This document shows, in pieces, positions 1-64,000 of a DNA stretch of 64,000 nt. Origin of the DNA: Eutreptiella sp. 'Long Island Sound 2002' (taxonomy: Eukaryota; Euglenozoa; Euglenophyceae; Eutreptiales; Eutreptiaceae). The stretch's first letter is position 1; every line of letters begins with the position of its first letter. Position numbers and translations under genes: made by a program. Location of the stretch: assembly GCA_964036045.1 (NCBI GenBank), contig OZ038378.1:164173311-164237310 (forward strand), written 5' to 3'. The notes beneath the pieces were generated by a model. It did no database searches. It saw only the letters and a program-made list of their open reading frames with translations, and had not been told where the DNA came from.

Positions 1-495
1 GACCCTGCAACCCCCAAACACATTGTACACACAAAAGAGCACCATATGAGCAAAGCTGTTTTGCTTTTTTGTTTTTCTGCTGATATTTGGTTTTTCTTCA
101 TATCACTGTTATCTCATTTGATCTTTGTTTTGCTTCTGTCTTTCTCTTTGCTCTCGTCCTTCTTCTTTGCAGTGGTTGTGTTGCCTTGTTTGGTTGGTTG
201 TGTGATTGACCTATTCGCATCTTTCCCCTGTTCTGTGACGAACCTTGAGTGCGTTGTCTTATGCTCTGTTTGATCTTATGCCAGTTTTAGGCTTGGCTGT
301 GATTTGATTGTTTGCATGTTTGTTTTTCGATGTTGCTATCCTTGAGTGTTTTGTCCTGGCTTGTGAATTGCTGGCTTGGCTGCTGTTTGTGTGCTTGTTC
401 GGTTTGGTTTGTGTTTGGCTATGGTGGGTGAATTGTGTAACCATGGATGCATAACGTTGGCGTTGATCCATGGGAACAGGACCCACATGGCGCCA
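1..495. other. No gene recognised
   Basis: T-rich sequence. A 75-codon open frame at 46-273 is rich in Leu, Phe and Val only because the strand is T-rich; it has no start context or domain to support it. Confidence 0.5.
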
Positions 496-1100
496 AATCA
501 CCTCGCAGAGGTTGTTAGATCAAAGCCAGGCAGGCGTATATATGGGGAAAACGCCACATACCCCCCATTTTGGCCCTATTCGCGTACCCTACCCCAAGGG
601 GTTGAATTGTTAGTTTAACCCCTTGTAAAATCATTATTTTGTCCAATAAACGCATCCCCCAATGAGTTTTTGGTCCGGACCCCCCCAGACCCCCCCCACT
701 TGAAACCCACTTTTTAGGGGTGGGGGTGGGGGGGTGGGGGGGGGGTCAAAAAATGACCCCCCCTTTTTTTGGGTCGAAAATCATGAATCACCTCGCAGAG
801 GTTGTTAGATCAAAGCCAGGCAGGCGTATATAGGGGAAAACGCCACACACACCCCCATTTTGGCCATTTTGGGGCTATTCGCGTACCCTACCCCAAGGGG
901 TTGAATTGTTAGTTTAACCCCTTGTAAAATCATTATTTTGTCCAATAATCGCATCCCCCAATGAGTTTTTGGTCCAGACCCCCCCAGACCCCCCCCACTT
1001 GAAACCCACTTTTTTCAGGTTTTGAGGGAGGGGGGGGGGTGGGGGGGGGGTCAAAAAATGACCCCCCCCCTTTTTGGGTCGAAAATCATGAATCTTTTGG
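496..1100. repeat. Two direct copies of a ~290-bp dispersed repeat
   Basis: Copies start at about 496 and 786 with the same block (CACCTCGCAGAGGTTGTTAG) and continue in parallel through ACCCCTTGTAAAATCATTAT and a G-run/C-run end. A diverged third copy lies at 60,138-60,385, so this is a dispersed family locally duplicated in tandem. No coding capacity is seen. Confidence 0.75.
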
Positions 1101-1139
1101 TTTTTTTCGATTTTGAGCCGAAAAAGTTTTTCCGGGTCC

Positions 1140-2930
1140 CGACTCCATAGGGTTTGTATGGGGCGGAGTGGGACGAGCGCTAATGCAGTTTATGCACTTT
1201 TCAGCCATTTTTGCTATGTTCGTCGACCTCGGTGACCCCGTGGTACCTACTCTGAGGGGTGCAAGTGGGGATGTTGTGACAGTATATGCCTACTAGGATA
1301 CGGAAGGACGTTTTTTGCAGTCTCTAGCCTTGCCTGGGGCCGTCCACAACCCGTGCCAAAGACGCGAAATGACTGTTTCCACCAATAATGGCCTAGTGAA
1401 TGGGGAGGTACACAACCTGCTTATGCAGTTTTTCACCCCGGGCAGCTCAAAAATCGAAGTTTTCGAAACTTGTTTTTTTGATATTGTGACTACCCAAAAT
1501 GACATTTCAAGCCATGCAAAGCATGTTTTAGGCCGTATTTACGTGTTTTTCACCCTATTTGGGTGTTAGGTCCGGGGGGGGGTGGGGGGCTCCCAAGGGA
1601 CGGGTGCACAACCTGCTTATGCAGTTTTTCAACCCGGATAGCTCAAAAATCGAAGTTTTCGAAACTTGTTTTTTTGATATTGTGACCACCCAAAATGACC
1701 ATCCAAGCTATGGAAAGCATGTTTTAGGCCGTATTTACGTGTTTTTCACCCGATTTGGGTATTAGGTCCAAGGGGGGGGGGTCTCCCAAGGGATTGGTAC
1801 ACAACCTGCTTATGCAGTTTGTCACCCTAGGCAGCTCAAAAATCGAAGTTTTTGAAACTTGTTTTTTTGATACCGTGATCACCTAAAATGATCATCCAAG
1901 GTATGTAAAGCATGTTTTAGCCGGCATTTATGTAGTTTCCACCCTATTTTGGGTGTGTGTTGCTCGCGGTAGATTCTCTGCGAGGTGGACTTGCCGAAGG
2001 CAATAGAATCTTTTGGTTTTTTTGGATTTTGAGCCGAAAAAGTGTTTCCGGGTCCCGACTCCATAGGGTTTGTATGGGGCGGAGTGGGACGAGCGCTTAC
2101 GCAGTTTATGCCCTTTTCAGCCATTTTTGGTATGTTGGTGGTTTTGGCAACCTCGGTGAACCTGTGGTACCCACCCTGAGGGGTGCGAGTGGGGATGTTG
2201 TGACAGTATATGCCTACTAGGATACGAAAGGACGTTTTTTGCAGTGTCTAGCCTTGCTTATGGCCGTTCACAACCCGTGCCAAAGACGCGAAATGACTGT
2301 TTCCACCAATAATGGCCTAGTGAATGGGGAGGTACACAACCTGCTTGTGCAGTTTTTCACCCCAGGGAGCTCAAAAATCGAAGTTTTCGAAACTTGTTTT
2401 TTTGATATTGTGACCACCCAAAATGACCATCCAAGCTATGGAAGGCATGTTTTAGGCCGTATTTACGTGTTTTTCACCCTATTTGGGTATCACGTCGGGG
2501 GGGGGGGGGGTCTCCCAAGGGACGGGTGCACAACCTGCTTATGCAGTTTTTCACCCCGGACAGCTCAAAAATGGAAGTTTTTGAAACTTGTTTTTGTGAT
2601 ATTGTGATCACCTAAAATGACCATCCAAGGTATGTAAAGCATGTTTTAGGCCGTATTTACGTGTTTTTAACCCGATTTGGGTATTAGGTCCAAGGGGGGG
2701 GGGTCTCCCAAGGGATTGGTACACAACCTGCTTATGCAGTTTGTCACCCTAGGCAGCTCAAAAATCGAAGTTTTCGAAACTTGTTTTTTTGATACCGTGA
2801 TCACCTAAAATGATCATCCAAGGTATGTAAAGCATGTTTTAGCCGGTATTTATGTAGTTTCCACCCTATTTTGGGTGTGTGTTGCTCGCGGTAGATTCTC
2901 TGCGAGGTGGACTTGCCGAAGGCAATAGAA
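1140..2930. repeat. Higher-order tandem repeat, two ~915-bp units each with three ~195-bp subunits
   Basis: The landmark GGGTTTGTATGGGGCGGAGT occurs near 1149 and 2064, which sets the long period. Within each unit, ~195-bp subunits begin with ACAACCTGCTTATGCAGTTT or close variants near 1410, 1610, 1800 and 2337, 2530, 2720. The block ends with TTGCCGAAGGCAATAGAA, also found near 1992. Open frames here repeat the same residues and look like repeat shadows. The right edge runs directly into the 3' end of the minus-strand gene at 2866-3918. Confidence 0.8.
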
Positions 2931-3918
2931 TTTCCACATCCACTATACCGGCCTTCACCACAATAAAGGTGGTAACATTCACGACTGGACACTTCCAACC
3001 CAAATGAGTCTCCAAGTGGGGTATGAGGACCTCCCTTGCGAAACTGTACATTGCACCCCCCTCCGGTGGAGTCATTGTGCGGCGGGTGTCACTGTCCCCT
3101 GCACGAGTCTCGGCGGGCCAATCCTCATTAAAAATATTGAGCCCCGCATCTGCCCTAAGTTCCCCATACTCATCCTGAAGCTTGTCCATCCAACTGACAG
3201 AAATGAAGCCAGATTGGAAAGCATGGCCCCATGGCTTGAAATCCTTGAGGTCGTCGACATGACGATGATCGACGACGTCAACGGGGATGGAGACACGATG
3301 GTGTTCAACACCAAAAAGGGGGGTGGTGGTGAGGGGGAAGAAAAGGGAGGGGTGCATCCCAGTACCCTTGTACCAGGTGGGGAGGGTGTGGCCCTCCAAA
3401 TCGGCATGCCAGGACCATGGCGATTGGGAGTGGAGGGAGTAGAGGGGGGCGGTGTCCTCCCAATGCCCCCGCTGCACTTGCTGGGCCTTGCACTCCCATT
3501 TGCGCCAGCCAGCGGCCACGTCCCCCGAGACATGAATCCCCGGAGAGCCATCCTGCATCTCCCATTCCCTCAAATACAAACTCATCCCCCTATTGGGCCC
3601 CCCACAGCTTTTTTTAACATGCTCCACGACAGCGCGGGCATCCGAATCATGGAGCTGCAACACAATAGCTTGCAGATTGGGGTTGTTGTCAAACAACGAC
3701 AACACAGGGTCAGTGAGGCTGTGGGGTTGGGCAACGCCGGGGTGCGTTAGCTTCACCAGGGCCACAGGGGTGTCCAAGGTGGACCAAGCACAATTCTCAA
3801 GAGAAGGCCAAGACACGGTGCGTGTGCTGTCGGGGCTGTAAACACCTCTGTGCACTGTGCGGAGAGCTACGGCATCGGCCCACTTCTTCAACAAGGCATG
3901 AGTGCCCGCATCAGTCAT
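2866..3918 (-). CDS. Unrecognised single-exon protein, C-terminus formed by repeat DNA
   Basis: A 350-residue open frame with a strong start: the ATG at 3918 sits in GCCACCATGA. The frame stays open 26 codons upstream, but this start is better. Composition is ordinary and protein-like, with many Trp and His (for example WSWHADLEGH and WPAETRAGD), unlike the repeat-derived frames nearby. I recognise no domain, signal peptide or membrane segment. The last ~20 codons, from about 2930, lie in the sequence that also ends the first 915-bp repeat unit near 2000, so the original C-terminus was probably replaced by repeat insertion or rearrangement. It may be a truncated host gene or an unrecognised mobile-element protein. 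That the frame is coding is likely; its function is unknown. Confidence 0.6.
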   Translation of the reverse strand: MTDAGTHALLKKWADAVALRTVHRGVYSPDSTRTVSWPSLENCAWSTLDTPVALVKLTHPGVAQPHSLTDPVLSLFDNNPNLQAIVLQLHDSDARAVVEHVKKSCGGPNRGMSLYLREWEMQDGSPGIHVSGDVAAGWRKWECKAQQVQRGHWEDTAPLYSLHSQSPWSWHADLEGHTLPTWYKGTGMHPSLFFPLTTTPLFGVEHHRVSIPVDVVDHRHVDDLKDFKPWGHAFQSGFISVSWMDKLQDEYGELRADAGLNIFNEDWPAETRAGDSDTRRTMTPPEGGAMYSFAREVLIPHLETHLGWKCPVVNVTTFIVVKAGIVDVEILLPSASPPRRESTASNTHPK

Positions 3919-4147
3919 GGTGGCAGAAAAAGAGGGCCTGGGAGAGCAAGAAGCAACATAATATGGATTGGAATGGACACATATGGAGACATACATTGCA
4001 ATCTTGAGTGAAGTATGAGCCTAGATTGGTTTCAAGTGGTGTGCAATTGTTGGGCAAAGGCAAAGCATGCAACAAGATGGGCACAAAAGGCACAACAATG
4101 GAATTTTTCAACTTGAAACAACCACATGGTGCAAACAAATACCCCCA
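3919..4147. other. Upstream region of the minus-strand gene
   Basis: This short interval lies between the ATG at 3918 and the palindrome array. No TATA-like element or other motif could be supported. Confidence 0.3.
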
Positions 4148-4263
4148 GTATACGGCCGTATACTCTAAGTATACGGCCGTATACTCCAGAGTATACGGCC
4201 GTATACTCCAGAGTATACGGCCGTATACTGAGGTATTGGAGCCTTGAGTATACAGCCGTATAC
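4148..4263. repeat. Tandem 16-bp perfect palindromes (GTATACGGCCGTATAC)
   Basis: Four perfect copies lie at 4148-4163, 4169-4184, 4191-4206 and 4213-4228, spaced 21-22 bp (two helical turns). A one-mismatch copy lies at 4248-4263. Spacers such as TCCAGA are short and similar. Each unit can form a cruciform or bind a dimeric protein. The array is about 230 bp upstream of the start of the minus-strand gene at 3918. Confidence 0.9.
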
Positions 4264-5566
4264 CCCAAGAGCCCAAAATGGGGTAGTTTCAAACACAACA
4301 TTGACCATCACAATTGGCAAACTAGAGGTATTCCCCAACCCACCTATGCATGCATTGTGCATTATACATTCGTACCCACCTGTACATGCCACATACCCCT
4401 TTCTCCCAAAACCCCCTTTTTTACCCGTATACTCCCAGGTATTCCTGGTATGCCAGGTTATGCTCACCATACTAAGCAATTGGTTGTCTGCTTCTTTACA
4501 CTCCCATGTGGTCGCCTGCATGCATTCATGCCATGTCTGTATACACTTAAGGGTGACGAGCCAGCCATGCGGCACACGCAGTGAGGCACGTGGCGCAAAT
4601 GGATTGCCAGGTAGCCTTGAGTGGGGCACCTCATGAACTCTTGTGCCCCATATGTGCATGCCCCATGGCGTGCGTTAGTGGGTCCCCAAGGGGACCAGAC
4701 AATGCTGCAATCAATCGCTGCCTATTGTCCAAAATGGTGTTTTTGATGCCCTTGTCATACAAGCGAGATGGGCTGACCCGGTGCATGCGTGGTACCCACC
4801 CCTTTTCATTTAACTCGTACACAATATGATGTAGTTTCAAGTTGAACACATTCACCGCTAGCAAAACTCGTCATATGACCATTAAGCAATGCTATGAAGT
4901 GACAGATCAATATGCATTTCACGTTTTTCAATCATCCTGCATGTACATAATCTCCATGCACCGTGTCATGCGTCACTTCAGGCTTGCTCTGATATCGCTG
5001 CTGCTTTTCGTTATTACTCGTTTTTACATTCATAATGTAGGTTCATGTATAGACAACGTTGTTGATGGCCCCATCGAAATCTCAATGACATGTGAAGCAT
5101 AAAATAGAGCCTTCTGGCATAGTGCTAGGGCCAGTGACTGCAAAATTGTCGGTGTGGTGGGACTATGTACATCCGGGAAACGGAGCAGACATTTATGTGG
5201 CGGCACATCCCAGGTATTGATAATTTCTCCCAAAGGTTTCGTGACTCATTGACACTCCTCAGTGGGCAAATTTCAACAATGCGCAAACATGGCAAAGGAA
5301 ACAATGGTGGCGGCTTGCACAAACGTGCACATGTCCGGTGGCAATGCAAGTACATTGTCCTTTCTATTTCACGTCACGCATAGATGTATCCTTTCGTATT
5401 CACAAAACCAAGTCAATGGGAACGGGACATGTATCCCAAATTTGCAAATGCACATGGGCCAAAAAGCCCACCCTTAGGGCAGGCTAGTTGGGCATCCCGG
5501 TGGATTCTAGGAGAGATAGGTAGCGACCTTCTGTCAAGTGGTCCAGACCAAAACGGCACCCAAACC
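4264..5566. other. No gene recognised
   Basis: Mixed-composition DNA with only short open frames on both strands. None has a domain, a good start and codon structure together. It could be intergenic or intronic. Confidence 0.4.
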
Positions 5567-5619
5567 GGGAGCACAGGGTCCAGCAGCACTTTTAAAGTGC
5601 TGCTGGACCCTGTGCTCCC
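5567..5619. repeat. Perfect 53-bp inverted repeat (26-bp arms, 1-nt loop)
   Basis: Arms 5567-5592 and 5594-5619 are exactly complementary around T5593, starting GGGAGCACAGGG and ending CCCTGTGCTCCC, followed at once by TTTTT. A transcript would fold into one unbroken hairpin. It could be the core of a small foldback element, a small-RNA hairpin, or a cruciform site. The extra flanking symmetry (GGCACC to the left, GGTGCC to the right) suggests the relic of a longer foldback element. Confidence 0.9.
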
Positions 5620-5983
5620 TTTTTGACAATTGGTGCCCACCAAGACGTGGGATACCCTTTGACTTTCACCTCAGTAACAAACTCGGCGACATTGAGTGTC
5701 ACAATCCTGGCAGGTATGGCGTATTTTACACAATTTCTGGCACAGTTGGGCGCAAGGCCCTGAACAACATTGCGGGTTGTGAGGCGTGGATATCAGGGTA
5801 ACGGACAAGTCATCGTTCTGCAGGGTCGTTCCAATTGACCTTTTTCTTAAAAGCCACAGAAATCTGTGAGGTGGTCAGGTGCAGGGATATCCCAGGACTA
5901 CTTTGGTGCTCTTGCTTTATTGCATATGTGCGCTATTTGCAATTCCACATCCATTGGTGGTTAGATGACCTTTTCATGGCCAA
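5620..5983. other. No gene recognised
   Basis: Nothing supportable between the hairpin and the MITE. Confidence 0.3.
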
Positions 5984-5985
5984 TA

Positions 5986-6577
5986 CTCCCTCCCCCGTGA
6001 CAGTAGACCCACCAGCAAAAGACGGGTTAAGAGACCCAGTCCAATCTCAGACCTGTCCCCAACCAAAACGACAAGAGACCCACCTGGAAAAGTACCGTAT
6101 AAGAGACCCACTTGCAACAGGTGAGACACAGGAACCTGAACCAAAGCCCAAGCTGTAATGTGACAAGACTTAATCTTAATCGAATGCTCCCAAATTGAAT
6201 GTTGAGGGTATTGTCACACACAATTCCAACAAATGGATCTCGGATGGACATTAGTGCCGAAGCCCAAGGCGAACACTTCGCGCCAAGGCACAATCTCGCT
6301 CACTTGCTTCAAAAGCATCAACCAACTCGTGACAACCTGTCAAGTGTGCAATAAGGAAGAGCCCCAACAAAATGGTTTTTTTTGGTTGAAAAATGAAAAC
6401 GAATCTTGGTGGGCTCGTTGGATGCAGCTTGTTTTCTGAGTTAGAATATAGGTCACATCAGGGCCTGGAACTACAATATAAGAGACCCACTTGGAAAAGT
6501 ACACTCTAAGAGACCCAGGGCTTTGGCTCCCGGTCAAAAAATTAAGAGACCCGGGTCTACTGTAACGGGGGGGGGAG
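5986..6577. mobile_element. Stowaway/Tc1-mariner-like MITE with TA target duplication
   Basis: Terminal inverted repeats of 26 bp with two mismatches: the left end begins CTCCCTCCCCCGTGACAG, and the right end read on the other strand begins CTCCCCCCCCCGTTACAG. TA dinucleotides flank it at 5984-5985 and 6578-6579, the target duplication expected for Tc1/mariner transposition. CTCCCTCC is the well-known Stowaway terminus. Six same-orientation copies of AAGAGACCC lie in the sub-terminal regions (three near 6026-6110, three near 6480-6552). At 592 bp without a transposase frame it is non-autonomous. Confidence 0.75.
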
Positions 6578-6579
6578 TA

Positions 6580-8704
6580 AGCCTGGGCCGATGAAGCAAA
6601 AGAACAGTTCGAGAACCCTACCCTATCAGAAGGCTGTGCAGCCTTGGGGGCAGCAAAGGGGTGAGGTGTCCCTAAGCCTGAACTAGGGTGCAAACAAAGG
6701 GAGGAGCTGTTGTGACATATATACCTAATGGGAGGTGTTGGATCCCTGGGGGGGCAACTCCCATACCTCAAGTCTTCCGAGCCACTTGATTCCCCTTACT
6801 CTTAGGATGCCCACCTAGCGCCCCCCGTACCCGTAAATTAGGGTCCACCAGGTCATTTAGCTAATTGGGCTGAACGGATGTTAGTGATCGCGAAAGAGGC
6901 GTCGCGGTCGCAATTGGTGGTGTCTGCCAGTTTGGTTTTTACCGCATCTCCATTTCGCTGCGATATGTCTCCCTGATGACCTTCGTGATCAGAATTCAAC
7001 GATTTTGCGCACTTTTGCAGCGCACACTAATAACAACATTGAGGCATGAAGCACACGCACAGCACCTGCATTCTCGAGTAGTTGTTCATGATGGAACACG
7101 ATTGTTGAATAACCAACACAAGCTGAGACCAAACCGAATGGTTTTGCCTTCGACTAGCGTTGTACAAACCATGAAGAACCAGCAGCATGTCCCTTGCAAA
7201 CGGTTGGTGCAACGTCCCCCAGCTCAAGTTGTCACCCAACAATGGCAAAGGTAGCCAAGGGTGAACATGCTAATCGCAGCCGCTTGAGGTTACAGAATTC
7301 GTGAACAGAAGCCACAAATTATTCACGTGAGATGAGAAGTGGGATGCACTACCTTCAAAGCACGACAAATTGCCAACAGTCTGCAAAGAATGAAGGCTGT
7401 TGTGTGTGAAACCTACGATGTTCCTCTTGCATCATGCTTTTTTCGTTGTTGCTGCATCGCGTATTAGTGCGGCATCCATGAAGTGTAAAAACAAGATGCA
7501 CGGGCACGCGAATTATGTAACTTGTAAATTTTTGTTGCGCCCGTTCGTGGCTGAAGAGGAAGTGGGCTTTATGGTACAAAAATATTGGGATTGAGAACAA
7601 CCCTAAAGCACGAGTGTTGTGGGTGTCTTTCGGGTGCAAGTTCTCCCGTGAGCACTATGCCGACTTTGCAGCATTGAACCAAAACTTGAGACTATCGAGC
7701 ACGGTTCTCAGGTAACCTTGGACATTAGACATGTGTTGGTGCAAGGTATCATATACCTTTGAAGATGATGGTGTCTTTGCCTTTGTTTACTTTGCATAGC
7801 GTCGAGCACACACTCGAGCAAGAGCAAAGGTAAGCAAGAAAGGAAAAGTAGAGTGCACACGCACGATACCACAACGCAATTGTCACTGGGTCTTGTTCAT
7901 TGCTTTGCATTGTGTTGTAGACTATGTCTTCCATTTGGCCGAACCCTCATGCATCCTAAGATGCTCTTCAGGCGTTGAGCCCAAGTGCAAGGGAGCAAAG
8001 TCGCACACAACACTTGTGAAACTCAATGCAGCGATGGACGCACACACGTAAGACACCAACACATTGCACCGATCCTAGGAAGGCAACATGCCCCACACAC
8101 TCACGCAACTGATTCACGATGCATGGGCTTTCAAAGTCCAAGAATGTTCCGAATGTCGTGTGAGTGTGCGCGTCTAGAGAGCTCTTGACAATTCCGGCTT
8201 GCCGATGAACACGTGTTTTGTGTGTACCTTTCGGTTACGGTGATATATCAACATGGTTTGATTCGTGTTGCATCCTTTCTTAGAGTCCATCGCAGCATTT
8301 CGGGTATGCTGGTGCTTGGTGTGCCAAACACACAAACACGCAATTGCACCCGATCGATGCAATAGCTAGTCGCAATTGCAATAGCAATAGAGTATTTGAG
8401 TTTCAAACTAGTGCAAAGATCAAAGAACAATGGTGCTTTGGTGGCTCAAGTGTACATGCATCTCGATGTGTTAGTTGCGACAATTTAGTTTTCATGGTGT
8501 TGACGATCATGATGCTTGATCCTACGGCACTTTACACCGTCTTCGCTCCGTAGAAAGAACAAATAACCATCTTTGGAACTTGTATTCACTTTGTGGATTT
8601 GGGACGAAGGGATGTTCGTGCTAGGTCCTTCATCGTGTCCATCTGGTTCCCTTTGCCTCGCTATCCATCTTCTTTTTTCGTGACACTTAGCCTAAATGTT
8701 GATA
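6580..8704. other. No gene recognised; upstream region of the coiled-coil gene
   Basis: Several short open frames on both strands lack domains, splice support or start context. The part near 8550-8700 directly precedes the start at 8705 and probably holds its promoter and 5' UTR, but no specific element can be shown. Confidence 0.4.
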
Positions 8705-9238
8705 ATGGCCGAACCCCAAGCTTGTAGCATCAAGGACTTGGATCCAAACGATTTTCTGTGCTTCAAATTGCATGATCATGACACATTCTTGTATGGAGAC
8801 GTTTCGGAAGATGACAAATGCTCTTCCTTCACGTTCGACTTCGAAATACCGCCTTTGACAAATTCGTTTTGTTTTGACGACAATACCCATCCAAAAGAAG
8901 CCAATTCCGGGCTCAATGGGAGTGCCGACAAACCCGAGGACCGACAAACACAAGTGCAAGATTTCGTAAGCACATTCAAGTCACAATGCGGCATGTGCGA
9001 AGCTTCAATTGGGAATGGAGTTGATGAAGAATGTGGGACGAAGGATTTCCCCACGAGATCAAACAAACTCGGCGACAAGGAGTTGAAGTCAAGCGTTGCC
9101 ACTAGTAGTACTACTAGTAGTCACAGCAGTACTGAGAAAACCGACCTTGACGAATTTGAGAGCCCAGAAGATAGCGGCACACCTACGCATTGTAATGACA
9201 ACTCACCACGTTGTGCCGACTTTGATGCACAAAAGCAA
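8705..9238 (+). CDS. Exon 1 of an acidic coiled-coil protein gene
   Basis: 178 codons from an ATG in GATAATGGCC to a splice donor GTATGT at 9239 that leaves the frame in phase 0. An in-frame ATG three codons earlier (8696) is a weaker start. The product is strongly acidic and Ser/Thr-rich, with patches such as GDVSEDDK and ATSSTTSSHSSTEKTDLDEF, resembling a disordered activation or interaction region. The exon ends in AQKQ, which joins directly to the helical sequence of the exon at 10,749. No known domain is recognised. A transcription regulator of bZIP-like layout (acidic N-terminus, then coiled coil) is possible, but no basic DNA-binding region is visible. Without the intron the frame would stop seven codons further on. 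Confidence 0.6.
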
Positions 9239-10748
9239 GTATGTGGAATCCATTTGTTTTGAAAGGTGGTGCCGGGGAAGTAGTGCACACAGCACATGTG
9301 TAGTTGCACATTTCGCCTTCTTTTGATTGCACAGTCTGCACTCTTCCCACCGCGCATTGTACACACCCCAATTCATTTTAGGCGTTTTCAGGGGCTTTGG
9401 GTTTATAATTGAAAACGAGAAAAGAGAATTACATTCCTAAGAGAAGTGCATATTGCACATCCCACATGGGAAACGCCCAACAAAATGGGAGTGCGTCACG
9501 TCTACCTTTTGCGCACGCCCTGCACGTTAAGATGCCAAGCCAACCCTAACCAACCATTCATCCCTTGCCGATTAGAGAAGGTTTGGTCTATTGGTACCAA
9601 CGCCACACTGGTCAAAGGTGAGGGTAGGACCAGGCTCCCACGAAATCGAAGGCAAAGAACTGCCATTGGCCATTGTGCGTGCAAACAGGTGTCTGCGCTT
9701 GAACCAACACTGTAATTCACAACAGAAATCTCTACTACTCTTAATTTTTTAACTCTGTATTCTTTCTGCACTCGCACACAAAAAGGTACGCCCGCATACA
9801 CCCTCACAGAGTTTTGGATTTCTGCACCAACCACTGACGTCTTCAGCACCAAAGCTCCGTCGTGTACGCCCCCTGCCCTGGGGCATGTTGGCCACGTTAA
9901 GCCATCGCTTCCAATGTGCCAGCTGAAGACGGTTGCAAATAGGTCTCCAAATGGGTCTCGCTTAAAATGGTTGTTCGCTGCAAACACTGCAAATGCAAAC
10001 GCTGCAAATGGACCTGCCATGCTAATAGAAGAGAGCGCGCGCACCCCTGTAGGGCTTCTGCGTTGCGGGGAGTGGCACATTGCTGCGCCCGCAGCCATGT
10101 CAGCCAGGTGCAGGGTCCCCCTGATCCATGCTGGTGTTCCTCCTGAATGTGGCTGGCGGCGGCGGTCCTCAGGGGAACCAGCAGCCCAGCGCATGTGCAC
10201 GCAACTACCACCAGTCTGGGCCGCTGGACCAGCCCACCAATGCATTCGCCAAACCCGCCAGCATGCCACGCGTGCTGGCCTGTGTGAACCTGGGCGGGGG
10301 GGGGTTCCCACTCCTCGCATTTGCACTTCACCACCGGCGGGTTGGAGAGCGGCCCACAAGCGGAAGATAGGGCGGAGACCCTTACAGGTTCGGGTTCCTC
10401 ACCCAAGGAGGGAGTGGGTCTCTTTGCCCCCCTCCCACCTGTGCGATATTTTTTCTGTTATCTCTTGCACACTAACAGTTGCCGCTGGTCACGTGAAACC
10501 AGCCCCCACATACCCGTCAGGGAGGGCAGGGGTAGGCTTGGGGTGGGTGGGGGCACTGCCGAGCACCCAGCCCAGGGACACCTCGTCAAATCCTTGCTCT
10601 GCAACTAACCACAGACGCACCAGGGTCCTGGACCTCAATAGACTAGTGCCCTCCTCAATGTGGTTTTCCCTATGCGCCACACGCACACACACAAGCACAG
10701 GCAAGCTGGATTGGGAGTGTGTTTTGATGGCCCTGCTTTTGTTTTCAG
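9239..10748 (+). other. Predicted intron of the coiled-coil gene
   Basis: Begins GTATGT and ends TTTTGTTTTCAG. Both neighbouring exons are in phase 0. Minus-strand open frames of 169-285 codons at 9502-10,406 lie inside it; they are low in structure and have no recognised domain, so they are treated as chance frames. Confidence 0.5.
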
Positions 10749-10994
10749 GAGGCTAGAATGCAGTTCCAGAGACAGCAGAAAGAAAATGAGCGACTCAGGC
10801 GGCAGTTGCAAGAAGCAAGAGCCCGTCAGACACAATGCCTGCGAGAAAGGAGGACAACAAGTAAGCAACTCGCCTTCTTCATAACCAGTATCGAGGCTTG
10901 CCTCCAGTGCCGCAGCAACCTGGACGACGAGCTTGCTCAGCTCTCAGAGTTCCATGTTGAGGAGACCTTGAATATTCAAGAGAAGATCTATCAG
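10749..10994 (+). CDS. Exon 2 of the coiled-coil protein gene
   Basis: 246 bp (82 codons, phase 0 at both ends) between an acceptor TTTTGTTTTCAG and a donor GTACGG at 10,995. It encodes a charged amphipathic helix, starting EARMQFQRQQKENERLRRQL, with Leu and hydrophobic residues at heptad-like spacing, followed by two Cys (ACLQC) and a second helical part (LDDELAQLSEFHVEETLNIQ). Joined to exon 1 (AQKQ) the helix is continuous, which supports the splice. Likely role: dimerisation through a coiled coil. The family is not recognised. Confidence 0.6.
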
Positions 10995-11198
10995 GTACGG
11001 TTTTGGATCATGCCCCCCCCCCCCACAACAAACCCCCAACCAAACACAACAAATGGGGGGCCTTCAGGGCCCTGTATGTCAAACTGCAAACTGTGATGGA
11101 TGCCAGGGTGATTCTGGAGGGTGGTGGACATCGCCATTCTTTTTGGCATCATGCCCGATTTTTGGCCACCTTGCAACTCAATTTCACACTGCGTCCAG

Positions 11199-11318
11199 CA
11201 CAGAAAAGGAAAAACCTCTCACCAAGATCATGGCAGAAAAGTAGCAAAAAAAACACTTTGTATTGCATGGAGCCACCGGCTCCTGCTCCAGCGCTCGCGG
11301 AGGGCCTTCGGCGGCTGA
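11199..11318 (+). CDS. Possible terminal exon of the coiled-coil gene
   Basis: After an acceptor-like CACTGCGTCCAG, a frame in phase 0 with exon 2 runs 39 codons to a TGA, giving a basic tail (HRKGKTSHQDHGRKVAKK). Its length is a multiple of three and its phase fits, but there is no domain or conservation evidence. Other downstream exons are equally possible. Confidence 0.25.
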   Translation, partial: HRKGKTSHQDHGRKVAKKTLCIAWSHRLLLQRSRRAFGG

Positions 11319-11559
11319 CCTTAAAGGTCCGTAAGCCGTCACACGTTCTGCGGGGTGCCCTGTGTGCTTCAGGAGGGGCGTGCAGCCGGTGTCCTCAGCC
11401 GGGGGGGGGGGGGTCATCGCTCCCTCCATGCACGGGCCCCAGAAATGTTGGAATGGCGGGGGGGTGTGGGGGCTGTGGGGAGTGCACACCCTCTCCTCCA
11501 AGTGCCCATGCACCTCTGGACCCTGTTGCCTGTGGGGCACAGCCGTCTGTCCAGGCGTC
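11319..11559. other. No gene recognised
   Basis: G/C-rich sequence leading into the minisatellite; nothing specific. Confidence 0.3.
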
Positions 11560-12030
11560 CATGGAGGACGGTCCTCCCCCAAAAGGAGCGGGATCACAGG
11601 CTGGGGGATGGAGTGTCCCACCGCAGCGGTGGCCGCAGTTTCTAGGGTGTCCGTGGCGGATGGTCCTCCCCCCCTAAAAGCAGCGGGATCACAGGCCGGG
11701 GGGACGGAGTGTCCCGCCGCACCGGTGGTCACAGCTTCCAGGGCGGCTGTGGGGGATGGTCATCCCCCAAAAGGAGCGGGATCACAGGCTGGGGGATGGA
11801 GTGTCCCACCGCAGCGGTGGCCGCAGTTTCTAGGGTGTCCGTGGGGGATGGTCCTCCCCCCCTAAAAGCAGCGGGGTCACGGGCCGGGGGGACGGGGTGT
11901 CCCGCCGCACCGGTGGTCACAGCTTCTGGGGCATCCCTGGGGGATGGTCCTCCCCCCCCCCCCTAAACTAAAGCCTAAAGGAGCGGGATCATGGGGGGAC
12001 GGGTGTCCCGACGCGCAGCTTCCGGGGCAC
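11560..12030. repeat. Dimeric minisatellite (~95-bp A/B units, ~188-bp dimer)
   Basis: Five units begin with GATGGTCCTCC or a close form near 11,568, 11,659, 11,755, 11,847 and 11,943. Alternate units share diagnostic features: the A type has CCGCAGCGGTGGCCGCAG, the B type has CCGCACCGGTGGTCACAG. The order is therefore A-B-A-B plus a degraded last unit. Long open frames across it are repeat shadows. Confidence 0.85.
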
Positions 12031-12500
12031 CAGTATGGCCGTCGTTAAGCAAAGGCTTGGCCTGGTGTTGTCCATGCGGGTGGTTTCGAGCGCTGTCCGT
12101 GTACCTCGTGCTTGTGAGGGGTGTCCCCAGGGATGCATTGGAACGGGGGGGGGGGGCACCCCCCCCCTTCCAGGGCGCCCAGCTGCTGTCTCCCTAACGC
12201 CACGTGCCAGCTTCAATGGTATTTGTAACTGACAGTAAACGGCCCCAACCGCTTTGGCAGCCACCTCCAACTGCCTGTCTAATGCATCCTTGCGTGTCCC
12301 CACCTGTTTACCATGCGACACATGGACAACACTCTAGGTGTTTACACCTTCGGGGAGAGACCGGCTGAAGAGTGGTGGTTTTGGGTGGTGGTCAGGTTAT
12401 CAACAAGGTGCGGTTACGCAAGGTGTGGCATGAAATTTGTGGGGGCAAGCGCTCCCTTGGTTAGAACCCCTAATTGGCCCATATCACAATTGTTTCTAAC
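12031..12500. other. No gene recognised
   Basis: Mixed sequence between the minisatellite and the putative transposon; short frames only. Confidence 0.3.
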
Positions 12501-13073
12501 GGGGGGGTCGGGGCGAACTCCTCGTACTCGACTCGATCATGTCGTACCTCGTACCAAGACGGGGAAGAAATGGTAAAAATGGTACGACCCGAGTGTTTGT
12601 TCTTAAATATTTCCTAGCGTAGTACACCAGGTATACCCGGAATGTTGTAGGGAGCAGAATTCAGCTCCCTGGGGCATATGGATTACATCAGACTAAAAAA
12701 AAAAAAAACTCTTGGTATACGAGCATGGGTTGCAAGGGGCAGAATTCAGTTCGGTGGGACGCATGGAATTCATCAGAAAATCAGGGGGGGGGGGGGGGAA
12801 CAGTACACATGTCATCTGAACACATAGGTCGGCTAAAAATGTCGTACCACATTCTTAAAAAGGCAATTTGCAGGGAACTTCCCATGTGAACATATTTTCT
12901 AATGGCACCCCATGCCCTCTTTCACCAATGTACACCACCGGTAGCCCTGGTGCATCATAGGAAGGCCGGATTCCCCCCCTTTTCTGTGTTGGTAAACTTG
13001 TCGTACCTCGTACTTCGGGAATGAAAAAGTTCCATTGATCGGGTCGTCAATTTCGTCCCCCCCCCCCCCCCGG
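12501..13073. mobile_element. Possible non-autonomous DNA transposon with 8-bp target duplication
   Basis: TTTCTAAC occurs at 12,493-12,500 and again at 13,074-13,081, flanking a 573-bp segment. The segment starts GGGGGGGTCGGGGCGAA and ends, on the other strand, CCGGGGGG...GGACGAAA, so the ends are roughly inverted. An 8-bp duplication is typical of hAT elements. Inside, GTCGTACC recurs, and a ~45-bp block with CAGAATTCAG is present twice (near 12,655 and 12,740). The ends are low-complexity G-runs, so the match could be coincidental. Confidence 0.35.
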
Positions 13074-13270
13074 TTTCTAACCCTCTATACCCACACCGCC
13101 AATGAGGTCTTGCGCGCGTAGAGCTCTGGGCTGGGCGTTTGGCTCCGGAGAGTGTACTAGCTCCTTGCCACCACTACTACTTGTGGATCTCCTCTAGGGG
13201 CACCTGCTACCTCTGAGCCAAGGCTGGGGTGGGTGGTGTTTAAGACCTATTACTGAGGAGTTGAGGAACC

Positions 13271-13723
13271 GGAGGCTGAAGTGGCTGGGGAAGTGGATCG
13301 CTCCGGTGCCGTAGGACCGCCGACCCTAGCCAGGATGGCCAGGGTGTCCGCAAGGCCGTCACTGAAGTTCTTAGGCCAATGTGCAGACGTCCCGCATGCT
13401 GGGAGTTGCAAATGGCTGGGGCCCGTGGAGGTGTAAGTACTTTTGGGTGTGCTGGTGGGTGGATTTACCCAAAAGAAGAGCCCCATCCATGGTGGCAGGA
13501 TGGAATGGGCTCCTTCTGGGGGGTTTGGGGCTGTTACCCGGTCTAGCGCCCTTCTCTGCTGCGGGTCGCGGGGGTTGGTGGCCGGAGATAATGGCCTGAT
13601 ACCTGAAATTTGTTGAGAATTTTACCGGGAGTGGGGGTGGCACATGCCGAATACTGAGGACTGTACGGTATGGTACAGTACAGTATGGTGTGGTGCGTTG
13701 CGGTGCGGCACAGTACGGTACAG
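13271..13723. repeat. Satellite-edge unit U, copy 1
   Basis: A ~453-bp block nearly identical to 28,081-28,533 (about six visible differences). Its last 60 bp (13,664-13,723) are 12 degenerate pentamers in exact register with the following satellite (TACGG, TATGG, TACAG, TGTGG, TGCGG and so on), the usual look of the decayed edge of a tandem array. This appears to be the left border of the whole satellite/LINE structure. Confidence 0.85.
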
Positions 13724-14046
13724 TATGGTATGGTATGGTATGGTATGGTATGGTATGGTATGGTATGGTATGGTATGGTATGGTATGGTATGGTATGGTA
13801 TGGTATGGTATGGTATGGTATGGTATGGTATGGTATGGTATGGTATGGTATGGTATGGTATGGTATGGTATGGTATGGTATGGTATGGTATGGTATGGTA
13901 TGGTATGGTATGGTATGGTATGGTATGGTATGGTATGGTATGGTATGGTATGGTATGGTATGGTATGGTATGGTATGGTATGGTATGGTATGGTATGGTA
14001 TGGTATGGTATGGTATGGTATGGTATGGTATGGTATGGTATGGTAT
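13724..14046. repeat. (TATGG)n satellite tract T1, ~65 copies
   Basis: Essentially perfect pentamer repeat between the degenerate edge and the 3' end of element E8. Frames reading WYGMV or YHTIP through it are not genes. Confidence 0.98.
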
Positions 14047-14689
14047 GTTGTTGTTGTTGTTGTTGAGGGCACCCAGCACGTGCCGGCGGGAGAAATTGCC
14101 AGACACGCTCTCCCTGGGCAGGGCGCAAGGGAGCAGTCGGCCGGCGTCACGCTGGCCGGGCGTGTGCCGACGACGACCGAGGGGGGGGGGGGGGGGCGCC
14201 GTGGTGTGGGGGGGGGGGGTGGGGCGCGTGTGGAGGAGGGTGGGGCCACCTGAGGACGTCACCCTGGGGCCCTCCCCCGTCTCGCGGGGGGAGAGTTACT
14301 CGTCCTGTGCGAAGCGGCTGTGGCGGGGGCGGAGGGTGGGGCGGCGACCTTGGGGTGGGGAAGGCACGCCCGGGTCCACGGACAGTCCGCGCCTTGCCCG
14401 AACGTCCCGCCGAGGTGGCCGTTCCTCGTGTGAGGCCGTGGCGTGGCCGGGGGCGCTGGCCCGTGCTTCTAGCCTTCTACAGGGGCGAGGGGAGGCCTGG
14501 GAGTTGCGGTCTGCCGGCGCCTAGTCACCTCTGCTGGAGTTGCGTTGTGGCCGCCTCGTCCCCGGTAGTGCGGGCGCGCGCGCGCGTCGGTCATGGGGGA
14601 GGGAGGGCACAAGGGCGGGAGCACAAGAGCACGAACCTGGGTTCACTGTCGCTGGCGTGCTGTGTTCGGTTCATGTGATGTTCCCTGGT

Positions 14690-15339
14690 GCCTGTCCCTG
14701 TGCCCTGCGTACGGGAGGCCGCGCGGCACAGCCGGCGGGGGGTCGCAGCCCGGGCCGTGCGCGTGGGTAGCGGCGGGCGGCCGGGTGGGACGTGGCGCCA
14801 TGCGGGTGCGGGGCCCGTGGCGGTCGCGGGGGGTCGCGGGCGGTCCAGCCGGCGGTCGGCAGTGGCCCTGAGCGTCCCACACAGTGGGGTCGGTGGGCGT
14901 GCCGGGGGAGGGCGCGTCCTGCAGGTCATGCTGCGGAGGGCGCGCGCGCAAGGGCGTCGGCGTGCCCGGTGCGGGCCCCTCTGCGGGCCGAGGGACCCGC
15001 GGTGAGCTGGTTGCGTTGCCTGGGGGCTGAGGCCGGGGCCGGGCGCATGAGTAGCGGCGGGCGGCCGAGTGGGTGCGGGGGCCTTGGCGGTCGCTGGGAG
15101 GCGTGGGCGGCCCAGCCGGCGGTCGGCAGAGGCTCCAAGGGCCCCACACCGTGGGGCCCGGGGGCGTGCCGGGGGCGAGCGCGCTGTGCAGGCCAAGCTG
15201 CGGGGTGCGCACGTGCGAGGGTGTCGGCGTGCCCGTCGGGGGCCCCCCGAGGGCCGTGGGACCCGCGGCTGGCAGGGAGCGCTGCTCGGGGGCCGAGGCC
15301 GGGGCCGGGCGCGTGGGTAGCGGCGTCAACGGGGTCGAG
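14690..15339 (-). repeat. ~270-bp tandem repeats in the LINE 3' region (E8)
   Basis: Three units carry GGGTAGCGGCGGGCGGCCG or variants (near 14,765, 15,050 and 15,315). On the minus strand the units encode degenerate, partly frame-shifted versions of the ORF2 C-terminal sequence (GHADAL... and PVDPSVWDSQ in intact copies; PTDPTVWDAQ here). The 3' UTR repeats therefore probably arose by tandem duplication of the ORF2 end. Confidence 0.65.
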
Positions 15340-16808
15340 TGGCCCCTGGGTGGGGGAGGATGCCGTGGAACGGTTCCAGGGGAGGGGAGGGCAGCCGGAG
15401 GACTGTGCGAGTGGCGGAAGTGATGGAGGGGGAGGAGAGGACTGCAGCGCGAGAGACGTAGCCGCGGGCGGCCGATGCCTCCCGGAGGGCAAAGGACTGG
15501 GCGGCGAGGTCTTGCGTGGAGAGGGGAAAGGTGAACCGGGTCAGGGAGGTGGGCGTTGAACAGGAGGGCCCGGCCCCCTAGCGAGAGGGGGACCGCGGAG
15601 GCATGCCAGTGCTGGCCGTCGTAGACGAGGTTGGCGGGTTGGGAGGGGGCGCGGAGGGACCGGAGCCAGGCCGTGCGGAGGCCTGAGCCCTGGCCGGAAG
15701 CGGTGCTGTAGTGGGCCTCGTACCTCGGTGGGAGGGCGGGGCGGGCCGAGGCTAAGTCCCAGAGTTCCTGCTCGGCGACCACGTCGGGGGACAGGGCCTC
15801 GAGCCAGGTGCGGGCCAGGGAGACTTGGCCGGCGATGCCGCCCTATTTGTGTGTGAGAAAGGTGAGGGCTGTGTCGCGGAGGGGGGTGGACGCCTGGTCA
15901 CGGGGGTCGGGGAGGGAGAGGACGAAGGCGGGGGTCGGCTGGAGGAGGCGGTCGGGGGGGGGGGCGCAGGGGGCGGCCCAGGGGATGGCGGAGACGGGGA
16001 CAGCCCCGGGCAGTAGCATGCCTTGGAAGCCGACCACACAGCGGGCGGCGATGTCACGAGTGCACACAGGCGGGGCCTTGTGGGGGGAGGTGCAGAAGAA
16101 GTGAGGCCAGTGGTCGGTCGGCGATGTGGGGAGGTCGACGAAGGCGGTGTGAGGCCTGGGGCGTCCACAGTCGGGGCAAGCGGAGGAGGTGACGAGCGGG
16201 GCGTCGGGGAGGGCGGGGTGTAGTGCCCACGCTGAGGTCGGGACTGACGAGCGAGTGTACGCTGGGGACGGGGGGAGGGGGGTTGTAGGCAAGTGGGCGG
16301 TGTCCCAGAAGGCGGTCCACTTGGCGTCCACGTGCAGGGGAGGGGTGCTCCAGAAGGAGGGGTCACCGCGCTGGCGGGGGAAGGAGGCGAGCCAACCGCA
16401 CACCGTGGGGAGGGCGGAGGCGAGGAGCGAGGGGGGTAGCGACGTGGAGACCCGGGCGGCGTGCAGGAGGTCTCGGAGGGGGCCCGGGGGGAGGTCGGCG
16501 GCCGGGGGGAGGCCAAGGGGGAGAAGGTCAGCAGAGTGTGCGCACACGGGGCAGCGCGTGAGGGCAGGGCGCAGAAGCGTGCCGCAGTGAAGGCATATAC
16601 GGGGGGCGGAGGCCGGTGGTGGAGCGGGTGCGCGGGGGGGGGGGCCACGGGCGTGGGACTGGGGACGGGGCTCTGGGGCGGAGAGAAGGTCAGCCCCGGC
16701 GCGGTGGGCGTCGAGTGGGCGGGGGAAGTGGGAGGCGAGGAAAGTCGCCCAGGCTAGGGTCGGGAGGTCGGGAGCGCTGGAGGCGGGGAGCGTGTCTGGT
16801 AGGGCGAG
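15340..16808 (-). pseudogene. ORF2 N-terminal fragment of E8 (zinc ribbon, partial EEP)
   Basis: Directly after the ORF1 TGA the same frame continues without a Met into a zinc ribbon (ICLHCGTLLRPALTRCPVC, C-x2-C...C-x2-C), then a segment with CPDCGRPRP, then the start of an EEP nuclease. A TAG at 15,845-15,843 replaces the Trp of THNWGG found in E7. The frame then resumes with the catalytic-Glu motif DVVAEQELWD, in which this copy keeps the Trp lost in E7. The EEP core is deleted from about 15,530. Confidence 0.65.
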
Positions 16809-17651
16809 TCAGTTGTGTCTGCGGGCACTGGGGAACATGGCGCCGCGGACTGCCCTGCCTGACGAGGGGGCCGAGGGTGTTGTGCGGCCATGGTGCCGCG
16901 GGGAGCGTCGGGGGGAGGAACGGGGGGGTGACTGCTGGCGGCTGCGTTTGGCGGGGCGGGGCTGAGGGTCGCCCGGGACGGGCGGGCGGTGGGAGGGTGG
17001 GGTGTTGAGAGTGGCAGTGGGGGCGTGCCAAGGTTGCCCATCGTCCCGTCTGCCCTGGACCGTAAGGGACCAGCCCTCGTTGTGTTGGATGACGCGCGTG
17101 GGCAGCGAGGCGAAGAGGGAGGTGTGCAGGGCAGGGGCGATGTGGGCGAACGCGTGCCCGCGGCGGGCGTCGGCGTCAGTGACGTACACGACGGTCTGCA
17201 GGTTGTGGGTGAGGGTGACTGCCATGGAGGGGTGCGGGCCTAGGCGGAGGCCTGAGACGCGGACGACGCCGGTGGTGGCTGGCGAGGAGCCGACGGGGGC
17301 GAAGGTGGGGACCGAGGAGGCGGGGGTGGCGCCGGTGGCGGAGGGCGCGGGGGCGCCCGGGAGGGGGGGCTGGCCGAGGAGGGGAGGGGCGAAGAGTGGC
17401 GCGGGCGGGGCGGCGGCGCCAGGGGCTAGCAGGGAGGGCGCTGGCGGTGCGGAGGAGCCAAGGCGGAACCAGTCCAGGTCCGCCGTGGAGCGGGGGGGGA
17501 GGGCATTTTTGGTGTAGGAGATGAGCTCCTGGAACTGGGCCGGGGTGGAGAGTCGGCCACACAGCCGTGCGATGGCTGCGCGGAGGGTGTCGGCGGAGGA
17601 GACGTGTTGGAGGTCCTGGTAGGCCTCTATGGGGAAGGAGGGGGCGCTGGC
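16809..17651 (-). pseudogene. ORF1 C-terminal fragment of E8
   Basis: 281 codons matching the C-terminal part of ORF1 in E7 (shared ADLDWFRLGSSAPPAPSL and VVRVSGLRLGPH), ending at TGA 16,811-16,809. At the E7 position with a premature TAG this copy has CAA (Gln), so the E7 stop is secondary. The Pro/Ala-rich middle and the basic tail (RPAKRSRQQ) would suit an RNA-binding gag-like protein; no RRM or CCHC motif is seen. Confidence 0.7.
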
Positions 17652-17990
17652 TATGGTATGGTATGGTATGGTATGGTATGGTATGGTATGGTATGGTATG
17701 GTATGGTATGGTATGGTATGGTATGGTATGGTATGGTATGGTATGGTATGGTATGGTATGGTATGGTATGGTATGGTATGGTATGGTATGGTATGGTATG
17801 GTATGGTATGGTATGGTATGGTATGGTATGGTATGGTATGGTATGGTATGGTATGGTATGGTATGGTATGGTATGGTATGGTATGGTATGGTATGGTATG
17901 GTATGGTATGGTATGGTATGGTATGGTATGGTATGGTATGGTATGGTATGGTATGGTATGGTATGGTATGGTATGGTATGGTATGGTATG
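17652..17990. repeat. (TATGG)n satellite tract T2, ~68 copies
   Basis: Perfect pentamer array between the truncated 5' end of E8 and the 3' tail of E7. Confidence 0.98.
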
Positions 17991-18639
17991 TTGTTGTTGT
18001 TGTTGTTGTTGTTGTGAGGGCACCCAGCACGTGCCGGCGGGAGAAATTGCCAGACACGCTCTCCCTGGGCAGGGCGCAAGGGAGCAGTCGGCCGGCGTCA
18101 CGCTGGCCGGGCGTGTGCCGACGACGACCGGGGGGGGGGGGGGGGGGGGGCTTGGTGTGGTGGGGGGGGGGGGGGGGAGTGCGCGTGGAGAAGGGAGGGG
18201 TCACCTGTGAGTTACCCTAGAGCCCTCCCCTGTCTCGTGGGGGGAGAGCGTCCCGACCTGTGCGAAGCGGCTGTGGTGGGGTTGGAGGGCTGGGCGGGGA
18301 CCTTGGGGTGGGGAAGGCACGCCCGGGTCCGCGGACACTCTGCGCCTTGCCCGAACATCCCGCCGAGGTGGCCGTTCCTCGTGTGTGGCCGTGGCGTGGC
18401 CGGGGGCGCTGGCCCGTGCGTCTAGCCTTCATCGGGGGCGAGGGGAGGCCCGGGAGTTGCTTTCTGCTGGCGCCTAGTCACCGCTGCACGTGTTGTGGTG
18501 TGGCCGCCTCGTCCCCGGTGGTGCGGGCGCACGCGCGTGTTGGTCAGCGGGGAGGGTGGGCACAAGGGCGGGAGCACAAGAGCACTATAACGGGTATACG
18601 GCTGGTGTCGTGTTGTGTTTGGTCCGGCTGTGGTTCCCT

Positions 18640-19102
18640 GGTGCCTGTCCCTGTGTCCCGCGTGCGGGAGGCCGCGCGGCACAGCCGGCGGGAGGGCCGA
18701 GGCCGGGGCCGGGCGCATGGGTAGCGGCGGGCGGCCGAGGCGGAAGCGGCGCCAAGCGGGCGCGGGGCCCCTGGCGGTCGCGGGGAGGTGCGGGCGGTCC
18801 AGCCGGCGGTCGGCAGTGGCCCCGAGAGCCCCACACAGTGGGGTCGGCGGGCGTGCCGGGGGCGAGCGCGTCGTGCAGGCCAAGCTGCGGGGGGCGCATG
18901 CGCAAGGGCGTCGGCGTGCCCGATGGGGGCCCCTCTGCGGGCCGTGGGACCTGCGGCTAGCAGGGAGCGTTGCCCGGGGGCAGAGGCCGGGGCCGGGCGC
19001 GTGGGTAGCGGCGGGCGGCCTAGGCGGAGGCGGCGACAACGGGCTCGGGTGCCCGAGGCGTGCGCGGGGCGGTGTGTGCGGGCCGGCCGGTGGCCGGTGG
19101 CC
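18640..19102 (-). repeat. ~280-bp tandem repeats in the LINE 3' region (E7)
   Basis: Two units of the same family as in E8 (GAGGCCGGGGCCGGGCGC near 18,698 and 18,983), directly after the ORF2 stop. Confidence 0.65.
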
Positions 19103-22100
19103 TCACTGAGAGTCCCACACGGAGGGGTCGACAGGCATGCCGGGGGCGTATGCGACGTGCAGGTCGGGCAGCAGAGGGCGCACGTGCAGGGCGTCGGCGT
19201 GCCCGATGAGGACCTCACTGAGCACCGAGGGGTTGGCGGCGAGCAAGACGCGTTGCCCGGGGGGGAGTGGCAGCGAGGAGCGGGAGGATGTCCGCGGCCC
19301 GCGACGCGGGGGTGAACACGACGTGGGCCGGGTGCGGCCCCGGGAGAGGCGCCGGGGGGAGCGGGACCACAGGCTGGCGGTCCACCGTGAGGCGCCAAGT
19401 GGCGCAGTGGCGGAGGAGCCAGACTAGGGCGATGATGTGGCGCAGTGTGAGGGGCTGGGTGCAGGGCGGCGCGGGGACGCGCGGCGGGAGGGGGGGGGGG
19501 CGGGGCGGCGACGTGGGAGGGGGCACGGCGGAGGAGTGATGCCAGCGACGTGCGCGTCGTGCTAAGGGTGGAAAGGAGCTCGCGGAGGAGTCCCTCCCGG
19601 CCGGTGCTGTCCAGCAGGGGGGGGGGGGCGCCGTGGGGGGAGGTGGAGTGCCACATGCCCAGCATACTGAACACCAACTGCGTCGGGGGGCCGGGTCGCG
19701 GGGCGGCTGGGAGGTGCTCGGAGAGATACACGGCGGCGGTGGCCGTGCGGAGCTCGAAAGGGGAGACGAGGTGGGGGGAGTGGCCGGCCGTGGCTGCCAG
19801 AACGGGCGGGTGCGTGAACAAGCGCCACGCGAGGAGCAACTGCAGGGCGTAGTGGGGGGGGCAATGGTACTGGAGGTGAGCGGCGGAGTCCGGGTAGGGG
19901 CGGTGACAGAAGGGGCACGTCACTCCCCCATAGCCGGGGGGATGGTCCTGGGAGCGCAGTAGCCGGAGGTGCATGATGCGGTGGAGGGCTAGCGCTGGGA
20001 TATCGGCGCGTTCATACGCGAGGCGGAGTAGGTGAGAGGACCAGCCTGGGGGCAGGGGCCGGAGGTGCAACGTGTGGGTGCGGGTGGTGGTGGCCGCATA
20101 CGCTGCCTCTGCGGCGCGCGCGGGGCTCAGGAAGACCTCGCCCTCACGGAGCGCCACGATGCGGCCGTGGAAGAGTGCGGACCAGGGGAGGGTCCACGGG
20201 GAGGCGGTGTGGAGCCCGCGGCGGGCTAGGGCGTCGGCCTCGGCGTTGAGGGTGGCGAGGTGGCTGGCGGAGCCGGAGTCGTGTTGCGCGGGGAGCCAGG
20301 CTTCGTGCATGCGGAAGGAGGCGGAGAGGAGGGCCGCTCGGTACGGGATGGAGAGGGCGGAGGAGGGGGGTGGGCCGCGGGTGAGGTCGCAGAGCTGGGA
20401 GGCGGTGGAGTCTGAGGCGAAGAGGGCCTCGCCGGACCAGCCACGGAGGGCGAACATGGCGGCTATCTTGGCGATCCACTCTGCGTCGGTGGAGTGACCG
20501 GCGAGGGCGTGGAGGCCAAGCCAGCTGCGGTAGAGGGTGCCGTGATGGGCGGAGTGGCCTGGGCGGTAGGCGAAGGAGGCGGGGGTGTAGGTGGAGGTGA
20601 GCTCGAGGTCGGCGGCTAGGCGGGTCGTGGCGATGGCGGAGGCTCCGCCGGAGACACCCGATTCCACGTCGACGGGGCGGAAGGAGCGTGTGAGGTGCCG
20701 GGGGAGGGGCTTGGTAGGCTTCCCTTTGTAGAGGCCGTAGCGGACGGTCTCGTTGGAGACGCCCGGGGTGCCGGACTCGAGCTGGAGGAGGAGGTGAAGC
20801 ACCCCGAGGTGGACGCCTCCGCCGCTGCGGAAGAGCGCTGCGCGTGCCACGTTGTCAGTGGACACGGCGAGGGAGCGCTTGCCCATGCGGCGGTGGGCGA
20901 GGGAGACGGTGGTGATGAGGGGGGGGGACTGGCGGGCGAGGGCGTACGCCCGGAGGGAGGCGGGAGAATCTGGTCGGGCGTTCGCGCGGAGGGCGTCGCG
21001 GAGGAGGGGGAGAGTGAGATCGGTGGGCGGGTTCAGGAGGGGGAGCCAGGGGTCCGGGGTGCAGCAGGCGGCGTCCACGGAGACGTGCCGGTTGGCAGCT
21101 TGGGATCGGGATTGGGCCGTGACCTCGGCGAGCCGTTCCTCGCGGGTTGCGAGGGTGGCCCCCGGGTGGGGGAGGATGCCGTGGAACGGTTCCAGGGGAG
21201 GGGAGGGCAGCCGGAGGACTGTGCGGGTGGCAGAGGTGATGGAGGGGGAGGAGAGGACGGCAGCGCGAGAGACGTAGCCGCGGGCGGCCGATGCCTCCCG
21301 GAGGGCAGAGGACTGGGCGGCTAGGTCGTGGGTGGAGAGGGAAAAGGTGTACCGGGCCAGGGACCGTAGTAGAGCGGGGGTGTCGGGCGGGTGCGGGAGC
21401 AGCTGGTGCGCGATGAAGTGGTGGGCAGCGATGTATTGGTCGGGGAGGGAGGGGGTAAGGGAGAGCCAGCCCCATGCTAGGTCAAGGGCGGTCGAGAGGG
21501 AGTCCATGTCTTGAAGAGTTGCCAGGCGCCATCGGAACAGACGCCAAGAGTGGGCGTCGCAGGAGCGGTGGTGTAGAGTGACCTGCGCCAGCACCATGGC
21601 GTGCGAGGTGTGGCAGGGGAGGACGTGGTGAGTGTGGGAGGCGATGGGTCCGGTGGCGAAGATGTGGTCGATGGCGGTGGACCGGGGGGAGCCGTGGCGG
21701 GTGGTGAAGTTGGTGGGAGTGGCAGGGCAGACCAGGCGGTGCCACGCCGAGAATGGGCCCAGGGCTCCGAGCGCGGAGGCCAGGGGGGTGCCTGGGGCTC
21801 CCGTGCTGTTGAGGTCGCCCAGGAGGACGCACAGGTCGGGACGCATGCGGGAGCGGAGGTGGTTCATGAGCCTGACCTCGGACACCCACTCGGAGTACGA
21901 GAGGCGCGGGGGGAGGCGGGCGTTGAACAGGAGGGCACGGCCCCCTAGTGAGAGGGGGACTGCGGCGGCAATCTAGTGCGGGCCGTCGTAGACGAGGTCG
22001 GCGGGCTGGGAGGGGGCGCGGAGGGACCGGAGCCAGGCCGTGCGGAGGCCTGAGCCCTGGCCGGATGCGGTGCTGTAGTGGGCCTCGTACCGTGGTGGGA

Positions 22101-23146
22101 GGGCGGGGCGGGCTGCGGCCAAGTCCTAGAGTTCCTGTTCGGCGACCACGTCGGGGGACAGGGCCTCGAGCCAGGTGTGGGCGAGAGAGACTTGGCCGGC
22201 GGTGCCGCCCCAGTTGTGCGTGAGGAAGGTGAGGGCTGTGTCGCGGAGGGGGGTGGACGCCTGGTCGCGGGGGTCGGGGAGGGAGAGGACGAAGGCGGGG
22301 GTCGGCTGGAGGAGGCGGTCCGGCGGGGGGGCGCAGGGGGTGGCCCAGGGGATGGCCGAGACGGGGACCGCTCTGGGTAGTAGCATGCTTTGGAAGCCCA
22401 CCACACAGCGGGCGGCGGTGTCCCGAGTGCACACGGGCGGGGCCTTGTGGGGGGAGGTGCAGAAGAAGTGAGGCCAGTAGTCGGTTGGGGATGTGGGGAG
22501 GTCGACGAAGGCGGTGTGAGGCCTGGGGCGTCCACAGTCGGGGCATGCGGAGGAGGCGACGAGCGGGGCGTCGGGGAGAGCAGGGTGTAGCGTCCACGCT
22601 GAGGTCGGGCCTGACGAGCGAGTGTACGCTGGGGACGGGGGGAGGGGGACTGACGGCAAGTGGGCTGTGTCCCAGAAGGCGGTCCACTTGGCGTCCACGT
22701 GCAGGGGTAGGGTGATCCAGAAGGAGGGGTCGTGGCGCTGGCGGGGGAAGGAGGCGAGCCAACCGCTCACTGTGGGGAGGGCGGAGGCGAGGAGCGAGGG
22801 GGGTAGCGACGTGGAGACCTGGGCGGCGTGCAGGAGGTTTGGGAGGGTGCTGAAGGGGGAGGAGGTCAGCAGAGTGCGTGCACTCTGGGCAGCGCGTGAG
22901 GGCCGGGCGCCGCAGCGTGCCGCAGTGAAGGCATATACGGGGGGCGGGGGCGGGTGGTGGAGTGGGTGCGCGGGGGGGAGTCTCTCGGGTGTAGGGTTGG
23001 GGATGGGGCTCCGGGCCGGGAAGGAGGTCCGCTCCGGCGCGGTAGGCGTCGGGTGGGCGGGGGTAACGGGAGGTGAGGAAGGTTGCCCAGGCCAGGGCCG
23101 GGAGGTCGGGAGCACTGGAGGCAGGGAGAGTGTCCGGTAGGGCGAG
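19103..23146 (-). pseudogene. LINE ORF2 (E7): zinc ribbon, EEP, RT N-terminus, partial RNase H, CCHC
   Basis: Read in the ORF1 frame after the TGA. Zinc ribbon ICLHCGTLRRPALTRCPEC (~22,935). EEP nuclease: THNWGG, catalytic-Glu motif DVVAEQEL, LCVLLGDLN (~21,815) and TAIDHIFATG (~21,660), with SHAMV in place of the usual SDH. The RT N-terminal region has a KPTKPLPRHL...FRPVDVES block and FAYRPGHS (~20,555). There a deletion removes the palm (no F/YADD box exists) and thumb. It resumes in RNase H with DAEWIAK, FASDST and NAEADALARRG. The C-terminus has a zinc knuckle CPFCHRPYPDSAAHLQYHC (~19,915) and ends VWDSQ-TGA at 19,103. Two TAG codons and two indels break the frame. Function when intact: nicking of the target and reverse transcription of the element RNA. 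Confidence 0.8.
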
Positions 23147-25243
23147 TCAGTTGTGTCTGCGGGCGCTGGGGAACATGGCGCCGCGGACTGCCCTGCCTGA
23201 CGTGGGGGCCGAGGGCGTTGTGCGGCCATGGTGCCTCGGGGAGCCTCGGGGGGTGGAACGGGGGCGTGATTGCTAGCGGCTGCGTTTGGCAGGACGGGGC
23301 TGAGGGTCGCCCGGGACGGGCGGGCGCTGGGAGGGGGGGGTGTTGAGTGTGGCGGCGGGGGCGTGCCAGGGTTGTCCATCGTCTCGCCTGCCTTGGACCG
23401 TAAGGGACCAGCCCTCGTCGTGCTGGATGACGCGTGCGGGCAGAGAGGCGAAGAGGGAGGCGTGTAGGGCGGGGGTGATGGAGGCGAACGCGTGCCCGCG
23501 GCGGGCGTCGGCGTCCGTGACGTACACGAGGGTCCGCAGGTTGTGGGTGAGGGTGACCGCCATGGAGGTGTGTGGGCCTAGGCGGAGGCCTGAGACGCGG
23601 ACGATGCCGGATGTGGCCGGCGAGGAGCCGACGGGGGCGAAGGTGGGGACCGAGGAGGCGGGGGTGGCGCTGGTGGCGGATGGCGCGGGGGCGCCTGGGA
23701 GGGGGGGCTGGCCGAGGAGGGGAGGGGCGGAGAGTGGCGCGAGCGGGGCGGCGGTGCCCGGGGCCTGCAAGGAGGGCGCTGGTGGAGCGGAGGAGCCGAG
23801 GCGGAACCAGTCCAGGTCCGCCGTGGAGCGGGGGGGGAGGGCAGTTTTGGTGTAGGAGATGAGCTCCTGGAACTGGGCCGGGGTGGAAAGACGGCCGCAC
23901 AGCCGTGCGATGGCTGCGCGGAGGGTGTCGGCGGAGGAGACGTGCTAGAGGTCCTGGTAGGCCTCTATGGGGAAGGAGGGGGCGCTGGCGATGGTGAAGG
24001 CCGCCGTCAGCCAGGGGGTGTCGGCATGGGCCCGAGCGGCTGCGATGAGGGGCTGGATGGCCTGGAGTGCAGGCAGGGAGGCTGCGGAGGAGGCGGCGGC
24101 TCCGTACCGCTGGGAGACCGGGGTGAGGAGCTTGTTGAGGTGGAGGCGGAGGGTGGGCTTGTGGAGGTCGGGGCAGGAGTGCCAGGCACCCTTGGCGGCG
24201 AGTACCAAGCTGGCAGTGGACGTGGAGACCGAGAGGTGCTGCACGGTCCCTGGGGGCAGGTGGCAGTTCTTGCCCATGGCCACAATGCACATGGCCGTGT
24301 GGTGGGCGTCGGCCTCGGGGACGGAGGAGAGGCCGTCGAGCAAGGACAGCGTGTCCTGGGAGCTCGGGGCTGGGCCAACCTGGAAGAGTGTCTCCCAGTT
24401 TGACGGGGGTGGTGCGGCCGGCTGCGGTGGTTGGGGACGGGGGGGAAGCAGGGACAAGGGCTGTGGAGCGTTGGGGGGAGCGGGGGCGGCGGCGGGGGCG
24501 GGGACACCGGGGTCCGCTGGAGGGCCATCCGCCTGCGGGTGCGCGCGGCAGGCGGCTGCGGTGATGGCGGTGGAGATGTTGGGGGTGCGAATTGAACCAT
24601 CATCCTTCCGATGGTTCAACTCGGTGTACCACCGTTGGGCGGACAGGGGGCAAGGGGCGGGGACGCGGACGTGGGGGCTGGCGGGGTCGAAGAAGCAGCT
24701 GAGGGGGGGGCACCCCAGCCGGGAGCCGGTCTGCTTGGCCGCCCAGGTCGCTAGCCAGTGGAGAAGGGCGACCCGGGCGACCTTGGGCTTGATGGCCTCC
24801 TCGAAGGCCAGGAGGTCCAGGAGGCGGCGGAAGGGGATGGAGGGGGGGAGGTCGGGGGAGAAGGGGGAAATGTGGGCGAGGGCGGCCGAGGCGAGAGTGG
24901 CCTGGTCGAGGGTGGAGGCCCGGGCGCCCCAGTCGATGAGGGCGCTCATGCAGGAGGCGTAGGGGAGCCACGAGGCGTCGTGGTGTGTGGTGAGGAGGGA
25001 GATCTCGTTCTCGGTGAGCTGCTCGGTGAAGGCGAACCACCAGAGGAGGGGGCTGGCTTCGATGGAGGAGCCGGCGAGGGGGATGGAGAGGACGTCCACA
25101 TTCGCCGGCATGTGGCGCGCGGAGGCTAGCAGGCGTGGGGGTTGCTGTGAGTCCAGGGCGATGGACAGGAGGGGCCAGGCGTCGGCCGCTGTCAACTGTT
25201 CGCGCTGGAGGTCGGGGGACAGAGCTGAGAATGGGTGTGCCAT
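23147..25243 (-). pseudogene. LINE ORF1 (E7), 698 codons with one premature TAG
   Basis: The start ATG at 25,243 has an excellent context (GGCACCATGG), conserved in E5 at 35,363. The predicted protein has a helical N-terminus (SPDLQREQLTAADAWPLLS), a long Pro/Ala-rich middle, then a globular-looking part (VQHLSVSTSTASLVLAAKG) and a basic C-terminus ending SARRHN. No CCHC knuckle, RRM or esterase motif was recognised, so its role as the gag-like RNA-binding protein is inferred from position only. A TAG at 23,947-23,945 cuts it at 432 residues; E8 has Gln at that codon. The 3' end is TGA followed by CTC, with ORF2 continuing in the same frame. Confidence 0.75.
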
Positions 25244-25387
25244 GGTGCCTGTGGGGAGCGGAGCAAGGGAGGGTCCGACACACGGCGTGCCGGGGGGTGG
25301 GAGGACCGTCGACGGTTGTGGGCGCCGGTCATGGCGTGGGGTGGGGGTGGGAGGGGTTGGTCGGGGTGGGCGGGCGGGAGGAAGGAA

Positions 25388-25738
25388 TAAGCCGAGGCAA
25401 GCGCTCAGGGCCCGGAGGCTCCGGCATGCAGAGCGAACAGTGCTACCGGCAGTGGCGCAAAGTAAGAAAGGGTGGGGGGGGCTGGTGGGCCAAGCGTGGG
25501 TGGGGGCCGTCGCTGGGCGTGGCGGTCGTCGCGAGGTGGTACCGGGCGTGGGTGGCCGCTGGGTGTGGCGTCAGGCGGGTGGGAGGGCGGTGGGAGGCCT
25601 GTGCCGGGGGCGGGTGTCGGGGGTGGGGTGGGGCGGGCTGGTGGGGGGCAGAAAAAGCCGAGGCAAGCGCTCGAGGCCCGTAGGCTCCGGCATGCAGAGC
25701 GAACAGTGCTACCGGCGGTGGCGCAAAGTAAGAAGGGG
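25388..25738 (-). promoter_or_regulatory. Duplicated 5' UTR monomer upstream of ORF1 (E7)
   Basis: An ~85-bp block (GCATGCAGAGCGAACAGTGC on the + strand) occurs at about 25,388-25,475 and again at 25,651-25,738, period ~263 bp; E5 has it once (~35,517-35,590). It lies 150-500 bp upstream of the ORF1 start on the minus strand. By analogy with the tandem 5' UTR monomers that act as promoters in mouse L1, it may hold the internal promoter; this is inference. Confidence 0.45.
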
Positions 25739-26571
25739 GGGGGGGGCTGGTGGGCCCGGCGTGGGCGGGGGCTGTTGCTGGGTGTGGCGTACGTCGCGCG
25801 GTGGTGACGGTCGGGGGCGAGGGATGGGGGGTGCGTCTGGTGAGGGGAGGGGTGTCTGGTGCGGCGTGTCGGGGGTGTAGGGTGTGGGAGCTGGACTGTC
25901 TGCGGTCCAGAGCTGGGCTCTGGGGGGGGGTTGGTGTGTGGCGGTGGTGGGTGAGTCCTGCTACCGGAGTCCTACTCCGAGGAAGTGATGAGGGCGTAGA
26001 CTGCATGGGGACTGAGGCCGGAGAGCTTGGGGCTGGGGCACGGGGCGCTGGCGGCGGGTTATCCCCGGCTGGGATGGCCGGGGTGCCCTGGGGTCCCGTG
26101 GGGGCGGAGGCTCCCCACGTCGGTCGGGTGCGAAACCACGACCTGTGTTTCCGTCACCGAAGTTCTTAGGTTTCTACCCCAGGAACTTACCCGCCGCGGG
26201 GACTGTGGGCCGGGACGGCCAAGGGGGATGATTATGAAGAGGAAGTGGGGGGCCAGGATGAGCCTGGCGGTCGGCACCTTCCCTCGGCCTGGGAGAGGCC
26301 GATGCCCGGGGCTATTACCTCCCTCCTGTGGCCGTGGTGTGGTGGTGGGTGGTGGTGTGGTACCCCCCAACGGGTGTCTGTGCCCGGTGCCGTTGGTACA
26401 GACCCCCGTTGGGGGCGGGTACGAAGCGCCCGGTCGCCTCGCCCCCCCTGCACAACAGCCCGCCAGGCGCTGCTAAGCCTCTAGCGCCAGCTGGTGTGGG
26501 GGGGGGCGCTTGGGGCAGTGCGGGGCCCCTCCGCACTCCTGGCGGCCCGCACTGCCTGTATAACGTAACAA

Positions 26572-26614
26572 GGGCGACGCGGGCTCGAACCGCATGTGCG
26601 GGCCGCGCCGCCCC
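26572..26614 (-). promoter_or_regulatory. Conserved 5' UTR hairpin with T-arm-like GGTTCGAGCCC (E7)
   Basis: Minus strand: GGGCGGCGCGG pairs with CCGCGTCGCCC around a loop containing GCGGTTCGAGCC. The same hairpin is in E5 (36,333-36,376) and E1 (45,201-45,241), with differing stem bases that keep most of the pairing. GGTTCGAGCCC matches a Pol III box B closely, but no box A is evident. Confidence 0.5.
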
Positions 26615-27932
26615 AGCCGGGGTGGGGGACACGGGGGGGGACTGGGTTCCGTGTCAGGTGGGACCGCTCACCGGCTGGTCCCACCACCCTCCACGTTGGA
26701 GTAACAGCGTAGGGGTTCTTGGGGCCTCACCCAGGGTTCTTGGGGCCCCGCCCAGGGTTCTGGGGGCCCCACCCAGGGGCCGTCGGCCCCCTTCGTTCGG
26801 TCACTGTGAGCGAGGCATGGGTGGTGGGGAGGGACAAAGGCCACTCGCGGCCATGACGCATGATGCGCAGGGAGGGAGGTATGACTCATGCAACGCCATG
26901 ATGCATGCAGCAGGGGGAAGGGGGGGCAAGGCCTGGACCCCCACCGCGTATAGGGGGACCCCTTGTCAGCCAGGCGTCCGCCCGTCGGCGGCTGCGGTAG
27001 CCCACCTCGGTGGCGACGGCAACCTGAGAAGAAGGAGAGGGGGTGTGGAGGGGAGGCGGGGGCATGGTGTGTACGCGGGGTGGGGGGGGGTTGTGGGCTG
27101 GTGGGTGGGCGCGCGCGCGAGGGGGTGGGGTCGCGGTGAGGTCCGCCGCGAACGCCACCGTTCGGCTGACCGGGGGAGAGGGGCGGCCGGGGCTGGCCAA
27201 AGTCGGCCAGGGAGCCCGGGGCGCCCGCGGTGTCGGGGGGGCCGCGGTCAGCGGTGGGGCCCGCACCCCGCTCGGCGGGGACGAATCCCGCCGAGCATCA
27301 TCCACGGGGGCGAATCCTGGTGGAGGCGGGGGGGAGCGCCACGCCGTCCCCTCGCGGCCGAACCGGACCAGGACGGGCCTCGCCGGATGGATACCGGGGG
27401 GGCGGGCGGGGCTGGGCACCGGGGCTCCGGGGCCCGGGTCCCTGGTGGTTGTGGGCCGGCGCGGGGGAGACCGGGCCGGCCTCTGGCTTGCGGCTGGTGA
27501 GGGGGGGCGTGGAAGGGCCGGGCGGGCTCGGGGGCGAACCCCGAGAGGCCCTCGGGGGCTGGGCGAGGGCTCCCGAGGGCGGCCGTTCCTTGGGAGGGGG
27601 GGGAGGGGTGGCTCCCTGCCCGGGGAACGACGGGGGCCCCTCTTGAGCGAGGGGGGGGAGTGGGCGTGTATTGCCCGGTGTAGGGCCATGTCTATTCATG
27701 GCCGCGCGGCATGGGACTATATCCCCAACCCTCCGCGCCGGAGTCCCTTTGTGGGGGGGTCGTGTGTGTGGGGGGGGGGGGGTTGGCGGTTGTTGTGTGC
27801 ACCCTCCCTTGTGGGGGGGGTTGCCGGTGGGAGCCTCGACCGGCATGGCCGTAAAAACCCGGTGGCGTCCCCTGGGCTCGTGGGCCCCTTCGAGGAAGAA
27901 CCTCGGATTCGCCGGGGGGGACTCCGCTATAA

Positions 27933-28080
27933 TATGGTATGGTATGGTATGGTATAGTATGGTATGGTATGGTATGGTATGGTATGGTATGGTATGGTAT
28001 GGTATGGTATGGTATGGTATGGTATGGTATGGTATGGTATGGTATGGTATGGTATGGTATGGTATGGTATGGTATGGTAT
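27933..28080. repeat. (TATGG)n satellite tract T3, ~30 copies
   Basis: Near-perfect pentamers with one TATAG variant near 27,951. It lies between the E7 5' end and the second copy of unit U. Confidence 0.97.
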
Positions 28081-28533
28081 GAAGGCTGAAGTGCCTGGGG
28101 AAGTGGATCGCTCCGGTGCCGTAGGACCGCCGACCCTAGCCAGGATGGCCAGGGTGTCCGCAAGGCCGTCACCGAAGTTCTTAGGCCAATGTGCAGACGT
28201 CCTGCGTGCTGGGAGTTGCAAATGGCTAGGGCCCGTGGAGGTGTAAGTACTTTTGGGTGTGCTGGTGGGTGGATTTACCCAAAAGAAGAGCCCCATCCAT
28301 GGTGGCAGGATGGAATGGGCTCCTTCTGGGGGGTTTGGGGCTGTTACCCGGTCTAGCGCCCTTCTCTGCTGCGGGTCGCGGGGGTTGGTGGCCGGAGATA
28401 ATGGCCTGATACCTGAAATTTGTTGAGAATTTTACCGGGAGTGGGGGTGGCACATGCCGAATACTGAGGACTGTACGGTATGGTACAGTACAATATGGTG
28501 TGGTGCGTTGCGGTGCGGCACAGTACGGTACAG
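28081..28533. repeat. Satellite-edge unit U, copy 2
   Basis: Second copy of 13,271-13,723, including the same 12 degenerate pentamers (28,474-28,533) in the same order. It is flanked by satellite on both sides, so it marks the junction of a segmental tandem duplication of about 14.8 kb inside the array. Confidence 0.85.
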
Positions 28534-28552
28534 TATGGTATGGTATGGTATG
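28534..28552. repeat. (TATGG)n satellite tract T4, ~4 copies
   Basis: Very short tract between the degenerate edge and the E6 3' tail; the matching tract T1 beside copy 1 of U has ~65 copies. Confidence 0.95.
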
Positions 28553-28990
28553 TTGTTGTTGTTGTTGTTGTGAGGGCACCCAGCACGTGCCGGCGGGAGA
28601 AATTGCCAGACACGCTCTCCCTGGGCAGGGCGCAAGGGAGCAGTCGGCCGGCGTCACGCTGGCCGGGCGTGTGCCGACGACGACCGAGGGGGGGGGGGGG
28701 GGGGGCGCCGTGGTGTGGAGGGGGGGGGTGCGCGCGCACGGAGGAGGGAGGAGCCACCTGTGTGTGTTACCCTGGAGCCCTTCCCCGCTGCGGGGGGGAG
28801 GGTGACCCGACCTGTGCGAGACGGAGGCGGGGTGGGGGGGCTGGCTGGAGGGACCACCTGTTTGGGGACCTGCGGGGCCCCGATTCCCCTTGCTTCCGGC
28901 CGCCGCTCCCCCACGACAGGGGAGGGGGCACTCTGCCTGCGTGCCCCTGAACCGCACGAGCGCGGGCGTGGAGGGGCGCTGCCTGATTCC

Positions 28991-29486
28991 TGTGGGGCCT
29001 GCACAGCACAGCTGGTGCGGCTCTGGCGTGCGGGGGTCCGTGTGGGGCCTGCACAGCACAGCTGGTGCGGCCCTGGCGTGCAGGGGTTCCTGTGGGGCCT
29101 GCACAGCACTGCTGGTGCGGCCCTGGCGTGCGGGGGTCCCTGTGGGGCCTGCACAGCACAGCTGGTGCGGCCCTGGCGTGCAGTGGTTCCTGTGGGGCCT
29201 GAACAGCACAGCTGGTGCGGCCCTGGCGTGCGGGGGTCCCTGTGGGGCCTGCACAGCACAGCTGGTGCGGCCCTGGCGTGCAGGGGTTCCGGTGGGGCCC
29301 GAACGGCACAGCTGGTGCGGCCCTGGCGTGCGGGGGTTCCTGTGGGGCTTGCACAGCACAGCTGGTGCGGCCCTGACGTGCGGGGGTTCCTGTGGGGCCT
29401 GCACAGCACAGCTGGTGCGGCCCTGGCGTGCTGTCCGCTTCCCGTGGGGCCGGCACAGCACACCTGGTGCGGCCCCGGCGCGTGGG
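28991..29486. repeat. 50-bp minisatellite M1 (~10 units) in E6
   Basis: Unit of the type TGTGGGGCCTGCACAGCACA plus GCTGGTGCGGCCCTGGCGTG and CGGGGGTTCC. Since 50 is not a multiple of three, all frames stay open and produce false 150-bp protein repeats. Confidence 0.95.
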
Positions 29487-29879
29487 GGCAGGAAGCGAGA
29501 GGCGTGGGCCCCCGCCCAGGGTTCTGAGGTCCCCTCCCAGGGACCTTTGGTCCCCCCTGAACGTCTCCTGTGAACGAGGCAGGGGCTGGGGTGGGGGCAC
29601 GGGGGGGAGGCGGTGCACGGAGGGGAGGAGGATGACTCATGCCATGTGAGGCCGCACTGGGCCGGTGCAGGGGGGCGAGAGGGAGGAGCAAGGCCTGGGA
29701 CCCCTGCCGGTAGTGGGGGGGCCGGACGATGATCTGGAGCCATGCTGGCTGTGACCACAGTGGCCTGCTTCCGTTGCCACGGGTTACCTGTTGGGAGCGA
29801 AGGAAGGGACAGGGGAGGGGGAGAGGGAGGAGGGGGCAGGGGAGGGGGGGGCAGGCGGGGGTGAGGGGGGCTGTGTGTG

Positions 29880-30697
29880 GGGGTTGGCGAGCGTGCGCGG
29901 GGGTGGGGGTGCGGTGAGCTCAGCCGCTGAGCGTCACCGTGTGTCTACCGGGGCGGAGGAGCGGCCGGGGCTGGCCAAAGTCGGTCGGGGAGCCCGGGGC
30001 GCTCGTGGTGATGGCAGGCCACAGTCAGCGATGGGGCCCGCACCCCGCTCGGTGGGGAGGAATCCCGCCGAGCGTCATCCACGGGGGCGAATCCTAGTGG
30101 AGGCGGGGGGAGCGCCTCGCCGTCCCCTCGCGGCCGAACCGGACCGGGACGGGCCCCGCCGGATGGATACCGGGGGGGCGGAAGGGGCTGGGCACCGGGG
30201 CTCTGGGGCCCGGGTCCCGGGAGTTCGCGGGCCGGCGCGGGGAGACCGGGCGGGCCCTAGGGCTGCGGCTGGTGAGGGGGGGGCGTGGGAGGGCCGGGCT
30301 GGCTCGGGGGCGAACCCCGAGAGGCCCTCGGGGGCTGGGCGAGGGCCCCCGAGGGCGGCCGTTCCCTGGGGGGGGGGGGGGTGCTCCCTGCCCGGGGGAC
30401 GACGGGGGCCCCTCTTGTGCGAGGGGGGGGGGGGCGGGCATGTATCGCCCGGTGTAGGGCCATGTCGATTCATGGCCGCGCGGCATGGGACTATATCCCC
30501 AACCCTCCGCGCCGGAGTCCCTTTTTGGGGGGGCTAAGGGGGGGGGGGGGCTGGCGGTTGTCGCGTACCCACCCATGCGGGGGGGGGGTCGCCGGTGGGA
30601 GCTCCGTCCGGCTTGGCCGAAAAAACCCGGTGGCGTCCCCTGGGCCCGTGGGCCCCTTCGAGGAAGAACCTCGGATTCGCCGGGGGGGACTCCGCTA
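29880..30697 (-). other. 5' UTR of E6, also typical of E3, E4, E5 and E7
   Basis: This ~820-bp segment recurs at 27,100-27,932, 36,870-37,653, 39,870-40,663, 42,000-42,791, 44,150-44,823 and 45,650-46,434, always ending at the satellite. The best-conserved core (GCCATGTCGATTCATGGCCG then CGGCATGGGACTATATCCCC on the + strand) contains a near-palindrome ATGGCCGCGCGGCAT. It has no conserved open frame; a promoter role is inferred. Confidence 0.6.
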
Positions 30698-30746
30698 TAT
30701 GGTATGGTATGGTATGGTATGGTATGGTATGGTATGGTATGGTATG
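30698..30746. repeat. (TATGG)n satellite tract T5, ~10 copies
   Basis: Perfect pentamers between the E6 5' end and the E5 3' tail. Confidence 0.97.
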
Positions 30747-31389
30747 TTGTTGTTGTTGTTGTTGAGGGCACCCAGCACGTGCCGGCGGGAGAAATTGCCA
30801 GACACGCTCTCCCTGGGCAGGGCGCAAGGGAGCAGTCGGCCGGCGTCACGCTGGCCGGGCGTGTGCCGACGACGACCGAGGGGGGGGGGGGGGGGGGGGG
30901 GCGCCGTGGTGTGGGGGGGGGGGGGCGCGTGTGGAGGAGGGTGGGGTCACCTGAGGACGTCACCCTGGGGCCCTCCCCCGTCTCGCGGGGGGAGAGTTAC
31001 TCGTCCTGTGCGAAGCGGCTGTGGCGGGGGCGGAGGGTGGGGTGGTGACCTTGGGGTGGGGTAGGCACGCCCGGGTCCACGGACAGTCCGCGCCTTGCCG
31101 GAACATCCCGCCGAGGTGGCCGTTCCTCGTGTGAGGCCGTGGCGTGGCCGGGGGCGCTGGCCCGTGCTTCTAGCCTTCTACAGGGGCGAGGGGAGGCCTG
31201 GGAGTTGCGGTCTGCCGGCGCCTAGTCACCTCTGCTGGAGTTGCGTTGTGGCCGCCTCGTCCCCGGTAGTGCGGGCGCGCGCGCGCGTCGGTCATGGGGG
31301 AGGGAGGGCACAAGGGCGGGAGCACAAGAGCACGTACATGGGTTCACTGTCGCTGGCGTGCTGTGTTCGGTTCATGTGATGTTCCCTGG

Positions 31390-32093
31390 TGCCTGTCCCT
31401 GTGCCCTGCGTACGGGAGGCCGCGCGGCACAGCCGGCGGGGGGTCGCAGCCCGGGCCGTGCGCGTGGGTAGCGGCGGGCAGCCGGGTAGGACGTGGCGCC
31501 ATGCGGGTGCGGGGCCCGTGGCGGTCGCGGGGGGTCGCGGGCGGTCCAGCCGGCGGTCGGCAGTGGCCCTGAGCGTCCCACACAGTGGGGTCGGTGGGCG
31601 TGCCGGGGGAGGGCGAGTCCTGCAGGTCTTGCTGCGGAGGGCGGGCGCGCAAGGGCGTCGGCGTGCCCGGTGCGGGCCCCTCTGCGGGCCGAGGGACCTG
31701 CGGTGAGCTGGTTGCGTTGCCTGGGGGCTGAGGCCGGGGCCGGGTGCGTGAGTAGCGGCGAGCGGCCGAGTGGGCGCGGGGGCCTTGGCGGTCGCTGGGA
31801 GGCGCGGGCGGCCCAGCCGGCGGTCGGCAGAGGCTCCAAGGGCCCCACACCGTGGGGCCCGGGGGCGTGCCGGGGGCGAGCGCGCTGTGCAGGCCAAGCT
31901 GCGGGGGGCGCACGGGCAAGGGTGTCGGCGTGCCCGTCGGGGGCCCCCCGAGGGCCGTGGGACCCGCGGCTGGCAGGGAGCGCTGCTCGGGGGCCGAGGC
32001 CGGGGCCGGGCGCGTGGGTAGCGGCGCCCACGGGGTCGAGTGCCCGAGGCGAGCGCGGGGTGGTGCGTGCGGGCCGGCCGGAGGCCGGTGGCC
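31390..32093 (-). repeat. ~270-bp tandem repeats in the LINE 3' region (E5)
   Basis: Three units of the same family as in E8, directly after the ORF2 stop; close to the E8 array in order and sequence. Confidence 0.65.
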
Positions 32094-34305
32094 TCACTGG
32101 GAGTCCCACACGGAGGGGTCGATGGGTGTGCCGGGGGCGTACGCAACGTGCAGGTCGGGCAGCAGTGGGCGTACGTGCAGGGCGTCGGCGTGCCCGATGA
32201 GGACCTCACTGAGGACCGAGGGGTTGGCGGCAAGCAGTATGCGATGCCCGGGGGGGGTGGCGGCGAGGAGCGGGAGGATGTCCGCGGCCCGCGACGTGGG
32301 CCGGGTGCGGCCCCGGGAGCGGTGCCGGGGGGAGCGGGACCACAGGACTGCGGTCTACTGTGAGGCGCCAAGTGGCGCAATGGCGGAGGAGCCAGACCAG
32401 GGCGATGCTTTGGCGCAGTGTGTGGGGCTGGGTGCTGGGCGGCGCGGGGACGTGCGGCGGGAGGGGGGGGGGCGGGGCGGTGACGTGGGAGGGGGCACGG
32501 CGGAGTAGTGACGCCAGCGACGTGTGTGTCGTGCTGAGGGTGGAGAGGAGCTCGCGGAGGAGCTCTTCCCGGCCGGCGCTGTCCAGCAGAGGGGGGGCGC
32601 CGTGGGGGGAGGAGGTGTGCCACATGCCAAGCAGGCTGAACCCCAACTGCGTCGGGGGGCCGGGTCGCGGGGCGGCTGGGAGGCGCTCGGAGAGGTACAC
32701 TGCGGTGGTGGCCGTGCGGAGCTCGAAAGGGGTGACGAGGCAGGGGGAGTGGCCGGCAGTGGCTGCCAGGATGGGCGGGTGCGTGAACAGGTGCCACGCG
32801 AGGAGTAGCTGCAGGGCGTAGTGGGGGGGGCAGTGGTGCTGGAGGTGGGCGGCGGAGTCCGGGTAGGGGCGGTGGCAGAAGGGGCGCGTCACGCCTCCGT
32901 AGCCGGGGGGGTGGTCCTGGGAGTGAAGTAGCCGGAGGTGCATGATGCGGTGGTGGGCCAGCGCCGGGATCTCGGCGCGTTCATACGCGAGGCGGAGTAG
33001 GTGGGAGGACCAGCCTGGGGGCAGGGGCCGGAGGTGCAGTGCGTGGGTGCGGGCGGTGGTGGCCGCATACGCTGCCTCTGCGGCGCGTGTGGGGCTAAGG
33101 AAGATCGCGCCCTCATGGAGCGCCACGATGCGGCCGTGGAAGAGTGCGGACCAGGGGAGGGTCCACGGGGAGGCGGTGTGGAGCCCGCGGCGGGCTAGGC
33201 TGTCTGCTTCGGCGTTGAGGGTGGCGAGGAGGCTGGCGGAGCCGGAGTCGTGTTGTGCGGGGAGCCAGGCCTCGTGCATGCGGAAGGAGGCGGAGAGGAG
33301 GGCAGCCCGGTATGGGATGGAGAGGGCGGAGGAGGGGGGCGGGCCGCGGGTGAGGTCGCAGAGCTGGGAGGCGGTGGAGTCCGAGGCGAAGAGGGCTACG
33401 CCGGACCAACCGCGGAGGGTGAACATGGCGGCTATCTTGGCGATCCACTCTGCGTCGGTGGAGTGGCCGGCAAGGGCGTGGAGGCCGAGCGAGCCGCGGT
33501 AGAGAGTGCCGTGGAGGGGGAGCCTGAGGAGGAAGCCGGCGCCGAGGCGGGTGCCCTATTGGCTGCCGTCGCATGCGACGACGACATAGGGGAGGGAGCG
33601 GAGGGGGGCCAGCGAGCCGGTGTGGTGCTGCGGGGCGGGGCGTACTCGGGGGGAGGGGAGGAGGTGGACGGTGATGTCGAGGGGAGCGAGCGCCTGCGCC
33701 AGGGCGGGGCCTTCGGTGAGCCAGGGGGTGGGGCGGCGTGGGGAGACGAGGGACGCCGTGGCGGCTACCGCGAGGGTGTTGGGGCCCCAAGAGGCGCGGA
33801 GGTAAGTGCGGAGGAGGTTGAGGGGGGTCCTGTACGCCAGGAGGGGGGCGCCGGGACCGCCCTGCTGGAGGGGGAGGTGGAGGATGGCCGAGTGAGCCCA
33901 GGGGGGCAGACGGAAGGCGTGGCGGTATGCATTGTTGATGGCGACCTGATGGGGGCGGAGGGAGGGGGGGGGGATGAGTACGCCCGAGGTGACGTAGTCG
34001 AGGGGGGAGAGGCCGAAGGCGTGCAGGGAGCGGAGCTGGAGTATGGGGCAGGCCTCGCGGTTGCGGCTGGCCTTGCGCGCCCGGTCGAGGGACGTGCGGG
34101 TCTTGTTGATGACGCGGAGGAGGGGGAGCTCGGGGAGGATGGGGATGCCGACGACTTCCGGGGGGGCGGTGGTGGTGGTGCCGGTGTGCTGCGGGACGTC
34201 GGCTGTGACGAGGGTGGGCCGGCCCGGGCGGGAGTCGATGAGGGAGAACTCCTGCTTGTCGGGGTGGATGATGCGGCCGGCGCGGCATGAGCACTCGCGG
34301 CAGTC
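32094..34305 (-). pseudogene. ORF2 C-terminal fragment of E5: RT thumb, RNase H, CCHC
   Basis: The RT thumb/connection region contains LLRVINKTRTSLDRAR and NNAYRHAFRLPPWAHSAILH followed by GGPGAP, a layout common in LINE RTs. RNase H follows with all four catalytic acids: Asp in VVACDGSQ (~33,570), Glu in DAEWIAK (~33,450), Asp in FASDST (~33,385) and Asp in NAEADSLARRG (~33,210). A TAG (33,558-33,556) splits the domain just after DGSQ. In the C-terminal knuckle the first Cys is replaced by Arg (RPFCHRPY against CPFCHRPY in E7). A small deletion near 32,300 shifts the frame before the end at VWDSQ-TGA (32,094). Confidence 0.8.
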
Positions 34306-35363
34306 AGTGGCCCTTGGCGGCGAGCACCAGGCTGGCGGTGGACGTGGAGACCGAGAGGTGCTGCACGGTCCTGGGGGGCAGGTGGCAGCTCTTGCCCATA
34401 GCCACAATGCACATGGCCGTGTGGTGGGCGTCGGCCTCGGGGACGGGGGAGAGGCCGTCAAGCAGGGTCAGCGTGTCCTGGGAGCTCGGGGTGGGGCCAG
34501 CCTGGAAGAGTGTCTCCCAGTCTGACGGGGGTGGTGCGGCCGGCTGCGGGGGCTGGGGACGGGGCGGAAGCAGGGACAAGGGTTGTGAAGCGTCGGGGGG
34601 CGCAGGGGCGGCGGCGGGGGCGGGGGCTCCGGGCCCCGCAGGGGGTCTTCCGCTTGCGGGTGCGCGCGGCAGGCGGCTGCGGTGATGGCGGTGGAGATGT
34701 TGGGGGTGCGAATGGAACCATCATCCTTCGATGGTTCAACTCGGTGTACCACCGTTGGGCGGACAGGGGGCAAGGAGCGGGGATACGGACGTGGGGGCTG
34801 GCGGGGTCGAAGACGCAGTTGAGGGGGGGGCAGGCCAGCCGGGCGCCGGTCTGCTGGGCCGCCCAGGTTGCTAGCCAGTGGAGCAGGGCGACCCGGGCGA
34901 CCTTGGGCTTGATGGCCTCCTCGAAGGCCAGGAGGTCCAGGAGGCGGCGGAAGGGGATGGAGGGGGGGAGGTCGGGGGTGAAGGGGGAAATGTGGGCAAG
35001 GGCGGCCGAGGCGAGAGTGGCCTGGTCGAGGGTGGAGGCACGAGCGCCCCAGTCGATGAGGGCGCTCATGCAGGAGGCGTAGGGGAGCCACGAGGCATCG
35101 TGGTGGGTGGTGAGGAGGGAGATCTCGTTCTCGGTGAGCTGCTCGGTGAAGGCGAACCACCAGAGGAGGGGGCTGGCTTCGATGGGGGAGCCGGCGAGGG
35201 GGATGGAGAGGACATCCACATTTGCCGGCATGTGGCGCGCAGAGGCCAGCAGGCGTGGGGGTTGCTCGGAGTCCAGGGCGATGGACAGGAGGGGCCAGGC
35301 GTCGGCCGCCGTCAACTGTTCGCGCTGGAGGTCGGGGGACAGAGCTGAGAATGGGTGAGCCAT
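34306..35363 (-). pseudogene. ORF1 N-terminal fragment of E5
   Basis: Begins MAHPFSALSPDLQREQLTAA with the same GGCACCATGG start as E7 and is nearly identical to it. A one-base deletion near 34,728 (CATCCTTCGATGG against CATCCTTCCGATGG in E7) shifts the frame, and the sequence breaks off after LVLAAKG, where the internal deletion begins. Confidence 0.75.
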
Positions 35364-36332
35364 GGTGCCTGTGGGGAGCGGAGCAAGGGAGGATCCGACA
35401 CACGGCGTGCCGGGGGGTGGGAGGTCCGTTGCCGGCTGTGGGCGCCGGTCATGGCGTGGGGTGGGGGTGGGAGGGGTTGGTCGGGGTGGGCGGGCGGGAG
35501 GAAGGGAGAAGCCGAGGCAAGCGCTCAGGGCCGGGAGGCTCCGGCATGCAGAGCGAACAGTGCTACCGGCAGTGGCGCAAATGTAGAAAGGGGGGTGGGG
35601 GGCGGGTCAGGTGCGGGTGGTGGTCGTCGCTGGGCGTGGTCGGGGGGGGTTGGGCGGGGTGGGCGGTCCAGAGCTGGGCTCTGGGGGTCGGTGGCGTGTG
35701 GTGGTGGTGGGTGCGTCCTGCTACCGGTGTCCTACTACGAGGAAGTGATGAGGGTGAAGACTGCTTGGGGACTGAGGCCGGAGAGCCTGGGGCGGGGGAA
35801 TGGGGCGTTGGCGGCGGGTTATCCCCGGCTGGGATGGCCGGGGTGCCCTGGGGCCCCGTGGGGGCGGAGGCTCCCCACGTCGGCTGGGTGCGAAACCTCG
35901 GCCTGTTCTTCCGTCACCGAAGTTCTTAGGATTCGACCCCAGGAACTTACCCGCCGCGGGGACTGTGGGCCGGGACGGCCAAGGGGGATGATTATGAAGA
36001 GGAAGTGGGGGGCCAGGATGAGCCCGGCGGTTGGCACCTGCCTTCGGCCTGGGGGAGGCCGATGCCCGGGGCTATTACCTCTCCCGTGTGCCCGTGGTGC
36101 GGTGGTGGGTGGCGGTGTGGTACCCCCCAACCGGCGACTGTGCCCGGTGCCGTGGGCACAGACCCCCGTTGGGGGCGGGTATGAAGCGCCCGGTCGCCTC
36201 GCCCCCCCTGCACAACAGCCCGCCAGGCGCTGCTAGGCCTCTAGCGCCAGCCGTTGTGGGGGGGGGGCGCTCGGGGCAGTGCGGGGCCCCTCCGCACTCC
36301 TGGCGGCCCGCACTGTCCGTACAATGCAACAA

Positions 36333-36376
36333 GGGGCGGCGCGGGCTCGAACCGCACGCGCGGGCCGCGCCGCCCC
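36333..36376 (-). promoter_or_regulatory. 5' UTR hairpin (E5)
   Basis: Minus strand GGGGCGGCGCGG pairs with CCGCGCCGCCCC around GCGGTTCGAGCC; perfect stem in this copy. A second box-B-like GGTTCAAGCCC lies near 36,447-36,457 in the same 5' UTR. Confidence 0.5.
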
Positions 36377-37653
36377 AGTCGGGGTGGGGGACAGGGGGGG
36401 GACCGGGGGGGGACAGGGGGTCGCGGCCAGTGGATGTAGGGTGGCGGGGGCTTGAACCGCGCACCGGCGGGCCCCACCACCCTCCAGTCGGGCGTCGCTG
36501 CGCCAGGGGTTCTGGGGGCCCCACCCAAGGGCCATCGGCCCCCCCCTTTCGGTTAGTGTGAGGAGGGAGAGGCAAAGGCCACTCGCGGCCATGACACATG
36601 GTGCATAGGGAGGGAGGTATGACTCACGCCACGCCATGATGCATGCAGCAGGGGGAAGGGGGGGCAAGGCCTGGACCCCCATCGCGTATGGGGGGGTCCT
36701 CTTGTCAGCCCGGCGGCCGACCGTCGGCGGCTGCGGCAGCTCACCATGGTGGCGTCGTCCATCTGTGAGGTGGAGCGGTGGGCAGGGGTGGTGGGGGGAC
36801 GTCGAGCACGTGGGGGGGGGGGGGGTGTGGGTTGGTGGGCGGGCGCGCGCGTGAGGGGGAGGGGGTAAGGTGAGCTCAGCCGCAGAGCGTCACCGGGCGG
36901 CTGACCGGGGCGGGGGAGCGGTCGGGGCTGGCCAAAGTCGGCCGGGGAGCCCGGGGCGCTCGTGGTGCTGGGGGCCGCGGTCAGCGGTGGGGCCCGCACC
37001 CCGCTCGGCGGGGACGAATCCCGCCGAGCATCATCCACGGGGGCGAATCCTGGCGGAGGCGGGGGAGCGCCACGCCGTCCCCTCGCGGCCGAACCGGACC
37101 GGGACGGGCCCCGCCGGATGGATACCGGGGGGGCGGGCTGGGCTGGGCACCGGGGCTCCGGGGCCCGGGTCCCTAGTGGTTGTGGACCGGCGCGGGGGAG
37201 ACCGGGCGGGCCCATGGGCTGCGGCTGGTGAGGGGGGGGCGTGGAAGGGCCGGGCGGGCTCGAGGGCGAACCCCGAGCGGCCCTCGGGGGCTGGGCGAGG
37301 GCTCCCGAGGGCGGCCGTTCCTTGAAGGGGGGGGGGGGGGGTTGCTCCCTGCCCGGGGGACGACGGGGGCCCCTCTTGAGCGAGGGGGGGGGAGGGCGTG
37401 TATCGCCCGGTGTAGGGCCATGTCGATTCATGGCCGCGCGGCATGGGACTATATCCCCAACCCTCCGCGCCGGAGTCCCTTTTTGCGGGGGCTGAGGGGG
37501 GGGGGGGCTGGCGGTCGTTGTGTGCACCCTCCCATGCGGGGGGGGTCGCCGGTGGGAGCTCCGTCCGGCTTGGCCGAAAATACCCGGTGGCGTCCCCTGG
37601 GCCCGAGGGCCCCTTCGAGGAAGAACCTGGGATTCGCCGGGGGGACTCCGCTA

Positions 37654-37662
37654 TATGGTATG
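37654..37662. repeat. (TATGG)n satellite tract T6, under 2 copies
   Basis: TATGGTATG only, between the E5 5' end and the E4 3' tail. The junction phases are the same as at the long tracts. Confidence 0.9.
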
Positions 37663-40600
37663 TTGTTGTTGTTGTTGTTGTGAGGGCACCCAGCACGTGC
37701 CGGCGGGAGAAGTTGCCAGACACGCTCTCCCTGGGCAGGGCGCAAGGGAGCAGTCGGCCGGCGTCACGCTGGCCGGGCGTGTGCCGACGACGACCGAGGG
37801 GGGGGGGGGGGGGTGGGGGCCGCCATGTCGGGGGGGGGGGTGCGCGTGCAAGGAGGAGGGAGGAGCCACCTGTGTGTGTTACCCTGGAGCCCTCCCCCAC
37901 TGCGGGGGGAGGGTGACCCGACCTGTGCGAGACGGAGGCGGGTGGGGGGGCTGGCTGGAGGGACCACCTGTTCGGGGACCTGCGGGGCCCCGATTCCCCT
38001 TGCTTCCGGCCGCCGCTCCCCCACGACAGGGGAGGGGGCAATCTGCCTGCGTGCCCCTGAACCGCACGAGCGCGGGCGTGGAGGGGCGCTGCCCGATTCC
38101 TGTGGGGCCTGCACAGCACAGCTGGTGCGGCCCTGGTGTGCGGGGGTCCCTGTGGGGCCTGCACAGCACAGCTGGTGCGGCCCTGGCGTGCGGGGGTTCC
38201 TGTGGGGCTTGCACAGCACAGCTGGTGCGGCCCTGGCGTGTGGGGGTTTCTGTGGGGCCTGCACAGCACAGCTGGTGCGGCCCCGGCGTGTGGAGGTTCC
38301 TGTGGGGCTTGCACAGCACAGCTGGTGCGGCCCTGGCGTGTGGGGGTTTCTGTGGGGCCTGCACAGCACAGCTGGTGCGGCCCTGGCGTGCGGGGGTTCC
38401 TTTGGGGCCTGCACAGCACAGCTGGTGCGGCCCTGGCGTGTGGGGGTTCCTGTGGGCCTGCACAGCACAGCTGGTGCGGCCCTGGCGTGTGGGGGTTCCT
38501 GTGGGGCCTGCACAGCACAGCTGGTGCGGCCCTGGTGTGCGGGGGTTCCTGTGGGGCTTGCACAGCACAGCTGGTGCGGCCCTGGCGTGTGGAGGTTCCT
38601 GTGGGGCTTGCACAGCACAGCTAGTGCGGCCCTGGCGTGTGGGGGTTCCTGTGGGGCCTGCACAGCACAGCTGGTGCGGCCTTGGCGTGCGGGGGTTCCT
38701 GTGGGGCCTGCACAGCACTGCTGGTGCGGCCCTGGCGTGTGGGGGTTCCTGTGGGGCCTGCACAGCACAGCTGGTGCGGCCCTGGTGTGCGGGGGTTCCT
38801 GTGGGGCTTGCACAGCACAGCTGGTGCGGCCCTGGCGTGTGGAGGTTCCTGTGGGGCTTGCACAGCACAGCTAGTGCGGCCCTGGCGTGTGGGGGTTCCT
38901 GTGGGGCCTGCACAGCACAGCTGGTGCGGCCTTGGCGTGCGGGGGTTCCTGTGGGGCCTGCACAGCACACCTGGTGCGGCCCTGGCGTGTGGGGGTTCCT
39001 GTGGGGCCTGCACAGCACAGCTGGTGCGGCCCTGGCGTGTGGGGGTCCCTGTGGGGCCTGCACAGCACACGTGGTGCGGCCCTGGCGTGTGGGGGTTCCT
39101 GTGGGGCCTGCACAGCACTGCTGGTGCGGCCCTGGTGTGCGGGGGTTCCTGTGGGGCTTGCACAGCACAGCTGGTGCGGCCCTGGCGTGCGGGGGTTCCT
39201 GTGGGGCTTGCACAGCACAGCTGGTGCGGCCCTGGCGTGCGGGGGTTCCTGTGGGGCCTGCACAGCACAGCTGGTGCGGCCCTGGCGTGCGGGGGTTCCT
39301 GTGGGGCCTGCACAGCACAGCTGGTGCAGCCCTGGCGTGTGGGGGTTCCTGTGGGGCCTGCACAGCACAGCTGGTGCGGCCCTGGCGTGCTGTCCGCTTC
39401 CCGTGGGGCCGGCACAGCACAGCTGGTGCGGCCCCGGCGCGTGGGGGCAGGAAGTGAGAGGCGTGGGCCCCCGCCCAGGGTTCTGAGGTCCCCTCCCAGG
39501 GACCTGTGGTCCCCCTGAACGTCTCCTGTGAACGAGGCAGGGGCTGGGGTGGGGGCAGGGGGGAAGGCGGTGCACAGAGGGGAGGAGGATGACTCATGCC
39601 ATATGAGGCCGCACTGGGCCGGTGCACGGGGGCGAGAGGGAGGAGCAAAGCCTGGGGCCCCTGCCGGTAGTGGGGGGGCCCGACGATGATCTGGAGCCAT
39701 GCTGGCTGCGACCACGGTGGCCTGCTTCCGTTGCCACGGGTTACCTGTTGGGAGCGGAGGAAGGGACGGGCAGGGGGAGAGGGAGGAGGGGGCACGGGAG
39801 GGGGGGGCAGGCGGGGTGAGGGGGGCTGTGTGTGGGGGTTGGCGAGCGTGCGCGGGGGTGGGGGTGCGGCGAGCTCAGCCGCCGAGCGTCACCGTGCGGC
39901 TGACCGGGGCGGGGGAGCGGTCGGGGCTGGCCAAAGTCGGCCGGGGAGCCCGGGGCGCTCGTGGTGATGGGGGGCCACGTTCAGCGATGGGGCCCGCACC
40001 CCGCTCGGCGGGGACGAATCCCGCCGAGCGTCATCCACGGGGGCGAATCCTGGTGGAGGCGGGGGGAGTGCCTCGCCGTCCCCTCGCGGCCGAACCGGAC
40101 CGGGACGGGCCCCGCCGGATGGATACCGGGGGGGCGGGCGGGGCTGGGCACCGGGGCTCTGGGGCCCGGGTCCCGGGAGGTCGTGGGCCGGCGCGGGGGA
40201 GACCGGGCGGGCCCTGGGGCTGCGGCTGGTGAGGGGGGGGCGTGGGAGGGCCGGGCTGGCTCGGGGGCGAACCCCGAGAGGCCCTCGGGGGCTGGGCGAG
40301 GGCTCCCGAGGGCGGCCGTTCCCTGGGGGGGGGGGGGGGGGTTGCTCCCTGCCCGGGGGACGACGGGGGCCCCTCTTGAGCGAGGGGGGGGGGCGGGCGT
40401 GTATCGCCCGGTGTAGGGCCATGTCGATTCATGGCCGCGCGGCATGGGACTATATCCCCAACCCTCCGCGCCGGAGTCCCTTTTTGGGGGGGCTGAGGGG
40501 GGGGGGGGGCTGGCGGTTGTCGCGTGCACCCAGCCATGCGGGGGGGGGGGTCGCCGGTGGGAGCTCCGTCCGGCTTGGCCGAAAAAACCCGGTGGCGTCC

Positions 40601-40663
40601 CTGGGCCCGTGGGCCCCTTCGAGGAAGAACCTCGGATTCGCCGGGGGGGACTCCGCTACGCTA
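37663..40663 (-). mobile_element. LINE-derived non-autonomous copy E4 (~3.0 kb)
   Basis: Same layout as E6: family 5' end (with a small insertion, CTACGCTATATGG on the + strand), ~830-bp 5' UTR, expanded 50-bp minisatellite, common 3' tail with (CAA)6 at 37,663-37,680. Confidence 0.8.
38101..39447. repeat. 50-bp minisatellite M2 (~27 units) in E4
   Basis: Longest array of the 50-bp unit. Higher-order duplication is visible: a run of units with GTGTGGAGG and TAGTGCGG variants near 38,540-38,690 repeats at about 38,780-38,930. The 645-codon + frame and 638-codon minus frame across it are periodicity artefacts. Confidence 0.95.
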
Positions 40664-40707
40664 TATGGTATGGTATGGTATGGTATGGTATGGTATGGTA
40701 TGGTATG
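40664..40707. repeat. (TATGG)n satellite tract T7, ~9 copies
   Basis: Perfect pentamers between E4 and E3. Confidence 0.97.
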
Positions 40708-42791
40708 TTGTTGTTGTTGTTGTTGAGGGCACCCAGCACGTGCCGGCGGGAGAAATTGCCAGACACGCTCTCCCTGGGCAGGGCGCAAGGGAGCAGTCGG
40801 CCGGCGTCACGCTGGCCGGGCGTGTGCCGACGACGACCGAGGGGGGGGGGGGGGGGGGGGGCGCCATGTCGGGGGGGGGGGGGGTGCGCGCGCGAGGAGG
40901 AGGGAGGAGCCACCTGTGTGTGTTACCCTGGAGCCCTCCCCCACTGCGGGGGGGAGGGTGACCCGACCTGTGAGCGACGGAGGCGGGATGGGGGGCAGGC
41001 TGGAGGGACCACCTTTTCGGGCACCTGCGGGGCCCCGCTTCCCCTTGCTTCCGGCCGCCGCTCCCCCGCGTCAGGGGAGGGGGCGTTCTGCCTGCGTGCC
41101 CCTGTACCGCACGTGCGCGGGCGCGGTGGGGCGCTGCCTGTGTCCTGTGGGGCCCGCACAGCACTGCTGGTGCGGCCCTGGTGTGCGGGGGTTCCTGTGG
41201 GGCCCGCACAGCACTGCTGGTGCGGCCCTGGTGTGCGGGGGTTCCTGTGGGGCCTGCACAGCACTGCTGGTGCGGCCCTGGTGTGCGGGGGTTCCTGTGG
41301 GGCCTGCACAGCACTGCTTGTGCGGCCCTGGCGTGTGGGGGTTCCTGTGGGGCCCGCCCAGCACTGCTGGTGCGGCCCTGGCGTGTGGGGGTCCCTGTGG
41401 GGCCCGCACAGCACTGCTGGTGCGGCCCTGGTGTGCGGGGGTTCCTGTGGGGCCTGCACAGCACTGCTGGTGCGGCCCTGGCGTGTGGGGGTTCCTGTGG
41501 GGCCCGCACCGCTCTGCTGGTGCGGCCTTGGCGTGTGGGGTTCCTGCGGGGCCCGCTCAGCACTGCTGGTGCGGCCCTGGCGTGTGGGGGTTCCCGTGGG
41601 GCCCGCACAGCACTGCTGGTGCGGCCCCGGCGTGTGGAGGTTCGTGTGGGGCCCGCACAGCACTGCTGGTGCGGCCCTGGCGTGTGGGGGTTCCTGTGGG
41701 GCCTGCTCAGCACTGCTGGTGCGGCCCTGGCGTGTGGGGGTCCCTGTGGGGGCCTGCACAGCACTGCTGGTGCGGCCCTGGCGTGTGGCGGGGGGTTGCA
41801 GGAGAGAGGGAGTATGCCTGGGACCCCCGCCGGCGGTGGGGGCCCGTAGTTGTCTTGACGTCACGACGCGAGGTTGGTTCTCTCACTGCACCTGTGATGC
41901 GAAAAGGAAGGGAGGGGACAGGGAGGGAGGGGCGGCGTGTGCGGAGAGGGGGGGGGGGGGGCGTGGGAGGGGCGTGTGCGCGCGTGAGGGGGAGGGGGTG
42001 AGGTGAGCTCAGCCGCAGAGCGTCACCGGGCGGCTAATCGGGGCAGAGGAGCGGTCGGGGCTGGCCAAAGTCGGCCGGGGAGCCCAGGGCGCCCGCGGTG
42101 TCGGGGGGGCGCGGTCAGCGGTGGGGCCCGCACCCCGCTCGGCGGGGACGAATCCCGCCGAGCATCATCCACGGGGGCGAATCCTGGTGGAGGCGGGGGG
42201 AGCGCCACGCCGTCCCCTCGCGGCCGAACCGGACCGGGACGGGCCCCGCCGGATGGATACCGGGGGGGCGGGCGGGGCTGGGCACCGGGGCTCCGGGGCC
42301 CGGGTCCCTGGTGGTTGTGGACCGGCGCGGGGGAGACCGGGCGGGCCCATGGGCTGCGGCTGGTGAGGGGGGGGCGTGGAAGGGCTGGGCGGGCTCGAGG
42401 GCGAACCCCGAGGGGCCCTCGGGGGCTGGGCGAGGGCTCCCGAGGGCGGCCGTTCCTTGAAGGGGGGGGGGGTTGCTCCCTGCCCGGGGGACGACGGGGG
42501 CCCCTCTTGAGCGAGGGGGGGGGGGGGGCGTGTATCGCCCGGTGTAGGGCCATGTCGATTCATGGCCGCGCGGCATGGGACTATATCCCCAACCCTCCGC
42601 GCCGGAGTCCCTTTTTTCGGGGGGCTGAGGGGGGCGGGGGGGGCTGGCGGTTGTGGAGTGCACCCTCCCATGCGGGGGGGGGGTTGCCGGTGGGAGCTCC
42701 GTCCGGCTTGGCCGTGTAAACCCGGTGGCGTCCCCTGGGCTCGTGGGCCCCTCGAGGAAGAACCTCGGATTCGCCGGGGGGGACTCCGCTA
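40708..42791 (-). mobile_element. LINE-derived non-autonomous copy E3 (~2.1 kb)
   Basis: Family 5' end at 42,791, 5' UTR to ~42,000, 50-bp minisatellite, common 3' tail with (CAA)6 at 40,708-40,725. Very similar to E2, including the sequence between minisatellite and 5' UTR (GTAGTTGTCTTGACGTCACG), so E2 and E3 are recent relatives. Confidence 0.8.
41146..41790. repeat. 50-bp minisatellite M3 (~13 units) in E3
   Basis: Same unit as M1 and M2, but with the GCACTGCTGG variant in nearly all copies, shared with M4. Confidence 0.95.
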
Positions 42792-42925
42792 TATGGTATG
42801 GTATGGTATGGTATGGTATGGTATGGTATGGTATGGTATGGTATGGTATGGTATGGTATGGTATGGTATGGTATGGTATGGTATGGTATGGTATGGTATG
42901 GTATGGTATGGTATGGTATGGTATG
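42792..42925. repeat. (TATGG)n satellite tract T8, ~27 copies
   Basis: Perfect pentamers between E3 and E2. Confidence 0.97.
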
Positions 42926-44823
42926 TTGTTGTTGTTGTTGTTGAGGGCACCCAGCACGTGCCGGCGGGAGAAATTGCCAGACACGCTCTCCCTGGGCAGG
43001 GCGCAAGGGAGCAGTCGGCCGGCGTCACGCTGGCCGGGCGTGTGCCGACGACGACCGAGGGGGGGGGGGGGGGGGTGGGGGCCGCCATGTCGGGGGGGGG
43101 GGGGGGTGCGCGCGCGAGGAGGAGGGAGGAGCCACCTGTGTGTGTTACCCTGGAGCCCTCCCCCACTGCGGGGGGGAGGGTGACCCGACCTGTGAGCGAC
43201 GGTGGCGGGATGGGGGGCAGGCTGGAGGGACCACCTGTTCGGGCACCTGCGGGGCCCCGCTTCCCCTTGCTCCCGGCCGCCGCTCCCCCGCGTCAGGGGA
43301 GGGGGCGTTCTGCCTGCGTGCCCCTGTACCGCACGTGCGCGGGCGCGGTGGGGCGCTGCCTGTGTCCTGTGGGGCCCGCACAGCACTGCTGGTGCGGCCC
43401 TGGTGTGCGGGGGTTCCTGTGGGGCCCGCACAGCACTGCTGGTGCGGCCCTGGTGTGCGGGGGTTCCTGTGGGGCCTGCACAGCACTGCTGGTGCGGCCC
43501 TGGTGTGCGGGGGTTCCTGTGGGGCCTGCACAGCACTGCTGGTGCGGCCCTGGCGTGTGGGGGTCCCTGTGGGGCCCGCACAGCACTGCTGGTGCGGCCC
43601 TGGTGTGCGGGGGTTCCTGTGGGGCCTGCACAGCACTGCTGGTGCGGCCCTGGCGTGTGGGGGTTCCTGTGGGGCCCGCACCGCTCTGCTGGTGCGGCCC
43701 TGGCGTGTGGGGGTTCCTGCGGGGCCCGCTCAGCACTGCTGGTGCGGCCCTGGCGTGTGGGGGTTCCCGTGGGGCCCGCACAGCACTGCTGGTGCGGCCC
43801 TGGCGTGTGGGGGTTCCTGTGGGGCCCGCACAGCACTGCTGGTGCGGCCCTGGCGTGTGGGGGTTCCTGTGGGGCCTACTCAGCACTGCTGGTGCGGCCC
43901 TGGCGTGTGGGGGTCCCTGTGGGGGCCTGCACAGCACTGCTGGTGCGGCCCTGGCGTGTGGGGGGGGTTGCAGGAGAGAGGGAGTATGCCTGGGACCCCC
44001 GCCGGCGGTGGGGGGCCCGTAGTTGTCTTGACGTCACGACGCGAGGTTGGTTCTCTCACTGCACCTGTGATGCGAAAAGGAAGGGAGGGGGGGGGGGGGG
44101 GGGGGGGGCGTGGGAGGGGCGTGTGCGCGCGTGAGGGGGAGGGGGTGAGGTGAGCTCAGCCGCAGAGCGTCACCGGGCGGCTGACCGGGGCAGAGGAGCG
44201 GTCGGGGCTGGCCAAAGTCGGCCGGGGAGCCCAGGGCGCCCGCGGTGTCGGGGGGGCGCGGTCAGCGGTGGGGCCCGCACCCCGCTCGGCGGGGACGAAT
44301 CCCGCCGAGCATCATCCACGGGGGCGAATCCTGGTGGAGGCGGGGGGGAGCGCCACGCCGTCCCCTCGCGGCCGAACCGGACCGGGACGGGCCCCGCCGG
44401 ATGGATACCGGGGGGGCGGGCGGGGCTGGGCACCGGGGCTCCGGGCCCCGGGTCCCTGGTGGTTGTGGACCGGCGCGGGGGAGACCGGGCGGGCCCATGG
44501 GCTGCGGCTGGTGAGGGGGGGGCGTGGAAGGGCTGGGCGGGCTCGAGGGCGAACCCCGAGGGGCCCTCGGGGGCTGGGCGAGGGCTCCCGAGGGCGGCCG
44601 TTCCTTGAAGGGGGGGGGGTTGCTCCCTGCCCGGGGGACGACGGGGGCCCCTCTTGAGCGAGGGGGGGGGAGGGCGTGTATCGCCCGGTGTAGGGCCATG
44701 TCGATTCATGGCCGCGCGGCATGGGACTATATCCCCAACCCTCCGCGCCGGAGTCCCTTTTTTCGGGGGGGCTGAGGGGGGGCGGGGGGGGCTGGCGGTT
44801 GTGGAGTGCACCCTCCCATGCGG
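42926..44823 (-). mobile_element. LINE-derived non-autonomous copy E2, 5' end lost in the gap
   Basis: The common 3' tail with (CAA)6 at 42,926-42,943, 50-bp minisatellite and 5' UTR are present up to CCCTCCCATGCGG, where the N gap begins. By comparison with E3 about 120 bp to the 5' end are missing. Confidence 0.75.
43366..43965. repeat. 50-bp minisatellite M4 (~12 units) in E2
   Basis: Nearly the same unit variants in the same order as M3. Confidence 0.95.
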
Positions 44824-45023
44824 NNNNNNNNNNNNNNNNNNNNNNNNNNNNNNNNNNNNNNNNNNNNNNNNNNNNNNNNNNNNNNNNNNNNNNNNNNNNN
44901 NNNNNNNNNNNNNNNNNNNNNNNNNNNNNNNNNNNNNNNNNNNNNNNNNNNNNNNNNNNNNNNNNNNNNNNNNNNNNNNNNNNNNNNNNNNNNNNNNNNN
45001 NNNNNNNNNNNNNNNNNNNNNNN
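44824..45023. other. Assembly gap of exactly 200 N
   Basis: A round-number gap, so its true length is unknown. By the order of the array it should hold the E2 5' end, a (TATGG)n tract and the E1 3' part. Confidence 0.95.
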
Positions 45024-46434
45024 GGGGCGGCGCCGGGGTGAGCCCTGACCAGCCCTAATCGCTGTGCCGTAGTGCGCTGGAGCGTTGGGGGGGCGCCAGA
45101 GCGCTTGGGGGGCGCCAGAGCGCATTTGCACATAGCGTTGGGGCAGTGCGGCGCCCATCCGCTCTCCTGGCGGACCGTACTGCCCGTATACAGCGTCAGA
45201 GGGCGGTGCGGGCCCGAACCGCACGTGCGGGCCGCGCCGCCCATGCCTGGAGGGGGTCGGGGTCCGGTGGGAGGTCTGGGGGGTCTGCGGGGTGTCGGGA
45301 GAGGGGGTTCGTGTCCTGTGAACAAGGCTGGGGCTGGGGCAGGGGCAGGGAGGGGGGGGAGGCAAAGGCCTCTCACGGCCATGACGCATGGTGCATGCAC
45401 ACGAGGAAGGAGGGGCAAGGCCTGGACCCCCGCCGCGTATGGGGGGTCCCTCTGTCAGCCACGCGTCTTCCCGTCGGCGGCTACGGCAGCACACCTCGGT
45501 GGCGTTGGCTACCTGTGAAAGGAGGTGGGGGGCGTGGAGGGGCGGCGGGCACGAGTGTGGCTGCGGGGGCATGGCGAGCGCGTGGGGGGGGGGGGGGGGG
45601 GCTGTGAGCGTGAGGGTGGGCGTGCGCGCGAGGGGGTGGGGGTGCGGTGAGCTCAGCCGCGAGCGCCACCGTGCGGCTGACCGGGGCAGAGGAGCGGCTG
45701 GGGCTGGCCAAAGTCGGCCGGGGAGCCCGGGGCGCTCGTGGTGCTGGGGGCCGCGGTCAGCGATGGGGCCCGCACCCTGCTCGGCGGGGACGAATCCCGC
45801 CGAGCATCATCCACGGGGGCGAATCCTGGTGGAGGCGGGGGGAGTGCCGCACCGTCCCCTCGCGGCCGAACCGGACCGGGACGGGCCCCGCCGGATGGAT
45901 ACCGGGGGGGCGGAAGGGGCTGGGCATCGGGGCTCCGGGGCCCGGGTCCTGGTAGTGCGTGGGCCGGCGCGGGGGAGACAGGGCGGGCCCTGGGGCTGCG
46001 GCTGGGGGGGGGGAGGGGCGGGAGGGCTGTGCTGGCTCGGGGCCGAATCCCGAGTGGCCTCCGGGGGCTGGGCGAGGGCCCCCGAGGGCGGCCGCTCCAT
46101 GGGGGGGGGGGGGGTGCTCCCTGCCCGGGGGACGACGGGGGCCCCTCTTGAGCGAGGGGGGGGGGGCGGGCGTGTATCGCCCGGTGTAGGGCCATGTCGA
46201 TTCATGGCCGCGCGGCATGGGACTATATCCCCAACCCTCCGCGCCGGAGTCCCTTTTTTGGGGGGGTTGAGGGGGGGGGGGGGGGGCTGGCGGTTGTTGT
46301 GTGCACCCACCCATGCGGGGGGGGGTCGCCGGTGGGAGCTCCGTCCGGCTTGGCCGAAAAAACCCGGTGGCGTCCCCTGGGCCCGTGGGCCCCTTCGAGG
46401 AAGAACCTCGGATTCGCCGGGGGGGACTCCGCTA
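45024..46434 (-). mobile_element. LINE copy E1, 5' UTR part only
   Basis: The most upstream copy on the minus strand. Its 5' end at 46,434 meets T9. The visible 1.4 kb is 5' UTR, including the autonomous-type segment with the hairpin (45,201-45,241) that E2-E4 and E6 lack. The rest lies in or beyond the gap. Confidence 0.75.
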
Positions 46435-46504
46435 TATGGTATGGTATGGTATGGTATGGTATGGTATGGTATGGTATGGTATGGTATGGTATGGTATGGT
46501 ATGG
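46435..46504. repeat. (TATGG)n satellite tract T9, 14 copies; right border of the array
   Basis: Perfect pentamers ending abruptly at TCTCGTATGGGTACC, after which composition returns to normal. Unlike the left border there is no degenerate edge. Confidence 0.97.
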
Positions 46505-47399
46505 TCTCGTATGGGTACCACGTCTCTCTGCAAGCCTGGTTGGGAATCCTCAGGGACTCGCCTCAAGGGATGCTAGATTTGAGTTGTTTCGCCCATTTCC
46601 TGCTGTCTGACAGGAGTATGCTGATAGAAGATGCAGCATTTTAAGCAGCCTCCAAGATAAGACGGCCAAGTTGAGCGCTTCCATCAGCAAAGATCTGTCT
46701 GCCGTTGCAACGTGTGGCCAGTTTGTGCAATCTTCTTCCCACCTACAGGTCGAAGAGGCACATCCACACCCACAAAAACTACCAGGTTCATTCATCGGAG
46801 ACTAGGGAGTTTCGTAGGTTAGCAAGAAAACTGCCAAGCTCAAGGGGCGATACTCGATTGCAGGCATGTGCTTCTCACTCAGAGAGGCACAGTATGCATG
46901 CTGCCGTGTCTCTGTCCAGGTTGTAGAGGTCTTAGTGATGATGCATCCTGGAGCTTGTCACCACAGTGTCACCTAGTGCCATTCAAGCACTAGGCCCCTT
47001 GAGCAGTCCTATAAAATAATGCCTATAACAATTGTGGCATGGTCTGGCCCGTTTCTCTGTTGCCCGCGGTCTGTTTTTCTTGAGGATTTAAGTTCCTTTT
47101 TTCATGAAACATGTCCTCCATTAAGACGCGTTGATGGCGGCGAAGCATTGAGCGAATCCATTTTAGGTATACAATGGAGAGTATCCCATTCCTTTTTCTC
47201 TGACCAACCAAAGGTCACCAAAAGGGCCCCAACCCTTCAGGAAATCTGGTGGACCATCTTGTGTTCCTTGAGCGTTCCGGTGATGAAGCATCATCATCTC
47301 AGTGCAGCACCTGTCAAGCAGGTGTTTGCTGCCTCACAGTCTTCCTGCGATGGTCTGTTGGCTGTCCACTGGGGCCTGCACAATCCTCCACTTGGGATT
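46505..47399. other. No gene recognised
   Basis: Ordinary-composition DNA. A 152-codon + frame (47,019-47,477) overlaps the better minus-strand exon candidate and has no recognised domain. Confidence 0.35.
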
Positions 47400-47589
47400 T
47401 CAGGAATGGTGTTCGGAATCGATCTTGCCAGGATTTGCTATCAAGGCGCTTGCAAACATTTCGCGGAAAGCCAATAGAGATTCGAGCTTGAGGAGTTCCA
47501 CGGCCATCAATAGGCGGTGGTGTCCGGCCTTGAGCACCAGCTCGCTGGGATGCCACAGGTCTGTGTCATTAGGGCAGTCCGCCCATGTG
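47400..47589 (-). CDS. Probable terminal exon of a minus-strand gene
   Basis: After an acceptor-like CCGTTTTGCAAG (minus strand), a frame of about 62 codons runs to TGA at 47,402-47,400. It contains a strongly helix-like segment (HRLLMAVELLKLESLLAFR) and ordinary codon use, unlike the opposite strand. No family is recognised. Upstream exons would lie at higher coordinates but could not be traced with confidence. Confidence 0.35.
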
Positions 47590-48227
47590 CTTGCAAAACG
47601 GATATGAGCATTGCATATCCAAATATATTATCAGCCAGAATGTTTACGAAACCAATCTTGTATTGTTGTACAGATCTGACTTGCTGACAGGTGAGAGCGT
47701 GTGCAGCATCGCAGGCGATCAACTGCTCGGGGTATTTCCAGCAGCGGTGTTGCCACGCAGGTTTATGGTATTTGTGGTGATGGAAGCAACCTAGGGCAAG
47801 CGAGGGCTCCTTGAGGTTTTGTTCTCAACCATACCTTCCAGTAATTTGCCACGCGGACCTGCAGCAGCAGGGTTTGGCAGGCTCTCCCAATTTATGGTGC
47901 CAGATGGTTGCACGCAGGTGTTGCAGGCATTCAGACATGGTGCGCGGCATTTCCACGGAGCCTCCTCATTTTGCGATTTCGACAAGAGGTTTGGGAGCTG
48001 TTCAGCTGGCAGTGGTTCCAAAGCCTGTTGCTTGCCAGCTTGTTAGGATCATCTCATCCCAACCCAACCGTTGGAGTTGATGAAAGCAGCCAGAAGTAAC
48101 AAGGGAGGCCAGATCTGCTCTCTTCATCATTTGCAGATCTGGTACAGCTTTCATCCCTTCTCAAGTCCTCCAATTCCACACAATGCCGACCAGTTTGCCA
48201 TCTATGGTCCAAGTAGATCTTCCTCCA

Positions 48228-48268
48228 TCCACTCATCCACTCATCCACTCATCCTTTCATCCACTCAT
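48228..48268. repeat. CATCCACT microsatellite
   Basis: About five imperfect 8-bp units. Confidence 0.7.
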
Positions 48269-49391
48269 AGTGATATTGTCCACGGTGTTTGCACTGAGAC
48301 AGTAGTGCACATTTTTTGGGAGTCTTGCATGACAGTTGAGTGAGGCAGGCCGCTGAATACTGTGGGTCTATTTTCAATGTCATTCCGGATTCTGTGGCAG
48401 CACTGCTGCCTCCGAGGGGGCCAGCACCCCGCTTTGTCATGTGTTTCTTGCAACCATTGATGTCCAGGGGGTTTCTGCGAGAAATCAGTTTGCAATTGTT
48501 ATAGGTTTCTCTCCCACTTTTTTTGGTGAGAACCTGGATGTTGTACAGTTGCATGTGCTGCATCTGCATTGCATGCGTGGTACATGGCCAAGCTGCTGAT
48601 GGCATTCTATTGGCTTTGTTCGACGATTTTGGGAGACATTCCTGTGGTCTAATTCTTTTTTCTCATGCTCTTTCCTGTGCCTCGTTTGAACATGTATTGC
48701 CGTTTATTTAGGCAGTTGGTTCTGTGGCCGCGCAGATGGGGGGGCGAGGGGGTGGTCCAGAATTGTGTTGTTAGACCACCGGCTACAGGGTTTTGGGTGG
48801 TTTTCTGTTGTGTGGGGACTTATGGCCTCGTGCTGAACACCTCTGCCCCCCCCCCCCCCCCAGCCACCACCACCATTGGAACAACTCGCCATTCCGCGAT
48901 AATAAGAATTCTCTCTTCACGACGCCCATGTTTCCAGCCGCCTGTGAGGGAGCCTCACCACGCAGGGCAATCTTTGAGGCAGGAACGCTCCAAGCCAATG
49001 CTATCCAAGGGGCCGTCCAACTTCTCCCCTGAGAGTGGGCCCCATACAGCATGGATTATGAAGCCATTTGACTCTTTCTCACTTAGGGGACATGGTGCGA
49101 CAGGGACCATGTTTACACAGTGACTGTTGATATTGATATCGGTGCGCAATCAGAACAATGTACTGAGAGAGGACAGGTATGGCCATCATGTACAAGGCAG
49201 GGGTTCTTTAATTTTGAGGAGGGGGCATGATGGTGGTCTGTATTTCATGGGCAAATAAAATGGTATTCTAACGCGCTTTTCAACAGGCGTATACTGATAT
49301 GAAGATGGGTGGTATAGGACAAGGATTGAGCAATTATGTGCTCACCTTTGGCATCGGTACATTTTGTTCCCGGCATCTCTTAGAGGATGCG

Positions 49392-49545
49392 TGGCCGGAA
49401 GGCATACCCTGATGGTTGTGCATACCTCTACTGGGAATTAGGGGACTGTTTTGTGAAACACCCCAGACAGACCAGCAAGTGAAACCATTGCGGACTGGCC
49501 ATGATTCCGCTCCCCGATCGGGGCCGAACTCAGGACTGGCGGATT
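49392..49545. repeat. Dispersed repeat R1, copy 1
   Basis: Shares GGCATACCCTGATGGT, CATGATTCCGCTCCCC and TCGGGGCCG, in order and spacing, with 56,123-56,283; diverged by many substitutions. Confidence 0.6.
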
Positions 49546-51795
49546 ATTTGCTCATCTCTGGCATTGGGGTTTGTTTGATGAGGCACTTCCAGTGTGGTGG
49601 TGCAAATGGTTGCACCAAAGTCTGTGCACACAGCCTTTTACTCTCAGGCCTGGGTGATTGCTTTCGTGCTGTGCAGTGTGCAATGTGTTGTACCTTTGGT
49701 ACAAATGTATTGAATTTTCATTCTAGAGCATGGCATGGTCTGCTGTCTTGTCTTGAATGGATGGTTGCATCCTGCACGTTCGTAGAGAGAGCCTTGCCAA
49801 TTTCCTATGTGCTTTGGACCTTCTATGAAATGATCCGCATGAATTGTGACGTGCAAGACCATTCCTGGCTATCATTGTGTCGCTGGTTAGCATGCCCCAA
49901 CAAGTGCTTCCCGTGCCTCTCAGAAGCGGAGGGATGCTCCACGAAATGGGGGCTTTGTGGCCATGCATCCACAAGTTTTCTGGATCAACAGCCGTTCTGC
50001 AGGTGGAATGCTTGTCAGTGGCAATGGAATGCCCACCCCCAGGGCTCTTCTGGTCGCCACCCTGCTCTTCACGATTGCCGTGTGCCAGAAAAGTCGGGCG
50101 TGTATGGCCATCCACGGCCTTGAAGAGGGCGCGATTTATGCCAAAGCATAGCAACCGTTGTCCCTGTTCTGATGCAAACTAAACCAGACCATTTGTACAT
50201 TTGCAGCTGCAGATACCCGTTGCGGTGCTTCCCCCATTCCTGAAATCGCGCGTCTGGGGTCCCCTCCAGGCCCTCTGGGGGTCCTTCAGGTCCGGTCCAT
50301 GGAGCAGTTTGTGGGGCATGGTGCGGTGTGGTGCAGTCCTGGACGCCGGGTGATGCAGATCCCCTCAAGGCGCAACGGGCGGCACAGCCAGACACCCATA
50401 CTATCCGTCTGGTGGCCTCTTTTGGGTGCCTGGCAGATTGCTCTTGGGTGTTTCTTTTATGATTTCAGCTCGTGGGTTATGACTGCAGCCGGTGGTGCTG
50501 TCATATATATGGTTTGTAGTATAACGTCTGAAAGAATTGACAGGAATTTGTGACATTTTTTTAGGAAGCTCCCAGTTCTTAAGTGCTAAGAATGAGGACA
50601 TTGCCAGGGTGACACCGAGTTCGCTTACCGAGTTCGCTTCTCATTGTGCGTCTCATTGTTTGTTGAATCCACATGGCCAGTGGGGTGTTTGAGGTTCTGC
50701 AGTTACTTGCCCATCATGGTTGGACACGTCTTCTTCAACCTTTTGCGCATGATCAGGGATTTTCCGTTTTAATCCAAATCATGAAATATGGTCCTCAGTT
50801 TCCTTTCTGGGCAAATCCTCGTAGCGATCCAGTAATATCTGTGTGGGTTCGTCGCCTGGACGCGGTGAATGGATGCATCCACCTCGCCGTGTCTGTTTCT
50901 CCCTCTTGGTGTGACGTTGTAGGATATCCAGGTGTTGCCTGGACGCCATGTGCACCCTCCCCATTTTCTTTTGGCAGCCATTGCTGCTGGTCTTCCCCAA
51001 GACTTCTTCCTGTTGACTGAGTTCAAGGACTGCATTCAAGGATTCACTGGACAACTGTGTGCACACAGGCATGGTGCGGGAAACATTCCATTTGAAGAAA
51101 GGATGTCTGTGTTTGCTACCGTGTAGCGCTGTGCTGCACCCATTGTGGCTGGAAATTTCAGCGGTCCCGCAGCGTAAGGTGGATGATGACTGATTCACAG
51201 TTCATGGGGGAGAATGTGTCGTAAATCAATGTGTGCATGTGGGTTCTAACACGTTCGACGTATTTCTGTGGCATCTCCTCAGTCTTTGTGTAAACCCAAC
51301 GGTTCTGATACGATTCGCTGCATCTTTTTGCTGACCGCCAGGTGCGGAGGATTGGCACGAAACTACATTTGTGCGTGCGTAGGAATCATGTAGTGCCGGC
51401 CTCTATGAACCGCCTTTGACATGCCGGCATATGTTGTGTCTGTCCCTACGAGTTCTCTCCGCTGACAAAGAGAAGCTATCCATCCCTAACACGGCTAGAC
51501 GCACATAGCCACTTCAGCTGCCAGCCTTGGTGCCAGAGGACCGCCTGCAAGACGCATGCGCATGCGTGGGCCCCACGGCATGCCCATGGCGGTGCTCCAG
51601 TAATATCGCATGGTGGATTGCTCTCGCTCACAGGACCCTCCAATGCAGCGTTTCGGCAGCAGTCAAAGTGGATTTTTGTCTGGACCTGCTGTATATGGGG
51701 TACGTTACAGGGGCCACACAGGCAACACTGCTGACATAGAGTCTGCAAAGCTCTTCCTCGGAGCTTTTTGTATCGTATCGCTGGTTTGTATACAG

Positions 51796-51869
51796 GCCTG
51801 GACCGAAAAAGAAAGTTTGTACTGTGCTTCCATCCACATGGTTCAACGTCACAGTGTGGTACAGGGTTT
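51796..51869 (+). CDS. Possible exon with an HPHG acyltransferase-like motif
   Basis: Between an acceptor-like TTTGTATACAG and a donor-like GTGGGT, one frame reads LDRKRKFVLCFHPHGSTSQ. HPHG preceded by hydrophobic residues is the active-site motif of DGAT2/MGAT-type diacylglycerol acyltransferases. No other DGAT2 motif was found in neighbouring frames, so this is one short match only. Confidence 0.2.
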
Positions 51870-54192
51870 GTGGGTTTGCATTCTTTCAGAGCTCTCGCTG
51901 TTTTCTGTGCACAAATTCGGCCGGTCCCAAATCGGGCACTCCCCTGGTGGCGCCCACATGCAGCATTGCGAGCCCCAGCTCCAGCAGGCCATGGAAGAGC
52001 AGCTTCGTCTCGAGTCCATATGACAGCACTGCAACAGGCAGAGGAAGAGAAGAAGATATTGAAGATATCGGTTGCAGCGGAAGCACCAAGGTGGCAAGCC
52101 GGCACGGGCACTAACGGGTATGAAGAGCGTAGGGGTCCAGTTGCGGCATTCTGCTCGTGCTTCCAGCGTCGAACTGTGCAGACCCTCCTGCACACGTTGC
52201 TTTTCGCATGGATTGGGACTTGCACATGTGAGCAAATTGCTGTCGGCACCCCTCTGCGGAGCTGCACAGAGAGTGTGCTTCTATCCCTGTAAATACCCAG
52301 CAACTGGCCCCTTTCCCGCCCTGCCCTTGTCTTTCCCCTGCCCTGGTCCTTCCCCTTTGGTTTTGATGAGGATTGGTGCACGTGGACAAGTAGTGCCTCT
52401 AGAGCTTATCCTTGCTGTTCCCATGTATTGCGTATGGGTGAGGATTACCAAACGACCATGCAACAGGGACCTCCCTGTGAACAAAACAGCCGGATCATGA
52501 GACACTGTGATACTGTTGCGGCATGGATCCCAGCTTGAGGGGCTGCGGGGAGTCATGGAAAACCTCGTGATATGGCCAAACAACCATCAGCACGCTATGG
52601 ATTTGATTTGATGCCATGTCCACTTTTCCTCTTGCATGTGTGTCAATCACACCCTCTACTGGTCAACTGGTTTTGGGATCAAGTTGGCAATCTGCATCTG
52701 GTTTGCCAGGCACCACACATGCACGCATGCATTTTGCAAGTTGCCAAGCAGTGTAGAGGTTGGTTGTGGATACTGGTGTTGTGTGGGCCATGAGTGCAAG
52801 TTCAGTGCATCAGTGGACCCCGTGGTCAGGCATGCAATTCTATTTGATGCCAACTTGCGGCTTTGCCCCACTGCAGTTCCCATGGCACAGGTGGAACGTG
52901 CGCAAGAGTTCAGCTCTGCAGCACTGGATGAGCAAGGGAGTAAGTCCCTGTGATTTTCTGGACAAGCTGTGGACTCGTAGTGCCATGTTTTTTTGTGCCC
53001 GCACCAGTGCCGAAGATGGTGTCAATGTCAGTGGCCTTGCCCAATGTAGGCGACCTGCGAAGTTGTCCTTTCAGAGTGTGTGCCTCGTGTACCCCCACCT
53101 TGTCTTCTTGCATCAGCTGATGGAGCCCGCGGTGACGGACAACAGCTGTAGCAGGAAGGGGGGGTTCTGGGGTCATCATGGGGGGGTCTGTCCGAGAGGA
53201 CTGGGCCCTGGCAGCAGCCAGACCGATCAGCGCGCACTTGAACAGAGCTGCTGGCAACAGTTCACAGCAGAACGGCAGGAGGCAGATGTACCTTCTTTCG
53301 GAGTTGCAGGGCTACCTGATGACATGGAGCTGGTGGTGCCAGTCTGGCCACCGGGCACAAAGGGCGCGCCTCCTTTGCTGACCCACAAATGCCTTTTGCA
53401 TGTGAAAGACCACAGGCCTCCGAAGACAGGGGCAGGGACACAACTGTGTTTCCGAACATTTCCGTATAAAAAAAAGCTGCTTGCCATGGTCTGTGGTTTT
53501 CAGTTTATATTTGATGGTGGTGCACACTGTTTCAGCGTCCCCCACAACGCCTGCATTGGTATGCCTCTCAGATATGGTCTGTACACATGTGTGGGGCCAG
53601 CCCAATTTTCTGATTCATGGCATTTTCCTGCAGTCCCCCCCTCCCCCCTAACCTGTTTATCATCCATAAAAGCATAGTTCCAAGCAGACAGCCAAGTGTG
53701 GTGCTGCCTTTGTCCACCCCCATCCCATGACCATGGTGACCCTTCGCCAGGGGAGGGGGGCTGGGCACCTTGGTGAGCACTGCAATCAGGAGTAGCAGGA
53801 GCAGCAGGCTCAGGCAATCAGGAGCTATTGTGTCGTTATCTACAGGTATACGCCACTGATGTCCATAGTCGCATCATGCAGTGAGCTGGCATGAGCCCCT
53901 GGAGGAAGGGTTCTGTACCACCATCACCTGAACCTCCACTGTGCCCCTAGCCCCTTAGAACATTTACAGGAGTCTGAGCTGTGGAAGCAGTGTTACCAAC
54001 CCCATGCTGGTTGATGACGTCTTACGAAATTGAGCCTTTTCTCTTTGCATCACACACCGTTGTTTTTTCCCCCCCCAGCTTTTAGTCTTTCTCTTGTTCC
54101 AACGGCACACTCGGATGCATGCAGGTGCGGGAGTCTGGCTGCATTTCCTGCTGGTCCGCAGCTTATGTTTACTGAGTGTTATGTCTACTATC
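51870..54192. other. Unassigned region
   Basis: A 301-codon minus frame and a 305-codon + frame occur here but have random-like composition (many Cys, Trp and Gly without pattern), and they cross splice-like sites such as CCCCACTGCAG and GGAGTAAGT near 52,880-52,945. No product is proposed. Confidence 0.3.
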
Positions 54193-54300
54193 ACATCGCT
54201 TCGTGGGACCATTGTAGCGTGGGATGGCTCTGATCCGTGATTCTGAGAATTTTCTCAAGTACATTTTGGTAAGAGGGCTCAAGGGCTTGCTCGGGCCTGG
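54193..54300. repeat. Dispersed repeat R2, copy 1
   Basis: Shares GTGGGACNAT(C/T)GTAGC, GGCTCTGATCC and TTGATTC/GTGATTC blocks with 54,519-54,615 and 56,683-56,790. Confidence 0.55.
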
Positions 54301-54518
54301 ATCCTGCAGAAAAATCCCATGGACAGGATGCGAGCAAGGTACACATTGCTCTCCATGCTTCTGTTTCAGTGCAGATTGGAATTTCTTTGGCTGGCACACA
54401 TGTTCCCGCCCCATCTGACCTACGCTGGGGTAAAGTTCCAGGACTCAGATGGTCTGCATTCATAAGCGATTTCCCATTAGCTTCCACAAAAAGGGGAGGA
54501 GGAAACGTGACTGCTATT

Positions 54519-54615
54519 ACATTGCTTTGTGGGACAATCGTAGCATTGGGCAGCTCTGATCCTTGATTCCAAGAGATTTCTGGTGCCTTTTGGTGCGAGG
54601 GCTTCGCCAGCTTGC
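54519..54615. repeat. Dispersed repeat R2, copy 2
   Basis: Closest to copy 3: GTGGGACAATC, CAGCTCTGATC, AGAGATTTCT and CTTTGCCAGCTTGCCATGG-like ends are shared. Confidence 0.6.
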
Positions 54616-55974
54616 CATGGCGCCATGGCGTTGACCCCCCCCCCCAAAAAAAAGATGGGGAGGAGGGCATGTAGATGGCAATCCATGTCACCATGATGGC
54701 CACAAATGGTTTTTCATGCTGTGCCAGAAGCTTCTTGATGATCGCACTACCATGGCCCATTCAAGCATGTCAGGCTGATGCATGCTGCACGCATGACATT
54801 GCAGCAACGTCTGTGTATGCGTGGCTGGTTGGTGCTGCCGGGGACGGTACCGAAGGTAGAATATCATGCAATCTGCAGGGGGAACGGATTAAACACCTGC
54901 CTTTCCTCCGAATAGCCCGTCTCCCCTCCCCTACGCTTCACTCGCTTTTGGATCCCCGCATTCGAGAACTTGCATTGGGTGAATCAAGGCAACGTTTGGT
55001 TTGTTGAACAGTGCCCTCCCTCCCTCTTGCCCGTTGGTATGTCAGCAGAGGCTATTCCTTAAGATTCTGTGTGAAGTGGAATCTGTTGCTGACTGGTCTT
55101 CTTGAAGGTTGAGGGTGCTGACCGCGCGGTGCGCGCGGTGCGGCGTCAGCCCGGTGCGCACAATATATGCTCACACTAAAAGTTGCTGAAACGTGGCCAG
55201 TGTGCACTGTATGCAATGGTTGGGTGATGCTATTGGCGTGCATGGGTAAAACACACTTTGGGGGCATTATCTGGGGGGAAGTGGTGATCATGCATGCACA
55301 AAAGTTTCCCATTTCAATGTATTTTCTCCACGTCCCTGCCTACCTTCCGAAAGGGTGTACATTGCACCGAGGGGGAGCATTAGCGTGCTGGGTGCGCACC
55401 GGGCATCTTTTTTTGACCAATCCCCACCCGTGCCTGTTTTTGCCCCCACCTCACCAAACAATTTGGAGTACCTTCTCGCCATGGCTAAGAATTTGGCCCA
55501 TCCTTTGCACCCAGTATTTGACGATGGCAAGGGTGGTGGTTGGAAGTGGTGGGAGTGACATTTTGTGTTGTTGAATTCTCATATTTCGGCTTATGCAAGG
55601 TGCCTTGCAGGGAAACTTTGCGGTGTAGTGCGGTCTTTTTGGGGGACTTCCCAAGGTGAGGATAAACCTGGGGCTAGAGATAAGATACTTAATACAAAGG
55701 TAGCGCGCCGGGCATGTGCTGGGTGCGCGCTGGGCAAAGGTGCGTTTCATCACCCTCGTTGGCATTCGCTGGAGGAGTTGCATGTGTGCAAATCAAGTAT
55801 ACAACGTAGTCAGACCGACCGACCATATGGTTGCAGAAGCATGGCAAGGGATGCAGCTGTGAGCAAGGGTTGGTGCTTCTCAGTAATGGGTGTCTGAATT
55901 CAATGCAATACCTGCATCATGATTTTAATGTGGCCCTGGAATGACCAGTTTCTGGCAGATGGAATGGAAGCAGG
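54616..55974. other. No gene recognised
   Basis: Short frames only; a G/C-rich patch of GCGCGGTGCG-type repeats near 55,118-55,150. Confidence 0.3.
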
Positions 55975-56090
55975 GGATTAAGAGGGCTTAAGAGGGCAGG
56001 AGAAAAGAGGTCCTGCAGAGCAGAGGGCAAAGAAGGCACAGGGAGAGGACAGACGAGAGAGAAGAGGAGAGAGAAGAGGAGAGGGCTCTC
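55975..56090. repeat. Purine-rich (GA) low-complexity tract
   Basis: Dominated by GAGAGAAGAGGA-type repeats on the + strand. Confidence 0.7.
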
Positions 56091-56122
56091 CAGGTGAAGG
56101 GCGTCACAAGCTGACGCGTGGC

Positions 56123-56283
56123 CAAGAGGCATACCCTGATGGTCGAATGTACCACTACCGGAAATCTGAGGGATCGTTTGTCAACGCCTCAGACCAACTG
56201 GCATATCAAACCATCATGGACCATGGCATTGCCATGATTCCGCTCCCCACTCGGGGCCGTACGTTGGAGTGGCGGATGATCAA
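56123..56283. repeat. Dispersed repeat R1, copy 2
   Basis: See 49,392-49,545; same order of conserved blocks. Confidence 0.6.
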
Positions 56284-56682
56284 AAGCAAAACCAGTTTTT
56301 GGCAGTCTAATGGGCTCAGGCTCCCCGCGGAGGCACGCTGCACAAACACCGCATGAGCACATCAGTGCCGACCAAAGTATTTATGCACCCCCATGTGGCA
56401 TCTTCCAGGACAAGTCACAGGTGCTTCTGGCCCCAAGAGCGAAGAGGCTCAGACTCAAATGGGTGACGAGACGTGTGCAACGCATGCACATGGAAAACAG
56501 CCTGACTCCACAATCGCATCAACACAGATGGCCTCGTACAAGGCTTGAGTCATGCGCAGCCATGGTGGCAGCATGTACAGGCAACGTCGCAAGGTGTGAT
56601 GAGCAGTGGGGCTGTCATCAGCCACATTGGCAAGGTAAGATATCAGAAGCAGCTGATCCTTCACTACGTCTTATGTCCGCGA

Positions 56683-56790
56683 CCACATCACCTTGTGGGA
56701 CAATCATAGCATTGGACAGCTCTGATCTTTGATTCCGAGAGATTTCTCGAGTGCCTCCGGGTCAGCGGGCTTTGCCAGCTTGCCATGGCC
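56683..56790. repeat. Dispersed repeat R2, copy 3
   Basis: See 54,519-54,615. Copies 2 and 3 are both followed by a C-run and A-run (CCCCCCAAAAAA). Confidence 0.6.
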
Positions 56791-58227
56791 TGAACCACCC
56801 CCCCAAAAAAATGGCAAGGTAAGGCCCTGCTGTGATGTCTATGGTGTCCTAGCTTTGAGAGTTGTGCAGGTGGGATACCTGTGAACCAGACTAAGAAAAG
56901 TCTCTATAGACCCCCATGTGGAGCATTTGGTGTATGCACCAGCTTTTGGCACAATTACACTTGCGACTTATTGAGTGATGTATGCCCCCACTTTCTCACA
57001 GTTGTCCTTCCCTAGGGACATCACATGCAGCGTTATTCTGTGCACTGCTGCATTACCGGCCCAGAAGGAGTTTGTTTGGGAGGTGGTGTGTATGTTTGTT
57101 GCCTATTCCTCCGTCGCTATACCTGCTTGTTCTCCTGGCTTTGGTCTGCAAGTATCCATGCTTCTGTAGTCCTTTAATGTGAGTATGTGCAATACCCTTC
57201 TGCACACAGCAAGCATACACAGACGTGCACGGACCCCCAAGAACAGCTTTGGCCAAGCATCTGACCGTTGTTTTTCCGCCCACAATTGTTGTGGTTGAGA
57301 ATGGCACAGGTGCCGATTGTAGTGAAAAGCGGTGAATGGGAATGGCAATGAGTCCATGGTCAGCTTGGAACCTGTGGCGCATCAGCTACTTTTCCACCAG
57401 CCCCATTGGAACTAGCGGGGATGGGGGGCCCTTTGCCACTCCCCTTGGACAACAGGCCCTGCCGATGAAGTGTGATGCTTATGTTTTGACTGGCGAAAAT
57501 GATGCCCCTGGGCAGCTCTGGAGAATGGAATTTGTTTTTCCCCTTCAAAATATGGAACCCCTGATGGACCTTTCAAATCTATCTGGTTGTGCGCCATCAC
57601 AGGTTTGCCATTTGACCATTCGTTCCTCTGACCCGGCCTGTACTTGCACTTGAGGGGGGGAGGTTACTTGTTCGGAATGCCACTTGCTCAGTGCGCAGAT
57701 CGTGCCAAGTTTTGTACATGGGCAACTACCAAAATCCTAGTGTTGGGCCTTTTTCACGAGCTGCCAGGTGTCTTGGGTGGAAAGTGAGTTTGATTCTACT
57801 GATGCCATCTGTGTGGTATTAGTTTATGGGGACATCGCATTTTCTGAGTGTCTATCTTTTTTCAGGCTCTCTCTTTTGCCTCTGTTTGTGCTCGCATGGC
57901 TTGATGCTTCGACTCGGATCATTTTATGGACTACTTGATCTGTCTTTTTGTTTCTTATACCTTTGCCAAGTGCCACCACCATGCCTGGCCCGTGCCCTCT
58001 TCCAAAATTGGGTCAACCAGCTTGTTGCATGGTCACATGGTACCGGAGAGATTTTTTCTCTCCTCTCTAGTGCTTGGCAGAGTGCTCAAGCACCAGAGAG
58101 CACCAGAGGTGATGGGTTTGAGAGGGTTTCCTATCTGGTGAGTTTTCCGACACATGCACACGGTGCCCACGCAGTGCAGCGACATCCCATGGTGGGGTCT
58201 TTGAACATAACCGGGATAACTTCATTT
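56791..58227. other. No gene recognised
   Basis: Frames up to 201 codons, without domains or start context. Confidence 0.3.
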
Positions 58228-58247
58228 GCATCACCACACCCAATGTC

Positions 58248-58439
58248 ACTTCAGCGTGGCAGTACCCGCTGCACTACCATGCATTGGTATGCTCTGCAGG
58301 CACAGACTCAGGTTTGCCCTTTGGGACGCACGATATATCGACTGACTGTCCTGCGCCCTGCAGCACTGATGCAGAGACCGGGTTGTGAACCCGAGAGCCT
58401 TATCGCTACTCAGCGCAGGCCTGTTGTATAAAAAAAAAA
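58248..58439 (+). mobile_element. SINE-type retroposon with poly(A) and 20-bp target duplication
   Basis: The 20 bp GCATCACCACACCCAATGTC occur at 58,228-58,247 and again at 58,440-58,459. Between them is a 192-bp insert ending in a run of about ten A. A perfect long duplication plus A-tail is diagnostic of target-primed retroposition. The insert has no coding capacity. It contains a GGGTTGTGAACCCGAG block that looks like an antisense tRNA T-arm, so a tRNA-related origin is possible but unproven. A processed fragment of another transcript is the alternative. Confidence 0.8.
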
Positions 58440-58459
58440 GCATCACCACACCCAATGTC

Positions 58460-59202
58460 TGGGCATCTGTGTTATCAGATGTTGTGTGTGGAAGTGTGTG
58501 CAAACCATCCAACCTTCATCTCAGAAGCAAGGTGGTTTTCTACAAAAGAAAGACAGTGCAGCAAGACATTTCTGCATACCTGATGAAGCTTGGGTGTTAC
58601 TTTGCAGTGTTGTGTTTGCACTGAGGCTTTGCAAATTGGAACCGTATCCATGGCCTGACATCTACCTTGGACATCTTCCAATACTCCAATGGCATTGCAT
58701 AGCTTTTGCTGTGTCAATGACAAGACAAGAGGCCTTGGAACTGTGCCTGCTGCAACAATGCCTGTTTACTGTGATTTTCAAGCTCCCAACCACCCTCAAC
58801 TTACCAACAGAGTTGTGTGCTTCTGGTCATCTGTTGTCATTTTGACCTGTTTCAACAATTTGCGAATTTGACTGTCTGGGATGATATGCAGCAAGCAGGT
58901 ATCGTTTCATCTTCACCGCTATTCAAATCCTGGGGGAGTGGGATTTGTGCAGATTCCCTAAGGTATTCAGACAATTTATTTCCAACATCAATCGACTATC
59001 CTGAATGAGATCCTGAAACTCCTTTTTCTATCAATTTCACCTCAAACGCCCCTTTTCTACGTTTTTGCACTCAAAAGTCCACATAATTTCAGGTCAAAGT
59101 AGGAGTGAGTTCTCTTTTGATGAAATTGCCAAAAAAAGAGTTCAGCATCAGTACCAGTGTCTCGGGGAAAAGTATGTCTTTAAGATATAGGGAATGCCAT
59201 GC
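58460..59202. other. No gene recognised
   Basis: Short frames only; no repeat or signal noted. Confidence 0.3.
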
Positions 59203-59226
59203 ACGCAGTGCGCACGCAGTGCGAAG
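59203..59226. repeat. Short run of the 11-bp GCGCACGCAGT repeat
   Basis: Two units (CACGCAGTGCGCACGCAGTG), the same motif as the longer array at 59,846-59,922. Confidence 0.7.
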
Positions 59227-59409
59227 TTTTGAATGTCGGCCAATACTAAGACCCTACTTCTGGCCCCTTTTGACAAGTTTTTGGTTCCATACTGGGGTTT
59301 TTTTAGCTTCCTATGCATTTGGGATGTGGCACATTTGAATTGTCACCCTTTGTTGCCCAATGTCAACCATTTTTACCCATTTCCCATCCCCCACATTGAA
59401 CTCTCCCCA

Positions 59410-59676
59410 CTATGGGGACCCCGAGAAGGCAGGGGTGATGTAGCCATACATAGCCCGCGGACCTTGAAGAGTTTGTGGTGCGGCCTTCATCCCCACCACA
59501 TCACTGACCTCGCTCGCCATCAACAAGTGTGTCGCGCCCACACTCAGAATCACCACCGCCTTCCCCTTCACCCTATTCGCGGTCCCCATCACCCAAGAGA
59601 CCACGGACAACGCATTCCCCGCGCTCCAAGTCAAGGGACACCTCATCGCCGCCTCCAAGAGCGAAGCCACGGGCAC
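59410..59676 (-). pseudogene. Possible decayed retropepsin segment (or, on the + strand, an RS-rich exon)
   Basis: Minus frame: after NRVKGKAVVIL comes SVGATHLLMASEVSDVVGMK, resembling the DSGATH...S.......G pattern of Ty3/copia-type proteases but lacking the catalytic Asp. The + strand of the same DNA (59,529-59,825) reads SPSPYSRSPSPKRPRTTHSP, like the RS tail of an SR splicing factor, with a donor-like GGGTGAGT at its end. Only one reading can be real; neither is proven. Confidence 0.25.
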
Positions 59677-59845
59677 CGAAACACTCTAAGCAAGCGGACT
59701 TTACAAGGATGAGTGGTTTGTTCATAGGGACAGTGGAGTACCAAGTTGAAGGCAGTTTCGTTGTTCTCATGTGGGCTTTGCTGCTTCGCTGTGCAACTAG
59801 TCAGGTGACAGGTATTCTTGGGTGAGTATCCTGGCCTCTGCGTGC

Positions 59846-59922
59846 GCAGTATGCACGCAGTGCCCACGAAGTGCACACGCAGTGCGCACGCAGTGCGCAC
59901 GCAGTGCGCACGCAGTGCAAAG
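59846..59922. repeat. 11-bp tandem repeat (GCGCACGCAGT)n, ~7 units
   Basis: Units are perfect at the right end and degenerate at the left (GTATGCACGCAGTGCCCACG). Each unit contains the palindrome GTGCGCAC. Confidence 0.9.
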
Positions 59923-60137
59923 ACTTGGCCATAGCACAGCGTCTTCCCCTGTCAATGACAGGGACACCAAAGTCGCCACTCCTGATAGAGCGTACCAATG
60001 GTATGCAGCATTTGAGAGATGTTGCATGGTGTAGAATCGTGATATTGATCTTCAGCTTGGCTTTCAAGTTGTGGTTGGAAGATGAGCAGCAGCAGCAACG
60101 ATAAAAGTATGCAGCAGTAGAATATTGAGTGACAAAA

Positions 60138-60385
60138 TCACCTCGCAGTCGAAGAGAGGTTGTTAGATCAAGCGCAGGTGCGGACACCATACCCCCCCGT
60201 TTTCGGGGGGTCATTCGCGTAGCATACCCCAAGGCATGATATTGGATGTCCAACCCCTTGTAAAATCATTCTTTTGCCTGACAAAACAATCCCCCAATGG
60301 ATTTTTTTATTTTGAGGCCTCTATCCCCCTGAAACTGGATACCATTTTTGGGGGGGGCTTGGGGTTTGGGGGTCAAATTTTTGTG
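60138..60385. repeat. Diverged third copy of the ~290-bp dispersed repeat
   Basis: Shares CACCTCGCAG, AGGTTGTTAGATCAA, CATACCCCAAGG and CCCCTTGTAAAATCATT, in order, with the copies at 496-1100. Confidence 0.7.
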
Positions 60386-60717
60386 GTTAGAAGGATTTGA
60401 ACCCTTGTTTAGGCAGTAAACAATAGTTTAATACATGTGTGTGACCCCTCTTGTCGTTAGAACTCACTGAGCTGGGACCCTCGCCGACCCCGAATGCCTT
60501 TGTCCAAGATGTTGAGTGCCTGCTGGGGCGGTGAGGGACAGGTGCACATACTTTGCGGACGAGTAGCCGAGAAATTATTCCGCCCCCGTGCCGCAACATG
60601 AACAACAGAGTGTCAGCCGGGCAGCACTGAGGCGTCCTGCATGCACTGCGGGTGAGACAACCCCAAGATGCATGCAGAGTGGCAGTGCTTGATTCAGAGT
60701 AAGTTTATCAGGGAATC
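60386..60717. other. No gene recognised
   Basis: Between the dispersed repeat and the RNase H fragment. A box-B-like GGGTTCAAATCC is present on the minus strand near 60,395-60,406, but no tRNA fold could be drawn. Confidence 0.3.
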
Positions 60718-61263
60718 ATGGATTGGTCACCGAAATGGAAGCGGCATGGGTGGAGGACCGCGTCGGGGGAGGTGGGGCATCGAGATCTCTGGGAAGCCAT
60801 CACGGAGATGCGGGAGCTGGGGGGGGGGGGGGGCGGGGGGCAAATTTGCCAGGAGTGGACCCCATCCCATGTGAAAGTACCAGGGAACGAAGGGACGGAC
60901 CAGCTGGCAGAGGCTGGCAGGTTGCAACACCTGAATAATAAGAGGCATAGGACAGAACCAGAGTGGGAAGTGTTGGGGCTGTACCCCACGGACTCAGGGG
61001 CCTCGTCAACGGACGGGGAAGGGACTGGCAGGCGATCAGAATCATCCGAGTTCCCCTGGAGCCTTCGGTCGGTGGGGAGGGAGCCGCACATGGAGGACAC
61101 AGACCACAGTGCGTTCACAGACACGTCATCAGAAAGCTTGTCGAGTGACAGTGGGTCGGGAGGTTCCTTGTTCAGTACAGATGTCAGTGACACAACGAGA
61201 AAGGGAGCAAGATACAGTTACAGGGAATCCCGAAGACCATGTCTGACCTCTGACTGGTACTGA
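60718..61263 (+). pseudogene. RNase H C-terminal fragment with a Ser/Asp-rich tail
   Basis: A 181-codon frame. Residues ~24-65 contain DLWEAITEMREL, a run of seven Gly coded by a G-tract, then WTPSHVKVPGNEGTDQLAEA, the characteristic C-terminal part of a retroelement-type RNase H (conserved His, GNE, final catalytic Asp). The N-terminal half with the other three acids is absent upstream, so the enzyme cannot be complete. The tail is rich in Ser, Asp and Glu (TDTSSESLSSDSGSGG). It is not closely similar to the RNase H of the LINE array (NAEADALARRG). Possibly an exon of a domesticated gene; more likely a relic of a different retroelement. Confidence 0.5.
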
Positions 61264-61934
61264 TGGACAGCGATGGGAGGTGGCTTCGCCACCTTGGCAT
61301 GGGACAATACGTGAGAGGCAGCTTCGCCGCCTTGTTGGACACTTTGCACCATTCGACACAATTTAATGAGGGCGAGATTCCCGGGGTGACCGCCAATGCG
61401 TCATGGAAGCTAAGCGCCGGGACCCGGTCTGATGGTCGTTTTCCTGACTTTCCTGCTGCTTGCGCAAGGGGGGGGGGGTACAACGTATTGGGTGTTGCCA
61501 AGGTCACTTAATGTTTGCCTCGAGTGAGATGTATTGCATATGTACTGCATTGTTGTTTAGACCAATGTTGGCAGTTGGCCCTACTGTAGTCCCACTCCAT
61601 GATTTGAATGTATTGTTGCGGCTTTCAAATGCCCAGGAACCCAGCCACAAAAACACACCCAGTTGTATACCATTCTTCCCTCATGCTACCCCACCATGAG
61701 GCAACATGCACAAGACACCATGACACCATGGTGCACTTGAGCCAAAGTACATCGTCGGATGTTGTGGCTCAGTCCTGCGACAGCTTGTAAGTTTTACAAT
61801 TGCGTATTTGTGGCTTGCATCATTGAGTGGTGCAATATGAAATTCTGCCGTGTTGTTCAAATTTATATGCAGAGCCGGACTGCATGAATTGTTGTATCCA
61901 TTCTTTTGCACCAGCTTTGTGCACTCATTCATTC
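61264..61934. other. No gene recognised; upstream of the acidic exon
   Basis: Contains acceptor-like sites (TTATATGCAG and TTTTGCACCAG) before 61,935, so the following exon might not be the first. Confidence 0.3.
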
Positions 61935-62303
61935 ATGGATTCTCAACCTTCAAGTGCTAACTCAATTTCAGCGCTGGAGATACCTCTGAAATCGGAATCA
62001 AGTATGATGTTGGAAGAAATGGAGGCTCAAGTGGTCAATGCAAATTTCATGTTGGAATTTCCAACCAGGGGAGAAGATCCTAACGATGAGGACGTATCAC
62101 CATTGTCACCTTGTTTCCCCCTTGACTCTGGTGCACCATTTGACTCTGATTCTGGCCAGCCAGTGCAAAGCTTTTCTGCTGCTGTGGGAGAGCGTGAGGG
62201 CATATCAGTGGATGAATCCAGTGCGTATGCCTCATTCTGTAGTGGCACCTACAATATGAGCTTCTCCATCATGGACATGACAAACAATGATGAAAGGAAA
62301 CAG
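61935..62303 (+). CDS. Probable acidic exon of a spliced gene
   Basis: From ATG 61,935 (MDSQPSSANSISALEIPLKS) the frame encodes an acidic, Ser/Pro/Met-rich polypeptide (RGEDPNDEDVSPLSP) and ends DERKQ at a donor-like CAG-GTGTGC, phase 0. The open frame is longer on both sides (61,827-62,546), but the quality drops outside these limits. The layout (acidic exon ending KQ, phase-0 donor) recalls exon 1 of the gene at 8705, though no residue-level homology is clear. Product unknown. Confidence 0.4.
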
Positions 62304-62523
62304 GTGTGCAACAAGCAGTGCAACACATGTCGGATGCTGTCATCATGCAGTGTGCGCATCAAGCCCTGCTTCCGCTTTTGCGCTTTTAGCACAAAACTGG
62401 CAGACACGAGAGGCATGGAACACAAATGCCATTATGTCGCATGGGAGGCTCGGACAGAACAGACCTCGCAGTTTGAGCATTTATTCGGTTCATGCCCGTG
62501 GGACCCCCCCCCCTCCTTCCTAC

Positions 62524-62557
62524 AGCAATTAGCCATTAGCAATTAGCCATTAGCAAT
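62524..62557. repeat. 13-bp tandem repeat (AGCAATTAGCCATT)
   Basis: Two full units and a partial third of AATTAGCCATTAGC. Confidence 0.75.
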
Positions 62558-64000
62558 TCACAATGTGAAGGACACACATCAGTGGACTAAAGGCTGAAAG
62601 TGCCTATGGCGGGGGCATTCAGTCAATCAGAACCCACCATTGCTCTCTCTCCCTCTCTCTACAGCAATTGCCGTGTTGGGTTTTGTGCCAGTTGCAAGTT
62701 CGCAGTTTCGGTTTCGCTTGCACTGCTGAAAGCAGCTCCTACAGCAATTTGCTGGCACATCAGTCTGTCAGGGACCCTACATCATGACATCACCAGCACT
62801 CATGAGCACAAAAGCACTAGAGCCCAAGCGTCAGCAGCAAAGGAAGTGGACAGAGCAAGTGACCTTGAGACCCTTTGGATAAACGGTTTGCATGACTCAT
62901 TGATGCTTCCTTACAAAAATAGGAGGGTGCTAGCCGGCTGGCTTTTTTTTGGTGTGTTCTTTGAGGGCCATGCCTCCTTTGCAACATCACTTCCAAGTGA
63001 TTTTAAGCAGTGCATTACAGTAATTCCCTAGTGGTAAAATTTCTATCTGTTCTTGACTGTTCATATATGCTTCTTGAAACGCATGGAGCGGCACACAGGT
63101 GGAAAACCCAGGGCTGGACAGCATCTTGTGACCTTTTGTCTAATGTTGAAGCATGGGGGCTATTTTTGCATGAACTTGACAAGGAAGGCAGAGGTTGGAG
63201 TGGGTCAAGGTACCCTGGCATGTAAATGTTGAAGGTAACAATGACGCTAACAGACTTGCAGACATTGGCCGCATGGCACATTGAGTACGCACCGCAACCA
63301 CCCCTTGCCCCTGAGGCGAAACAACAAGAGGACGAACATTCACCTGCTCTCTTTATCCTAGAATTTCCGGCTGTCATGCCATCATTTCTCAGCTTGAATG
63401 CAGCTCGAATTGCTACTTTTCTCGCCTCCCAAAAAGTGGAGCCTACCTTTGATCAGGACAATTCCCCTAGGAGCCTGATCAAGGGGTAAGAGCGTTCGTA
63501 CGAAGTTGCCAGTTTTGTATGAAGAAAACAACTTGGTATTCAGCATTTTCATATGAAGCATTTTGTACAAACTATATTTCTGTGACAATTTGTGAAGTTT
63601 GTGTACAGGAAACTTGCTTGATGTTGCATACTGCTGGGTGTTTGCAGGTGCCTTGCAGTGCATTCCTATTCTCATCCCACGTTCTGAAGATTTAGCTGGA
63701 TATTTCATTTTTTCATTTTTCAATCAATTGGTGAATTGTTAATGATTTACTTGGTGGTTTTGAAGGTGGTGGTTAGTAATGGCCACCTTTAGGGCAGGAG
63801 ACCCCAAATTAGGGTGGTGGTTGCTCGCAAGGGACCATCTTATGTGTTTTCACTGTGCAAGGCACTGGATAGGGCAACACAGAGGGATGTTTACAGAGGT
63901 TTTGTACCCAAGGGTTTGCTCTCTTTAGGGGGCATTTTGTGAGGGAGTAAAAGCCAACCCATTCCGGATAAAGCCGCCATGACAGCGTGTGATACAGATA
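62558..64000. other. No gene recognised
   Basis: The 87-codon + frame at 63,226-63,489 has plausible composition (EFPAVMPSFLSLNAARIA) but no start context, domain or splice support. The remainder is A/T-rich with nothing specific. Confidence 0.3.

Follow-up and report, generated by a model that had tools for sequence, protein, structure and literature searches.

An APE-type LINE family of the euglenid Eutreptiella sp. associated with C/TA tandem repeats in fixed orientation and in head-to-tail arrays

Target-specific LINEs of the APE type are, to our knowledge, known mainly from animals, and most of them use one fixed target. Waldo and Mino, microsatellite-targeting LINEs of the R1 clade, have (ACAY)n and (AC)n as targets and, as far as we know, occur in insects only. 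Also in the R1 clade are TRAS1 and SART1, which insert into the silkworm telomeric repeat (TTAGG)n/(CCTAA)n; as excerpted, the reports on these elements describe a TRAS1 endonuclease whose cut falls, on the G strand, at the T-A junction and which cleaves other telomere repeats too (PMC2868851), and a SART1 that needs at least three target units (PMC7265360). Closer to euglenids by host, the L1Tc/ingi clade of trypanosomatids combines an AP endonuclease, an RT, an RNase H, and a nucleic-acid chaperone in one LINE and has short non-coding derivatives, according to the excerpted account of these elements (PMC4748587). Here we describe a LINE family of Eutreptiella sp. 'Long Island Sound 2002' that resembles TRAS1 and SART1 in having an AP-like endonuclease in ORF2 and short tandem repeats of C/TA type at its insertion sites, and that differs from them in its interspersed microsatellites with several kinds of unit, its euglenid host, its (CAA)n tail, and its copies of ~11 kb.

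The window, i.e., the whole stretch of 64,000 nucleotides analysed here, spans positions 164173311-164237310 of contig OZ038378.1 (hereafter C1) in the 2.28 Gb assembly GCA_964036045.1, and its part from 13.7 to 46.5 kb is made up of copies of one GC-rich repeat, on the minus strand throughout. Matching of the end motifs located seven exact 3' ends (14066, 18017, 28573, 30765, 37683, 40726, and 42944), together with six exact ends on the 5' side (27927, 30695, 37651, 40656, 42789, and 46432), all on the minus strand; each of the 7 visible 3' ends carries a (CAA)n tail. Two 5' regions that share 90.4% identity (44087-44823 and 45585-46318) lie one on each side of a 200-N assembly gap (44824-45023), which means that the gap conceals an end of each kind, one 5' and one 3', and that the array holds eight copies. 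The initial annotation had described eight head-to-tail copies on the minus strand that, in nearly every case with visible ends, share a 5' sequence and a (CAA)n-tailed 3' end and are separated by nothing except 9-339 bp of (TATGG)n, joined in one case by a duplicated edge sequence, and all of this agrees with the end motifs and coordinates obtained here.

Read from its left edge, the array begins with the first copy of the edge sequence U (13273-13742) and (TATGG)65 (13723-14047), the downstream flank of copy A. This copy (14066-17651, minus strand; (CAA)n tail at 14048-14065) is internally deleted and 5'-truncated, its truncation abutting TATGG at 17652, and such a truncation together with the constant 3' tail is a hallmark of LINEs. 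Beyond (TATGG)68 (17652-17990) lies copy B (18017-27929, minus strand), which at 9.9 kb is long and lacks ~1.24 kb of the RT region, a deletion recognised by comparison with another locus (L069), as well as the 50-bp repeats discussed below; its frame of 1142 codons (18547-21972, minus strand; Exo_endo_phos, E 9.6e-06) includes the end of the endonuclease domain and the start of the RT fused to the RNase H-like portion. After (TATGG)30 (27933-28081) comes the second copy of U (28083-28552), 98.7% identical to the first over 470 bp and again joined to TATGG, and then copy C (28573-30697, minus strand), an internally deleted copy of 2.1 kb that consists of the 5' region, 50-bp repeats, and the 3' end. 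Copy D (30765-37653, minus strand; 6.9 kb) follows after (TATGG)10 (30698-30746) and is without the endonuclease region and the 50-bp repeats. Copy E (37683-40658, minus strand; 3.0 kb), internally deleted and with 27 units of 50 bp, is set off from D by the shortest spacer (~9 bp of TATGG, 37652-37660; the longest is the 339 bp between A and B), and (TATGG)9 (40664-40707) separates it from the internally deleted copy F (40726-42791, minus strand; 2.1 kb). The last two copies flank the gap: G1 (42944-44823, minus strand), internally deleted and with its 5' end lost in the gap, is preceded by (TATGG)27 (42792-42925), and G2 is represented by its 5' part (45024-46434, minus strand), the 3' end being inside the gap, and is flanked upstream by (TATGG)16 (46435-46514) and then single-copy DNA.

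COX1 could be read without stops on dozens of small contigs of the assembly and indicates a euglenid host, so that a vertebrate host, first considered from the genome size, was rejected. Among solved structures its best match is 8IUF (684 bits, the next reaching 423 bits), the supercomplex of Euglena gracilis (PMC10884005), and the many differences in this alignment suggest a euglenid other than E. gracilis; in principle, the contigs with COX1 might belong to a companion organism. The family extends far beyond this locus, as exact matches to its 23-base 5' end number 675 across the genome, and those to the reversed control sequence 0. Since the junctions within the array also hold pure pentamer arrays of up to about 67-68 units, its arrangement is not due to chance. 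Both ends could be located for six long copies outside the window (one each on contigs C6, C1, C2, and C5 and two on C4), with lengths of 10.7-11.5 kb that derive from coordinates and from a pairing of the two ends inferred from their spacing to the RT match; missing 5' ends were sought in six regions, of which four were readable, while one (L095) showed no visible end and another (L099) had an N run at the expected place. At the 3' side, 34 of 35 sampled ends finish in (CAA)n with 5-8 units. A protein search of the genome yielded 1747 candidates; the 150 that received a score all showed 91-100% identity, and among these 150, 35 had frames of at least 1600 aa without a stop inside the match, and one further frame of this length had a stop inside it. 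The family looks young, given its 675 exact 5' ends, the 91-100% identity, and the many long open frames. A known RNA at the element's 5' end was considered and rejected, with 0 Rfam matches at the gathering score and a fold z-score of -0.50; two sub-threshold Rfam matches are both antisense to the element.

One copy on C4 (L094) has an open ORF2 of 1736 codons. Residues 332-521 of this protein match Exo_endo_phos, the APE-type endonuclease family (Pfam, E 7.1e-12), and residues 836-1058, in the place where an RT is expected, give a sub-threshold match to RVT_1 (E 0.034; 14.3 bits, where the cut-off is 29.6). Reading the sequence by eye, we recognised RT motifs including SYSDD, an RNase H-like series of acidic residues, and a CCHC motif, which would give the order endonuclease, RT, RNase H-like, and CCHC, the latter three as read by eye. 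No Pfam match to an RNase H family was obtained up to E 10, NCBIfam gave no match to ORF2, ORF2 and pieces of it matched no solved structure at the thresholds used, and a single-sequence structure prediction of the RT region reached a pLDDT of 34. Judged by the sub-threshold Pfam score and these motifs, the RT of ORF2 appears very divergent. We take the order endonuclease-RT-RNase H-CCHC to fit the I group of LINEs, which comprises I, R1, ingi, and others.

Insertion sites were assessed in samples of the search matches, consisting of 39 of the 40 scored 5' matches (one of them, L009, lies in the window; one other match in the window was left out) and 35 of the 40 scored 3' matches, the remaining five lying in the window. 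A tandem repeat with a unit of at most 50 bp abuts 36 of the 39 5' ends and 35 of the 35 3' ends, compared with 5 to 11 of 30 control positions located 500-1300 bp from the ends that fall inside such repeats (17-37%, TRF), a background that is not low, and repeats with units of at most 8 bp that do not touch the ends make up ~2% of the 120,750 bases examined. Long arrays of minisatellites with units of 11-16 bp also serve as flanks in these samples. A TA is present within 30 bp of the end in 74 of 74 sampled flanks, which by itself is weak evidence. These samples favour copies similar to the query, and hence we also took a census of C1, reading each of its 65 listed exact 5' ends (5 of them in the window), a set from one contig that favours young copies and contains clusters, so that not all of its members are independent. 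In this census a tandem repeat recognised by TRF abuts 61 of 65 ends, with a unit of TA type in 21, CCATA (= TATGG) in 20, CATA in 15, CCCATA in 2, and a mixed CATACCATA unit, a C-rich unit, and the (CAA)n tail of a neighbouring copy (L143) in 1 each; the other four ends (L102, L111, L135, and L137) had no TRF repeat, a short TA run being visible at L102. The proposal in the initial annotation of a site-specific LINE with a satellite as its landing pad is thus supported as tandem-repeat targeting, and genome-wide, and the outcome that it had named as speaking against it, most copies in unrelated sequence, did not occur. Its narrower expectation that most ends would abut (TATGG)n fails at 20 of 65, and an exclusive (TATGG)n target is ruled out by the 21 TA-type and 15 CATA flanks.

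The orientation of insertion relative to the repeat is strict. In the last 60 bp of the census flanks, three or more CCATA units stood on the element's sense strand in 23 cases and three TATGG units in 0, and the CATA strand was the sense strand in 18 flanks and the TATG strand in 0; across the census, the sense strand had more C than G in 53 of 65 flanks, more G than C in 3, and equal numbers in 9, mostly (TA)n. Similarly, 53 of the 54 flanks of the search samples not classed as TA had a sense strand richer in C than in G, the exception (L030) being a flank with a short (TA)n array at its end. Head-to-tail neighbours recur as well: 15 of 74 sampled ends (including L009, in the window) have, on the far side of the repeat and no more than 1.45 kb away, a copy in the same orientation, a lower bound because nine 5' and five 3' loci reach only ~400 bp outward, and 2 of 74 (L022 and L030) have a neighbour in the opposite orientation. 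A fixed strand and the repeated use of one repeat suffice to account for the window's array.

Other processes could, in principle, give rise to such an association. An element that inserts anywhere might make the repeats itself, its ends seeding or spreading microsatellites in the manner that the excerpted report describes for lepidopteran RTE elements (PMC2887409), and the (CAA)n tail is indeed a repeat in its own right. Moreover, when the first eight (CCATA)n arrays among the matches listed on C1 were grouped by eye, six bordered an element end and two had no element, so that these repeats do exist without the element and yet a surprising share of the pure CCATA arrays is occupied. The existence of unoccupied arrays argues against such an origin of the repeats, and so does the finding that the repeat varies between copies but matches at the two ends of one copy, which was seen in all six long single copies (CCATA on C6 and C1, TA in three of the others, and CATA in the remaining one). 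The long arrays of 11-16 bp units that also act as flanks point the same way, as does a short copy within a minisatellite on C5, where variants of the minisatellite run on across the copy, and we regard a repeat-making element as quite improbable. Both flanks of this C5 copy share a match of 14 bp, either a possible target-site duplication or just the minisatellite unit; since it equals one unit (14-15 bp), we rejected it as proof of such a duplication, and at the other loci the perfect repeats hide both the target-site duplication and the position of the nick.

Unequal recombination between TATGG-flanked units might likewise have produced most of the array, in which case its head-to-tail order would say nothing about targeting. 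The duplication of U within the array, joined to TATGG, shows that recombination did share in building it, and the 3' ends of F and G1 are 97.6% identical. As the main source of the array, however, recombination is unlikely, because the same kinds of repeat hold single copies elsewhere and the copies of the array differ in internal structure and diverge from each other (2.4-16% for the 3' end, 4.4-13% for the 5' end), and thus are not one amplified unit. These differences, by which the copies in the window can be told apart, also speak against an assembly artefact, a suspicion that the 200-N gap inside the array and the near-identical repeats might raise; the same arrangement is found at other loci on several contigs, and we consider an artefact extremely improbable.

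Very probably, then, the array reflects a young APE-type LINE of ~11 kb that inserts into C/TA tandem repeats of its euglenid host in a fixed orientation and stacks head to tail. Its target would be a tandem repeat with TA in the unit, usually after C, on the sense strand of the element, such as (TA)n, (CATA)n, (CCATA)n, (CCCATA)n, (CCCTA)n, and minisatellites resembling them, and the strand asymmetry of the repeat would fix the orientation. Mechanistically, we infer that the element's own endonuclease chooses the repeat and places a nick in its G-rich strand, at the TA or close to it, that the (CAA)n-tailed RNA is primed from the nick for target-primed reverse transcription, and that repair then leaves repeat on both sides. 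Each insertion would thereby keep a target next to it, where later copies may land beside earlier ones and build a head-to-tail array.

Our best reading is that this element works like TRAS/SART with a broader target, a likeness of target and endonuclease type. There is also a resemblance to Waldo and Mino, as (ACAY)n includes (ACAT)n, one target of the euglenid element. L1Tc/ingi elements are likewise Euglenozoa LINEs and, by their description, would have a similar set of domains, and differ in that their description, as excerpted, mentions no microsatellite target (PMC4748587). LINEs of the HERO clade, in the excerpts at hand, have a restriction-like endonuclease, in contrast to the euglenid ORF2 with its match to the APE-type family. 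Among the matches listed in the literature search (titles and beginnings of abstracts), none named a LINE that targets TATGG/CCATA or a repeat-targeting LINE in a euglenid. Tandem-repeat-targeting LINEs as such are already known, and what is new here is a broader, rule-like target for such a LINE, in a supergroup without a report of this kind among the matches listed.

We tentatively suggest, as a possibility that we would put somewhat below even, that this family represents a deep, unnamed, non-animal lineage of APE-type LINEs in which targeting follows a degenerate tandem motif (C up to about four times, an optional A, and TA, with the C-rich strand as the sense strand) and not a fixed sequence, and for which the unstable C/TA microsatellites as a whole class are a renewable safe harbour where it forms its own arrays and perhaps helps to keep the repeats. 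With 675 5' ends, many long frames, and a broad and strictly oriented target, the family would let one test what the endonuclease reads, whether sequence, repeat structure, or a TA step. It also illustrates how a LINE can live in a genome where its insertions are unlikely to damage genes, and how head-to-tail arrays rich in GC come about.

Of the sampled 5' loci, 28 of 30 contain a 50-bp minisatellite that begins 0.8-1.35 kb inward of the 5' end and that is absent from copies A, B, and D of the window. Internally deleted copies that keep both ends, as do C, E, F, and G1, resemble the non-autonomous derivatives of R2 and R2/R1 elements as outlined in the excerpted report (PMC3414825), which differ in their rDNA target and in their type of endonuclease. 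The 50-bp repeat also lies ~0.4 kb from the 3' end in 6 of 30 sampled 3' loci (a count that leaves out L060, where it sits only in the next copy), and in this position it marks internally deleted short copies like those of the window.

The eleven-kilobase APE-type LINE that forms the (TATGG)n-separated copies in the window also clusters elsewhere on the same contig (C1), where eight exact matches to its 23-base 5' end, among them one at C1:100254190, lie within positions 100241684-100487234 of that contig. Seven of these ends have the same orientation as the adjacent ones, within a range of 46 kb to 246 kb, and the majority lie in (CATA)n. This cluster is a further array of the window's LINE family, housed in a repeat other than (TATGG)n.

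The element itself carries tandem repeats. Its 5' part contains a 50-bp minisatellite (window 28987-29488, 38097-39447, 41143-41788, and 43365-43964), the unit number of which varies from 10 to 27 in the window, and which was found at the same element position in 28 of 30 sampled genomic loci that include the 5' part; perhaps these units are promoter-like monomers. Downstream of ORF2, the frame for the endonuclease and the putative reverse transcriptase, diverged tandem units of ~284 bp were observed in copy A (window 14748-15325) and in another genomic locus, L069 (4379-4948). Further tandem repeats in the window included a direct duplication of ~0.92 kb with 94% identity (1090-2931), within which units of 194-196 bp are nested, an array of 22-bp units, near-palindromic at the core (AGTATACGGCCGTATACT; 4147-4229), and a GC-rich repeat with units of ~96 and ~188 bp (11554-11958).

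As separate observations on the assembly (G000), a stop-free COX1 frame of 545 aa was present on dozens of small contigs (e.g., C57, C78, and C116; locus L093), as if the mitochondrial genome consisted of many molecules or was poorly assembled. A second COX1, on contig C42 (locus L092, 17856-19199), has seven in-frame TGA codons and is far from the first, euglenid one; its top relative among solved structures was 7jro (842.7 bits), a plant enzyme, and it may stem from a companion organism's mitochondrion.
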